From Branchiostoma floridae (lineage: Eukaryota > Chordata > Leptocardii > Amphioxiformes > Branchiostomatidae), in the NCBI RefSeq assembly GCF_000003815.2, contig NC_049980.1, positions 3,528,361-3,592,360 of the forward strand: 64,000 nt of DNA, read 5' to 3'. Positions 1-64,000 of this stretch are shown piece by piece (positions within the stretch are counted from its first letter, which is position 1; each line of letters begins with the position of its first letter). The position numbers were made by a program, and so were the translations under genes. The notes under the pieces are model-generated. The model worked only from the letters and a program-made list of their open reading frames with translations. It was not told where the DNA came from and did no database searches.

Positions 1-101
1 ATGACTGTACACTACAAATAAAGTTAAAATGCTATTTATAATAAATGTAACATTGTATGCATGAACATGTGGAGTTTATCTACTGAGAGTCATCCCCTCA
101 C

Positions 102-3100
102 CTGATGGCACTCTTAGAAGGCTCCTCTGGGCCAGTGCTGAAGGAAGAAGAAGTTCTGTCAATTCTTGATGGACAAATAATGATATATTAAATTGTACAC
201 AAACCATAGGAGAGTACGTAACAACTGTATATTATACAATTTTATCTGCCATGAGATTTCTGATGAATTGAAACATTCGGTCATCATTGTCCTTGTGGCC
301 AAAGGATGAACATTCAATACTTTGTTAGGCAAGTATATATATATATATATGACACGTGCCACATACAATGTAAATGAAATGGTTTATACATGTAATTATT
401 CAAGAAACATATTCCTTCTGTACTCTGCTTTTAAATTGTCAGAACATTAATTTAAAAGCATTTCTAAAGTGTCTCTCACCTGAGAAATGACCTTGTAGGA
501 GACACCGTCTCTGTGATGACTGTTGTCTCCAAAACCTCTTCAGTACTTTTAGCCTCCCTCACCCCACTGAAATCAGATTTCATTTGAGAACTGAATATTA
601 TTATTAACTTTTACAACAATTCTAAGAGCCAATAGGTTCCGGGTTCAATACTTACCAGGCAATAACATTGTGCTCTGATTGGAAAAGCACTTAATGGACA
701 CAGTACACACCATGACAGTTAAGTGATGCTACCAAGATTCTTTGGCTAATCATGTGACTTCAAAAGGGTGCCAAAACACACACACTGGTGCCCGATACAT
801 CATTAGGGGTGGGTACCGGTACAGAAAATTCAGGTCCGGTTCAGGTGCAGAGGATCAGGTACAATTGTCCGGACCTGAACCTGGACCAGATTCAGTATGA
901 CTCATGCCAATAATCCATCTCACTGCAAAGAAATCTGTTTGGTGGAGTATTCGACTCAAACTGGCGTTTTAAAATCAAACAACGCTAACTGCACCTGTAC
1001 GACTGACTGTAAAACTTAGTAGAAATGACTATAGACTCTACTCTACTTCACTTTGTCATTTTCTTCCACCTGCAAGCACCAAAACGTGTGAATACCCAAT
1101 CAAATAATCTGTCAATTTTTTTATAGGTCCAACATCCGGTTCACCTAATTTTTTCAGGTCGTTTTTTTCTGGACCAGTCCAATAAGAAAAACTGGTTTTC
1201 CACCGGTACAGGCGTACTGATACCCAGCCCTAATGTACATATAGATGCTTACATCTGCCACCAAAAGCTGTAATGTTTTTCATAGCTATTTAAGACAGAC
1301 AGACAAATAAACATTGATAGAAATCACCAACCTCTCTGCCTGTCCACTCATTAGGCTTTGACGGCTGTCACGTCTGGAATAAATACCACAAAATTATCAG
1401 ACATGTATGAATGGGCAGAATACCATCATGTACGTGTATCAAACAGCCACTGTTATTTCCTGTAACAGTTATAAATAGTAACAGCTTGTGACAGTTCTTT
1501 TTCAGTTTTTAGTGTCTCCTGCACTTCAGCTTTCCTTTCTGGTAGTTTACATTTTTCAGTTATAGACTTAAACTAATATAGATCACTGCATGCTATCGAC
1601 ATAATTTATGTCATACCTGTGACGCGAAAACGTTCGATACGAGCGCCCCAAATTTGTTCAACTTCTGGCGCATTTCGCATCAAAACATGGACTTTCTCAG
1701 GTGGGTATGACATAAATAAAATACAACACGGTGTATTCCGCATTAGGTTGGTCCGGCTTGTAGTTGTACCTCGGGTGATACAGAATACACAATTCTATAT
1801 ATACGTAATTGCTGGCCATCTGGATCAAATTCCACAGATCTGTGGGCCTGAGTTTGATCCAACCATTAGTTCCATCTCAGTCTGGACATGTTGCAAGGGA
1901 TTGCATTGATTTCGTCTTGTGGAAGGGATGTAAAATTGGGAACCCGTGTTTGGAGGTGCCTTTAAGCACGTAAACAGCCTCATTTCTCAGATTGGGTATG
2001 TATCTACTGACTGCAATGATACACCATATGATGGTGAATACACAAATTAAAAGTGCAAGATATTATACATGTTGGAGACCTTTTTCTTGAGTCTCTACTC
2101 CAATTTCAGCCATGTTAATGTGCTTGGGTGGTCAAACACACATTGTGAAGCAGGGCTCGAAATCCTTTTTTCTGCATACCTGCACCACTCTGAATTTAGG
2201 AAGTATGAATCATACTAATATTGTTGAGGAACCACTGTTATGTTTTCTTTTATACCTAATAGGTGTTAACGGTCAATGCAGCTAATAACAATTCACATAC
2301 ACCTACATCATAGGACATCTACATGTATGTATGTATAAAACCCAGTACATGGACCAGTGTAGGTTAGGTGCAGGTAGACACCAGAAATACCTGCACAGCT
2401 CCAATTTTACCTGCACTAACCTGTATATACCCAGTACATGGACCAGTGTAGGTTAGGTGCAGGTAGACACCAGAAATACCTGCACGGCTCCAATTTTACC
2501 TGCACTAACCTGCATATGCAGGTGGTATTTCGAACCCTACATGTATGTAGGTATAAAGGCTAACTACATTGTACTACATCAGTGTATGCCATCATCATCA
2601 TACATTAAGTTAATGTCACCTGTTAGATAGCTCGTTCTTGAGTTTTTCCTCCATCTCTGCCACCTGGATGGCTCGCTCGTACTGCTGAACCTCCACAACA
2701 AGGTCGTTACGGATGTTCTGGAAGTTGTTCACTGGACATAACAAAAAGGCCTATCAATATCACTATTAGAACTGTCCAGTGAAACCATGGCTGTTCGGTA
2801 TCCCCATTTAAGGTGTCTAGCAAAATGCTGTTGCTACCTTTGGGAGCGGACCAAAGCTGACACCTGTATCTAGTGGTGTGTACCTAAACTCATACATGCA
2901 AATGATATACAGCCAGTGTAAACATGAAATATTTTTTATATTTTTCCAGTGCAAATTTCACTGTCTATGGAAGGTTTTAGATGGTTCAGAACAAAAAAAG
3001 GGAATATAACTTATAAGTGACAGATAGCTTTTTGCAAGTCTGGACTTGGCTCTGGACATTTGGGTTTTTTTTGGACTTGGACCTAAACATTTTTAGGTCC

Positions 3101-6100
3101 AATTCCAAGTCCGGGCTTTAGGTACACACCACTACCTGTACCACCTGTAGTGTCCGTACGACCTGTAGTGTCCGTACCCCTTTAGTGTCTGTACCCCCTG
3201 TTAGTAGTCTAGCACCCCTTGTAAGATCCACAACCCCGGTTCTGTTCTGTATCCCCTATGGTGACTGTACCTCTGGCGTGTCCGTACCTCCTGTAGTGTT
3301 GGTAATTGTAACGGAAACTTGACTCACCCATGATGCCCACAAAGATGTTGCGGAAGATGAAGGAGCCAATGAAGATCCAGAGGATGACATAGAAGCCAGA
3401 CAGGACGGGGTTGGCCACCTTCACCAGGTCCATCAGCAGCTCGTGCCAGTGGTCCAGTGTGAAGAGCTGGATCAGCGTGATGAACGCGTTCTGGATGGAG
3501 CTGGGATTCAAAGAGATGAGAACATCTATGATTAATGGCTTTGATATTATCAGGTAGTATCAGGTAGCCTAGGTACCATCTGGGTAACACATGTAGTTTG
3601 CTCCTATGTTTGCTTCTGCGACCTGTCTGGGGAACTGTACATTTTGTATATTAAAAATTCTTTTGGTGCAGACATCAGTACTTAATGAGCAAATTAAGGA
3701 ATTGTTTGAACAGACGTTCCAACACCTGTTCAAATACAGTGATCAGTTAACCATTTCAAATTTCTTGGGTAGAAGAAGTGAAAATACATGTACATGTAGT
3801 AGCGAACTACTACCCGGATGGGACCAATCAGACTGCCCTTATCCAAAACTTGGATGAGAATTGAATATTACATGCGTTAGTGATGTCCAAATTTCCAGAT
3901 GGGATAGCAGAGAAGAAACTGTATATAGATATATGTCAGAGAGAACTATAATCCAGATGGTACCCAGGGTATGTGTCAGGTACAGGTTGAAGAAGATCCT
4001 GGATGAGAATGGAATGTTCCAGGCATTAGAGATAAAGTTTCCAGACAGGACAGCAGAGAAGCGACTGTATATACCCTGGTAGTGCATAATAAATGTCAGA
4101 GAGAACTACTATCTGGATGGTACCCAGGCTATGTGTCAGGTACATGTGTTGAAGGAGGTCCAGAGAATGGTATAGAAACCAGACAGGATGGTTTTGTGTC
4201 TGACAGTGGTACAGCATATTGATCTGAGCTGCATCAATGTGAGCGTTGAAGGTGACACTTCTTGATAAATATGCATATGATGATGTTGGCTTGCCATTAT
4301 CAGTGGGGCAAAAATCAGAGTACTTTTTTTTTGTGTATTTAACAGATATCAAGTTGATGGGCAAAATTTTTAAAATTACAATTTGATATCCCAAAAAACC
4401 TTGCCCTTCAGCACCAAAGACAGTACAACGTATATCTGCGGGTAACCTATATCCATTGTTTTTGTATAAGGGATTAGGGATATGAAGTAGACGGAATGTG
4501 GTTTAAATGCAATTTGAAACCATAGTTGACTCAATGTCCCTAAATACCCCGTTTTCACAAAGAGCAGATAAATGGTACCCCACGGATAAAAGGGAACTAG
4601 GGTTACGTGGTTCATACATGTTGCTGAAAATAATTTTATCAGGTTGGTAGGATATAAGACATTAGAGTTTACTGTTACATAACCAGGATTCAAAATCAAG
4701 GGGACGGAAAATGATTTCNNNNNNNNNNNNNNNNNNNNNNNNNNNNNNNNNNNNNNNNNNNNNNNNNNNNNNNNNNNNNNNNNNNNNNNNNNNNNNNNNN
4801 NNNNNNNNNNNNNNNNNNNNNNNNNNNNNNNNNNNNNNNNNNNNNNNNNNNNNNNNNNNNNNNNNNNNNNNNNNNNNNNNNNNNNNNNNNNNNNNNNNNN
4901 NNNNNNNNNNNNNNNNNNNNNNNNNNNNNNNNNNNNNNNNNNNNNNNNNNNNNNNNNNNNNNNNNNNNNNNNNNNNNNNNNNNNNNNNNNNNNNNNNNNN
5001 NNNNNNNNNNNNNNNNNNNNNNNNNNNNNNNNNNNNNNNNNNNNNNNNNNNNNNNNNNNNNTTGATATACGAGTTTCATACATGTGCTTTAGTCCAGGGT
5101 TGCAGCCAGCCTGAAATCATTTTCCGTCCCCTTGATTTTGAATCCTATCGAGCGCTGAAGGTGCAAAGTTTCTAGGGGAGTCTGGGGGCATCCTCCTTTG
5201 AATAAATTTGAAATCTAGACCCTCTGAAATGCTATTTCCTACATTTTAAGGTGTAAATTTTGCTGGTAGACTAAGTTATTCATCTTTTTGGTGAAAATTA
5301 CACAAGAGAGACAGTTTTTTTATATATTTATTGACTTAACATATAGGTTTTTGTCCATCACAGAGGACGGAATGGGCAAAATTTTGTTCCGTCCCCAGCT
5401 GTAAAATTCTACCAAAGGACGGAAGGACGGGTTCTAGCTACAAACCTGTGCTTTACATACCTAAAGCTAAAGGAGAATTCTTATTACACAACCAGTGGGT
5501 ACTTACATAGCTTAAGTTTCAATGTCTCTCAGACACCTTCGTCAGAGCTTCTAACTGAAGTTCTGCTTTTCACCGCTATAAGTAGCCCACGTAGGTGGCG
5601 CTTTTGCGGAAACAGTTAGAAGCAGAACTCCAGTTAGAAGCTCTGACAAAGGTGTCTGAGAGACATCAAAACGTAAGCTATGTAAGTACCTACTGGTTGT
5701 GTAATATTAGAATTCTCCTTCATCCTATATTCTACCAACCTGATGAAACTATTTTCGGAAATACCTAAAGCTATTCTGGTACTCCAGGTAAATCCCCTCA
5801 GCGTTGGTGTAGTTCTCAAAGAAGATGATGCCCATGATGGCGAAGATGTACATGAAGGTCAACAGCAGCAGCAAGATGAAGGTCATGGACTGGGCAGAAG
5901 AGATGTCAGAAACATTAAGGCACAAAATTTGGAAAAGAAACTTTTAAGTACTAGAAAGGCAACATTTTCGCAAAAATTCAGAATGTTTTCCCTCTAGCCT
6001 TTTGTCATAACAGCTAATATTCAAGCTAAGCTCTGATCATGATAGCTAATGTCAGAAGAGAGAAGAAAAAGAACATATCAGCAAAAACAACAATCCCCCA

Positions 6101-9100
6101 CCGAAGTAAACAAAACTACCATTTTTGCATGGCATAAGCATGGTATCCATCTACAAGGTGTAATTAGCTGCCAGGTCCCTAACAAATTCAAAGAACCTTT
6201 TTTTGGGGGGGAGGGAAAGGGTATGGTTACAGGCACTTATTAGACAGGCTGGGCTGCTGTATGGCAGCTTCACATAAGGATGAAAGTAAGACAAAACAGA
6301 TAACAACTATATCAAGAGTCTCCCCCAAATAATAATAATAACAATTTCTTATCTATCTACTCTGTCTTATTAGCTTCATCATGGAAGTCTTATTTCCTGT
6401 ATGCTACATTTGCCATCTTTGCTGTCAAGTTTATCCGTGCAATGGCTTGAACAGACTTGAGGACTAAAGAGGATACTGGATTCTAAATCAACCTAAAAAT
6501 TGTATTTGTCATCGTATTAGTCCTACCTGAAATGCCTTGGTGATGGCCAGAGCGATGAGTCGGACTTGGCGGAAACGGGAAACCATCTTTAGCGACCGCA
6601 GCACGCGGAAGATGCGCATCTGCTTGGCGATGTCGCCGAGACCGCCCGTTCCAACATCTCCAGTCATATTCATGACCTCAGGGACTACAGACTAGGGGTG
6701 GGGGGTGTGGAGAAATGTTTTCAATGCAATATATTATGCAGGCATTGTATATGTCATATCTGGGCCTTGATAATGTTCCATACAGGTGTGACAGACCCAT
6801 TACCCTACGCAGAGGCATCAAACGGCGCCAGCAAACCGCCTCTTGTCTGTATACTCTGCTATCTCAACAGTCACCATCAGTTCCTGTGGGCGTCGCCACA
6901 AACCAGCTATCAGCCAATCATATTTTTATAAGAGGCCTATCAGTTTTCAAAGGGATCTCGCATGTATAAGGGTAAGCTCATTAATATTTATAAGCAGGGT
7001 GGTCAGTAACTGATGGTGACAGTTGAGATAGCAGAGTACAGACAACAGGCAGTTTGCTGGTGACGTTGGCTGTCTCTGCATAGGGGAATGGGCAGACCGA
7101 GGTTCTACTGTTATCACATGGGCTTCAGAATCTATATAGTAACTCTATCACACATCGCAAAGTGCACCAATGTTGAAAATTCAAATGCTGGACTCGGATG
7201 ATGGACACATAATATGTGGTTTATTCCGCATTGACGTGGTTACTAGCCCTCCTCAGATGTTAGTCAAAATATCTGTGTCCTTTGGGTGATCCTACCTGCG
7301 GTTGGGCTTGTCAGTCTTCAGGTGATATTTTAATACCTAAAAATACACGGTATTGTATTCTTGATGTTTACTGAGCTTCGCATGATACACATTACTTCTG
7401 GTGGCTCAGATTGTACTAACTGTAACATCTGAGTGTTTGTTTGGTCAATTCTAGATCTATGCTTTGATCCAACTATCAGTCAATTTAGCTACATGCTTTT
7501 CTTGATGATATCAAGTACCAATTCTGAATAGTTCTGCAGAACAAAATGTCAACAATCTGAAACTACATGTTACGCTAGTTTACCTTTCCTCTTGGGGTAA
7601 CCTTTATCCGTTCTTTTTAAGAACAATGTATTTGGGGATATCATGTCGACAGATGGTTGCTTCAAACTGCAATAGTTTGAAAATAGTACAATTCAAAGCA
7701 GCCGTCCATCGACTTGACATCCATGGAAACCCTGTTTAGCTACACAACGGATATAGGTTACCCTGTGGATAAAGGTGAACTAACGTTACCTGTACTGTGA
7801 CAATGAAGTCAAAGACATTCCAGCCACTACTCCAGAAGGGGATGAAGTCGTCCAACCACTTCAAGATGATCTCCAACATGTACATGATGAGGGAGCAGTA
7901 GTCAAAGATTTTGATGCACATGTTCAGGATGGCATAGTCTTCATTATCTCCAACCTCTGGGGGGGGGGGGGGGAAGAAATATATAATGTTCATCAGAATT
8001 TTGTTCTTCCACTTATGAGTGTGTGTGTGCATGCATGTGTGCGTGTGTGTTTGACATTCAAATTTGCGTGTATGAGTGTGTGTATGCATGTATGAGTGTG
8101 TGTTTGTTTGACATTGTGTGTATGAGTGTACGCATGTATGAGTGTGTGTGCATATATGAGTGTGTGTGTATGTGCATGATTGTGTGTGTTCGAGTGCGTG
8201 CATTTGTGAACATTAATGAGTGTGTGTGTGTGTGTGAGTGTGACTGTGTTTGTGTGAGTTTGTGTGTCTGCCAACTTTTAACAGATAACTTAACTTTTTA
8301 GAATGCCTACAATCAATCATGTTGACAGACAGACTGGTACAATGTATGTGGGCAGGTCTTGATGAGACCTAAAAATCATTAGATGCTGGGTTCTCGTAAT
8401 CAGCTGTCCATGGTATTGCAGTGGAACGGCCCCGTTTTGATATTTTTTCTGGACAAGCTATGGTCAAGATGGTTTGGTACATACATTGTCATGTAGCTCT
8501 TATAATTATGGTTAAGAAAGAATGACAGTTTGGGCCCTCCACCAACCTTCTTTGGAACTGCAAATGCTCCCAAAGTTTGCAGTTCCCAAATGCCCCAACT
8601 TTGCAGCTTACACAATGTAAATCTAACATCGCACAAGTACATGTCTCTTCATGTCTTACCCGAGTCAATGCCGAGCACAATGGAGTTGCTCAGGATCAAA
8701 AACAACATGAACTTCTGGAAAAAGTTGCCTGGCAAAAGATTTTAGTGAAGGAAAGCAGAACAAGAAATCAGCTACTGCAATAACATGAACACACTACCTA
8801 TCAATTTTATTATATCTAAAGTTCATTATATCTCATATATATTATATACTCTCAAAGCACTTGCAGTATGATTAGGAAAATGAGTTTATGATATCAAACA
8901 GTCCTGTATTTTACCACTTAAAGTAACCTACATTATTGTATTCATATGTTTATGGAGGTCAGACATCCAGGTAAACAATATTCAAATAGAATTTAATCTG
9001 TACACATGGATAAAAACAGACTCCGAGATTTACTTCTGGATGTTCAGTGATGTTCATCACTCTTCTTCAATGTCACTCAAATGAACTGGCAGAAACAATA

Positions 9101-10559
9101 CAATACAAGTACATCTGTAATGTACTGTATTGTATCGTATACTATGTAACGTATTGAATTGTATTGTATTGTATATTTACTTGAATTTGTTAATTGTAAC
9201 TGTCGCGTTCTGGCGACCCTTCTTCCAACGCAGTGACCGTCCACTTGAGCATGTCGAGTTGTTGTTGTTTACTCCGTTGGGCCATCTATACCTGTTATGG
9301 GAGGGGTGTTCTAGAACCGCCAGAACGCAACCAGTAATGCCATTTTCAATAAAAGTCAGTTTTGGTTTGATCGTCTCACAAGACAGACGTGTCTTCAATT
9401 TGTCCGACTAGTTACTATATCCAACACATCTAACTAAATAGACCGGTTGAACATGTCAGGATCGTATGCAAATGTCACTCATATGTATTACTTAGTTTTA
9501 TGAGTGACATTTTGTAGTATTCAAAGGATACTCTCGAGAATCCAGCTGGCCCACAGATCCAGCGAGGGGAGCTTGGAGTACTTGTTCCGTACGCGGTTCT
9601 TGCGTCGGAGCGTGCGGTCCACAAAAAGCGACTCCATGTGCTCGTGTATCTGGAACTTGACCAGCGCGTTGGGACTCTCCACCATCAGCTTGTTCATCAC
9701 TTCCGGGTCTAAACAAATTAAGAAAAAAAAAGGATTTCTAAAACAATGTTGTTCCAACGGTGTTACCTTTTATGACTCCAATAGAAGTCTAATGTATCTG
9801 TTCAGAGTTTCACTTTTAACTACACTAACCCTCAAACTAAGCCATAAGAACAAAGTTCGAAGCCAGGATTCTCCCCAAAATCTATTTAGTATAGTGGAGG
9901 GGCTGGCATAAATAACCCGAAGCAATTCCAAGAATAGCAATTCCTTTGTTGTGTAGAACCAAAAGGACTATTGTTGTGATCATCGCCCATTCACAGGTTT
10001 TTGCAGACTGGAATTAAGTGACTGCTCTGTGAATTTTCATGAATTTTATCAAAACTAACCAGTAAAATGGGGAAGAAACGTTATCTTTATTGGTGGTAAC
10101 AGCCAACGCAGCTAAGAACAATCCACATGTGCACCTACATCATAGGACATTTATGTATAAAACCCAGTACATGGACCAGTGCAGGTTAGGTGCAGGTAGA
10201 CACCAGAAATACCTGCACAGCACCATTTTTACCTGCATTAACCTGCATATGCATACATGCAGGTAGCATTTCGAGCCCTGCTTACCCATGAGCTCTGGCA
10301 TGTGGTACTTTGGGGCGGTGAAAACTCCCGTCTCCCCAATGGAGTCCAGCATGTTGAAGTCGTGAATGAGGCGCGAGCGAAACAGCTCCGCCTTCGGACT
10401 CAGCTCGGTCGCAGCGTTCGCCATCTCTGACCCCTGACCTTTGGTGTTGGCGGCTTCATCGGGAGGTTTGAGGGTGATGCTCCCACGTTTTTCGCCACTG
10501 CCTAGTGCCGACGCTAGGGTGCCAGTTATGCTGCCACGTCTTTGCCCACCTCCTAACAT
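102..10559 (-). CDS. CATSPER2: CatSper2 sperm cation-channel subunit, 3' end beyond window
   Basis: One-domain, six-transmembrane pore subunit of the CatSper calcium channel, which in animals acts in the sperm flagellum to drive hyperactivated motility. Coding exons in transcript order are 10559-10286, 9708-9532, 8728-8660, 7956-7790, 6691-6527, 5889-5765, 3500-3328, 2731-2620, 1373-1332, 566-480 and 137-102. Every junction is GT-AG and phases match throughout, giving 475 codons with no stop; the end lies left of base 1. Visible parts are an N-terminal RSRLIHDF block, S1 (FFQKFMLFLILSNSIVLGID), S2-S3, an arginine/lysine-spaced S4 (MRIFRVLRSLKMVSRFRQV), S5, the pore with the CatSper T-x-D-x-W motif (TLDHW), S6, and a post-S6 VNNFQNIR. 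The order and motifs match vertebrate CatSper2 rather than CatSper1, 3 or 4. The start ATG is the first in frame after the 5' UTR splice; an upstream exon cannot join in this frame without stops. The small 3' exons (42, 87, 36 bp) are supported only by splice signals and phase. Confidence 0.9.
804..1232 (+). mobile_element. hAT-like MITE, copy 1
   Basis: A 429-bp non-coding element with inverted ends (TAGGGGTGGGTACCGG at the left, the complement ending CCCAGCCCTA at the right). It shares near full-length similarity with elements at 28811-29243 and 36614-37035. Its own target-site duplication is no longer exact, so this is the most decayed copy. It lies in a CatSper2 intron. Confidence 0.8.
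1605..1810 (+). repeat. Dispersed foldback repeat, family R2, short copy
   Basis: It starts TGTCATACCTGTGACG, continues through a block also found near 32590-32700, and returns with GGTGGGTATGACA, so the TGTCATACC ends face each other. A second motif, ACAACACGGTGTATTCCGC, follows and is partly repeated inverted to its right. The fuller copy is at 32376-32780 and a decayed one at 44960-45240. There is no coding capacity. Confidence 0.65.
2152..2541 (+). repeat. Dispersed repeat with an internal 89-bp tandem duplication
   Basis: The block beginning CCCAGTACATGGACCAG occurs twice head to tail (about 2340 and 2429) and once more near 10164. The ends AGGGCTCGAAATCC and ATTTCGAACCCT are inverted relative to each other, suggesting a non-autonomous element. 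It sits in a CatSper2 intron. Confidence 0.6.
3880..4200. repeat. About 155-bp tandem repeat carrying a decayed piece of the CatSper2 S6 exon
   Basis: The string GTCAGAGAGAACTA followed by a GGTACCCAGG..TATGTGTCAGGTAC block occurs near 3935 and again near 4093. After each comes a segment resembling 3357-3415 of the CatSper2 pore/S6 exon (shared pieces TGAAGGAG, CCAGAG, CCAGACAGGA). No open frame is kept, so these are exon-derived repeat debris in the intron, not alternative exons. Confidence 0.5.
4686..5145. repeat. Inverted repeat flanking the gap, 33-bp perfect arms
   Basis: The 33 bases at 4686-4718 (beginning GGATTCAAAATC) are the exact reverse complement of 5113-5145. Further GGACGGAA / TTCCGTCC motifs continue to about 5430, suggesting a larger element with GGACGG-rich subterminal repeats. 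The middle is missing. Confidence 0.8.
4719..5061. other. Assembly gap (343 N)
   Basis: Unresolved bases in a CatSper2 intron. The flanks are arms of a perfect inverted repeat (4686-4718 and 5113-5145), which is probably why the assembly failed here. Confidence 0.98.
5470..5720. mobile_element. Foldback element with ~100-bp arms
   Basis: The left arm (from AAGGAGAATTCTTATT, through CATAGCTTAAG, to AACTGAAGTTCTGCTT) is nearly the reverse complement of the right arm ending GAATTCTCCTT. About 45 bp of loop (5573-5618) separate them. It stops only 45 bp before the CatSper2 S5 exon boundary, so the intronic RNA could form a long hairpin just downstream of that donor. No TSD was resolved. Confidence 0.75.
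7957..8280. repeat. G-run and GT-rich microsatellite in CatSper2 intron
   Basis: A run of G at 7959-7973 (C on the gene strand) directly serves as the pyrimidine tract of the S2-S3 exon acceptor. Beyond it, about 8020-8275 is GTGTGTGAGT-type simple sequence. The long His/Thr open frames here are low-complexity artefacts. Confidence 0.85.
10140..10280. repeat. Single-unit copy of the 2152-2541 dispersed repeat
   Basis: It matches the CCCAGTACATGGACCAG unit and ends ATTTCGAGCCCTG, five bases before the donor of the first CatSper2 coding exon. A diverged relative with GGGTGCACC units is at 18240-18340. Confidence 0.6.
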
Positions 10560-10980
10560 GATTTCTGCGGAAGCATGCTTTCCTGAACAAAACAATGGCA
10601 AAACAATATTTAACTGTGGTCATAAAACCTCGAACTAAAATTGACTACTAGTAATTAGTATGAAAGCTTAATGTCTGGACAAAACTTTGAAACAAAATTG
10701 ATGTTCAAATTCCACTTTTGATTTGTATTCAAGTTGATGGACTGTTACATTGTTAGATTTTCAGTTTAACAATTTGATTTCTGGACTGTCAATCATTTAA
10801 CTGTTATATTCCATCTTACAGTTTGTTTGGTGTAGTAAATGCCTAAAGGTTCAATCAAAAGATTATGGTTTTAATCATCAAATCACACCAAACAACTTAT
10901 GTCTAGGAAGATGAAATGTAACTTGGTGCAGTACACTGAGTTGGAAAGATTGGCAGTCTAATAAATAAACATTTTTTTCA

Positions 10981-12228
10981 ATGGCTAGGGCGACTTATTT
11001 CAATCATATAATTAAAATGATGAAACACCTTGATAAATACAATATATTGTCCCCTGCCCAACATGGCTTTAGGAAAGGCCTCTCTTGTGAAAGCCAGCTA
11101 TTGGTCACGACTCACGACCTGACTAGTGCCCTTGACCAAGGAAAACAGGTTGACGCCATAGTGCTCGATTTCAGCAAGGCTTTTGATATGGTTCCCCACA
11201 TTCGCCTTCTGAGTAAGCTCCAGCACTACGGCATCTCTGGTAATCTTTTGTCTTGGCTTCAAGCCTTCCTTACACAAAGGACCCAGGCAGTTGTCCTTGA
11301 TGGGGAGTCCTCGAAACCCACAAAGGTTTTGTCGGGAGTGCCCCAAGGAACTGTTCTGGGACCCCTCTTGTTCCTACTTTACATAAATGATTTACCTGAT
11401 ATTGTTGGGTCCAACGTGCGTTTGTTTGCAGACGATTGCCTGCTTTACCGTATTATTGAACACCCAAGTGACGTACAAGGCTTACAAGCTGACCTTGACG
11501 CACTGACCCATTGGCAAAACCATTGGCAGATGTCCTTTAATCCATCTAAGTGCCACACACTTCATATAACCCACAAACGTAAACCAATTATTTCTCAATA
11601 TGTTCTTTGTTCAGAAAACCTTACAAGTGTCAAAACTCACCCATATCTTGGTGTCCAACTATCTCATGACATGAAGTGGGACACACATATAAAGTACGCA
11701 ACTGGTAAAGCGAATCGAATACTGGCGGTCATTCGCCGCAATTTACAGCACTGCCCACCACGGGTCAAATCAACATGCTATAAGGCGTTGGTGCGCCCGC
11801 ACTTGGAGTACAGCGCAGCAGTGTGGGACCCCTATACTATCAGTGGGGCCCAGGCACTAGAAAGAGTGCAGCGTAGAGCGGCAAGAGTGACCGTCAACGA
11901 TTATCGCAGAACCAGTAGTGTAACTGATATGCTCACAAGCCTACAATGGCCACTCCTCGCTGACAGAAGGAGAGACGCACGTCTAATCACTTTCTACAAA
12001 ATTGTGAATGGCATCATAAACATATCCCCAACCCAGTATCTTAAACCTGCCCAACGCAGAACCAGAGGAAGTCACATGTTTAAGTATCAGTTAACCACAG
12101 CTAAAAGAGACTGTTTTAAGTTTTCTTTTTTCCCTCGGACGGTTGCCGAGTGGAACAGACTGCCGGGGCACACTGCCCAGGCCCCGTCAGTCGAGGCCTT
12201 TAAGGCCGGTTTGGCTGCCTTGCCCTAG
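10981..12228 (+). mobile_element. 5'-truncated non-LTR retrotransposon, reverse transcriptase ORF
   Basis: A 415-codon open frame in the Jockey/CR1-like group of LINE reverse transcriptases. Seen in order: the NILSPAQHGFRKGLSCESQL entry block (residues 21-40), catalytic block A VLDFSKAFD (61-69), GVPQGTVLGPLLF (119-131), the active-site FADD (149-152), the thumb YLGVQLSHDMKWDTHI, and a C-terminal RVQRRAARVTVNDY region. The endonuclease and the first RT blocks are missing, as expected from 5' truncation during target-primed insertion. The ATG at the start is incidental. The absence of stops over 1.2 kb suggests recent insertion. It lies antisense in the CatSper2 5' UTR intron. Clade assignment is by motif memory only. 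Confidence 0.9.
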
Positions 12229-12640
12229 TCCGCAAGCCACCCCCCCCCTCAGCGACGCCCCAGCAGGGGTTTTTAGAGGGTACACAAGACGAAGACGAAA
12301 ATGGATGACATTCCACCACACATCAATATTCGTCTGTTTCCCCCAAAAAAGATTTTAGTTGATATTATATTACTAATAGTTATATTGCAAATCATAAAAA
12401 GCAGCTGCAAAATGAACAAATTTAATTACTACTAGTACGGCCTCAGTAGAAAAATAAAACACTGGAAAACAGATACCCATCTCATAGTTTGCCCAAGTCA
12501 GTTTTAAAACCAAAGAAATTTGAACAAAAAAAACTCTTTTAGTTCAGTTTTTGGTTCCCATATTTTCATTTCCTTAATAATATCATTGTATGTTGAATAC
12601 TTTGACAAATGTGCTAGAAATTCGAAAACTTAGCCTAGAA
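12229..12640. other. Retrotransposon 3' tail and AT-rich intron
   Basis: The first ~130 bp (C-rich, then GGGTACACAAGACGAAGACG) probably belong to the 3' UTR of the preceding retroelement. I see nothing else here. Confidence 0.5.
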
Positions 12641-12647
12641 TACTTAC

Positions 12648-12835
12648 CAGCCAAATAAACAGGGACACAAGACTATCTTGGTAAGTCCTCCCTGGCTTTC
12701 AAGTTTGCCTCTTGCCCTCCATGTCAACCGAAAAACTGCAAACACAAACTGTTCTGGAACGGCATTGTTCAGTAATCTCGAACGTGAATCGAACTCAATC
12801 CGCATTTCTGTCATGGTTCTATCCCACATTCTTCA
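12648..12835 (-). other. Probable non-coding first exon of CatSper2
   Basis: A strong donor (minus-strand G followed by GTAAGTATTC) sits at 12647-12641. Splicing from it to the acceptor at 10583 gives no open frame that agrees with the CatSper2 reading frame, so translation should start at 10559 and this exon should be 5' UTR. The right boundary (transcription start) is a guess. About 540 bp separate it from the start of C15orf40 on the other strand, which would make the space between a bidirectional promoter. Confidence 0.45.
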
Positions 12836-13378
12836 ACTTTGAGATCCTTTTTCATTAGATTAATCCCCCAGGTATGTTAAAAGCTTGAGAAATTGCCGAA
12901 ATGCGCAGTAAGAGACAATGTTTTGCAGAAAGATGCACGCACGCTGTCCCCACACTGCCATTTCTACATTTCCCGCCAATATTCCAAAATGGACTGTTCC
13001 AACTACATAACCTTGTCGTTTCGATCCTATATGCATTCGTCAATGTCATACACCTATTCAAATTTGCTATTTAAATAAATAAAACAGTTACAAAATTACA
13101 ATGTAAATGGCTCTAGTGGCATTTAAGAGCATCTGCCATCTATTTCAACATTATTCTATATTCGTTGTCACCTCTTATATAATGGTCTGGCCTCTTATAG
13201 GTCAAAGGTTAGGTATCGCCGCAGTTTTATAAACTTGTTAACATTTCTTGGATATCGTGACATTTGTAGGCGCTTCAGACCTCCCAGAACCCACTAATTA
13301 ATGCGGAGAACTTTAAACTCGGCTGCTTCTGTCCTCCTTACAAGATATAGCTCTACTGTGTTCAGGGGGAGACCAGGA

Positions 13379-15520
13379 ATGCCTAAAAAACAGACAAGAG
13401 GAGGGGGAAGCTAGCAGAGAAGGTAGCGTAAACAAATTTTGGTTCCTGATTTTCAAAAAAGGAAGGGTAAAGGATTTCTGAAGAGAAACAACGTGAGAAA
13501 TTGTGGAATATTTGTTTCTCATGTACTTGGTTTGTATCTAAACCTTGGTATTTTCACCGAACTGTCTCCGCGAGAGGCGTCCAGTACTCGTTATGTTGGT
13601 AACATGTTGATGTCCTTGGTGCTAGTTGGCTTTCCTCCAGCTCAAGCTACTCTATTTACATTATGTAGCCTAGGCTCTAGCTTGTTTTAGTAGTCGATTT
13701 CTCTGTCTCTGACTGTCTGTCTCTGTCGCTCTCCCTTTATCCCCCTCTGTCTCTGTCTTTCTCTCTCTCTTTTTCTATCTCCCCCTCTCTCTATCTTTCT
13801 ACATGTGTGTGTGTATTGCCTACCCAGTAAACTGCCTCATGGTATGACACGCCAGGCTCGCACTCACTCAGAGGGCCACAAGCTGCATATTTGGACGGCT
13901 TTATTTGATTCACCCACACTGGGAAGGTCCCCTACTCTTTTTGATAAGTGTGGTGGGTTCTTTTCTGTGCTCAATGTGTGTCTCTCCCCAAACAAGGCTT
14001 TTTCCTGCTTGCAGTCTATAATGAACATCATCCCATACAATGCTGCCGTATAAGACTGCAAGCAAGAGATATCTCTGGAACAGTACCCTGGTTATCAGAG
14101 TACAACTCCAGCCGGCCAAGGGATTATGCCACCTATGCTACTCCTGGCCGGCTAATTCGATTTACGGGGCTATGTTGCTAGGGGCCCGGGAAAGAATCGT
14201 AGCCGCGAACGCTGTTCTCTGGCGACAAGGGTACTGGAACAGTGTCCTAGACTAAAATGTTGCCCATTACTTACTGCTGACCTTTTTATTTTTTTTTTAC
14301 CTTACATGTAGGTAGGGGCCAATGCAGCGCCTATTGTCCAGGCTTCACCAGTCACTCAGAGTAAGGATGGGTCCATCCTGGTAGCCATACATGCCAAGCC
14401 TGGAGCCAAGGCTAATGCCATAACAGGTCAGAACTTGAACTATGTAAACCATGAGCGAGTGAGTGAGTGAGTGAGTGAGTGAGTGAGTGAGTGAGTGAGT
14501 GAGTGAGTGAGTGAGTGAGTGAGTGAGTGAGTGTGAGAGCGAGCGAGAGTGAGTGAGTGAGTGAGTGGGTGAGTGAGTGAGTGAGTGAGTGAGAGCGAGT
14601 GAGTGAGTGGGTGAGTGAGTGAGTGAGAGCAAGTGAGTGAGTGAGTGAGTGAGTGATTATATGACACACCAGTTACAAGGGCAGTCAAACTGTTTGAATT
14701 TCCAGTAATAGTTATATTGCCATACATTGTGTATGCATTGATGTGCAAATATGTCTCGTAGGTATAATTTCCACTAACCAAAGAAACTATTGATCATGGC
14801 TTTTGATTTGTCCTAGGGATTTGAACCCCTTACCCCGTGCACATGTCGCACATCTTTTTAACATACTTTCCCAACAGTGCTATACTTGATGTCTTCCCTC
14901 TCCACCATAGATGTAACAACAGAGACTGTTGGTGTGCAGATAACAGCGCCCCCTATGGAGGGTGAAGCAAATGCAGAACTCTGCAGATACTTGGCAGGTG
15001 TCCTAGAGGTCAAGAAAAGTGCTGTATCGTTGGAAAGGGTACGTTCACGTTTGCAGGTGTAAAATTTGAATCTTTCTAAGATTTTAAGCTTGTCCCTGGT
15101 TGATTGCTTATCAAAAGACAGTGTATTAGTATTTACATGTAATTAGTATCCTAATCAAAGTGATGTACCACTGAAGAGTAGGAAAATTGAATGTGTATAC
15201 TAGTATCATGCTTCAAAAAGCTCTGTTGAGGATAATCACTTAAACCTTTTCTTCTTTGTACATTGTACTTAAGATTTATACACCAGAATTTTCGAAGCTA
15301 TCAGCATTTACTACATATACTCCATAATGTCAGGCCTTTTCTTTATAAAATAATAGTGTTAAGATGCTTATCTTTGTATACATAAGCAGAGGGGGCTTAT
15401 GATGATTTAAAAAAAAATCTATCTGTACAGGGTGCCAAGTCAAGAGAGAAGACTGTCCGAGTCGACACTCCGGGAACCACAATAGATGCAGTACTTCAGA
15501 GAATAAAAGCAGCAATTTAA
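13379..15520 (+). CDS. C15orf40: C15orf40 / UPF0235 (DUF167) homologue, with apparent exon 1 frameshift
   Basis: Small conserved protein of unknown biochemical role found from bacteria (YggU) to humans. Exons are 13379-~13420, 14312-14426, 14911-15038 and 15431-15520, all GT-AG with matching phases from exon 2 on. Diagnostic blocks are [52 protein letters not shown] and [10 protein letters not shown], closely matching human C15orf40. Exon 1 begins MPKKQTRGG, like the human MPKK start, but as written meets a TAG 11 codons in. One more base in the GGAGGGGGAAG run would keep it open to the GTAGCG donor in the phase exon 2 needs. So this is a homopolymer sequencing error, a null allele, or a wrongly chosen start. 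The last three exons are intact, favouring a live gene. Confidence 0.85.
13690..13805 (+). repeat. CT-rich low-complexity tract
   Basis: Pyrimidine-rich (CTGTCTCT/CTCTCT) sequence in the first intron of the C15orf40 homologue. Confidence 0.7.
14448..14656. repeat. (GAGT)n microsatellite, ~210 bp
   Basis: Tetranucleotide array starting about 20 bp after the exon 2 donor of the C15orf40 homologue, with GAGCGAGA interruptions. The opposite-strand repeat type (CACT)n is in a perilipin intron at 27209-27345. THSLTHS open frames here are artefacts. Confidence 0.95.
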
Positions 15521-15839
15521 GAAAAATCACAACCCTTATGACCTAACGAAACTAAGGATTAATGCTCACACCTTACAAATTGAAAAGAGCCAACACTACA
15601 ACACACCAGCCAATGAGAGACTTCGTCCCACATGCCATAATAACATAGAGAACGAATTCCACTTCTTAATGGATTGTCCGACCTACGAAGAAGACCGTCA
15701 AAAGTCATTACAATCTGCATATAAGTCTGATATTGTACTACCACAGGCTAAGACAGAGATATTCAATATGATATTATTATGTCCTGTTCATATATCTGCC
15801 TACATAGGCCAATTCATTTACAACTCCTTGCATAAATGA
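15516..15839 (+). mobile_element. C-terminal remnant of a LINE reverse-transcriptase ORF
   Basis: A 107-codon frame, [17 protein letters not shown] then ...ERLRPTCHNNIENEFHF.. MDCPTYEEDR.., ending in TGA at 15839. The pattern R-x-C-x(n)-I-E-x-E-x-H-F-x-x-x-C-P-x-Y is typical of the tail of many metazoan LINE ORF2 proteins. It begins in another frame across the last codons of C15orf40, so the retroelement tail now serves as that gene's 3' UTR. It belongs to a different lineage from the element at 10981-12228. Confidence 0.65.
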
Positions 15840-16011
15840 GAAAATGCTATATTGACATAATGATCTGAAGTATTAGCTTGTATGATATTAACTAGATTGG
15901 CTGAAATGCTGTAATTCAGTTTTAAGTTCAGTTCAGTTCATGGCAGGGCATTAGCACTCTTTCTATAGTTAAAGTATATAATGAACATTGTAGCGAACTA
16001 CTTTCCGGCCG

Positions 16012-16500
16012 GATGGTACCCAGGCTAATATCCGAGAATATCTCGACAACAAACCACAATATATTTATGCGGTTTGCGGATTACAATTAAGGTTACCTAC
16101 CAAGTGACCTTTCTAACGATACCAAGTTCAACCCGCCGGAACATTGTTTAAGATTGCAGAATCTCCAGCGTATATACGCGCGTAAGGGTGCGTTAGGGTG
16201 ATCCTATATCCGAGAATATCTTGACAACAAAGCACAATATATTTATACGGTTTGCTAGTTAAACCATTCTCGCACTGTACATAAATAAAGATGAACTGAA
16301 CTGATGAACTGAACTGAACAATCCTCTCCACAACCGCTACACACCTACCAAATATCGTGAAAATCCCCCAGCTGGATTTTGATTTGGATGCTGCCCAAAA
16401 CAAATCGAAAAAATACTTAGGCTTACTGCTGTACCGTAGGAAAACGCCAGGTAAACCATTTTCGAACCTGGCATGCTTTTCCACAACTGCTACACACCTA
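16012..16500. repeat. Locally repeated segment downstream of C15orf40
   Basis: The block ATATCCGAGAATATCT..GACAACAAA occurs at ~16028 and ~16206. CACAACCGCTACACACCTACC occurs at ~16328 and, modified, at ~16480. GTTCAGTTCAG / ATGAACTGAACTGA stretches flank them. An AATAAA at 16285 could polyadenylate the upstream gene. No coding sequence seen. Confidence 0.5.
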
Positions 16501-16980
16501 CCAAAAGTAAAAAAGATACATTCGCAATTTATATGCTATTGACCTACATACAGACCCATGTAACAGAAAACATTATCTTCTTGACGAAAATAATAAATGT
16601 AACGTTACGTAACTTTATTATATCAAGGAGCTTTTAGTTTATACAGCATCTTGGTGTCCCTATCGGAATTACTAATCTCAAAGCAGATCCTACGGTGCCA
16701 TATTAAAGAAAGTATCAAAGCTGGCCAAGGAGTATAGCCGGCCAAAGAGAGTCGAATGGGCACCGGAGGGTATGATGTTATATTTAATACGCCACCGTGC
16801 ATCTGCTTTAAGATTACGGAATCACCAGTGACGTTTGACAAGCCCCTCCCGATCAGCTGGGTGCCTCGAGAAATTTCGTCATCACTGAGATTGCGTCATC
16901 GTATACACCGTGCTCTGATTGGTCAGCTTACTCACCTCTCTAGTGGAATAAACGGGTGTGATTGGTCAATGAATCACTAT

Positions 16981-17089
16981 CACGTGGAATTCACGTGCAC
17001 CTAATGAGTCAAAGCACAAAAGTCATATCCAGGCAGAAAGAGGTAGTCGTCAGTTCTGCTTCGACTTTGGCGAAGATAAGACGTTTTTG
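16981..17089 (+). promoter_or_regulatory. Candidate perilipin promoter and non-coding first exon 1a
   Basis: Two CACGTG E-boxes (16981-16986, 16992-16997), a degenerate TATA-like CATATCC (17024-17030), and an exon ending GACTTTGGCGAAGATAAGAC..TTTTTG at 17089 before GTGAGTCTC. The same arrangement recurs at 20100-20180. Attribution to perilipin is inferred from strand, order and the lack of another plus-strand gene before 22.2 kb. Confidence 0.55.
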
Positions 17090-19250
17090 GTGAGTCTCTC
17101 TTATTCATTGTCCACAAGCTACGCACGCTACAAGAAGCTGATATAGAGTTGTTGAATATTTCCTCTGTAACTTTGTGTTTTAGGCGAATTTCCGTATGTT
17201 TTTTTCTGGTGTTTGCATTGGTGGACGTGTCCTTAGTCGGGTTACGCATGCGGATGATACCGTCACTTGACGACCAACAGCTGACTATTCCCGCCGAATT
17301 TCGAGACCAGATTACCTCTTAAATAGCCACATAAAGAAGGCCTCAATATCCCCCGATTTGATAAAGCCTAACAAGTAGGTTCTTACGTTCAGCGAAGGTA
17401 TTTGATTTCCAGAAAATGAGTGACGAAAGCAGGAAAATTGGAGCGTGGTTGTGGGAGGGGGGCATAATTAGTCATGTGGGTTGCATCATCACTTGGAGTT
17501 TACGTGTACGTTTGCACGTTTCTACGAAACTACGTGCGGAATAGATTATACTTGGAATCATGTGTGTGTACAGACTAAAAGGTTTGCTTGGAGAGTAAGC
17601 TGGTTTTAGAATTACTGATTGAGCCGAGCTCATCCTTCGTTAGTCGTTGCCTGATAATTTTACAGCGGGCCAGGGCGGTAGTCTGCTCGGACTACCTAAA
17701 GCCTGTAGCCGCCAAGCCAACTTTGCCAGTCCCCAGAGATTATAAAACTGGTCTTACATGAGTATAAAACTCAATAGGTAAAGATTAGACATTCCTGCCA
17801 GATTGTTTAATTGAAGGACAGTAGACACTGACAACACTGGATAGATTTTCTTGGTATTTTGATTAAATTATGCTCGTGGTAAATTCTTCACTCACTGTAA
17901 TTAGTGCAAAGTTAAAAATGAAAACCACGAAATCTTTGTTCAGTCTTTTGCCTGCCTATTGCAGCAGTTGAACCCCACCATTACACTTGTTTCGACAGTG
18001 AACTGAAAACCATGTAGTGAATGACTGAATGCCAAACACCACAATGAACACTCCAAATTGTTATCAACCAGCAGGAAATATCAAATCCCTGTGACCTCAA
18101 TTACAATTACAGTATTTGCAAACTTGCAATTACAATATTTGCCTGATTTCTTCTTTTCTCTCATTGCCCAAAGTAGGCAGTCTAGAATTACTATCATGAT
18201 GTATACTAGTACTTTGATATCTTTACATACATAAACGTAAGAAAATATTTGGGTGCACCCTGTGTACCCACAGAAAATAATTGGGTGCACGGCTCCAATT
18301 TTGGGTGCACCTGGGTGCACCCAGTATTTCAAGCCCTGAGTTAGTCTTAGTATTTGACTTGCAACCTTCCCTTTCTTCTTGCACGTGTAGTACACAAATG
18401 TGCTACTGCTCTACTGATATCAAGGGTCAGGCCGATTTTTAGGACAAGGTCTTTTACCTCTGATTCCCTAAGTGGTCCTTTATCAGTGATAAAGTTTGAC
18501 CAACTTTTGACCAACTTTTTTCAAGGATGAAACATGTTTGCAGCAACAATTACTATTAACCATGTTAGCACATGACCAAACTTTATAGGAGTAAGTACAC
18601 ACCAGTCACTCAACACTGCGTAAGCCAAGCTCTTCAGGTAACACACATTTACAAATGTATGTAACTGACGAAGAGAGGAACATTCATATAGGTAAATATT
18701 ATAGAAATGAAGACCAGACTTGTATGCTTAATGAGAAAACACTGTTTCCATAGTGCTATATGATAGCAAATTCATCTTTGTGGCCTTTGGAAGTTACAGT
18801 TGTGTGTATTTGAAGGTGAACATTGTTGACTATAATTATGCTAATGGCAGTCCATTTGTATAATGGATCAGAAAATGTTTTAAAAAGCCTGCTTTGGTAA
18901 GACTAATAATGTTGGACACCTGTAACTTGAGTGGAGATGATAATCAACGGATATAATTTCATTCAAATGAGGACCTTGTTTGCATACATTTTGTACATGA
19001 GTCAATGAAAAACATAATACATCAGTTGTAAAGGTTAAGAGCATTTGGTGGAGGGTTGAGGTCGTGGAACTCTAGAAAAGTATGTGGTGTTTTAATTTTA
19101 GTGTACCAGGTTTTTATGTTTTACATCCATGTGTGGTATGCATAAAGATGTTCATTACTATGGTATGACTACAGTCAAATATATCACAGAAGACATCTCT
19201 AGGGATCTGGTCTATATGGCAAGATGGTCACTATAGACAATCTTGATTCT
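17090..19250. other. Gene-free stretch, putative perilipin intron
   Basis: No exon recognised. 18240-18340 holds GGGTGCACC-type repeats related to those at 2152 and 10140. 18430-18500 contains a weak copy of the AAGGACAAGG..ATCAGTGATAAAGT segment that recurs at ~19830 and ~21320. Confidence 0.4.
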
Positions 19251-19253
19251 TTA

Positions 19254-19608
19254 GGCCACACCAATTTAATTTCTTTGTTCACGGATTCGCTCGCTCCTAT
19301 TTTTTGGGGAAAAAAATAAAAATTACCACTAAGCAAATTTTCACCATTAATGAAACCATTCACCAACTTTCTGGTGGTAAATGGTACAAACATAAAAACT
19401 GACACTACTTTTGTAATTTTCAACGAACTGGTGCTGTTACTGTACATTAATAGTGTTTTTTTCAAGCTGAAAACTTTTTATTCTTTATGTTTTGGACTAG
19501 CCCTTACCTTTACCCCAACCATTTTACAATTTTTATTTTTATTTTGCCCTCTCGCTCCATATTTTTTATGAAAAAATCCGTGAACCAAGAAATTAGATTG
19601 GTGTGGCC
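19254..19608. mobile_element. Harbinger-like MITE (TTA TSD)
   Basis: A 355-bp element with ~35-bp terminal inverted repeats starting GGCCACACCAAT, an AT-rich core, and flanking TTA on both sides (19251-19253, 19609-19611). A 3-bp TWA target duplication with GGCC-type ends fits PIF/Harbinger. No transposase. Confidence 0.75.
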
Positions 19609-20099
19609 TTATGTCTGTTTAAATGGGAGCAATAGTCCACGGGACCACAAAAAGAATGGTTACATAAGTTACATTGATTGGCCATGAATTGGCAAAAGTG
19701 ATTGTTGTAACGTTTAAGTATGTATGCTTGACTGTATTTTGCAGATGAGTTGCTATTGGCATCCATTGATTTAAAATTTGCATTCTTATCTTTATCCTCT
19801 TTACAACCTAAACGTCTGACCCATTTTCATGACAAGGACTCGCCCATTAATCAATGATAAAATCTGACCTGACTTATGAAACAAGTTTGTCATGTGTGTA
19901 CTACATGGTTACCGTCCACCACTAGTTGCATGTACTGCATGCAGACTGTGCCAAGGCTAAAGTGTTGGGCGTGAGTGCCGCGTGACCGTTAAAGTTTAAA
20001 AAAGAGAAAGGGCCCTGGTTGGTTGGCTTTTCCTCCTTGCCAGTAAAAAATGTACGTGATTGGTGAAGAAATGACTGTCACATGGAAGTTTGTGGAAAT

Positions 20100-20180
20100 C
20101 ACGTGCACAAAAGTCATATAAAGGCACAAGTAAAGAGAAAGACGTTCATTTCTGAATCAACTTTGGCAAAGACGTTTTTG
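20100..20180 (+). promoter_or_regulatory. Candidate perilipin promoter and non-coding first exon 1b
   Basis: CACGTG E-box at 20100-20105, a consensus TATAAA at 20117-20122, then an exon ending CAACTTTGGCAAAGACG..TTTTTG at 20180 with donor GTAAGTCTC. It aligns with unit 1a over E-box, TATA position, exon and donor, apart from a ~15-bp indel. Having a true TATA box and better donor, this copy looks the stronger. Confidence 0.6.
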
Positions 20181-20520
20181 GTAAGTCTCTTCTCAAGTTT
20201 GTATGTTAGTCACGTTTGTAACATTACGGTGGTATACTGTGGTTTGTACTGTTGTTATCTGTGATGTGTCCGGTGACAACATTTCTAGGCTGTCTAAGTC
20301 GAGGATCAACGTAAACTATTCTTGCGACATTTTTTCTGAAATCTTTGTGCGACCACCTTGGACCTGGTGTGTGAGTGTGTGTGACTATCCTTTGCATGTC
20401 TAAATCAATGCCCTGCCACCAGTGGCTACTTCGCTGGTTTATGCCCCTATTACTTGATCTACCTGCCCCTTGGCGGCCTCAAACAAGTGAATCGATTCAA
20501 GATATTGCCTGTCTCTGCAC

Positions 20521-20684
20521 TACCCTGGGAGCCAGACAGGACCGGGTAGCTAGCGAGTTTTGTTTGGGGACCCAAGGCAGTCAGCCCGCAGATCTCACAT
20601 TAGTGCTCCGGGGGAGTTTAAGCCTGAAGGAGTTATCGTAGATAAACTGTCCTAGCTGCCCGATCCCGGCTGGCTCTCAGGGTA
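20521..20684. mobile_element. Mutator-like MITE (9-bp TSD)
   Basis: A 164-bp element with imperfect inverted ends TACCCTGGGAGCCAG / CTGGCTCTCAGGGTA. The 9-bp direct repeat TCTCTGCAC is present on both sides (20512-20520, 20685-20693). The TSD length fits Mutator-like elements. It inserted 340 bp after exon 1b. Confidence 0.7.
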
Positions 20685-22230
20685 TCTCTGCACAGGCATC
20701 TTGAGCTCTTTTGTTGGATGTACTCTGCGTCTGTTTTACACTGGGTGACAAAAAAGTAGTCTGCTGCATGATAAAAAGAAGCGACTCTCTCGCCATTTTG
20801 AATATGTGCTCAACAAGGTTATTAGGCGCAGACAGCAATGGAGTCCACTCAGTCCAGCAATGTATTTAGTCTAAATAGACCATAGATCCTCCCGCATCAC
20901 TGTTGCATTGGTCAACTTGGCAGTGTGCAAAATACTTTTTTGAGCCAGGTTGCACAGTGTGCAACCTGGGGCAAAAGTTAGGTTGCACATTTGAATTTCA
21001 AGTTGGTCACTAATTGTACAGGGTTGGTTGTATGTCACTGGCCAGGTGGTCCTTATGTAGAAAGGTGGTAACTAATTGAACAGGTTTGACCGTTTGACTG
21101 TATATCAATGGCCAGATGGTCCTTATTTAGAGATAGAGTTGCATGTAGATTTGACTGTATACCAATGACCTGGTGGTCCTTCTGTAGCTATAGAGATGGT
21201 CACCTGTACAGGTTTGATTGTATTTTGCTAGTTGCAGACAAATTGCTGTTGGAATGTATGATATCATTTGCATACTTATCTTTACCTTCTTCACAACCCA
21301 GACGTCTGACCCATTTTTATGACAAGGACTCACCCATTAAGCAATGATGTCATCTGACGTGACTTTTGAAACTTTTAATGTGTTTACTCTTGGTCAAAGT
21401 CCACCACTACTAGTAGTTGCATGAGCTGCAAACTGTGCCAAGGCCCTTCCCCTTCTGATCTTTATACTACAGAAAGATGAATTGATAATTATATCCATTT
21501 GAGTAAACATTACCTAACCAGGATAGCATCAAGTGTTGGGCGTGACCGATAAAGTGCAAAGTGTGTTTGTCCTTGATGAAAGTCCAATGTACAATGTTTA
21601 GTTCATCTCCTAATAATAGCTATATTCTGATCTTTGTACTGTTGGACTGAAAGGATACATTGTATGATACAGACCAACCTTGCTCCCCAAGAAGACATTA
21701 CCTAACCAATTTGGCATCTCAAGTACATGTACACCATGAAGTTGGACTTGATCTTTGTAACAAGGTGTATTTGCTCTTGATGAGATTCCACCATAATGCA
21801 GTTTCATGTCCCTTCCGACATCATACTTTCGTAGTGATCTATTCCTCAAAATGCAGGGAGAAGTGTTTCTGAGGGTTATAGACTTTCTAAAATTTTCAAG
21901 GGCACCGCCTAAAAAGTGAAAAATAAAAACTAAAACGCTTATGCCTGTATGGCTTGCCACATGGCTTGATTGCGGCACTAAAAATATATACTACGATGCC
22001 CCTACACTGATAAAACTGGTGAGAACAAGTGTTGTACAATCATGTGTATTAGGAACCACAGACTGGAGAAGAATCTTAGTCTTGTTGTTCTACATTCAGG
22101 TAAGGACTGGTATGTAGTGTAATTCTAGAATCATAAAAAGTGTTTTGAGGCACGAGTGTGGAAGATATAATTTATCATTTTTCCTCTCCCTTCACAGGAT
22201 CGTATGTATCGCAAGCATCAGCAGGAAATC

Positions 22231-25200
22231 ATGGCAGCCGAAACCGAGGACAACATCATCACGCGCGTGGGGAGCCTCCCGTTGGTCAGCGCCTCCGTGA
22301 CCCAGGTCACCAACATCTACAGCGCGGGAAAGGAGCGCTACCCGCTGGTCAAGTACGTTGGTGAGATGGCGGAGAAGACCGTGATGTATGCAGCCGACAC
22401 TGCAAAACCGGTCGTGAACAAGCTGGAACCACAGAGTGGGTATTTGGAGCAGTTGGCATAGAATTTAAGTGTTGATCAGTTTTATACTTCGGTGCACATT
22501 TTAGTCTGTTTCAAACTCTCGGGTTGAGAATTCCAAGCAACTGATTCAATGTTAACTTACACATCTCGTGTAGGTAGGGTTCCCAATGTTTGCTTTGGAG
22601 GATATATATCTGAAAGCTTTCCTTATGTTATGGCCAATTAGAAACTATAATTCCAATGTGTTTCCAACGGGTTTCATTGTAATCAATCACTCCTATGAGG
22701 AGAGCATAACAGACTACAGGCTGGCAGGTCCTTGTGTTTCTGTGGGTGGAGCGATTTGTCATGGATATTAGCTATATTTTCCATTGGGTTTCACATGTGT
22801 ATCCTTCAGTCATACATTCGAATTACAATAGAATAGTGTTCCAGTGTGTGCCTACTGTATGACTGTATGATTGCTCTTCTCATCCTTCCCACAGTTGCCG
22901 TGGCTAACAGCTATGCAGTGGCCGGCCTGAACAAACTGGAGGAGACTGTCCCCATCATCACCAGGGAGCCGGGCGTGATCGTTGGCGACACCAAGCAGGC
23001 TATCACCTCCACGGTGTCGGCCACGGGCGAGCGCATCATGAACAACCCCGTGGGCCGCGTGGTGAAGAGCGTGTCGGACACCGCCCTGGCCACCGCCGAG
23101 AGTTACGTGGAGTACTACCTGCCTCCGGAGAAGAAGGGTATGTCTCGAAAATTCCAGCTCCGAAAGGAAATAATCATCTTGACAATAACTTAAAGGCCTG
23201 GGGCAAATTATATGCTGTACTCAGTACTGCAAATATACTGGCATATCATGTCAACTTCACATTTGCACAACTTGCACATAAATTTTTAACTTCAATGTAA
23301 CTTAACATGTTATCTTTGTTAATAAAAAAGATTGGCACTGGCAGTGAACAAAACAAGACGTGGAATTGTTTCTCATTGAACATGAAGAAGTTACAATCAC
23401 CAAAACATTATTTACAAACAGGCTACAGCACTGCCACTTACTGCTAGGGGGCACTTATTCCATCTACAAAAGTGAATTTTGGGGGGAGTGGGGAAGCATT
23501 TTGCTGTTGCAAAGAAACATTAGTTTTAAACACAACTAATAATTTTCGTTCTTTTTTTACAATCTGATACATGTATAGCAATTTACAAACAGGCTGCAGT
23601 ACTAGGAGGCACATATTCCAAAAAAAGTGAATTTTTTTGGAAGTGGGGAATCATTTTGCAATTGCTAAGAAATATTAGTTTCAAACACTTACAATGGTCA
23701 TCACCTTTTTTTTTCTGTAGCAATTGAAGAAGAGGGTAAGGAGAAGGAGGGAGAGGGTGAGGAGAAGGCAGTGGTCCCCGCAGAGGAGGGTACCCCCACC
23801 CTGACCCGGGTCACCACCCTGACAGGGAAGGTGCGTCGCCGCGTGTACACCCGCGCCATGACCAAGCTCAAGGACGTCCAGGTCCGCTCACAGGAGGCCC
23901 TCAGCAACCTGCACTTCACTGTCGACCTGGTGAGTTGAACTAGCAAGAACGTCAGTTACTATCATCATCATAGGGCCTAAGGAAAAAAATTTAGTGCATG
24001 CTGTTTCCCTACCTACTCTAGAAAAGGCCGCCAGACATAGCCTTTTGGGGGGTGGGGGGATGGGCAGTGGAGTCATGTAGTTTCCGGTGAGAATTTTTAT
24101 TCAGCCTGCTTCCTATTCAAGTTAAAAAAACTGCTTTCTGGTGTCTTTGATAGCTTTGAATTTTGCTGATAAAGAACAAATTGCTGTAATTATGTTTTGT
24201 TTGTTGTCTTTCATATCACACATTTGCATTGTTCATCATATTCCAATTATAAAATCTAGTAGGCTCCCACAAGGCCAATTTGGGTAGCTCAACAATTACT
24301 TTAAGCTGTTTAGTGGCAAGGGGACCAACTTGTAAGTCATTTTGCAGATTTCACCTTTTTTTTGAAGCCATGCGTTTCAAGTAGTTGTATGTTTAGATAT
24401 CACCTTTTGATGATTGTAGACACTGAGAAAGCAGATAATAACTTTCTAAACCACACACAAAAAACACAGATTGCACTGTGTGCCACACTTTTTTTGGGGC
24501 CTAGATTGATGAAAGGACAACTGCATGTATGGCTAAGATGTGATTCAAATCCTTGCAGATCCAGTATGCTAAGGAGAACATTGACACGGCAGGTGACCAG
24601 GTGAAGGAACGTCTGACAGCGGCGCAGGAGAAACTTCAGGCCACCTGGGGAGACCTTCTTGCTGAGGAAGAGGGGGAGGTGCCTCAGGAGGAGAGGGTAA
24701 GGACTTGTTGTTTTTCCTGTTTCTCAACCCACATGTATCCTAAAAAAGTAAAAACCTGCAGATGCTAGCCTTTTTGGGGGGCCGGACAGTGGAGTAACAT
24801 GGTTTCCAGTAAGAATTTTTATTCAGCATGCTTCCTATTAAAGTAAAAAAAAATACTGTCATATCTAATGAATGATAAATTTATCCAAGGATTTGTAACC
24901 ATCATGCATAAAATTGAAGTTTGATGTTGAAAATATAAGTGTCCCCATGCATTTCAGTTTTACTTTGTTCACTATTCTCCAAGCAGAGGTTCGGTTGCGG
25001 GAATAAGTAGTGGTGAGGAATTTTACTGGCTCACTCACCTCACCTCTGCTGCAAAACATACCAGTATGGGACTATCCTTCCAAAATCTGTGTTAGTACCC
25101 CATCCTACGAAGCATTAAAAATCATTAGACAAATAATTTTACTGCCCCGGAATAACCCGCATCCTGGAAACATTTCCACATTTCAGCAACCCCAAATTAA

Positions 25201-28200
25201 ACATTAATCGGTAACATTGCTATTTTCCCCCCAGACTGTTGAGCGTCGGGTTGTGCGTGTGGCAGGCCGCCTGACCGGACACCTGTCTGACCTGGCTGGG
25301 AAGGCGGTTGACACCGCCCACTCCGTACTGCCGCAGTCATTCCAGGACCAGCTGCACAATGTGAGGCAGACCGTGGACAGCATGTACGGGGAGTTCAAGG
25401 AGGTAACATACATTCGCATAATTCCACCAGGTGCCATTATAACGCCACCTCAAAAAACGTTGTTATAGAGGCCTTGTCAAGATTGTCTTCAACAGCTAAA
25501 TATCTGAATTGTATTACATTTAGGATATTTAACATTCGCTGTTCAAGACAATCTTGGGAAGACCTCTATACTAACGTTTTTTTGAGGTGGCGGTATTATG
25601 GCACCTGGTGGAATTATGATAGTCGTTGTTAGATAGAATTTTATTTGCTTCAGCCCAATGGGGCGAAGTATTGTTTTTGGCGTGTCTTTGATGGTGTTTT
25701 TTTGTGATTATCAATTTGCACAAGGTAGTATTGCCCTTCAGTTTCACTGATGACTGCTATTTTTGCATGTTTTGAGTTGTTGCAAAGCAGTATGGGCTGG
25801 GGGTGAAGTCTCATCTTTCAGTGTCTAGTAGGCACAGCTCTTTAAATTAAAGAGGCCTAACATGCAACTCACGACATAAATCTGTATACTGTAAATGCAT
25901 TTAAGTTCGCGGGGATTTAATTTCGCGGTAGCGGGAAAAGGGACTTTTCGCGGTGGATTTAAGTTAGCGGTAACACCATTGACTGCAGTGTAACTAATAC
26001 CATAATAAAAAAATTAACTTTTTTTTTTAAATTAAAATAAAACATTAATCCACCGCGAACATTTCTGCATTTACAGTACTTGGAAATGTGATCCAAGAAG
26101 GCTTCAAAACACTTACTACTCTGTTGTTACCAGCATTTCCGACCAGTGACAGTGTGTCTTAGGCTTTTGATTTCTACACACAAGCATATTGGAAGTTGTT
26201 ATGATTTTGGGAAAGATCTGAATCAAGGAATTTCTAGATTGAACACAGGATTGATGTCTGTAGTTGCTGCAGAACACAAATAGCCAGACAGAGGGCACTT
26301 TTTTTCTAATTTAAGAAGTTCAGTTTGGAAACTATACTGAGGAATACAAGCATTTGCAGAAAGTGTGCTGGGCTTGTGTAGCATTGTGTTGGAGCAGAAT
26401 ATTCATGTTCATTTTTTTGTACCTTGAACATTATCAGTGACTGTCAAATGTTTTTGAGGTTTGTGATGAAGAAGGGATTAGATCAAGTCTAAAATTTTCT
26501 TAATATTCTTACCATTTTCTTGTGATTTTGTTCAGGCCAAGAGTTTTAGTGACCTGCCGACCGAGCTTCTGGAGAAGTCGCGGGAACAGATCCAGAACCT
26601 GGCGGGCGTGGTCACCTCGGTTACGGAGTACATCGTGGCCAACACGCCTATCCAATGGGTGGTGAGTAGCTCCCACACTACTACTTTCTTTAATGGTGTT
26701 GGCTCTTTGATATGTGATAGTTGGTTAAGGCCACTTTAATTCTTTCATTTGGTTCTTGGACCCTTCCAGGACCTTTACTTCCCAGACCTTTTTATTACAA
26801 AGGGTCTTGGAAGAAAATTAGGGTCTGACTATGGAAATGTTCACCCTCTGGCATCAGTGTTTTAAGACATCAGTTTTGCCCTAAGAATCAACTGCCCTGT
26901 TGAGTATTATTTGTTTTGATTTCAAGAACCAATGGATTGAATTGCTGTGGTAATTATAGTGTAGGCTTGCCACAAGATGTACATTGTAACTATATAGCCA
27001 TATATATATACTACTGTAACAGCTATTTCTTAACATGTGCTGTGCTTTTACAAAAAAAAAATTTTAACAGTAATTCTACCAAGCATATATTTCTACCACT
27101 TTTTGTAGAAGGTGGTAACCAAGCCAAACCCTATGCGTTTCTGCAAGGGTTTATGTTTTGCAAACTTGACCTTTTTATTATCTAATTTTAAAGATGTATG
27201 AAGTCCTCACTCACTCACTCACTCACTCACTCACTCTCACTCACTCACTCACTCACTCACTCACTCACTCACTCACTCACTCACTCGCTCACTCGCTCAC
27301 TCACTTACACACTCACACATTCACTCACTGTCACTCAAGACAATTACAAGTATGCACATGGACATCACTTTACGTATGAAGTTAAGATAACATATAATAC
27401 CAGTAGTATATGTACGGATCTTGAATTAAATCATGTAGACACAATTTGTAATAGCATTGCCCATATAAATGCCCGTGTATGCCATGGTAAAGTAAAATGA
27501 TCAAAAAGTGTTTTTCAAGACAGGACACATTCTGAAAGGAGGGTAAGATTAGTTTCTGACTCAAAAGAATTGGTACATTTTAGATTTGTTTATCCATGAA
27601 CAAGATGTTGTGATTAGTCTGACTCCCTCTCTCTCTCTGAGGTTGGATTGGGGTTTTAAACAAAACTAGGACCATTCTGAACAACAATGCATAGGGAGGT
27701 ATGGCTGATGTGTTTCAGTTTGTTTCCTCATATATAGAAGGGAACAAATTTTCTTCGGTTCTTTCTTGAGGTCCACCTTTCTTGTTTTTACCCCATACAA
27801 TAAAGTGGGCCTGCTGATTCTTGTATCTTTATCAACAAGAGAATACTTGAACCCCCAGTTTTCACATTGTGCATAATTATATATATACAGTGTGAACAGT
27901 GGGAGGGCCTGTATGACATTGCAGCACTCTACCCCAACTGGCACACTTAGATTTTAGACATAGAAATGGTTTCACAGCAGTTTAATCCTGTGTACAGTCC
28001 AGTGGACTCCACTTCACGATCAGAACTCTCTTGCCACTGAAGGTTGTGGCAAAAAAAAGAGCAGATCATTGCAAAAGTAATGAAACAAAAGGCTCCAATT
28101 TTGCATGACATCCCACCAAATTTTACTGCTGTGTAGGTCCCTGCCCGTTTTCTTCCTGCCCCGGATGCTGTGAATGAGGGAAGGGATGAAGGTCAGGAAA

Positions 28201-28307
28201 ACGAGGATGAGCGCCAGGACGAGCGGCAAGAGGAGGAGGATGACCTTGAGGAGAGTCAGGAGGAGAATGACCTTGAGGAAAGTCAAGGTGATGAAAACCT
28301 TGATTGA
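22231..28307 (+). CDS. PLIN: Perilipin (lipid-droplet coat protein), main isoform
   Basis: Perilipins coat lipid droplets and control lipase access. Coding exons are 22231-22435, 22895-23137, 23721-23929, 24559-24696, 25235-25402, 26536-26661 and 28137-28307. All junctions are GT-AG in phase, giving 419 aa (human PLIN2 is 437). The N-terminal PAT domain shows ITRVGSLPLVSA, YPLVKYVGEMAEK and KLEPQIAVANSYAVAGLNKLEE. The middle (~95-150) resembles the 11-mer amphipathic-helix region that binds droplets, followed by VEYYLPPEKK. The C-terminal four-helix part shows IQYAKENIDTAGDQVKE and ends VANTPIQWVVPARFLP, like PLIN2 NNTPLNWLVGPFYP. The ATG at 22231 has a good Kozak context (A at -3, G at +4). 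An in-frame ATG at 22204 is weaker and would add nine residues. The tail is highly acidic. Confidence 0.92.
23410..23690. repeat. Intronic tandem duplication, ~160-bp unit
   Basis: TTTACAAACAGGCT.CAG..CT through GAA.CATTTTGC..TTGC.AAGAAA.ATTAGTTT occurs at ~23412 and again at ~23582, in the perilipin intron before the third coding exon. A second pair, AGCCTTTTGGGGGG..CAGTGGAGT..ATGTAGTTTCC, occurs at ~24030 and ~24766 in the following introns. Confidence 0.55.
25418..25617. mobile_element. 200-bp foldback MITE 16 bp after a perilipin donor
   Basis: Ends ATAATTCCACCAGGTGCC / GGCACCTGGTGGAATTAT are inverted, and the arms run on through GGTGGC / GCCACC, AACGTT, GACCTCTATA and CAAGATTGTCTT to a ~45-bp loop. 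It starts just beyond the donor at 25403. TSD not resolved. Confidence 0.75.
25889..26076. mobile_element. 188-bp MITE with TA target site
   Basis: Inverted ends CTGTAAATGCA / TGCATTTACAG flanked by TA on each side, with subterminal CGCGG blocks (TTCGCGGGG, CCACCGCGAAC). A TA site suggests a Tc1/mariner-type mobiliser. Located in a perilipin intron. Confidence 0.7.
27209..27345. repeat. (CACT)n microsatellite
   Basis: Tetranucleotide array with CACTCGCT interruptions in the last perilipin intron. The open frames over it are artefacts. Confidence 0.95.
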
Positions 28308-28379
28308 GGAAGACCCCAAAGAAGGTTGACACGGGACTGGTACCTTGAGAAGGAGGAGGAGTCTGAATCAGATCTTTTG

Positions 28380-28700
28380 GAGGAGTAAGATTCAAAGATG
28401 AAGGAATGGAGTCAAATAGGAAAAGCTAGAGTTGGGAAAGTACAGGTTTTGGGTGAAAAGCTGGATGTTGTTAGTGACAAGCTGTAGATTATTGGTGTAA
28501 AGGTTTACAAAAAGTTTTTTTGGGTGAGAGTTGGTAGGTTTTTGTGAGAAGGAAAGGTGGAAAGTTTTTTTTTGTAGAAAGAGGTTTTTGATGAAGAGAT
28601 GGAGGTTTATGGTGAAAAGGAGATTTTTGAGCAAACGATGGAGGTTTTTGAGATAAAGATGGAGGTTTTTGAGGAAAAGACTGATATGTTCCGTAGTGCT
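28380..28700 (+). repeat. Purine-rich degenerate minisatellite in perilipin 3' UTR
   Basis: Loosely repeated GATGGAGGTTTTTGAG / GTGAGAAGG units, strand-biased to G/A/T with almost no C, downstream of the stop at 28307. An AATAAA at ~28787 could end this transcript. Confidence 0.5.
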
Positions 28701-28810
28701 GTAAGTAGATAGTAAGAAGATTAGCTGTTACAATGGAAAAGGAAAGAATTGATGGCAATAAGGTAGTTATATGGTAGAGTGTAGTGAATAAAGAAGATTA
28801 CAGTTCACAA

Positions 28811-29243
28811 TAGGGCTGGGTACCGGTACAGAAAATTTAGGTCCAGGTCCGGTTCAGGTCCAGAGGATCAGGTCCAGGTCCGGACCTGAACCTGGACCTG
28901 ATTCTGTATGACTCATACCAATGGTCCATTTCACTACAAAGAAATCTGTTTGGTGGAGTATTAGACTTACACTGGCGTTTTAAAATCCTACAGCGCTAAC
29001 TGCACCTGTACGATTGACTGTAAACCTTGGTAGAAATTACTATAAACTCTACTCTACTTCACTCTTGTTATTTTCTTCCAACTGCAAGCGCCAAAACGTG
29101 TGAATGCCTGATAAAATAATATGTTAATTTTCTTATCGGTCCAACATCCGGTCCACCTATTTTTTTCAGGTCCGGTTTTTCTGGACCGGTCCAATAAGAA
29201 AAACCGGTTTTGTACCGGTACGCTGAACCGATACCCAGCCCTA
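28811..29243 (+). mobile_element. hAT-like MITE, copy 2, with 8-bp TSD
   Basis: Full element from TAGGGCTGGGTACCGG to CCCAGCCCTA, flanked by perfect 8-bp GTTCACAA (28803-28810 and 29244-29251). An 8-bp TSD with a TAGGG end fits hAT. It lies between the two perilipin terminal exons. Confidence 0.88.
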
Positions 29244-29251
29244 GTTCACAA

Positions 29252-31873
29252 TATAGTTATATGATGATGACAGTTCACAAAAAACTCAGCCTATGGTGTA
29301 CTTTTCACAGATAGAAATTGAAAGAAAATTCAGGTTTAATAGCTGCAAGTGTGCTTATGCCCAGGGAAAAGGCTCAATTTTCTACTTCAACTTGATGAAT
29401 ACATATTGGAAAATTATTCTACAACATTTTCATCACTGAAATGCCAGATCGAATATTTTATATCCCTTGCCTGCAATAGTGGTCAACCAAAAAAGGCAAT
29501 ATACATATTTAGGGTCGTCAACTACCACTCAGTATTGATCACTCAATGAGATGATATCTTGTGACTCATATCTGGATATCGATTATTTGAAGAACAATAC
29601 ATTGCAATTGAACTAGACTAAGTAATACATTTCAGTAATTGTGCTAAGTAATTGTTTCTTCAGTTGCAAGTTATGATGTTGTTATTGAGCACTTTTGACT
29701 ATCATGAAGTTTATATCATCTACATGGATACTCATTAAAAGCAAAAATTGTTGTTAACATCAGAAAATTAACATAGTAGCATTCCATTTCACATTAAATT
29801 CCAACTTTCAGTAATTATTTTCATAACCTTGTGAAAAGTTTTGGTAATCTCTAACACATTATTCTGTGCCATGCCTGTTGTCATACATGTAGCGCTTCAT
29901 TCAAGAAATAAAGTGTTTACTGTAATCCATCATGGCTTATGTATCCTGTTGTTTTCAAACTGGGTAGGAGGGAAGTTTATTGAAGACTGAAACTGGAGAG
30001 ATTTAGTCCCAGGGTAGTGAACAATTGTTATATAAATTTTGTTTTGTAGCTTGGTCTGTAGTAAACCATGTAAAATGCAATCAAAAAGATAATAAAGAAA
30101 AATTGCTGTCAACTCTATTAGCCCTTGGAGCTGTATCAGACTGTACTTGGCAATACAAATTTTAAGTTTAAAATCTTTTACACTCAATGGGTTAATGTAC
30201 ATGTGTAGGAGCACTAAACAAAACTAGATGCTTCTGTACGATCAACGTACAATTGATTTTAAGTGAAGTCCTCAGATGAATTAATTGCACTGATGGTACA
30301 TGTAATTACAGAAGGGCTACAGTGTTCTGTTCATAACATTAGACTGACTTTCACAACGCCACTACTGACAGCATCAAATACATGTATGTCTTAGGCCAAT
30401 GCTCGATTTGATTCACAAGTCAACGTTGATTTTCTTATTGATAGTACAGTCACTACTTTTCTTTTGGGAGAAAGGCTAAACTGTATCCAAAGAACACGCG
30501 GAATCATGTACTGCAACTTTCAGAATGTGGCGTTAAAGGCAGGAATGGGTCATAAGTACCAGATTACCTTTATGTCACCCCCTGTACCTATTCAAGGTAG
30601 GATGGCAAGCTTGAACATGGAGCATTGTACATTTGAGTGCACCATCTGACCTTGAACTGAGATGGGGGATGACATAGGTTATCTGTCTTTTGCAAACTTT
30701 TGCTGCAGTCATTTGGCTCTGTCACATTCTGGAACTGCAGTGTAGACAAGTCCATTCTGTAAAGGCAGCCGAAAAAATTTGCAGGGCCCAATTTATTCAA
30801 ATGAAAGTTTAGTATATCAATCATGACTGCGTTACCAGCGCAGACAAATTTTCATGCTAATACTCCTTTTTTGACAATACGCTACATCACTGAAGTTAAG
30901 ATGACATGTGCATCCTTTTAAAAAATTCATATTTTTTGTAAGAAAACGGAATGGCTATGCAAAAACTGATTCTGAAGAAAGGAAGTCAACAAAAATAGAG
31001 TCTGGATATATACAGTAGTTTTTTCAGGCGTTAAACCTTGAATTTATTATTGAAATATGGCAAATAAGTAATTAGTAATTAGTAACAGTGAAGCCTTCTG
31101 TAGTGGTGATGATGTGCAAATGCATCCAATAATACTGGTAATCCAGTCTACAATATTTGGGTTAATAGATTATGAACATACTATTAAATGTAATAACATA
31201 ATTTTTTATATACAGTAGTGGCACCACTATCATACTAGTACAACGCCTCCACTGCTTGACAACATTACAGTTCTACATGTATGCATCACACAATGTTGTT
31301 TATAACTTATGCACCACTACAATACTTATGACAAACAACAATCACTACAATTCTTTTTCACACAATGTCTACTGCATTTGATTGTAGCATAGAGATGCTA
31401 TGGGCTGGACTCAGACTGTACCATACCAATACTGACGAAGTGGCACTCACATTAATGCATTTATTACTAATAGATTACTACTGAGAGACATAACCATGGC
31501 AACTGGTAATTCAGCATTTGCTGGAGTAATGCAGAATATCTCCTCCATCACTCCTTACAAATTTTTTGTCTCCTGACCACTTCATGTAAATGTATGAATG
31601 TGCTTGCAGTGAGCACGCCCCCTAGCTGAGAAGGGAGTGTACTGCATTTTAAAATGTTGATCATATCACTACCAAATGTTTCAAGAAAAAAAATAACAAA
31701 AAATCTTTGTTTTTTAAAAAAAGTTTTCAATTTGCATTAAAAATTAAAATGAAATCAAACATTACATTTTACTTCTTTTACATGGTCTAGAAAATGAAAT
31801 AAATTCTATTCCATAGTTTGATATTGTATATTAGTAATGAATATCGCTAACATTTTGACATTTTTCTGAATAG
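29252..31873. other. Gene-free stretch between perilipin terminal exons
   Basis: AT-rich with no exon, RNA gene or long repeat that I can support. It would be intron for the transcript using exon 31874 and intergenic for the main transcript. Confidence 0.4.
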
Positions 31874-31999
31874 GCTCCGGGAGAAGAGCTGGATGACCTG
31901 ACCCTGGAGGCTGACCCAGGAGAGGAGTCAGAGGGGGAGGAGGAAATGGACCAGGATGAGACACTGGAGATGGAGCCAGTTGTGGCACCTGATATGTAA
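31874..31999 (+). CDS. PLIN: Alternative terminal exon of perilipin
   Basis: Following an acceptor TTCTGAATAG, an open segment of 41 codons plus TAA in phase 0, the phase left by exon 26536-26661. It reads APGEELDDLTLEADPGEE... and ends VVAPDM. Use in place of exon 28137-28307 would give a 404-aa isoform lacking the VPARFLP end. Its acidic composition resembles the main tail, supporting a real exon. It lies 3.6 kb further downstream. No second copy of the rest of the gene is nearby. Confidence 0.6.
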   Translation, partial: APGEELDDLTLEADPGEESEGEEEMDQDETLEMEPVVAPDM

Positions 32000-32093
32000 C
32001 TCCCAGTCAGTATTGCTACGGTCACAATTGCAAAAAATGGGCTCTGTTGGGAAGTAAATGGGCTGTTTTGTTGCACTTTCGGGCATGCCCCCT

Positions 32094-32273
32094 ATGGCCC
32101 AGTTTACACGAGGCAAAAAAAGGACTCGTCCTATAAATGAACTCCTACGTTTGATGCTAGGACACATTTTTGCCTGTATAAAAATGAAAATGACGCGCTG
32201 CAGTGTGGCACCTCTGAACGTTGTAGGACATTTTTAGGACAAGTCATTTTCTTGCCTCGTGTAAACTGGCCCT
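32094..32273. mobile_element. 180-bp foldback MITE after alternative perilipin exon
   Basis: Ends GGCCCAGTTTACACGAGGCA and TGCCTCGTGTAAACTGGCCC are inverted. Internal GGACTCGTCCT / AGGACAAGTC blocks also face each other. TATG occurs on both sides but the boundary is uncertain. It lies ~95 bp beyond the TAA at 31999. Confidence 0.7.
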
Positions 32274-32375
32274 ATGTTGTCCCGTGGGACACCCTGCAGC
32301 TATATTTTGGCACGGCATTTTTAAAACTTTGAGTTAAGATAAACCCAGGACCTGGTGACACCAATGATACTCCAC

Positions 32376-32780
32376 ATTATGTCATACCTATGACGTGAAA
32401 ACGTTCGATACGGGTGTTCCGGACCGGGCCGTACGCTTCCGTATCGCACAGGTTCAAAAGGCGTATCACACAGGCTCCATTCGAGTAAATTGAACTGTTT
32501 AGAGCGGGCCGAATACGGCTCGATTGGCAATTCGGATACCTGATTCGGACGTTGGAACATTGCTGTTGCAACACTTTTGGTTCGAGGGCACCAAATTTGT
32601 TCAACTTCTGGCGCATTTCGCATCAAAACATGGGTTTTCTTAGGTGGGTATGACATAAATAAAATACAACACAGTGTATTCCGCATCACCATCGGTCTCA
32701 GCCCTCCCGCGGGTCGGATCGCCCGCGGTCGGGCTGATACCTTGGGTGATACGGAATACACCGTGTTGTATTCTATATGT
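32376..32780. repeat. Dispersed foldback repeat, family R2, full copy
   Basis: Outer facing ends TGTCATACC / GGTATGACA (32378, ~32655) are followed by a second inverted pair, ACAACACAGTGTATTCCGC and GCGGAATACACTGTGTTGT-like sequence, to ~32773. The GCCCTCCCGCGGGTCGGATC block is its own palindrome. Related to 1605-1810 and 44960-45240. Confidence 0.65.
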
Positions 32781-33660
32781 ACATGTAGTCGGCAGTCATC
32801 CGGTACAAATTTTGACTGCTGAGCCCATCCAATGGGCCCTGGTGCAGTTGTAACTGTAGCATATCCTGGGGCATTTTATCTGTGCAGCCCCTGAGAATAC
32901 AATTAAGAATCTGGCCAGTAATGCCAGATCTGCCATATGCTTTCATTTATTGTGACTGTGAATGTTACATTTATTTTAACAGAAGATGAAAATATTTTAG
33001 AATCTCTATAGAAATATTTTAATGACCTTGACAGAAACGTTTGTTGCTTCTATATATATAATGTAATCTGTGCCCTGATATCCTGTGAAAGGTGATATAT
33101 TATAGAAGCATTAAGCCTTTATTCTAGCACAAAAATAAGTTTTGCTTCACTGAATCTCAACTCTTCATGAAGAAGGCATGAAATGAATAACGCTAAAACT
33201 ACATTAAGTGGAACAGAAACTAATTATTTACATGTAACATCCTTCAATAGTCTTTGCTCTTGTGTACTATTAATATGGTATTATTGAACTAAAATGCAAC
33301 CACAACCCTAGATGTCATTCCACAACTACGTCACATCAAACACAGGACAGTCGGCTTTAGTTTAGGTCATTATTTTGAATTACGGTAAATTACCGCTTAC
33401 AGTATGCAGACATGTCAAAATATAAATCATATTTAAATACTGGTCCCATCTGTTCTGAATAGATGTTGCAACTTGAGTATTTTTTGTGACATGAAAACTA
33501 TGCGTTGATGTGGATCAAATGTTGCTGTGATTTGTGACAATTAAATTATATCCTCTGCATAAATAGTCTTATTGCATCTGTTGTTGTACGTATAGTACAA
33601 GCAGGAGTTAGCATTGATTAACTTCATGGAATATTCATGCATGGCGGCTATATTTTCACT

Positions 33661-33800
33661 AGCGTGTGTGTGTGTGTGTTTGTGTGTGTTTGTGAGTGTG
33701 TGAGTGTGCGTGAGAGAGTGCGTGTTTGTGTGTGTGTGAGAGAGTGTGAGTGTGTGTGTGTGAAAGAGTGTGAGTGTGTTTGTGTATGTATGTGTGCCTG
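33661..33800. repeat. (GT)n-rich microsatellite
   Basis: GTGTGT/GTGAGAG simple sequence just beyond the 3' end of LRR receptor A. The interval 32780-33660 shows no gene. Confidence 0.9.
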
Positions 33801-34329
33801 TCAAGAAGATGACTCAGAAACGGCTGGATGGATTGGTTTCATAAGCTACAGAGTGGCATAGTTGGCTAACACTCGTCACTATGCCAAATTATACACGCTC
33901 AAGTTGCTACAGAAACGACAAGAAAACTTGCTGCACTTCTAGTCATGAAGGCTAACAAAGAAAAACAACTTTGATCTTCTTCTATGCTTCATATGGTAAA
34001 GGCGACGATTTGGCAGCGAACCCACTGCGAAAGCGACGGCATATAGTACCTTGATATAAGTACTGTCTCACTGGTACAATGTAGATGCTTTGATGTCCTC
34101 GCTTTTTATCTCCGCGTAGACGTGCTGAATTCGAAGTTCGATGTTTGGTCGTCACCGTTTACCGAAGAGCCTTGTATACGTTGAGATGTGCACGACGGAA
34201 GTCACTGCTCTGAGCAACACTACATATGTCTAGAACGTGCATGGCGATTAGTGTTTCCAACGGCAAGGCGTCAAGCCTGGTCCTTTCTTCACCTGAAAAC
34301 GATTTTGTAGCAGACGGCCTAGGCCGGCA

Positions 34330-37300
34330 TCACTTTGACCAACACTGAAAACGATTGAAGCTCTCCCTTTTCCATCTGGCAAAAGCAACAAGCATGATGG
34401 CAAGGAAAACACCAACGATGCCACCTGTTAGCCCTGAGGAAAAACAAAAGCTTTGATTATGCTTTGGTCACAATTGCGTCGGAGGTACATTGTATATAGC
34501 CCCGGCCAGGCTTTGAAGAAACAGATTTGTCTCCATGGACTGCCGGATACCCTGGATTGAAATTTGTGTTTTTGAAGCAAGAGCGCGAATAAAAAAACGT
34601 TTGGCCAAAAAGAAGTTGCATGGTATGTTAGAAAGGTGTATAATGTTTCATAGAGAGACCGTTCAACAAACAAGCAACTATACGACCCCCTTCCAGCCAT
34701 TTCATCTGTAGTAAGGCAGCGCCGGCTCGCCCTAGCAGGGCATGTGGTTCGTGGTAACGAGCCTGCAGCCGAAAATTGATGCGCGAGCGGATGTCATCCA
34801 TAAACTAGTAATCAAATTAACGTGGCCTTACTAAATTTAGTAAAGTAATGTGATAGAGGGGTGCTATCGCATTTTTCAGTATCAATGTGATAGCACCCCT
34901 CTATCACATTAATTCACTAGTACGAGGGAAAAGATTGTGTCTGTTAGTGGAAAAATGGGGTAGCACCGCTCTATCACATTAATTCACTTGTAAAAGATTA
35001 ACAAGCTTGTCTACATTTGTGTCTGCTAGAGAAAAAAATGTGATTACACCTCTTTATCACATTAACCCTATTCAGACCGGGGGGGGGGGGCTTTTGAGGC
35101 CCGCGCTTACTTTGATGTCCTATAACGCCAGAACGGCTTACGCTAGAGCCACCAAATTTGGTGAGTTTTCCTAAAATATTGTTGGCAACAATTTTAAAAA
35201 GTTTGACAAATTTTCCATTTTTTCGTGTTGCCATGGCAACCGTTTGTTGACAGGCAGTTTTGCCAAAAATCACTATTTTTGGTTCTAACAATGTATTTTT
35301 CACAATTATTTGCTATATTTCTGCTATTTTGTTTCATAAATAAAATCTTATATTATTTAGCATATCTTTCATAATTATGTATGCATAAATTATGCTAATT
35401 TGATGACGTCATCAGCCCAAAATCCAAGATGGCGGACCGTATGGCCAGATCAAGAATAACAAGCTAATTATCCCTTAAAAGTTGTAACCACCTGCTATTT
35501 TTTCATCTAAATGAATGAATCTAGTCTATTTCCATTGCTCTTTGTGGTTATTTGTTGCAAAAAAAGTATTTTTAAAAATTCAAGGTGGTCGATATAATAT
35601 GGCGGAGCCCAACTCGTATCTTAGATGTGCATGACGTCATTTTATGACGTCATTTTGACGTCATTGATGTTGCTATTGGCAACGCAAGTCGTAATAAACA
35701 TTATTATTCTGTTATCTGCACTTGTTGTTACATTTTTGCAGCATAACTTGAAGTTTTCTTTTTTCATGGGTCCGGCCAATATAATCAAATTGATGACGTC
35801 ATAATTACGTCATCTTACGTCAACGTAACGTCAAACGTCACATACACGTCAGATATTATGTCGACATTATGTCCTAAAAATTTGGTGGCCCTTCAGCACG
35901 TCGTTTTAGAGTTATAGGACATCAAAGTGGAGGGCCTCAAAAGCCCCCCCCCCCCCGGTCCAGGGATGACCAAAAAAGCCCGGTCTGAATAGGGTTAAAT
36001 CACTATAGTATATAGACAATTATTGACATAACAGTCTTTACACAGCAAGTTATCACAACTTTTCCAACTATCACGTTTTCGGTCCTAAAATTCAGGGCTA
36101 AATAAATGTGATATACAATTAAGTCTTCAAATTTGTACGTAATCATTTTCATAGCACATTATAAACGGGTCAATTGCCTGGAAAGAAAGCAATCCTGTCA
36201 AATTTCTTCCTGTCTCATGCGTCGATAGCTTACCGATAAGGACCAACCAGTGCCTAGCAGTAAGATCTAAAAATATACAGAGGCAGACACTTTTAAGGTG
36301 CAATAACCAAACTTCACCGAAATTTTTTGCACAAATGTCTAAAGTGGAAGAATCACACAGATGCTTTAACACTATTGTAAACCTATTGTTTTTTGTATGT
36401 CACTTTCAAAATATGCCAGAATATTTAAAAGAATTAAAGAATAATAGATTCAAAATTTCATATTTTGAAAAGAAGTGTCTAACATATTATTTCATTGAGA
36501 ACAATTCAAACTTATTACAAATACTGTTTAAAAATCCTTGCGGTGACTTGGAATGGACTCTATATCGGTGTCAATTTTAGACAAGTGAATAAATAAAAGA
36601 TTAAGGTAACAATTAGGGCACAAAACCGTTTTTTTTCTTATTGGGCCGGTCCGGAAAATTCGATGGACCGGATGTTGGACCTATTAGAAAATAAACAGAT
36701 TATATGATCATGACGTTTTGGGATCTTACCGGTCGAAGAAAATAACAAGAGTGAAGTAGAGTTAATTAAGTTTAAAGTCATTTCTACCAAGGAATTTTGA
36801 TAAAAGTTCCTTGTTTCTACCAACCGCACTTGTAAGGCAGTAAGTCTTACAGAATTTCAAAAGTGGGAGTCAAATACTCCACCAAACATGTTGCTTTGTA
36901 GCGAAATAGACCATTGTTTTTGGTATTATCCATTCACATATTTTCTCATATTGAATCAGGCTCAGGTCCTGGACCTGATCCTCTGGACCTGAACTGGACC
37001 TGGACCTGAATTTTCTGTACCGGTACCCAGCCCTAGTAACAATACAATAGTTCAAACCATATTATGGAAGAATTTAAAAGGACTCACCTTTCCACCAAAT
37101 GAGCTGATGTTGGGACGTACTGGCAGTGGTTCTCTCCCAGCTGAGTGTAAGTGTTGGGAGTTCTGTCTCGGCGGTTGTATTCTTCTCGGAGTCTCGATTC
37201 CCTGCCTTACCCAGGTACAATGTTCGTTGTGGATTGGGAGATGTACACGTTGATAGAGAGACGTTTTGTAGCGACTTGCCCTTCAATTCTCGTGGTGAGT

Positions 37301-37973
37301 CACATCTTAAGGCATTCTCTGCCAGATGTACTACGACCTCCCGTTGAATCCCATCCAGGATAATTGGGACGTCATTCGGATGGAAATTACAGTTGGCCAA
37401 CATGCACGCCCTCACTCGAGGGAGAGGAGCGTTGACACAACCTTCGTCCCGGTGTTCCCACACACATCGCCGCAGACGGGCGAGCCACTGGATCTTACAG
37501 TCACAAAGGAAAGGATTCTGCCATATGCGCAGATAAAAAGACATATGCTGCGGCTTCAGTCCGTCCAGAAAAGTTTTGACTATCGTAGTGATGCGGTTAG
37601 ATTGAAGATAAAGATATTTCAGATAAGGTGGGAAGTCAAGGAAGGCACTGTCGACCTTTGCTATTTCATTGTTGTGCAGTTTCAATGTCATGATTCTTGA
37701 GACATTACGAAGTGAAGGCCACGGAAAGTCTTTCAACCGATTGTCAGACAAATCTAGATGACGGAGCATCGGCATTTCTGGTACATATTTTAAATGTTCA
37801 ATGTCATTTGACTGTAACAGGAGCGCTTCTAGGGTGAGAAATGAGAGTACGTTGTCGGGTATGGTCTTCAATTTCGGAGATTGCCAAGCGCAGTTACCAT
37901 ACGTCCAACAAATGTTGGTGGCGTCGACGCTTGTTGAGATCGGTAGAAGTACAATCGAAAAGACGAGAAACAT
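34330..37973 (-). CDS. LRR receptor A: ectodomain intact, tail truncated by frameshifts
   Basis: Exon 1 is 37973-37088: signal peptide MFLVFSIVLLPISTSVDA, CWTYGNC pair, 4-5 LRRs, then LRRCT beginning NPFLCDCKIQWLARLRRC. Exon 2 starts at 34433 after a TTTTTCCTCAG acceptor and encodes the membrane segment LTGGIVGVFLAIMLVAFARW, then stops at 34330 after 33 residues (329 aa in all). Sequence matching the siblings' tail continues to ~34040 in other frames (SVGQSDAGLG.LLQNRF, SVAQSSDFRRAHLNV, QHVYAEIKSEDIKA), separated by frameshifts and a large deletion. The product would be membrane-anchored without the YAEI tail, or the gene is a pseudogene. The 2.65-kb intron has collected two transposons. An in-frame ATG at 38060 would read through duplicated upstream debris and is not used here. 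Confidence 0.75.
34848..35061. repeat. Short palindromic satellite-like repeats, array 1
   Basis: Four units of the type TGTGATAGCACCCCTCTATCACATTAA spaced 40-75 bp apart, the first two in opposite orientation (GTGATAGAGGGGTGCTATC at 34850, complement at 34893). A second, shorter array is at 45424-45540 in the intron of receptor C. Confidence 0.65.
35066..35994. mobile_element. piggyBac-like MITE (TTAA target)
   Basis: A 929-bp element with inverted ends CCCTATTCAGACCGGG / CCCGGTCTGAATAGGG, each flanked by TTAA (35062-35065, 35995-35998). Poly-G/poly-C runs with GGGCTTTTGAGGCC / GGCCTCAAAAGCCC follow as subterminal inverted repeats. The TTAA site and CCC terminus fit piggyBac. The interior has many TGACGTCA-like palindromes (e.g. 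near 35404 and 35628-35660) and no ORF. It sits in the intron of receptor A. Confidence 0.85.
36614..37035 (-). mobile_element. hAT-like MITE, copy 3, with 8-bp TSD
   Basis: Same family as 804-1232 and 28811-29243, in reverse orientation, flanked by perfect 8-bp GTAACAAT (36606-36613, 37036-37043). It ends ~50 bp from the exon 1 donor of receptor A. Confidence 0.88.
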
Positions 37974-38041
37974 GCTGGCTGATGTCGTTTGCGTTGTCAC
38001 AAAAGAGTGAAATTTCACCTTTTTAAGCCCTATTTCCAGAT

Positions 38042-38206
38042 GGTTGTAACAGGAGGGCATGTAGGGTGAGGAAGGGTGGTATGCTGTCGGGAATGGTGTT
38101 CAATTTTGGCGGTCGCCCCGCGCAGTTACCGTAAAATCCAACAAATGTTGGCGACGTTGACGCTTGTTAAGAACGATAGATGTACAACCGAAAAGATGAG
38201 AAACAT
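38042..38206 (-). pseudogene. Relict first ~55 codons of an LRR receptor, tandem to gene A
   Basis: The minus-strand reading from ATG at 38206 gives MFLIFSVVHLSFLTSVNVANICW, then a frameshift and stop; other frames continue with PPKLN-, TLPD- and LLLQ-like pieces. It is a 233-bp tandem duplication of the start of exon 1 plus 5' UTR. The conserved promoter motif lies 161 bp upstream of this relict ATG, so transcripts of gene A probably carry it as an upstream ORF. Confidence 0.7.
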
Positions 38207-38366
38207 GTCGGCTGATAACGTTTAGATTATAACAAAAGAGTAAAGCACAACGTTTTTAGGCCATGTTTTCAGACGTAGTCTCCAACGTTGTCAAAATTCT
38301 GTGACTGTGCCGTCTGTACCGTCTGGCTTTGAATGCATCTTTTTGCTGATTTAATTGTCTCAGACT

Positions 38367-38376
38367 CTGACGTGAC
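38367..38376 (-). promoter_or_regulatory. Conserved CRE-like upstream motif, gene A
   Basis: CTGACGTGAC (plus-strand reading), embedded in ~60 bp conserved before every array member. It is 394 bp from gene A's own ATG but 161 bp from the relict ATG. Confidence 0.45.
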
Positions 38377-39098
38377 GGAGCGACGTAAACATTTTCCTAC
38401 TGATCTACATGGCTACATGGCCGCCTTTGTAGTGCTTAGTTTCATCGATGGACCGGAACGTTGCAAATCGTTCTTACCGGTATCCTAAGATATTAAAAGA
38501 GTGTCCACCGGCAGATCCCCCCACAAAATATCTGGGTGTGTGCCATGGTCACGACTTGAGTAAAATGAATGCATCTGTAGACGAGCCAATCTCAGATAGG
38601 AGAGTGAAATCGGTTTCTGAGTAATGTCATTTTCCATAGTCAAAAGTAATGGTACAATCTGTTTATCCATGAACAACACGTTGCGATTAGTCTGAGCTTG
38701 GGTTTATGGTGGGATTTTAGGTTGGGTTGGGAAGTTAAACTGGTATGTGCACAACAATGCACAGAAAACATAACCGTTGTGTTTTGTTTTTTCTCCCATA
38801 ATAAAGGGAAACTTTTTTTTTAAATTTGTCTTTCATAAAACAATTATTGCGGAGAGAGCTTAAACAGATAACTCTGTCCAAAATTAACAGCTTGTCTGAA
38901 TTAATTGAAAGACGAAGAAAAACTGTTTTGCTTGACACTAAAGAACAGGCTTCAAGGATCAGGCTACGGAGTCAACATTTTGCAACAATGCAGACTTGTG
39001 CAACTAAATGTGCATTCCATGTGCATGTCAAACTTAAGGTTGGTTAACCCTGCTTTGAGCTGATGACGTCGACCACATCGCCAGTATGCCTACCACTA

Positions 39099-39604
39099 CA
39101 TGCCCGTAGCCGGGGGGGGGGGGGTGTCGGAAGCCCCCCCACCCCACACACACACGAAGGTCCGCTTTTTTTTACGCTCCAAGGTCCGCTTTTTCATGTC
39201 CAAGATTTATTTTTCAAAGGCATGACTGATTTGCGTTTTTCACTGATAGACATTTCATTCAATCTATGCAAGTATCGGCAAAATTTGCCCAAGAAAATGA
39301 AGGAAATAGTTTCAATGGGTCCAGATTTCACAATTTCTCCAGACCTCCATTGCAACGCCTCGCGTCTTTGGTGGTCAGACATGGTGAAAATATGTCAGGG
39401 GAGTCGCCTTCAAAGACTTACGCCGAAAGCCTTGTATACATATTTTTATAGAAATTCCATTAAACTTGGCCATCAAATTTTGTCCGTCAAAATGCAGGAA
39501 ATAGTGTTTCAGAGGGTCAAGATTTCAAAAGGCAGTTCGATGGTCCGACAAGCACTATATAAAAAGACCCCCCCCCCCCAACCGAAATCCTGGCTACGGG
39601 CATG
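39099..39604. mobile_element. 506-bp MITE with CACTA duplication
   Basis: Inverted ends CATGCCCGTAGCC / GGCTACGGGCATG with G/C runs next to them, flanked by CACTA on both sides (39094-39098, 39605-39609). A 5-bp duplication alone does not decide the superfamily. It lies between receptors A and B. Confidence 0.7.
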
Positions 39605-39958
39605 CACTAGCCTGACTAGGCTACCTTAACATTCCTTGATGACAGATTGTTTTGAAATTACAGTTTGACCGTGTCACTCTTCACACTATGCCAAATCATA
39701 CCCGCTCTGGACTCACAAATTTGTTCGTTACATGGTTGGGAGAAAGGCTAGCAACCCCTCACTGTATACCTCTAATAGTCTAAAATCCTGCTACAGGAAC
39801 AGTAAAGAAACTTGCTGCCCTACTAGACCTGAAAGGTAACAAAGAAAAACAACTTATAGGTGTCAATGACCGAAAAATGGGACGAAGAAAACAACTTTGA
39901 TCTTGTTCTGTGCTTTGTGGTTAAGTTCGCCATGGGAAAGTGAAGGCACATCGTACCT

Positions 39959-41984
39959 TTATATTCTTGTGGTCTCTGTGGTAGCTGCTTTGATGTCCTC
40001 GTCTTTGATTTCCGCGTAGGCGTGCTGAAGTGGGCAGTTCACTGCCTGATCGTCGCCGTTCAACGAAGAGCTTTCTACGTTGAGATGTTCGCGGCGGATG
40101 TCACTGCTCTGAGCAACATTGCATATGTGTGGAACGTCCATAGTGGTAAGTGTTTTTAACGGGAAGGCGTCGACGTCGAGCACATTTTTCGGCACTGGCC
40201 TTTGTTTACGTTTGCATCGAATGTTTAGTGAAAACCGACTTGGGCCTTTCTTCTCCTCAATTGCAAAACGATTTTGTTGCAGATGACCTAGACGGGCATC
40301 ACTTTGGTCAACACTGACAACATTTGAAGCTCTCATTTTCGTCACCGTTTGTAACGGCAAAGCAGCTACTGTTTTTCTTGAAACAGCGTGTTCTTTATGT
40401 TTGAACTGACTGGCAAATGAAGACCAGCTTGCGTCGTCTTTACTTTGTCTTGAGCAGCCTTCTTGAAGATCTTCTTCGATGGCAGAATCACGCTTTTCGA
40501 CGCTTGCTGCATTCTGAAGACGCCTGTCGGTCACCGTTGGGAAGGGTGGAGCGGCGGCCATGTTATTGATGCATGCCTGTCGTCGTTTTCTGCAATGGCT
40601 GATCCATTTGGCAAAGGCGACACATAAGAATGCAAGAAACCCACCGATGATGCCACCTGTCACCACTGAGGAAGTGCAGAATCACACCTTGGATTGTGGT
40701 TTTGTCACAATTGCGCCGGTGCCCGTCGGAGATTTAGCTCGGGCCTGTCTCTGAAGCCACAAATCGATCTTACATCTCGATCTTTTCTCGGTCTATTTGA
40801 CGCAGGGTACTGGGTTTATTTTTACTCCGACTTTGAAAGAAATCTAGTACCCGGCAATTGAAAGGGTCTTCGGAGGAATTCAAGACTACAATGTTCGTCC
40901 TTCTTTTAGGCTTCAATTTTTGGTAAATTTGACAAGACAAACTTGATTCCATCATAACTAAGTTAACTTAGAATTGCAACACTGCCATGTCTGATTAACT
41001 AATACGTAACAAAGGTTACAATAGTTCAAATCATGTGGCATTCAAAGGGACATACCCCCAAAATTGAAAGGACTCACCTTTCCACCAAATGAGCTGAGAT
41101 TGGGAAGTACTGACAGTTGTTCTCTCCCAGCTGACCGTAAATGTTGGGAGCTCTGCCTCGGCGGTTGCACTAATCTCGGCGGTTGCATTCTTCTCGGAGT
41201 CTCGGTTCCCTGCCTTACCCGGGTACGTCGTTTGTTGTGGATTGGGAGATGTGCATGTTGATAGAGAGACGTTTCGTAGCAACTTGCCCTTCAATTCTCG
41301 TGGTGATTCACATCGTACGGTAGTCTCTGCTTGATGTATTACAATTCTAGTATCCCGTTGAATCCTATCCAGGATAACTGGAACGTCATTCGGATGGAAA
41401 TTACAGTTGGCCAACATGCACGCCCTCACTCGAGGGAGAGGAGCGTTGACACAACCTTCGTCCCGGTGTTCCCACACACATCGCCGCAGACGGGCGAGCC
41501 ACTGGATCTTACAGTCGCAGAGGAAAGGATTCTGATATATACGAAGATAAAAAGTCCCCTGTTGGCTCTTCAGTCCGTCCAGGAAAGTTTCGGGTATTGT
41601 GGTAATGCGGTTAGATTGAAGATACAGATATTGCAGGTGTGGTGGGAAGTCCACGAAGGCACTGACCTTTGATATTTTATTGTTGTGCAGTTTCAATGTC
41701 ATGATTCTTGAGACATTACTAAGTGATGACCACGGAAATTCTTTCAACCGATTGTCGGACAAATCTAGATGACTGAGCATCGGCATTTCTGGTATATACT
41801 TCAAATGTTCAATGTCATTTGATTGTAACAGGAGCCATCCTAGAGTGCGAAATGATGTTACGTTGTCTGGTATGGTCCTCAATTTTGGCGATGTTCCCGC
41901 GCAGTTACCGTAAGTCCAGCAAATGTTGGCGGCGTTGACGCTTGCTAAGAACGATAGAAGCGCGATCGAAAAGGGGACAAACAT
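39959..41984 (-). CDS. LRR receptor B with YAEI cytoplasmic tail
   Basis: Exon 1 (41984-41078) and exon 2 (40665-39959) joined by a 412-bp GT-AG intron, 537 aa. An in-frame TAA just upstream fixes the start at MFVPFSIALLSFLASVNA (signal peptide). Next are CWTYGNC, LRRs such as MLSHLDLSDNRLKEFP and HLQYLYLQSNRITTIP, and LRRCT from NPFLCDCKIQWLARLRRC with at least six more cysteines, then a Ser/Thr-rich stalk. Exon 2 gives the membrane segment GGIIGGFLAFLCVAFAKWI, a basic stop-transfer (RKRRQ), tail repeats (KTVAALPLQTVTKMRA..SVDQSDA, PVPKNVLDVDAFPLKTL) and the end HAYAEIKDEDIKAATTE. A cell-surface receptor is the natural reading; ligand and pathway are unknown. Confidence 0.85.
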
Positions 41985-42130
41985 GTCGACTGATGTCGTT
42001 TACGTTGGAAAAAAATGAAATTTCACCTTTTTAGGCCATATTTTCAGGCGTGGTCTCCGGCGATGTCAAAATCTGCGACTGTGCCGTCTGCCCCGTCTCG
42101 CTGTGAATGCTGATTTAATTGTCTCAAATT

Positions 42131-42140
42131 CTGACGTGAC
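42131..42140 (-). promoter_or_regulatory. Conserved CRE-like upstream motif, gene B
   Basis: CTGACGTGAC, 147 bp from the ATG. Confidence 0.5.
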
Positions 42141-42779
42141 AGGATGACGCAAATGCTTCCCCACTGATCTACATAGCTACATGGCTGCCCTTGTAATGCT
42201 TAGCTCCATAGATGGACTAGAAAGTTTCATGTAGCCAATCGTCGTCATCGGCATCCTTCAATATTGAAGAGTGACCACAAGCATAGCCTCAATACAATTC
42301 GCTCAGTGTGCGCCATGGTCTCGACTTGAGTAAAGCCAATGCATCTGTAGACGAATGAAATCGTCAGAAAATTGTCGTTCAAAGCCGAGCTCAGATAGCA
42401 AAGTGAAATTGGTTTCCGAGTCATGTCATTCTCCACAGTCATGGTGCATTCTGTTTATCCATGGACAAAATGTTGTGATTAGTCTATGTTGGGTTGGCTT
42501 GGGAATTTAAACTGGCATGTGTACATCAATGCACAAAGTGACATATCCCTTGTGCTTTTGTTTCCTTCATCTCTTCAAGCCAACCGTACTTACTCATGCC
42601 ACATTTTCAGAAAATACGGTGTTGCCGCTAGTTTCCGCTTTCAAGCCCACCGCCAGACTAGTTTTGCCTTTGTGTGGCTTTGCAATAGCCAGAGCTCGAA
42701 TATAGTGTTTGTTGTGACTCTTTCAACATTTACTCATTCAGATCAACGTGGTAAGACAATGCTTACATATTGCTGAATT

Positions 42780-43060
42780 TTCACTTGTATACATTTAAGG
42801 GCAAATGGCCTACAGCAATATATAGTTTATATTCTTGCTACAGGAGCAGCAAGGAAACTCGCTGTCCGACTAATGCCAATAGCCGCCAAAAGGGCCACCA
42901 AACAATATCTTTGATGTGGTGTGTACGTCTGGTAAAGGTCGCCATTATGCATTGGCAGCGACGGCGGGTAACTTCATAGACGGGCGGTCTATTTGTTGGT
43001 TGCTCTAATGTCATTTCTTTTATTTCCGCGTACACGTGTTGAAATTGACTGAATGTTTTA
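42780..43060 (-). pseudogene. Relict 3' end of a D-type LRR receptor
   Basis: Minus-strand sequence retains CAACACGTGTACGCGGAAATAAAAG (the HVYAEIK codons, ~43020-43045) followed by GACATTAGAGCAACC and a diverged 3' flank, parallel to 48170-48420 at the end of gene D. No tail upstream of it and no ectodomain exon remain. A lost array member once lay between B and C. Confidence 0.65.
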
Positions 43061-43968
43061 AGGTTGTGCTGAAGTTCAAATGCTGCATTAAGCTTCCTTA
43101 TGTATAATCATGTACAACTTTAGGAAACATTATATTTTTTTTGTACATGTATAATAATTTCATGCATAATTGGAATAGACATGGGTAATCAATGGGTGCT
43201 ACGTATAACCACATTAAACTGAAATAATGTGATTTGCTTGGGATGAGAAGAAATTAACTTTCAAATTCATTTAACAATATAATCCAAACCTCATACAAGT
43301 AAAGTTTCCTTGTCTTTCATAAAACAATTAATGCGGAATTTTTTTTTCAAACAGGATACTCGTTCACAATTTAACAGCTTGCCTAACTTAATTGAAAGAC
43401 CCCCGAACCAGTTGGCTTGACTCTAGAGAACAAGCTTCAAGAATCCGGCTATGTAATGAGTCTACATTATGCAACTAAACTAGACTTAGGCAACTAAACC
43501 TGCATCACAGATGAAAGTGCATCTCGAGTGAGCTATTTACATGTTTGTCAAACTTTAGATTGGTTAAACCTGCTTTGAAATGCAGACCACAACGCCAGTA
43601 TGCCTACCACACTAAGCGACCTTAACATTCCCTGGTAACAGATTATTTTACTGTTATACTTCATTCATATATCACTTTTCACATTTTGCCATGTCGCTCT
43701 GGACTCACAAATCCGCTCGTTACATGGTTGGGAGAAAGACTAGCAACCCCTGCCTGTATTCCTCTAATAGTCTAAAATCCTGCAACAGAAACGGCTAGAA
43801 AACGCGCTGCCGTACTAGCCATTAAAGGTAAAAAAGAAAAATAATTTACGTGCCACTGACCGAGAAACAACTTTGATCTTGTTCTATGCTTCATAGTAAA
43901 GGACGCCATGTGCTGCCAAATCGACGGCATATTGTACCTTTATATGATACGGGTGGTCTCACAGGTAG

Positions 43969-46900
43969 TTACTTTATATCCTCGTCCTTGATTTCCGCGT
44001 AGACGTGCTGAAGTGGGCAGTTTACTGCCTGATCGTCGCCGTTCACCGAAGAGCTTTCTACGTTGAGATGTTCGCGGCGGATGTCACTGCTCTGAACAAC
44101 ATTGCATATGTGTGGAACGTCCATGGTGGTAAGTGTTTTTAACGGGAAGGCGTCGAGCACATTTTTCGGCAATGGCCTTTGTTTACGTTTGCATCGAATG
44201 TTAAGTGAAAAACGACTTGGGCCTTTCTTCTCCTGAAAACGATTTTGTTGCAGATGGCCTTGACCGGCATCACTTTGGTCAACACTGACAACGATTGAAG
44301 CTCTCATTTTTCTGACCTTTTGTAACGGCAAAGCAGCTACTGTTTTTCTTGAAACAGTGTGTTCTTTTTGTTTCAACTGACTGGCAAATGAAGACCAGCT
44401 TGCGTCGTCTTTACTTTGTCTTGAGCAGCCTTCTAGAAGATCTTCTTCGATGGCAGAATCACGCTTTTCGACGCTTGCTGCATTCTGAAGACGCCTGTCG
44501 GTCACCGTTGGGAAGGGATGAGCTGCGGCCATGTTGTTAATGCATGCCTGTCGTCGTTTTCTGCAATGGCTGATCCATTTGGCAGAGGCGACACATAAGA
44601 ATGCAAGAAAACTACTGATGATGCCACCTGTTAACCCTGCGGAAGGACAAAATGTCACATTGGATTATTCACATGGTGCCTGTCAGCGGTGTAGCCCTGG
44701 CCATGCTCTAAAACCACAAATTCGTCCGCATGGATTGCCGGATACCACGGGGTACCTCTCAGTGTTTTCATTGGTAGATCACAGTGTCTATTTGTCGCCG
44801 GGTGCTGGGTTCCTTTTAGCTCAGAGTTAAACAGAAATCTGGGGCCGGGCAGGGTCCAAATTTAGTCCGGTATCCACAGGGCGTCCGAAGGGGCCTCGCA
44901 GGGGTGAAGTCCACAAAACAGCCCGTGGACTCCCGGCAGGGACTCTTTTTCCAAATAGAATGCAATCTATGTCATGCCCTGAACATAGTAACGCTCGATA
45001 CAGGTGTTGCTGACCGGACCGTAGTTAGCGGTATCCCACTGGCACCTACTTTTTTCGATCACAGGCTTCCGAATAATTGGAACGCGCTTCGCGTGCACCG
45101 CGCGTAGCGCTACCAAACTTCAACTACGGGATTTGGACGTTAATATATATCTTGTATTCTTTTGTTGGAAGGCACCAAATTTTCTCAACTTCGGAAGCAT
45201 TCGGCATTGAAATGTTTTTTTGGTCAATTATTTCCCTACCCTGAAAAAAAGTTTGCGGGTTATTTCGGCTATAATGATTTCCGAATTTGTTGAAAATATG
45301 CATGATATGGAATAAGATACTTCAATAATGGTAACAGCATTATTTGCGACTTTATACGCAACTATTTTGTAACACTTTGTAAGTGGTCAATTAAGGGAAA
45401 ATATTCTGTCTATTAGTGGAAAATGTGATAGCACCCCTCTATCACATTAATTCATCGGTAAAAGATTAACAAGCTGGTCTACAATTGTGTCTACTAGAGA
45501 AAAATGTGATAACAGCCCTATATCACATTAATCCACTAGTATATAGACACTTATTGAAATAACAGTTCGAAAACAACCTATCATAACTTTTCGAACTATC
45601 ACCGTGACGTTTACTGCCCTGAAATACTATTTGATTCATAATCAAGTATTTAGAAATGGTAACAGCATTTTATCTTTAGTTACCATTTTCTACGTAATCA
45701 TTTTTGTAACACATTGTAAATGGGTCAATAGGCTAGAAAGAAAGCAATCCTTTCAAGATTTGGTTGGGTCTCATGCATCGATAACTTACCATGAAGGACC
45801 TACCAGTGCCAAGCAGTGAAATCTGAAAATGGACAGAGGCAGACAATATAGGGCTTACTTTTTCGGGGCAATAACCGAACTCCATTAAATGTTACAAATA
45901 TTTGTACAAATTGTCCAAAGTGGAAGAATCATATAGAAGTTTCAACATTTTATTGTAATTAGTATAGTTTTGTTGTACGTCACTTCCAAAATGTTCCTAA
46001 AATAATTTAATTCTTTTTGGAAAACATTGAAATATTGTGGCTTATGTATCTTATTCAGAACAATTCAAAATTACAAATGCTGTTTAAAAACCCTTGCGGT
46101 GACTTGATTCGACTGTTTATAAGTGTCAATTTAAAACAATTCGGGAAAAGTGTTACAATAGTTCAAACCATCATGTATTCAATGGGCCATGTCCGAAGGA
46201 TTTAAAATGACTCACCTTTCCACCAAATGAGCTGAGGTTGGTGAGAGTTGACGGTGGATTTCTCCCAGCTGATCGTATGTGTTGGGAGTTCTGCCTCGGG
46301 TGTTGCACTCTTCTCGAACTCTTGGGTCCCCACCTTACCCGGGTACAAGGTCTGTTGTGGATTGGGAGATGTGCATGTCGGTAGAAAGACGGTTTGTAGC
46401 GACTTGCCCTTCAATTCTCGTGGTGAGTCACATCTTAAGGCATTCTCTGCCTGATGTATTACGGTCTCCCGTTGAATCCCATCCAGGACGACTGGAACAT
46501 TATTTGGATGGAAATTGCAGTGGGCCAACATACAAGTTCTTACTCGTGCAATAGGAGCGTTGACACAACCTTCGATAAGGTGTTCCCACACACATCGCCG
46601 CAAACGGGCGATCCACTGGATCTTACCGTCGCAAAAGAAAGGATTCTTCCATATGCGCAAATGTAGAATTCTCTGCTGGGGCTTTAGTCCGTCCAAAAAC
46701 GTTTCGGGTATCGTAGTGATGCGGTTAGACTGAAGATACAGATGTGTCAGGCGTTGTGGGAAGTCGACCGAGTCACTGATTTTTGATATTTCATTGTTGT
46801 TCAGTTTCAAGAACTTGATTCTTGAGATATTACGAAATGAAGACCACGGAAATTCTTTCAACCGATTGTCAGACAAATCTAGATTACAGAGCATCGGCAT

Positions 46901-47098
46901 TTCTGGTACATATTTCAAGTGCTCAATGTCATTTGATTGTAACAGGAGCCATCCTAGGGTGCGAAATGATGTTACGTTGTCTGGTATGGTCTTCAATTTT
47001 GGCGATTTCCCCGCGCAGTTACCGTACGTCCAACAAATATTGGCGGCGTTAACGCATATAAGGAACGGTAGAAGTACAATTGAAAAGACGAGAAACAT
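43969..47098 (-). CDS. LRR receptor C with YAEI tail
   Basis: Exon 1 from 47098 (MFLVFSIVLLPFLICVNA; an in-frame ATG at 47149 would add 17 residues) to 46216, exon 2 44636-43969, 516 aa. Layout as in B: CWTYGNC, LRRs (MLCNLDLSDNRLKEFP, RLTHLYLQSNRITTIP), LRRCT starting NPFFCDGKIQWIARLRRC. Here the second LRRCT cysteine is replaced by glycine, so a disulfide usual for this fold is missing, unlike the five siblings. Membrane segment GGIISSFLAFLCVASAKWI. The tail has B-like repeats (KTVAALPLQKVRKMRA, PLPKNVLDAFPLKTLTT) and ends HVYAEIKDEDIK, nine residues short of B. Confidence 0.85.
44960..45240. repeat. Decayed R2-family repeat in intron of receptor C
   Basis: TGTCATGCC, then ACGCTCGATACAGGTGTT, ACCGGACCGTA and GGCACCAAATTTTCTCAACTT match the order of blocks in 32376-32700 at reduced identity. 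Confidence 0.55.
45424..45540. repeat. Short palindromic satellite-like repeats, array 2
   Basis: Two units of AATGTGATAGCACCCCTCTATCACATTAA type with the same AAAGATTAACAAGCT spacer seen in array 1 (34848-35061), both inside introns of array genes. The spacer shows the two introns share ancestry. Confidence 0.6.
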
Positions 47099-47262
47099 GC
47101 TGACTGATACTGATGTCGTTTGTGTTGTCACAAAATTGTGAAGGTTCACCTTTTTAGGCCATATTTTCAGACATTGTCTCCAACGATGTCAAAGTCTACA
47201 ACTGTGACTCTGTACCGTCTCGTTTTGAATTCATCATTTTGCTTATTCAATTGTCTCTGAAT

Positions 47263-47272
47263 CTGACGTGAC
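47263..47272 (-). promoter_or_regulatory. Conserved CRE-like upstream motif, gene C
   Basis: CTGACGTGAC, 165 bp from the MFLVF start. Confidence 0.5.
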
Positions 47273-48344
47273 GGAACAAAATACTTTCCCACTGATCTAC
47301 ATCGTTACTTAACCTTCGTAATGCTTAGCTCCATCGATGGACTGAAAAGTTTCCAATCATCATCAGCGGAATCCTCAAATATCGAAGAGTGACCACAAGC
47401 ATAGCCCCAACACAAACCCTTCGGTGTGTGAAATGGTCTCGACTTGAGCAAAACAAATGCATCCGTAGACGAATGAAATCGTCAGAAAATAGCCGTTAAA
47501 TGCCAAGCTCAGCTAGAGAGCAGAGTGGAATCAGTTTCTGAGTAATGTCATTTTCCATAGTCAAAAGTATTGGTACAATCTGTTTATGCATGAACAGCAT
47601 GTTGTGATTAGTCTATGTTGGGTAGGGATTTTAAACTGGCATGTGTACAGCAATGCACAAAGAAACATATCCCTTGTGCTTTTGTTTCCTTCATCCCTTC
47701 AAGCCAACCGTACTTACTCACGCCACGTTTTTAGAAAATACGGTGTTGCCGCTAGTTCCCGCTTTGTAGGAATTTATTCAAGCCAACAATCAAACTAGTT
47801 TTGCCTTTGTGTGTCTTTCGCAATAGTTAGAGCTCGAGTATAGTTTTGCTTGTGGCTCTTTCAATATTTACGCATTCAGATCAACGGGGCAAGACAATGC
47901 TTACATATCACTGAATATTCAGATACACTCATGAACATTGGTGAATACTTGTAGATCGTGGATCGAGCTACAAAGAATGTATATGTGGGCATATCACACC
48001 TGTTACGTTTCTGCATTAAAACGTGGTGGTGCGCGAGGCAGTTAAATGTTTTTAAAAAATCATTAAAATCAACCGCTGACGTTACACCAATAAAAATAGT
48101 TGTTGATAATCTATGGGATGTTAACTACGACGTATCACCACCGTATTTTTAGTAATCAAGGCCAAATGGGCAAGGTGCTACAGCAACTCCTCCTTTTATA
48201 TCTCTAATAATTTATATTCTTGCCACAGGAACAGCAAGGAAACTTGCCACTGGCCGCAAAAAGGACCAATAAATAAAAATTAAAAAATGTGGCGTGTAAT
48301 TCTTGTGAAGGTCCCCATTGGCAGTAATGGCGCGGCGGGTTACT

Positions 48345-51300
48345 TCAAAGACGTGTGGTCTTTTTGGTGGCTGTTCTAATGTCCTCATCTTTTATTTCCG
48401 CGTACACGTGTTGAAGTGACGGATCGTCGTTGCTCGTCGAAGAGCCTTGTACGTTGAGAGGATCACGGCGGATGTCACTGCTAAGAGCAACATTGCTTAT
48501 GATTGGAACAGGCATGGCAGTGAGTGTTTGTAACGGCAATGCGTCGAGCACGTTTTTCGGCACAGGTTTTTGTTTACGTTTGCGCCAAACACCGAATGAA
48601 AAGCGGCTTGGGACTTTCACAGGTTCTTGTCGAGGATGGCCTAGAGTTGCATCACTTTGCATTTGGTCAACATTTACCATAGTCGAGACTCTCATGTTTC
48701 TGACAGTTTGTAACGGCAAAGCAGCGACTGTTTTTCTCGTATCAGCCTGCTGTTCGCGTCTGCGCCGAGTGCAGAGTGAAAAGCAGCTTTTGCCCTTCTT
48801 CTTTCCCAAAGGATTTTGTTGCAGATGGCCTAGACCGTCATTACATTGGTCAACACTGACAACAGGTTTTTGTCCACATTTCGGCCGAGCACCGAATGGA
48901 AAACGGCTGGTATCTTGTTGAGGAAGGCTCAGAATTGCATCACTTTGCAATTGGTCAATATTGACCATAGTCGAGGTTCTCATGATCTTGACTGTTTGTA
49001 GAGCTAGAGGAAAAGCAGCCACAGTTTTCTTCGATCCAGCCTGTTGTTTACGTTTGCGCCAATTGTTGAATGAAACGAGACTTAAGCCTTTCGACTTCTC
49101 GGAGGAATCTTTTTGTAGATGTTTTAGAACAGCATTTTCCTGGTCACCACTGGCTTCAATCGAGGTTCCCATGTTCCTGACAGCTTGCAACGGTAAAGTA
49201 GCGACCGTTATTTCTGACCCAGCCTGTTGTGTGTTCCTGCACCGAGTGTCAAGAGAAGGGCGGTTCGTGTCTTCTTCGTTGTGTCTTGAGCAATCCTCTT
49301 GAAGATGTCCCTCGATATTAGAACCACTCCGTTCAACACCTGTTACATACCGAAGACGCCTGTCTGTCACTGCTGGCAATGGCCGGGCAGTGGCCATGTT
49401 ATGAAGCACGACTTGACGTCGTTTTCTGAGTTTTCTCTTACTGACAATCCATTTGATGATGAAACCGACAAATAAGGTAAGCAGGACAGCTCCAAGGATG
49501 CCAACAGTGAGCTCTGTGAAAGGACAGAAAATCACGTTGTATGGATATATACAAATTTATTGTTTGTTGAGATTGTAGAAGGCTCAAGTGTGTTCCAACA
49601 CAGGACGTGTATGAATTTTACTGAACTGCCACTTCTTCTGATTCGAATGACTAAGGGACACGCTAAGCAATCGCTAAGGACACGTTCCCTTGTTACAGAT
49701 ACGTGACATCAACAGTACCGCGCTTCATCTCTGTTAAAATCTTTTATGTGCACGAACCAATGTTGTATACTACAGGTATGGGAGTGAAACATAATATTTT
49801 CCTGACGTATCATCCTTCTTCAGTTAAACTTCAGAAAATCTTCCCCAGGGAAAGAGCAATAAGGAAGTGCTTCCACTGTGACTTGTCCAGCAATTTGAAT
49901 GGTGGATGAACCCCATAACCACATAAACCCTTAAGCAACCTAGACTGTCTGGCACTTAGGAACATTAGCATAATAACTGTCACAAGATTAAACAAGAGTT
50001 CGAACACCTCACAAAATTGTGACCAGAAAGCCCCTGTACTTCCAGAGTAACGTGCCAAAACATACATCACTTCTTTCCTTACATCACAATCTATCTGCCA
50101 CCAAACAAGTATTGTTGAAAAAAAGCTGTGCCTTGGCGTGTAGTAGGGATATCGTCAGGAAAAAGTACCTCGGCGCTTCGCCGGTGCTCATCAATAAACA
50201 TGAGCATCACATCAAAACAACCAGAGGCAACCAGAAAAGCATGTGTATGTTAATTGTATATCATGGGTCCTGGTACTGCGCATTTGCAACTACTAAGTAT
50301 ATAACTGAAAAGTTGGTATTTGGATGCCTAGGACATTAGCCTACATGACTTAAATGTAGTGGTCATACATCACTTCAGAATTATTTATTTTGTTATTTTC
50401 GCCAATTGTATACAAAAATACGTAATATTTGGAGTTCCTAATATTCATGTAACAGTATCTAATGCAAGTCATCTGAGATCTAGTGTTGCTGTCTGGGGCA
50501 TATGCAATCTCTTATTTTGGCATGCAGTCCATTTTTTAATAGGATTTTTCAACCAAAGATATATATATTTCCTAATAAAGGCATTGTTGAATATGGTCAA
50601 TTGGGCAAAATCTACGACAATGGTCTGAGTTGACTTTGCTTGCAATAATTCACTATTTCACTATTGGCCAGAAATCATTTTGTATTTTTCCATTTTAAAT
50701 AGGTTTGTCGCTTCTTACTGGGTAATTATGAATTTTTAAAGCTTCAATATATGACTGGAATAATTATGCAAATGTCAACTTCCTGAGCTAACGTTTTTTT
50801 CCCTCTGGTCCATATAAATAGGGGCATTCTTAATGGTGATAATTTTGGAACAGTCAATGTTTGCATGGAGAGGGATAAGTAATTCAGTAAGCCGTATTTG
50901 CTTGCAAATATTGCACATTATTTGATAGATTGAAAATCCATTCGTCTGACCTGTATATGTAATCTTATAACGAAGATATACCGCCATGTTAAAGAAAATT
51001 AGAACGACTCACCTTTCCAAATGAGCGGAGGTATGGGAGTGTTGACAGTGGTTATTTCTCCACTGGACGTAACAGGCGTCGCTTTCTTCTCAAATTCTTC
51101 TGTCCCCACATAACCCAGAGATGATGTTTGCTGCGAATTTCCAGAATGATTCTGTGATGTACATGTGGATTCTAGGTTGACGCTTTGTAAAGACTCCCCC
51201 TTTAGTTCTAGTGGTAAGTCACATATTAAGTCATTCTTTGCCACATGGTTTACAATGAGATTATCTTGTAGAAGGCTGTCGAGGATTACTGCAACACCAT

Positions 51301-51895
51301 TCGGATGAAAATTGCAGTTGGCCAACATGCACACCCACACTCGAGCTATAGGCGCGTTGACACAGCCTTCGTTCCGGTGTTCCCACACACATCGCCGCAA
51401 ACGGGCAAGCCACTGGATCTTACAGTCGCAAAGGAAAGGATTCTGATATATGCTCAGGTAGAAGGTCTTCAGCTGTTTCTTTAGTCCGTCCAGAAACGTT
51501 TCAGGTATCGTGGCAATGCGGTTAGATTGAAGATACACATATTTCAGGCGTGGTGGGAAGTCAACGAAGGCACTGACCTTTGATATTTCATTGTTTTGCA
51601 GTTTCAATATCCTGATTCTTGAGATATTGTGAAGTGATGGCCAAGGGAACTCTCTCAGACGATTGTAAGACAAATCTAGATGACAGAGCTCCGGCATTTT
51701 TGGTATATATTTCAATTCTTCAATGACATTCCATGATAACAGGAGCGCTTTTAGAGTGGAAAACGATGGTACGTCGTCTGGTATGGTCTTCAATTTCGGC
51801 GATTGCCCCACACAGTTACCGTACGTCCAACAAATGTTGGTGGCGATGACGCTTGTTATGAACTGTACAAGCAGGATAGCGATGACGACAAACAT
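48345..51895 (-). CDS. LRR receptor D, longest tail with five repeat units
   Basis: Exon 1 from 51895 (MFVVIAILLVQFITSVIA; upstream in-frame ATG at 51928) to 51013, exon 2 49513-48345, 683 aa. Ectodomain: CWTYGNCVGQSPKLKTIPDD, LRRs (ELCHLDLSYNRLREFP, RLKYVYLQSNRIATIP), LRRCT NPFLCDCKIQWLARLRRC. The membrane segment VGILGAVLLTLFVGFIIKW and KRKLRKRRQ lead into a 388-residue exon. About five diverged ~55-residue units recur there, built on K-T-V-A-A-x-P-L-Q-T-V-x-x-M-R-x-S, V-D-Q-x-Q-S-D-A-x-L and R-F-x-F-G/S-x-x-x-K-R-K-Q. It ends HVYAEIKDEDIRTATKKTTRL. The tail is basic and probably disordered; tyrosine is almost absent except in YAEI. Confidence 0.85.
49514..51012. other. Intron of receptor D
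   Basis: 1.5 kb, no exon or clear transposon. Only its first ~200 bases (gene orientation 3' end, 49520-49740) are shared with the introns of E and F (TTGTAGAAGGCT.AAG.GT, GATACGTGACATCAACA). Confidence 0.5.
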
Positions 51896-52060
51896 GTCGG
51901 GTAAAGTCATTGAATTATGTTGCCACAAAAGAGTGAAGGCTTACCTTTACTTAGCACTATTCTCAGACGTGGTCCCCAAAAACGTTAAACTCTGCAACTG
52001 TGCCGTATGCTCCGTCTCTTTGCAAATGTATACTTTTGCATGACTTCACCGTTTCAAATT

Positions 52061-52070
52061 CTAACGTGAC
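52061..52070 (-). promoter_or_regulatory. Conserved upstream motif, gene D
   Basis: CTAACGTGAC, 166 bp from the MFVV start; one base different from the A-C version. Confidence 0.45.
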
Positions 52071-53059
52071 AAAGCGACGTAAATGCTTTTCTATGATTAG
52101 TTCTAGAAAAACCTCTGCAGTGTCCAGATGTGTCGTTGGACCCAGTTATCAAATGCAGCTAAGCTTGGTTTCGGTGTTCTTGGATTATGGGGTACGCTAT
52201 ATATGAACATAGCCCCAAATAAATGACTGTGCCTGTTGACTTGAGTAAATATATACGTATTGCAGACGTATTAAAAAGTCATAAAAGTGTCACTCAAGCT
52301 ATTTTCAAGAAGGAGAACAAAATTGAGTCACGCCACTCCATAGTCAAAAGAATTGGTAGTTTTTTTAATGCATAAACAAGATTATTGTGATTAGTCTAAG
52401 GCTTGGCTTGGTAAGCACACAACATGGCACAGAAAAAATATTACCAAATCAGACGCGTTTTGTTTTATTCCTCCTATGAATTGTAGCCATTCTTTATTGG
52501 TTGTCATCCAGATAAAAAAATGTGTTGCCTGTGAGTATTTCTGTATTTGTTCATTGAAATCAAACGGTGTAAAGGAAAGACGTACCTACACCATGCACAG
52601 ATGCATATTGTAGAATGCTGTTGATCGTGAGATACAAGGAATAGCTGCTTATAATGTGCTGTACCTGGGCCTACATGGAAACACCACTGTATTACTCTTA
52701 CCCGACTGTCTCATTTTGATTTTAAATACAGGAATGCAGGCTTCCATGTTATTACAGCAATACAGTCACAAACCATCACACTTTTGCTCTTGTGCCTTAA
52801 AGGTTTATGTTTGCGTTTTTTCTCACATTAGTTTTAACCATATGAGAACACCTTTCAAACTTTCCTATCATAGCATATCAAAGAATGTGTAGACATTAGA
52901 AATTTCTTCAATGATTGTAAAAACCTCCAATGATTGCAAGAAACATTATCCCATACTACAACTCCTGTATTAGTTAGATAAACCTTAAGTCAAGGTATAG
53001 AACTGTAGTTATGTAGAAGCCATACTTTGTACCTTGTACAATTGTTGTGCAATAAAGTT

Positions 53060-53099
53060 ATATATCTATCGAACTATGGAAATAGTTCGATAGATATAT
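53060..53099. repeat. Perfect 18-bp-arm hairpin
   Basis: ATATATCTATCGAACTAT, a 4-base loop GGAA, then its exact reverse complement. The duplicate locus at ~56930 has lost the symmetry. An AATAAA precedes it at 53051. Confidence 0.8.
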
Positions 53100-53534
53100 C
53101 GTATCGTTTGTAAATGAAATTCTACATTCAGTAATTCTTCGCCTTTGTTGACGCGCATAGCAGAAATAGGACCTAAACAAAAACGTATTGGCTAAACTTA
53201 TTGCCACTAAATGTTGTAAGATCTTTAAAGTCAGTTCTAAAGTGCAATAAAATATTTGAAATCTACCTGTGCACTGAGCACTTTAAGGAACGTCCTACTT
53301 AACCGATCTTATTAATTGGCAACCATTTTCTTATGCCATCATCATCATGTCGCCTGCAGTTTTACCATACGGCCTTCACGTTTCCTGGCAACAGATTATT
53401 TTGAAATTGTGGTTTGACAGCATCACTCGGCCATATTATATTCACACTAGGACTAAAGAACACAAACTTTGATTGGGGAGGAAGTTTGTGCTTGCGGTAA
53501 AGGTCGCCATTGCACAAGCGACAGCATTGTATCC

Positions 53535-53930
53535 TCATAGACGGGTGTTCTCCTTGGCGGTTCCTCTAATGTCCTCATCTTTTATTTCCGCGTACACGTG
53601 TTGAAGTGACTGATTATCGTTGTTCATCGAAGAGCCTCGTACGTTGAGATGTTGACGACGGGTTTCCCTGCCCTGAGCAACACTGCGAATGCTTGGAACA
53701 GGCATGGCGGCGAGTGTTTGTAACGGCAAAGCCGAAGCGACTGTTCTCCTCGGATTAGCCTGCTGTTCGCGTTTGCGCCGAGTACAGAGTGAAAAGCAGC
53801 GTTTTCCGATACTGACGAACCATTTGATGATGAAAACGACAAATAAGGTAATCAGAACACCGCCAAGGATGCCAACAGTGATCTCTGTGAAAAGACAGAA
53901 AATCACGTTGTATGGTGTTATATATATATA

Positions 53931-53961
<31 letters not shown>

Positions 53962-55763
53962 CTGTTGGTTATTGACATTGTAGAAGGCTAAAGCGTACAT
54001 GTGTTCCAACACAAGAACGTGTATAAATTTCAATGAGCCGCTACTCTTTCTGATTTAAATGACCGGCAATCGCTAAGGACACGTTCCCTTGTTACAGATA
54101 CGTGACATCAACAGTACCTCGCTTCGTCTCTGATAGAAGCCTCTGTGTGTACGTACATGAAAGCATAACAACCGTATTTCACTACATACTCCAGTTAAAT
54201 CTTCAAATCGGTTCATCTCTGTCATTTTGTCACTCCTACATCACTTAAGAATGATCTATTTGGGTGTTTTCGCCATTTTTTAGACAAGAATACATATTTT
54301 GAGTTCCTATGGCACTGTGCATGTATTTAATCCAAGTGATCTGAAATGCGATGTGTTGCTGCCTTACACATATGCAATCCATTATTCATATCTTTGGCAT
54401 ACAACCAAAAATATATTTCTTGGAACATTCTATTGTTGAATAGACTGGGGTGACTTTGCAATCATTCCCTATTGGGCAGAAATCATTTTGTACTTTTCCA
54501 TTTTACATGAGTTTGCCACCGCTAGAAGAGTCCGTTCTTGCTGGCCGGGGGAGTATGCTGTTTAAAGCTTTAACATGGGACCTGGGACAGGGTAATTTTG
54601 CAAATATCGACTTTCTGAGGGGATGTTTGTTTTATATTTGTCCTTTTAAATGGGGTCCCACTGGATGAGTCCATTCAGCCATTGGGGCATTTCTAATGGG
54701 GAAATAAAATTAAAAAATTTTTTTTGCAAGGAAAAGGGTGCTTAGTGCTATATGCGCCGTATCTGCTCATGAATATTGCATTTATATCTTGAAACACTAA
54801 AAAGCCCAATCATCTATCTTACCCAGGTCATCTTATGAGGAAGAGGTACCGCCATGTCAAAAGAAATTAAGACGTCTCACCTTTCCAAATGAGCGGAGGT
54901 ATGGGAGTGCTGACAGTGGTTGTTTCTCCACTGGACGTAACAGGCGTGGCTTCCTTCTCAAATTCTTCTGTCCCCACATTACCCAGAGATGTTGTTCGCT
55001 GCGGATTTCCAGAATGATTCTGTGATGTACTTGTGGATTCTAGCCCAACGCTTCGTAAAGACTCCCCCTTTAGTTTTTGTGGTAAGTCACATATCAAGTC
55101 GTTCGTTTCCAGATGTTTTACAATACGATTTTCTTGTAGAAGGCCGTCGAGGATTACAGCAACCCTATTCGGATGGAAATTGCAGTTGGCCAACATGCAC
55201 GTTCTCACTTGAGTGAGAGGAGCGTTGACACAGCCTTCGTCCCGGTGTTCCCACACACATCGCCGCAGACGAGCGAGCCACTGGATCTTACAGTCACAAA
55301 GGAAAGGGTTCTGATATATACGCAGATAGAAGGTCCTCAGCTGTTTCTTCAGTCCGTCCAGAAACGTGTCGGGTATCGTGGTAATGCGGTTAGATTGAAG
55401 ATACAGATATTTCAGGCGTGGTGGGAAGTCCACGAAGGCACTGACCTTCGATATTTCATTATTTTGCAGTTTCAATATCCTGATTCTTGAGATATTGTAA
55501 AGTGATGGCCAAGGGAACTCTCTCAGACGATTGTAGGACAAATCTAAATGACAGAGTTCCGGCATTTCTGGTATATATTTCAACTCTTCAATGACATTCC
55601 ATTGTAACAGGAGCGCTTTTAGAGTGGAAAATGGTGGTATGTTGTCTGGAATGGTCTTCAATTTCGGCGATTGCCCCACACAGTTACCGTACGTCCAACA
55701 AATGTTGGTGGCGTTGACGCTTATTTGGAACTGTACAAGCACGGCAGCGATGACGACAAACAT
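53535..55763 (-). CDS. LRR receptor E, crossover hybrid with short YAEI tail
   Basis: Exon 1 from 55763 (MFVVIAAVLVQFQISVNA; upstream ATG at 55796) to 54881, exon 2 53884-53535, 410 aa. The N-terminal half (GQSPKLKTIPDN, ELCHLDLSYNRLREFP) follows gene D. From about FPPRLKYLYLQSNRITTIPD onward, including LRRCT, stalk (TSTSQNHSGNPQRTTS), intron and exon 2, it is nearly identical to gene F. The membrane segment VGILGGVLITLFVVFIIKW runs into a short tail, GKRCFSLCTRRKREQQANPRRTV.., then ALPLQTLAAMPVPSI and HVYAEIKDEDIRGTAKENTRL. Compared with D the tail has lost about four repeat units. Confidence 0.85.
53920..53961. repeat. (TA)n(GT)n microsatellite at the exon 2 acceptor of E
   Basis: It starts ~35 bp from the acceptor. 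The same place in gene F (57787-57870) is a long (TA)n, showing fast change after duplication. Confidence 0.9.
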
Positions 55764-55928
55764 GTCGGGTAAAGTCATTGAATTATGTTGCCACAAAAGA
55801 GTGAAGGCTTACCTTTACTTAGCACTATTCTCAGACGTGGTCTCCAAAAACGTTAAACTCTGCAACTGTGCCGTATGCTCCGTCTCTTTGCAAATGTATA
55901 TTTTTGCATGACTTCACCGTTTCAAATT

Positions 55929-55938
55929 CTAACGTGAC
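55929..55938 (-). promoter_or_regulatory. Conserved upstream motif, gene E
   Basis: CTAACGTGAC, 166 bp from the MFVV start, in sequence nearly identical to that upstream of D. Confidence 0.45.
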
Positions 55939-57455
55939 AATGCGACGTAAATGCTTTTCTATGATTAGTTCTAGAACCATCTCTGTAGTGTCCAGATGTG
56001 TCGTTGGACCCAGTTATCAAATGCAGCTAAGCTTGGTTTCGGTATTCTTGGATTATGGGGTACGCTATATATGAACATAGCCCCAAATAAATGACTGTGC
56101 CTGTTGACTTGAGTAAATATATACGTATTGCAGACGTATTAAAACGTCATAAAAGTGTCACTCAAGCTAATTTCAAGAAGGAGAACAAAATTGAGTCACG
56201 CCACTCCATAGTCAAAAGAATTGGTAGTTTTTTTAATGCATAAACAAGATTATTGTGATTAGTCTAAGGCTTGGCTTGGTAAGCACACAACATGGCACAG
56301 AAAAATATTACCAAATCAGATGTGTTTTGTTTTATTCCTCCTATGGATTGTAGCCATTCTTTATTGTTTGTCATCCAGATAAAAAAAATGTGTTGCCTGT
56401 GAGTATTTCTCTATTTGTTCATTGAAATCAAACGGTGTAAAGGAAAGACGTACCTACACAATGCACAGATGCATATTGCAGAATACATGTTGATCTCGAG
56501 ATACAAGGAATAGCTGCTTATAATGTGCTGTACATGGGCCTACATGGAAAAACCACTGCATTACCCGACTGTCTCATTTTGATCTTAAATACAGGAATGC
56601 AGACTTCCATGTTATTACAGCAATACACTCACAAACCATCACACTTTTGCTCTTGTGCCTTCAGGTTTATGTTTGCGTCTTTTTTCTTACATTTGTTTTA
56701 ACAATATGAGAACACCTTTCAAACTTTCCTATCATAGCATATCAAAGAATGTGTAGACATTAGAAATTTCTTCAATGATTGTAAAAACTTCCAATGATTG
56801 TAAGAAACATTGTCCCCCACTACAACACCTGCATTAGTTAGATAAACCTTAAGTTAAGCTATAGAATTGTACTTATGTGGATGCCATACTTTGTGCCTTG
56901 TACAATTGTTGTGCAATAAAGTTATATATTTATCATACTACGGAAATAGAATATCACACATATTGCTCCATACGTATCGTTTGTAAATGAAATTCTAATT
57001 TCAGTAACCCTTCGCTTTTGTTGACACGCATAGCAGGAATTCGGCCTAAACCAAAACGTATTGACTAAACTTACTGCCACTAAATGTTGTAAGATCTTTA
57101 AAGTCAGTTCTAAAGTGCAATTAAATGTTTGAATTCTACCTGTGCACTGAGCAACTGAAGGCATGTCCTACATAACCAATCTTATTAATTGGAAACCATT
57201 GTCTTATGCCATCATCATCATGTCGCCTGCAGTTTTACCATACGGCCTTCACGTTTCCTGGCAACAGATTATTTTGAAATTGTGGTTTGAAAGTATCACT
57301 CGGCCATATCATATTCACGCTAGAACCAAAGAGTAACAGCTTTGATTGGGGAGGACGTTTTTTGCTTGCGGTAAAGGTTGCCATTGCAAAAGCGACAGCA
57401 TTGTATCCTCATAGACGGGTGTTCTCCTTGGCGGTCCCTCTAGTGTCCTCATCTT

Positions 57456-57782
57456 TTATTTCCGCGTACACGTGTTGAAGTGACTGACTATATCGTTGTT
57501 CATCGAAGAGCCTTGTACGTTGAGATGTTGACGACGGGTTTCCCTGCCCTGAGCAACACTGCGAATGCTTGGAACAGGCATGGCGGCGAGTGTTTGTAAC
57601 GGCAAAGCCGAAGCGACTGTTTTCCTCGGATTAGCCTGCTGTTCGCGTTTGCGCTGAATACAGAGTGAAAAGCAGCGTTTTCCGATACTGACGATCCATT
57701 TGATGATGAAAACGACAAATAAGGTAGTCAGGACACCGCCAAGGATGCCAACAGAGATCTCTGTGAAAAGACAAGAAAATGG

Positions 57783-57840
<58 letters not shown>

Positions 57841-59644
57841 GTTATATATGTTATATATTATATATATATGTTGGTAATTGACATTGTAGAAGGCTAAAGT
57901 GTACATGTGTTCCAACACAAGGACGTGTATGAATTTCACTGAGCCGCTACTTCTTCGGATTAGAATGACTGGCAATCGCTAAGGACACGGTCCCTTGCTA
58001 CAGATACGTGACATCAACAATACTGCGCTTCGTCTCCTATAGAAGCCTTTGTGTGTACGTAAATAAAAGCATGCCGTCGTATTTCACTACATACTCCAGT
58101 TAAATCTACAAATCGGTTCATCTCTGTCATTTGTCACTCCTACATCACTTAAGAATGATCTATTTGGGTGTTTTCGCCATTTTTTAGACAAGAATACATA
58201 TTTTGAGTTCCTATGGCACTGTGCATGTATTTAATCCAAGTGATCTGAAATGCGATGTGTTGCTACCTTAGGCATATGCAATCCATTATTCATATCTTTG
58301 GCATACAACCAAAAATATATTTCTTGGAACATTCTATTGTTGAAAAGACTGGGGTGACTTTGCAATCATTCCCTATTGGGCAGAAATCATTTTGTACTTT
58401 TCCATTTTACATGAGTTTGCCACCGCTAGAAGAGTCCGTTCTTGCTGGCCGGGGGAGTATGCTGTTTAAAGCTTTAACATGGGACCTGGGACAGGGTAAT
58501 TTTGCAAATATCGACTTTCTGAGGGGATGTTTGTTTTATTTTTGTCCTTTTAAATGGGGTCCCACTGGATGAGTCCATTCAGCCATTGGGGCATTTCAAG
58601 GTTTTTGCAAGGAAAGGGGTGCTTAGTGCTATATGCGCCGTATCTGCTCATGAATATTGCATTTATATCTTGAAACACTAAAAAGCCTAATCATCTATCT
58701 TATCCAGGTCATCTTATGAGGAAGAGGTACCGCCATGTCAAAAGAAATCAAGACGTCTCACCTTTCCAAATGAGCGGAGGTATGGGAGTGCTGACAGTGG
58801 TTGTTTCTCCACTGGACGTAACAGGCGTGGCTTCCTTCTCAAATTCTTCTGTCCCCACATTACCCAGAGATGTTGTTCGCTGCGGATTTCCAGAATGATT
58901 CTGTGATGTACTTGTGGATTCTAGCCCAACGCTTCGTAAAGACTCCCCCTTTAGTTTTTGTGGTAAGTCACATATCAAGTCGTTCGTTTCCAGATGCTTT
59001 ACAATACGATTTTCTTGTAGAAGGCCGTCGAGGATTACAGCAACCCCATTCGGATGGAAATTGCAGTTGGCCAACATGCACATTCTCACTTGAGTGAGAG
59101 GAGCGTTGACGCAACCTTCGTCCCGGTGTTCCCACACACATCGCCGCAGACGGGCGAGCCACTGGATCTTACAGTCGCAAAGGAAAGGATTCTGCCATAT
59201 ACGCAGATAGAAGGTCCTCAGCTGTTTCTTCAGTCCGTCCAGAAACGTGTCGGGTATCGTGGTAATGCGGTTAGATTGAAGATACAGATATTTCAGGCGT
59301 GGTGGGAAGTCAACGAAGGCACTGACCTTTGATATTTCATTGTTTTGCAGTTTCAATGTCCTGATTTTTGAGATATTGTGAAGTGATGGCCAAGGGAATT
59401 CTCCTAAATGATTGTCGGACAAATCCAAATGACAGAGTTTCGACATTTTTGGTATATATTTCAACTCCTTAAAGTCATTCTGCTGTAACAGGAGCCCTCC
59501 TAGAGCGGGAAATGATGGCAAGTTGTCTGGTATGGTTTTCAATTTCGGCGATGTTCCCGCGCAGTTACCGTACGTCCAACAAATGTTGGCGGCGTTGACG
59601 CTTATTAGGAACTGTACAAGCACGATAGCGATGACGACAAACAT
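57456..59644 (-). CDS. LRR receptor F, tail frameshifted before the YAEI motif
   Basis: Exon 1 from 59644 (MFVVIAIVLVQFLISVNA; upstream ATG at 59677) to 58762, exon 2 57760-57456, 395 aa. The first LRRs differ from E (LKTIPDNLPSFPALGGLLLQ, LCHLDLSDNHLGEFP), but LRRCT and stalk are almost the same. In exon 2 the sequence AACGATATAGTCAGTCAC replaces AACGATAATCAGTCAC of E, a 2-base gain. The frame shifts after NNDI and ends SHFNTCTRK, so YAEIKDEDI is present in the DNA (another frame) but not in the protein. All else is intact, so this is either a live receptor without the motif or an early pseudogene. Confidence 0.82.
57787..57870. repeat. (TA)n microsatellite at the exon 2 acceptor of F
   Basis: Over 50 bp of TA followed by TTATGTTATATATG-type sequence, ~25 bp from the acceptor. 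Confidence 0.95.
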
Positions 59645-59803
59645 GTCGGCTGAAGTCGTTTGATAATGATGCCACAAAACAGTGAAGGCTTACCTTTACT
59701 TAGCCATATTCTCAGACGTGGTCTCCATCCAAAAGCGTAAAACTGTGCCATATGTTACGTCTTGTTACAAATGTATCTTTTGCTGATTTGATTGTTTCAA
59801 ATT

Positions 59804-59813
59804 CTAACGTGAC
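59804..59813 (-). promoter_or_regulatory. Conserved upstream motif, gene F
   Basis: CTAACGTGAC, 160 bp from the MFVV start. Confidence 0.45.
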
Positions 59814-60507
59814 AGAATGACGTAAATGCTTTTCTTCCGATTTGTAGTGTTCTATGGTCCCCTCAATGTAGTGTCCAGATGTGTCCTCGGACCCAGTTAT
59901 CAAATGTAGCAATCGTCGTCTTCGGTATTCTTCGATTATTGTGGGGTTGGGGGTGGGCATGCGCATTGTCCCAAATAAAGGACTGTGCGTGCTGACTTGA
60001 GTAAATACATACGTATTGCAGACGAATTAAAACGTCATAAAAGTGTCACTCAAGCTTATTCCAAGAAGGAGAACGAAATTGAGTCGCGCCACTCCATAGT
60101 CAAAAGAATCGGTACTTTTTTTAATGCATGAACAAGATATTGTGGTTAGTCTAAGCTTGGTAAGCACACAGCATAGCACGAAAAAATATTCCCAAATCAG
60201 ATATGTTTTGCTTTATTCCTCCTATGGATTGTAGCCATTCTTTATTGTTTTTCACCTAAATAACAAAAATGTGTTGCCTGTGAATATGTTATTCATTCAT
60301 TGAAATGGCGCCAAGGAAAGGATTACTTACATCATGTACACTTGCACATTGTAGAATACATGTTGATCGTGAGATACAAGGAATAGCTGCTTTCAAGTCA
60401 CACCACATCATTTGTTAACTGAAAATGATAAATCTTCAACGAATAGACAGGACCGTTTATTTTTGTTGCAATAGCGACGGACAGAAGAGATTGTGTTTTT
60501 ACAGATA

Positions 60508-62303
60508 TTAAATGTCCATTCCACAAACAAATTCTTCGGCAGTCAGCGTGTCCCAGGCCCGGCCTTTCAGCTTAGTCGGTGCGTTACATGTCATGACGTG
60601 TGGCGAGTCGACAGTCGGCGCGGTGTTGTTGCTGTCGATGTGTTCCTTCAGCCAGCGGAGGTGGCAGTCACACGTCCACGGGTTTCCCCACAGGTACACC
60701 TCGGACAGGTGAGACAGAAACCTGCAAGGGAAAAGTCAAAGGCAAAACAGGCTTAAAGGCCAAGCCAGGGCAATACCTGAGACAGAAGCACTACAAACAG
60801 TTCCCCATACCCTTCTTTAGTAATTCTCCTTGAAATAATTTTTTACAAATGTGCCCCTGCATTACCAGAGCAAGCTGCTATGTGACCCAAACCTACACAA
60901 CTTATTCCTTATATCAAAAGCCATCTGCGACCAGAATATCAAGACAATAGTATGTCAATGATAAAAGACATAAAAACGGAGGTTCTGCTGCAGTACCAAG
61001 GCCACACACAATGGGGACCAGAATCGACCTCGACCTTTGTCTTCCCAACCCCTAGTCCATGACATTTTTCGTGCAAATTGCAGATGCCATAGCTAATTTT
61101 CTCCTAGATCCTACTTCTTGTCCAAAGTCGATGAAACTATTGATGAAAAGTGTGATGAAAATTTAACCTTCGATCGAGAACCCCCGGGTCCAGCGTCTTG
61201 AGCAGGTTGCCATCCAGCCACAGAGTTGCCAGACTCTTCATCTGGTGAAAAGCTCCCACTGGGATGTCCGGGATCTTACACTCCCCTAAAACCAGTTCTC
61301 CCATCCCGCTTAGTCCGTTAAACGTCCCGTTCGTGATTTTGTTTATCCCAGTCGAGGAGGCGTCCATACCCTGCATTTTGCTGAGTCCGTAGAAAGCGTT
61401 GTCGTCTATGGTAGTGAGAGACGGCTGCTCCCAGAAGGCTAGACTCTGCAGTTCCGTCAGGTTCAGAAAGGCTTTAGACGGAAGCTCTATGATGTGATTC
61501 CCGACCAGATCCAAGGCCTGGAGACCCACGGGAAGGTCTACAGGTACGCGGGTCAGCTGGTTAAACCGCAGTCCAAGATTTTGGAGCTTTTTCGCAGGTT
61601 TGTAGACACTCGGAGGGATCCCGTCGTCTTTAAGTTTGTTGAAGTCGCAGTAAAGAACTTGCAGTTTTTGTTGGTTCCTGAAAGCTCCCGGTGCGATGGT
61701 CTCGACTTTGTTATCAGAGAAGTCCAGATGGACGATTTCTGTCAGGTTGGCAAACGCGTCAGCGCTGACATGGACGGCGCTGTTGGAAATGAAGTACAGA
61801 TAAGTCAGATTTGAGGGCAGGTAGGCCGGAAAATCGTCAAGGTTCTTGTTATAGGACAGGTCGAGCGTGCCGAGGGAGGGCAGATCGTCAAAGGTTCCAG
61901 CGGCGATGGACTGACTGTTCAGTTTGTTATCGCTCAGGTCGATGGACTCCACAGAAGTGAGGTTCGCGAAGTCTTCTTTGGAGACCCTGGCGATATTGTT
62001 GTGTTCCAAGATGAGCTGTTGTACGTTTGTCGGGATGCCTGAGGGGACTGATGTGAGACCAAGTCGGCTGCAGTTCACGATCCTCGTTCCTTCAAGACAC
62101 TCGCAGCCCTTGGGACAGACTGCCTGGGGACGTCCCTCGGGACAGGTCGGCTGTAGACAGCCCTCAGGACAATCCTGTCCGGGACAGCCCTCGGGGCAGG
62201 TGGTCTGTGGAAAGCCCTCGGGACAGGTCACATGTACCAGAGTAACCCAGGAAAGCAACATAGCCCCCAGCACCAGATGGGACACCATTTTAACGGCTGC
62301 CAT
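60508..62303 (-). CDS. Secreted LRR protein with N-terminal CPEG repeats
   Basis: Exon 1 62303-61168 and exon 2 60721-60508, GT-AG (donor GTTAAAT is weak), 449 aa. The signal peptide (~1-25, LVLGAMLLSWVTLVHVT) is followed by five CPEG/CPKG units (~26-70). These merge into an LRRNT-like CECLEGTRIVNCSRLGLTSVPSG. About ten typical LRRs follow (e.g. LILEHNNIARVSKEDFANLT, LQALDLVGNHIIELPSKAF), then LRRCT NPWTCDCHLRWLKEHID..C..C with four cysteines. The protein ends CGMDI with no membrane segment or GPI-like tail, so it should be extracellular. Resembles SLIT/chondroadherin-type LRR modules, but orthology is not clear. It is unrelated in detail to receptors A-F (different exon layout, longer LRR array), though adjacent and on the same strand. 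Confidence 0.85.
60722..61167. other. Intron of the CPEG-LRR gene
   Basis: No recognisable feature. Confidence 0.5.
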
Positions 62304-63049
62304 TTTGTGTAGCCAGGACTCTTTACCTTAGGTCAAAGTACAACATCAAAGTACAGTTCAACTTTAGCAGCCATCCTTACGAACAAACTCCAACATATGA
62401 TGTAATAGAACACAGTCATCATTCAGCAACATCATTACACAAAGGTTCAATCGCAACTTACGTTAGGCCTACCTCAGATTTTGTACTCGGGACCCGGCCG
62501 GTCTGTTTGCGGAAACGAAAAATCAAAGGTTATGCCAATAGATATGCACAAGGCATGCTGTTGAAATATTTTTGGCCGTTTTGTGTTTTTGTTAGACGAG
62601 GATGATAGTTCTAAAGGAGGCTATTTGCTACAGACTTTCCTCACTGCGTTGCTGGAGTTTACCCTTGGGATGGAATCAACCTTTGTAATTGGTCGTCTCT
62701 TATGGGAGGGTACAATGTAGATTGTATTGGTAGTGGACAGGTCTCAAATATTTGAACAATCTACGAACAAACATAACATGTACACACACCGCGAAAACAT
62801 CAATACTGCTCACTGTAAAATTTCAAATTATGTGACGCAAAAAAGAAGTGATATAACCGTGACAGGTCATTTGTTTGTTTGTATTTTTTGCCGTCGATGT
62901 AAGAACAGCGTCACAATTTACAATTGTTGGGGACCAAATGTCATAGGTCAAAGTTGACGACAGGAACACTTTCGACGTATAGCTGGAACCGTTCAATGGA
63001 ATTTGGACCGTCCCTCCCCTACACCTGACTGTGTACAGTTAAAGTTAAC
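62304..63049. promoter_or_regulatory. Presumed bidirectional promoter interval
   Basis: The space between the CPEG-LRR start (minus) and the paraoxonase start (plus). I see no TATA box or repeat that could be defended; the inference rests on head-to-head gene order only. Confidence 0.3.
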
Positions 63050-63466
63050 ATGGCAAATAAACTCTTGGTCCCGCTCGTTGCAGTGGCCGCCGTTTTCGCC
63101 CATTTTGTTTTCCGCCCCAGACTTCAATTCGGGGACCAGAGGAGGGCGGTATACAATCACGTGCCGGGCACGTGCCGCGCGGTGGAGGGGGTCGTGCATG
63201 GGTCGGAGGACATCGTCCGGACCCGGGACGGGCTCGCTTTCATATCCACGGGGGTACGGCCCGCCCCCGTCCTCACACCTGACCCCTGGTACCTCCAAGG
63301 GGTGGGGAAGATCCTTCTGTTCGACTTAAAGAACCCTGGAGACGCTGTGAGAGAATTGAAGATTGAGCCAGAAGGAAAGTCTGAGGGGCTAGAGCCACAC
63401 GGGCTGAGTCTGTACGAGAATCAGGAGAGCGGAGAGATCAGACTGTTTGTCGTCAACCATCACAAG
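63050..63466 (+). CDS. PON: Paraoxonase/arylesterase, first coding exon only
   Basis: 139 codons ending NHHK before GTTTGAATG; the rest lies right of the window. Paraoxonases are six-bladed, calcium-dependent lactonases/esterases. The N-terminus MANKLLVPLVAVAAVFAHFV is a hydrophobic signal-anchor like the retained leader of PON1. Position by position it keeps Cys42 and the calcium ligands Glu53-Asp54 (in GSEDIVRTRDGLAFIS). The family PHG (His117) and VVNH (His137) motifs correspond to PON1 His115 and His134. It could equally be the PON-like MEC-6 group; the paralogue cannot be settled from one exon. Confidence 0.85.
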
Positions 63467-63544
63467 GTTTGAATGAAAGCTCATCTGTGTTGGTAAATTC
63501 CATAGTGAAAAGTTTAAACTTTGTTCCAACACAAGGGAAGAAAC

Positions 63545-63592
63545 TCACCATAAATTTTCGGCCGAACACTCCGACCTTCATCAGATGAATGA
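63545..63592 (-). ncRNA. Hammerhead-ribozyme-like core at the Penelope 3' end
   Basis: On the minus strand: CTGATGA (63584-63578), A, a 5-bp stem GGTCG/CGGCC (one wobble) with loop GAGTGTT, then GAAA, then AAATTT-type self-complementary sequence and TATGGTGAG, which can pair in part with the bases before CTGATGA. Hammerheads are known in Penelope-like elements, often with a stem III so short that two copies must pair. Stem I is imperfect here, so activity is uncertain. Confidence 0.5.
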
Positions 63593-63599
63593 TTCGCTG

Positions 63600-63995
63600 C
63601 TAATCCGGAAGTCGTCGGATGACGTCAGGTAGCAGCGAATCATAAATGGCGGGAAGGCGAAACCTGCCACCGTCACGGTTCAATGAGGGTTGATGTGCCC
63701 TGATGTAGATAGCCTCCTTGACGCCCCTCACGAACCAGTCCTGTTCAGAGTCCAAGATGCGAACTTGGTCCAGAGATACGGAGTGGCCCGGAGATTCGAC
63801 GTGTATATGCTGAGACACTTCTGAAGATGTTGAACTGCGACGTTTATGTTCCATGAAACGGGTTCTTAAAGATCGTGCCGTTTCCCCGATGTAGGACTCG
63901 GTGCACGGACCTCTGAGGTTCTGTCCCGTACAACGAATATGGTAAACCACGCCGCACTTGTGTTCTTTGGGCGTCTTATCCTTAGGCGCCACCAA
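63600..63995 (-). mobile_element. Penelope-like retroelement, GIY-YIG endonuclease end
   Basis: A 131-codon open frame reaching the window edge. It shows CGVVYHIRC, then ESYIGETARSLRTRFMEHKR, i.e. a GIY-YIG type nuclease with its arginine helix, a KEAIYI segment carrying the usual glutamate, and the QPSLNRDGG end common in Penelope-like elements. The reverse transcriptase should lie right of the window. It is inserted antisense in the first paraoxonase intron. The open frame suggests recent activity. Confidence 0.8.
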
Positions 63996-64000
63996 AAGCG

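Follow-up and report, generated by a model that had tools for sequence, protein, structure and literature searches.

Six tandem genes in the window, that is, the whole stretch of 64,000 nucleotides analyzed here (C2:3528361-3592360), belong to a lancelet family of 15 leucine-rich repeat (LRR) genes, members of which carry a conserved tyrosine motif in the predicted cytoplasmic tail. Taken as a whole, the observations are best explained, with about an even chance of being right, by a family of single-pass type I receptors, expanded in this lineage, whose tails dock Src-family SH2 domains. In this scheme, a short LRR solenoid with a cysteine-rich LRRCT would sense a ligand; receptor clustering would lead to phosphorylation by a Src-family kinase of one conserved tail tyrosine, in the element Y-[A/E]-E-I-K-D-E-D-[I/V]; and the phosphotyrosine would dock the SH2 domain of a Src-family kinase, as FAK pY397 (YAEI) does, thereby concentrating kinase at the membrane. 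Phosphorylation, the SH2 partner and an immune role are predicted from sequence, and under the docking reading the signal could be either activating or inhibitory. If true, an invertebrate chordate would possess a receptor family built on LRRs rather than Ig domains and centered on a single Src SH2 docking site, which would bear on the origin of tyrosine-based immune receptors; natural controls would be at hand in related paralogs, some of which retain the site while in others it is frameshifted or deleted.

Organization of the tandem array

Models rebuilt from the DNA give six head-to-tail two-exon genes on the minus strand, running right to left from G6 to G1, so that the interval 34330-59644 extends exactly from the stop codon of G1 through the ATG of G6. 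All six introns (412-2654 bp) are GT-AG and in phase 1, and the exon split is identical throughout: in six of six genes, exon 1 (883-907 nt) ends in AAAG|GTGAG, in phase 1, with a CAG acceptor ahead of exon 2. Exon 1 encodes a signal peptide, a two-cysteine N-cap, four to five LRRs, an LRRCT and a stalk, and exon 2 a membrane segment, a basic stop-transfer and a tail. Two hydrophobic stretches stand out by hydropathy, an N-terminal one and one where exon 2 begins; a single-pass type I topology is predicted, as is the splicing of exon 1 to exon 2. Pfam detects LRRs above cut-off in all six window LRR exons and no family at cut-off, a Toll-like TIR domain included, in the four intact window tails, whose sub-cut-off matches (THEG4 twice, DUF2805 once, none in G5) were judged to be chance. 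The six two-exon genes with one common phase 1 split, as described in the first-pass annotation, are borne out by all six rebuilt models, and so is the YAEI end that it assigned to four of the six proteins, which is in frame in G2, G3, G4 and G5.

From left to right, all on the minus strand, exon 1 of G1 lies at 37088..37973 (295 aa; signal peptide, LRRs, LRRCT and stalk) and its broken exon 2 at 34330..34433, with the membrane segment and tail cut to 34 aa and a YAEI remnant out of frame at about 34145-34080. G2 consists of exon 1 at 41078..41984 (302 aa), in which all ten conserved ectodomain cysteines are present, and exon 2 at 39959..40665 (235 aa), whose tail ends in QHAYAEIKDEDI; G3 of exon 1 at 46216..47098 (294 aa), in which the LRRCT CDC has become CDG, and exon 2 at 43969..44636 (222 aa), with QHVYAEIKDEDI. 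The same QHVYAEIKDEDI is found in exon 2 of G4 (48345..49513, 389 aa, with internal repeats in the tail; exon 1 at 51013..51895, 294 aa) and in exon 2 of G5 (53535..53884, 116 aa, with a short tail; exon 1 at 54881..55763, 294 aa, last LRRCT cysteine lost). Each of these second exons encodes the membrane segment as well as the tail, and no tyrosine beyond that of the motif occurs in exon 2 of G2, G3 and G5, with one extra in G4. In G6, exon 1 occupies 58762..59644 (294 aa), its 5' third mixing the two subfamilies, and exon 2 (57456..57760, membrane segment and tail) is frameshifted ahead of YAEI. The array has grown by tandem duplication, in which positions 50959-53903 match 54827-57780 at 92.7% and positions 53963-56519 match 57869-60392 at 90.3%.

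Extent of the family in the genome

A search of the genome (513,431,437 bases) with the LRR exon of G2 as query gave 1748 first-look candidates, of which 130 were scored and listed. Among these 130, 16 LRR exons match at E 1.1e-68 or better and the next match stands at 6.5e-16, so that by this search the family is sharply separate from other LRR genes. Thirteen of the 16 ectodomains lie within 108 kb (C2:3565449-3673289), two share an open frame on C8 and one is on C9, which makes 15 genes, six of them in the window. All 16 ectodomains keep eight cysteine columns, and two further columns are kept in 13 and 12 of them; the LRRCT holds eight cysteine columns, and the LRRNT has two conserved cysteines in every ectodomain. 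An ectodomain tree, midpoint-rooted for drawing only and with 5 of 13 inner branches well supported, contains a deep split (99/99) that separates G12 and the C9 gene from G11, G10 and the window clade.

Among relatives of solved structure, the best 60 of 270 and of 357 sequences held only generic LRR proteins, and a search of solved structures with the G4 tail end gave no match at E 10. No description of this LRR/YAEI family was found among the literature matches listed, in a search confined to openly accessible papers. Some outlying models are provisional: the G10 tail is tied to its LRR exon by neighborhood only, the gene start is uncertain in both G10 and G11, and no usual donor was found by the script in G11.

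Conservation and spread of the tail motif

An intact, in-frame Y[A/E]EI, the core of the FAK-type Src SH2 site, is present in 7 of the 15 genes (G2-G5, G11, G12 and the C9 gene). Outside the window, DNTYEEIKDEDV, QHVYEEIKDEDI and EHNYEEIKDEDV are found in paralogs, together with a looser form, PHVYEDINDGNI; because the ends of these divergent relatives read YEEIKDED[IV], the conserved element is Y-[A/E]-E-I-K-D-E-D-[I/V]. The tandem family of receptor-like genes sharing a conserved tyrosine motif that the first-pass annotation proposed is supported, and the motif recurs in divergent paralogs outside the window. In all seven intact tails, Glu at +2, Ile at +3 and the K-D-E-D that follows are kept, Glu occupies +1 in three, and position -2 is occupied six times by His and once by Asn; the constant side of the tyrosine is the downstream one (A/E-E-I-K-D-E-D), not the upstream one.

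Eight of the 15 genes are without an intact in-frame motif (G1, G6, G7, G8, G9, G10, G13 and the C8 gene, the tails of G8, G9, G13 and C8 having been found only by an acceptor-plus-hydrophobic-segment heuristic), and the motif is thus dispensable for some members, a point against the docking reading. A frameshift has displaced it in G1 and G6, an in-frame deletion has removed it from G7, and in G10 it is loosened to YEDI. The candidate tails of G8, G9 and C8 lack it and are short and arginine-rich, with other tyrosines in G8 and G9, and the candidate tail of G13 differs again in carrying NYIGMV and PPPLPPRK. Since the motif occurs on both sides of the 99/99 ectodomain split, YxEI is probably ancestral, and the simplest reading is that it was subsequently lost or replaced several times. 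Mean identity across five lineages is 0.71 from the tyrosine onward and 0.52 in a juxtamembrane module, KRRQ...NMA..PPL..V, that is present in eight of nine compared tails (G5 is without it); in the stretch that separates these two parts, identity is 0.19-0.35 (six pairs, four lineages outside the window). Internal repeats in the G4 tail score far above 200 shuffles (best 72 against a null maximum of 39), those in G2 are marginal (39 against 37), and the repeats resemble the juxtamembrane module; the window clade has enlarged its tail.

The position of the motif bears on a different use of the tyrosine, namely endocytic sorting, in which unphosphorylated YxxI would be read by an AP-2-type adaptor to clear ligand from the surface. 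YxxPhi sorting signals require only the tyrosine and a bulky residue, a general form that Y-x-x-I fits, and in the window genes the motif lies near the tail end. However, the Glu at +2 and the K-D-E-D kept in seven of seven tails go beyond what YxxPhi needs, and in G11 and G12 the motif lies mid-tail, followed by five more tyrosines in each and by proline-rich stretches near the ends (PPPIPKR and PPPVPSR); sorting is consequently regarded as improbable.

Candidate partners of the tail tyrosine

By analogy with FAK, the tail may be a Src-family SH2 docking site, a proposal that we consider evenly balanced between right and wrong. Ala or Glu, Glu and Ile at +1 to +3 fit the preference of the Src SH2 domain, for which pYEEI is named as the best ligand; its advantage over two unrelated peptides is reported as at most two orders of magnitude (PMC7337045), a margin that makes short motifs a weak guide to the SH2 partner. 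FAK and PYK2 are described as sharing (S/T)(D/E)DYAEI, with YAEI as the conserved autophosphorylation core, and FAK Tyr-397 as a recruitment site for SH2 proteins, Src-family kinases among them (PMC1570463); a FAK biosensor is reported to pair ETDDYAEIIDEE with the Src SH2 domain (PMC12494029). An amphioxus Lck is also reported and binds an LRR receptor (PMC8211107). Moreover, the tandem SH2 domains of SHP are described as binding dual pITIMs (PMC7641642), so that a single tyrosine makes a single-SH2 partner more natural than tandem-SH2 SHP.

The likeness to FAK is confined to the motif. At Tyr-397 the YAEI core is likewise followed by an acidic stretch, YAEIIDEE as against YAEIKDED in the family, whereas FAK and PYK2 are cytosolic kinases rather than receptors and carry (S/T)(D/E)D ahead of the motif in place of QH[V/A]. 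Kinship of the receptor genes with FAK was rejected, only the short motif being in common, and the resemblance is probably convergent.

An alternative partner would be a phosphatase: the receptor would be inhibitory and ITIM-like, its single phosphorylated tyrosine recruiting an SH2 phosphatase, most likely of the SHIP type, for which one site suffices. The closest published parallel found is BbLcLRR (GenBank MW390887) of Branchiostoma belcheri, reported together with BbLck from stimulated lancelet gut, whose tail tyrosines lie in DDYATV, HDYSEV and HDYDDP and which is described as inhibitory in Jurkat cells (PMC8211107). In that account the receptor is phosphorylated by Lck and binds SHIP1 and, to a lesser degree, SHP1/2, and HDYSEV is counted as an ITIM by the authors despite His at -2 (PMC8211107). 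Furthermore, Ala at pY+1, as in YAEI, is reported to favor SHP1 (PMC8631942), and PD-1 is described as dimerizing and requiring just one of its tyrosines (PMC7078208). On the other hand, although I/V/L at +3 holds in all seven intact tails, His or Asn occupies -2 in every one of them against the consensus S/I/V/LxYxxI/V/L of vertebrate ITIMs, and the charged Glu found at +1 in three of seven is reported to be less efficient for SHP1 (PMC8631942). The doubt over an ITIM that the first-pass annotation raised from the His at -2 was therefore fair, and a phosphatase-recruiting receptor is judged unlikely. The ITSM form (TxYxxV/I) does not fit, with no Thr at -2 in any of the seven intact tails. 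Vertebrate ITIM receptors such as PD-1, BTLA and SIRPalpha are likewise single-pass with a conserved tail YxxI/L/V, and their ectodomains are of the Ig type.

Extended to its full form, the Src-family docking reading would make this unnamed lancelet LRR class a membrane-bound, FAK-like scaffold, in which an ectodomain clustered by ligand presents a single ancestral pY[A/E]EI to Src-family kinases, and in which silent tails (tyrosine deleted), basic tails and proline-rich multi-tyrosine tails arise by exchange within the cluster while the ectodomain is kept, thereby diversifying the signaling output; this extended proposal is offered tentatively, as somewhat unlikely.

Relation to named receptor classes

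The statement of the first-pass annotation that the family matched no named group needs correction, given that YAEI is the core published for FAK and PYK2 (PMC1570463) and that BbLcLRR was published with H-x-Y-x-E-V (PMC8211107). Compared by description, BbLcLRR resembles the window genes in being a single-pass receptor whose LRRs have N- and C-caps, and none of the published motifs found comes closer to H-x-Y-[A/E]-E-I than its HDYSEV, which has His at -2; a Cys-rich domain call ahead of the LRRCT and association with a Src-family kinase are also reported for it (PMC8211107). Unlike the window genes, it is described with 699 aa, three tail tyrosines that were mapped, and a WSC domain called by SMART between the LRRs and the LRRCT (PMC8211107); WSC is absent from the Pfam matches up to E 1 of all six window LRR exons, a range in which the HMMER filters drop most weak matches. 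The comparison raises for BbLcLRR itself the question of whether HxYxE[I/V] serves phosphatase or kinase recruitment.

The VLR-like Bf66946 is also a small amphioxus LRR protein with few repeats and caps; its LRRNT is reported to contain two disulfides (PMC4731796), whereas each of the 16 ectodomains of the family has only two conserved cysteines in its LRRNT. The LRRCT insertion is given for none of nine VLR-like candidates in the same source (PMC4731796), against an LRRCT of eight cysteine columns here. Another amphioxus LRR protein, FrLRR, is said to be without a cytoplasmic tail (PMC10199209).

The label "paired-receptor-like" from the first-pass annotation stands in part. One cluster holds related ectodomains joined to tails with the motif (G2-G5, G11 and G12) and without it (G7, where it is deleted, and G8 and G9, whose tails are heuristic); the basic transmembrane residue of a short-tail partner, by contrast, is missing, with no charged residue in the hydrophobic segments of the G8, G9 and C8 candidates or of G1.

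Damage, constraint and exchange

In both G1, with its tail cut and frameshifted, and G6, frameshifted just ahead of YAEI, the motif survives out of frame (at 57483-57412 in G6), and the last LRRCT cysteine is lost in G6 as it is in G5. Two relics on the minus strand, neither of them recorded in the first-pass annotation, lie between genes: a disrupted LRR-exon N-terminus (38045..38273) and a tail end reading FQHVYAEIK before its disruption (42970..43045). These relics indicate that more copies once existed.

The motif is the most tightly conserved part of the tail and, between the window subgroups, is under strong constraint, beyond chance. Over the 13-codon tail end, G3 and G4 differ by seven synonymous and no non-synonymous changes, as against 3 and 15 in the preceding 33 codons (Fisher p 0.00025), and G3 and G5 by seven and none, as against 4 and 19 (p 0.00016), these being non-independent pairs. 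The corresponding synonymous/non-synonymous counts for G2 and G4 are 4/2 at the tail end and 3/15 upstream (p 0.038), and the 13-codon end gives 4/2 for G2 and G5 and 3/1 for G2 and G3. Of 45 pair-by-region comparisons over exon 1, 42 have dN below dS; the remaining three are the stalk of G4/G5, the stalk of G4/G6 and a G5/G6 comparison with zero change.

These figures weigh on a further possibility, that of a decaying array without present function, in which recent duplicates are becoming pseudogenes. The two frameshifted tails among six, the two relics, the LRRCT cysteines lost in G3, G5 and G6, and an excess of dN over dS in 6 of 10 pairs for the tail block just ahead of the motif would all suit decay; the purifying pattern of exon 1 and the constraint on the motif speak against it, and we hold it to be very improbable.

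A concave-face arms race was rejected, as variable sites across all six genes, with concave LRR positions assigned by eye, number 12 of 20 on the concave face and 32 of 60 on other surface (p 0.80), and enrichment was also non-significant for G5/G6, G4-6 and G1-3. Positive selection on the ectodomain was likewise rejected, dN being mostly below dS even in the divergent 5' half of G5/G6 (0.09 against 0.15). In the recent pair G5/G6, near-identity runs from the 3' half of exon 1 through stalk and tail as far as the frameshift; the first 300 bp differ, and there G6 combines sites of both subgroups. Similarly, dS between G2 and G3 is 0.08 in the mid-tail, 0.40 in the LRR part and 0.64 in the last 18 codons, and this patchwork fits conversion or recombination that homogenizes the tail over much of its length and shuffles LRR halves.

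Possible Soluble and Tyrosine-Free Forms of the Receptor

When translation is continued past the exon 1 donor of the six tandem LRR receptor genes (G1–G6), a stop is reached after 4–15 codons in every one of them (minus strand; 37074–37087 in G1, 41031–41077 in G2, 46202–46215 in G3, 50999–51012 in G4, 54867–54880 in G5, and 58748–58761 in G6), so that intron retention would be predicted to yield a secreted ectodomain in all six cases. A nearby paralog outside the window, G7, is found on the minus strand at L015:5703–8820 (C2:3618063–3621180) as an open frame with a repeat tail, in which the tyrosine of the conserved YAEI tail motif is lost and the frame is kept (QHVETNDEDI); judged from its sequence, G7 is a naturally occurring form without this tyrosine site.

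Another family member, at L052:8003–9899 (C8:21368003–21369899, minus strand), consists of a single open frame of 632 aa that holds two LRR ectodomains in head-to-tail order, followed by a candidate tail that is short, arginine-rich, and devoid of tyrosine.

Neighboring Genes and Elements

Adjoining the array is an LRR gene of apparently two exons (60546–62327, minus strand; Pfam and inspection by eye), with an LRRNT and many LRRs by Pfam, recurrent TCPEG-type units at its N-terminus, and a second exon judged by eye to be LRRCT-like; no membrane segment was seen in it. The plus-strand stretch at 63029–63472 has no Pfam match and presumably resembles the start of a paraoxonase-type protein. Elsewhere in the window, Pfam identifies perilipin exons (22171–22461 and 22837–23193, plus strand), an RVT_1 reverse transcriptase open frame (10969–12228, plus strand) that probably belongs to a LINE-type element, and Ion_trans ion channel exons (3209–3559 and 7736–8212, minus strand). 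Positions ~4715–5065 are a run of N, translated as X.
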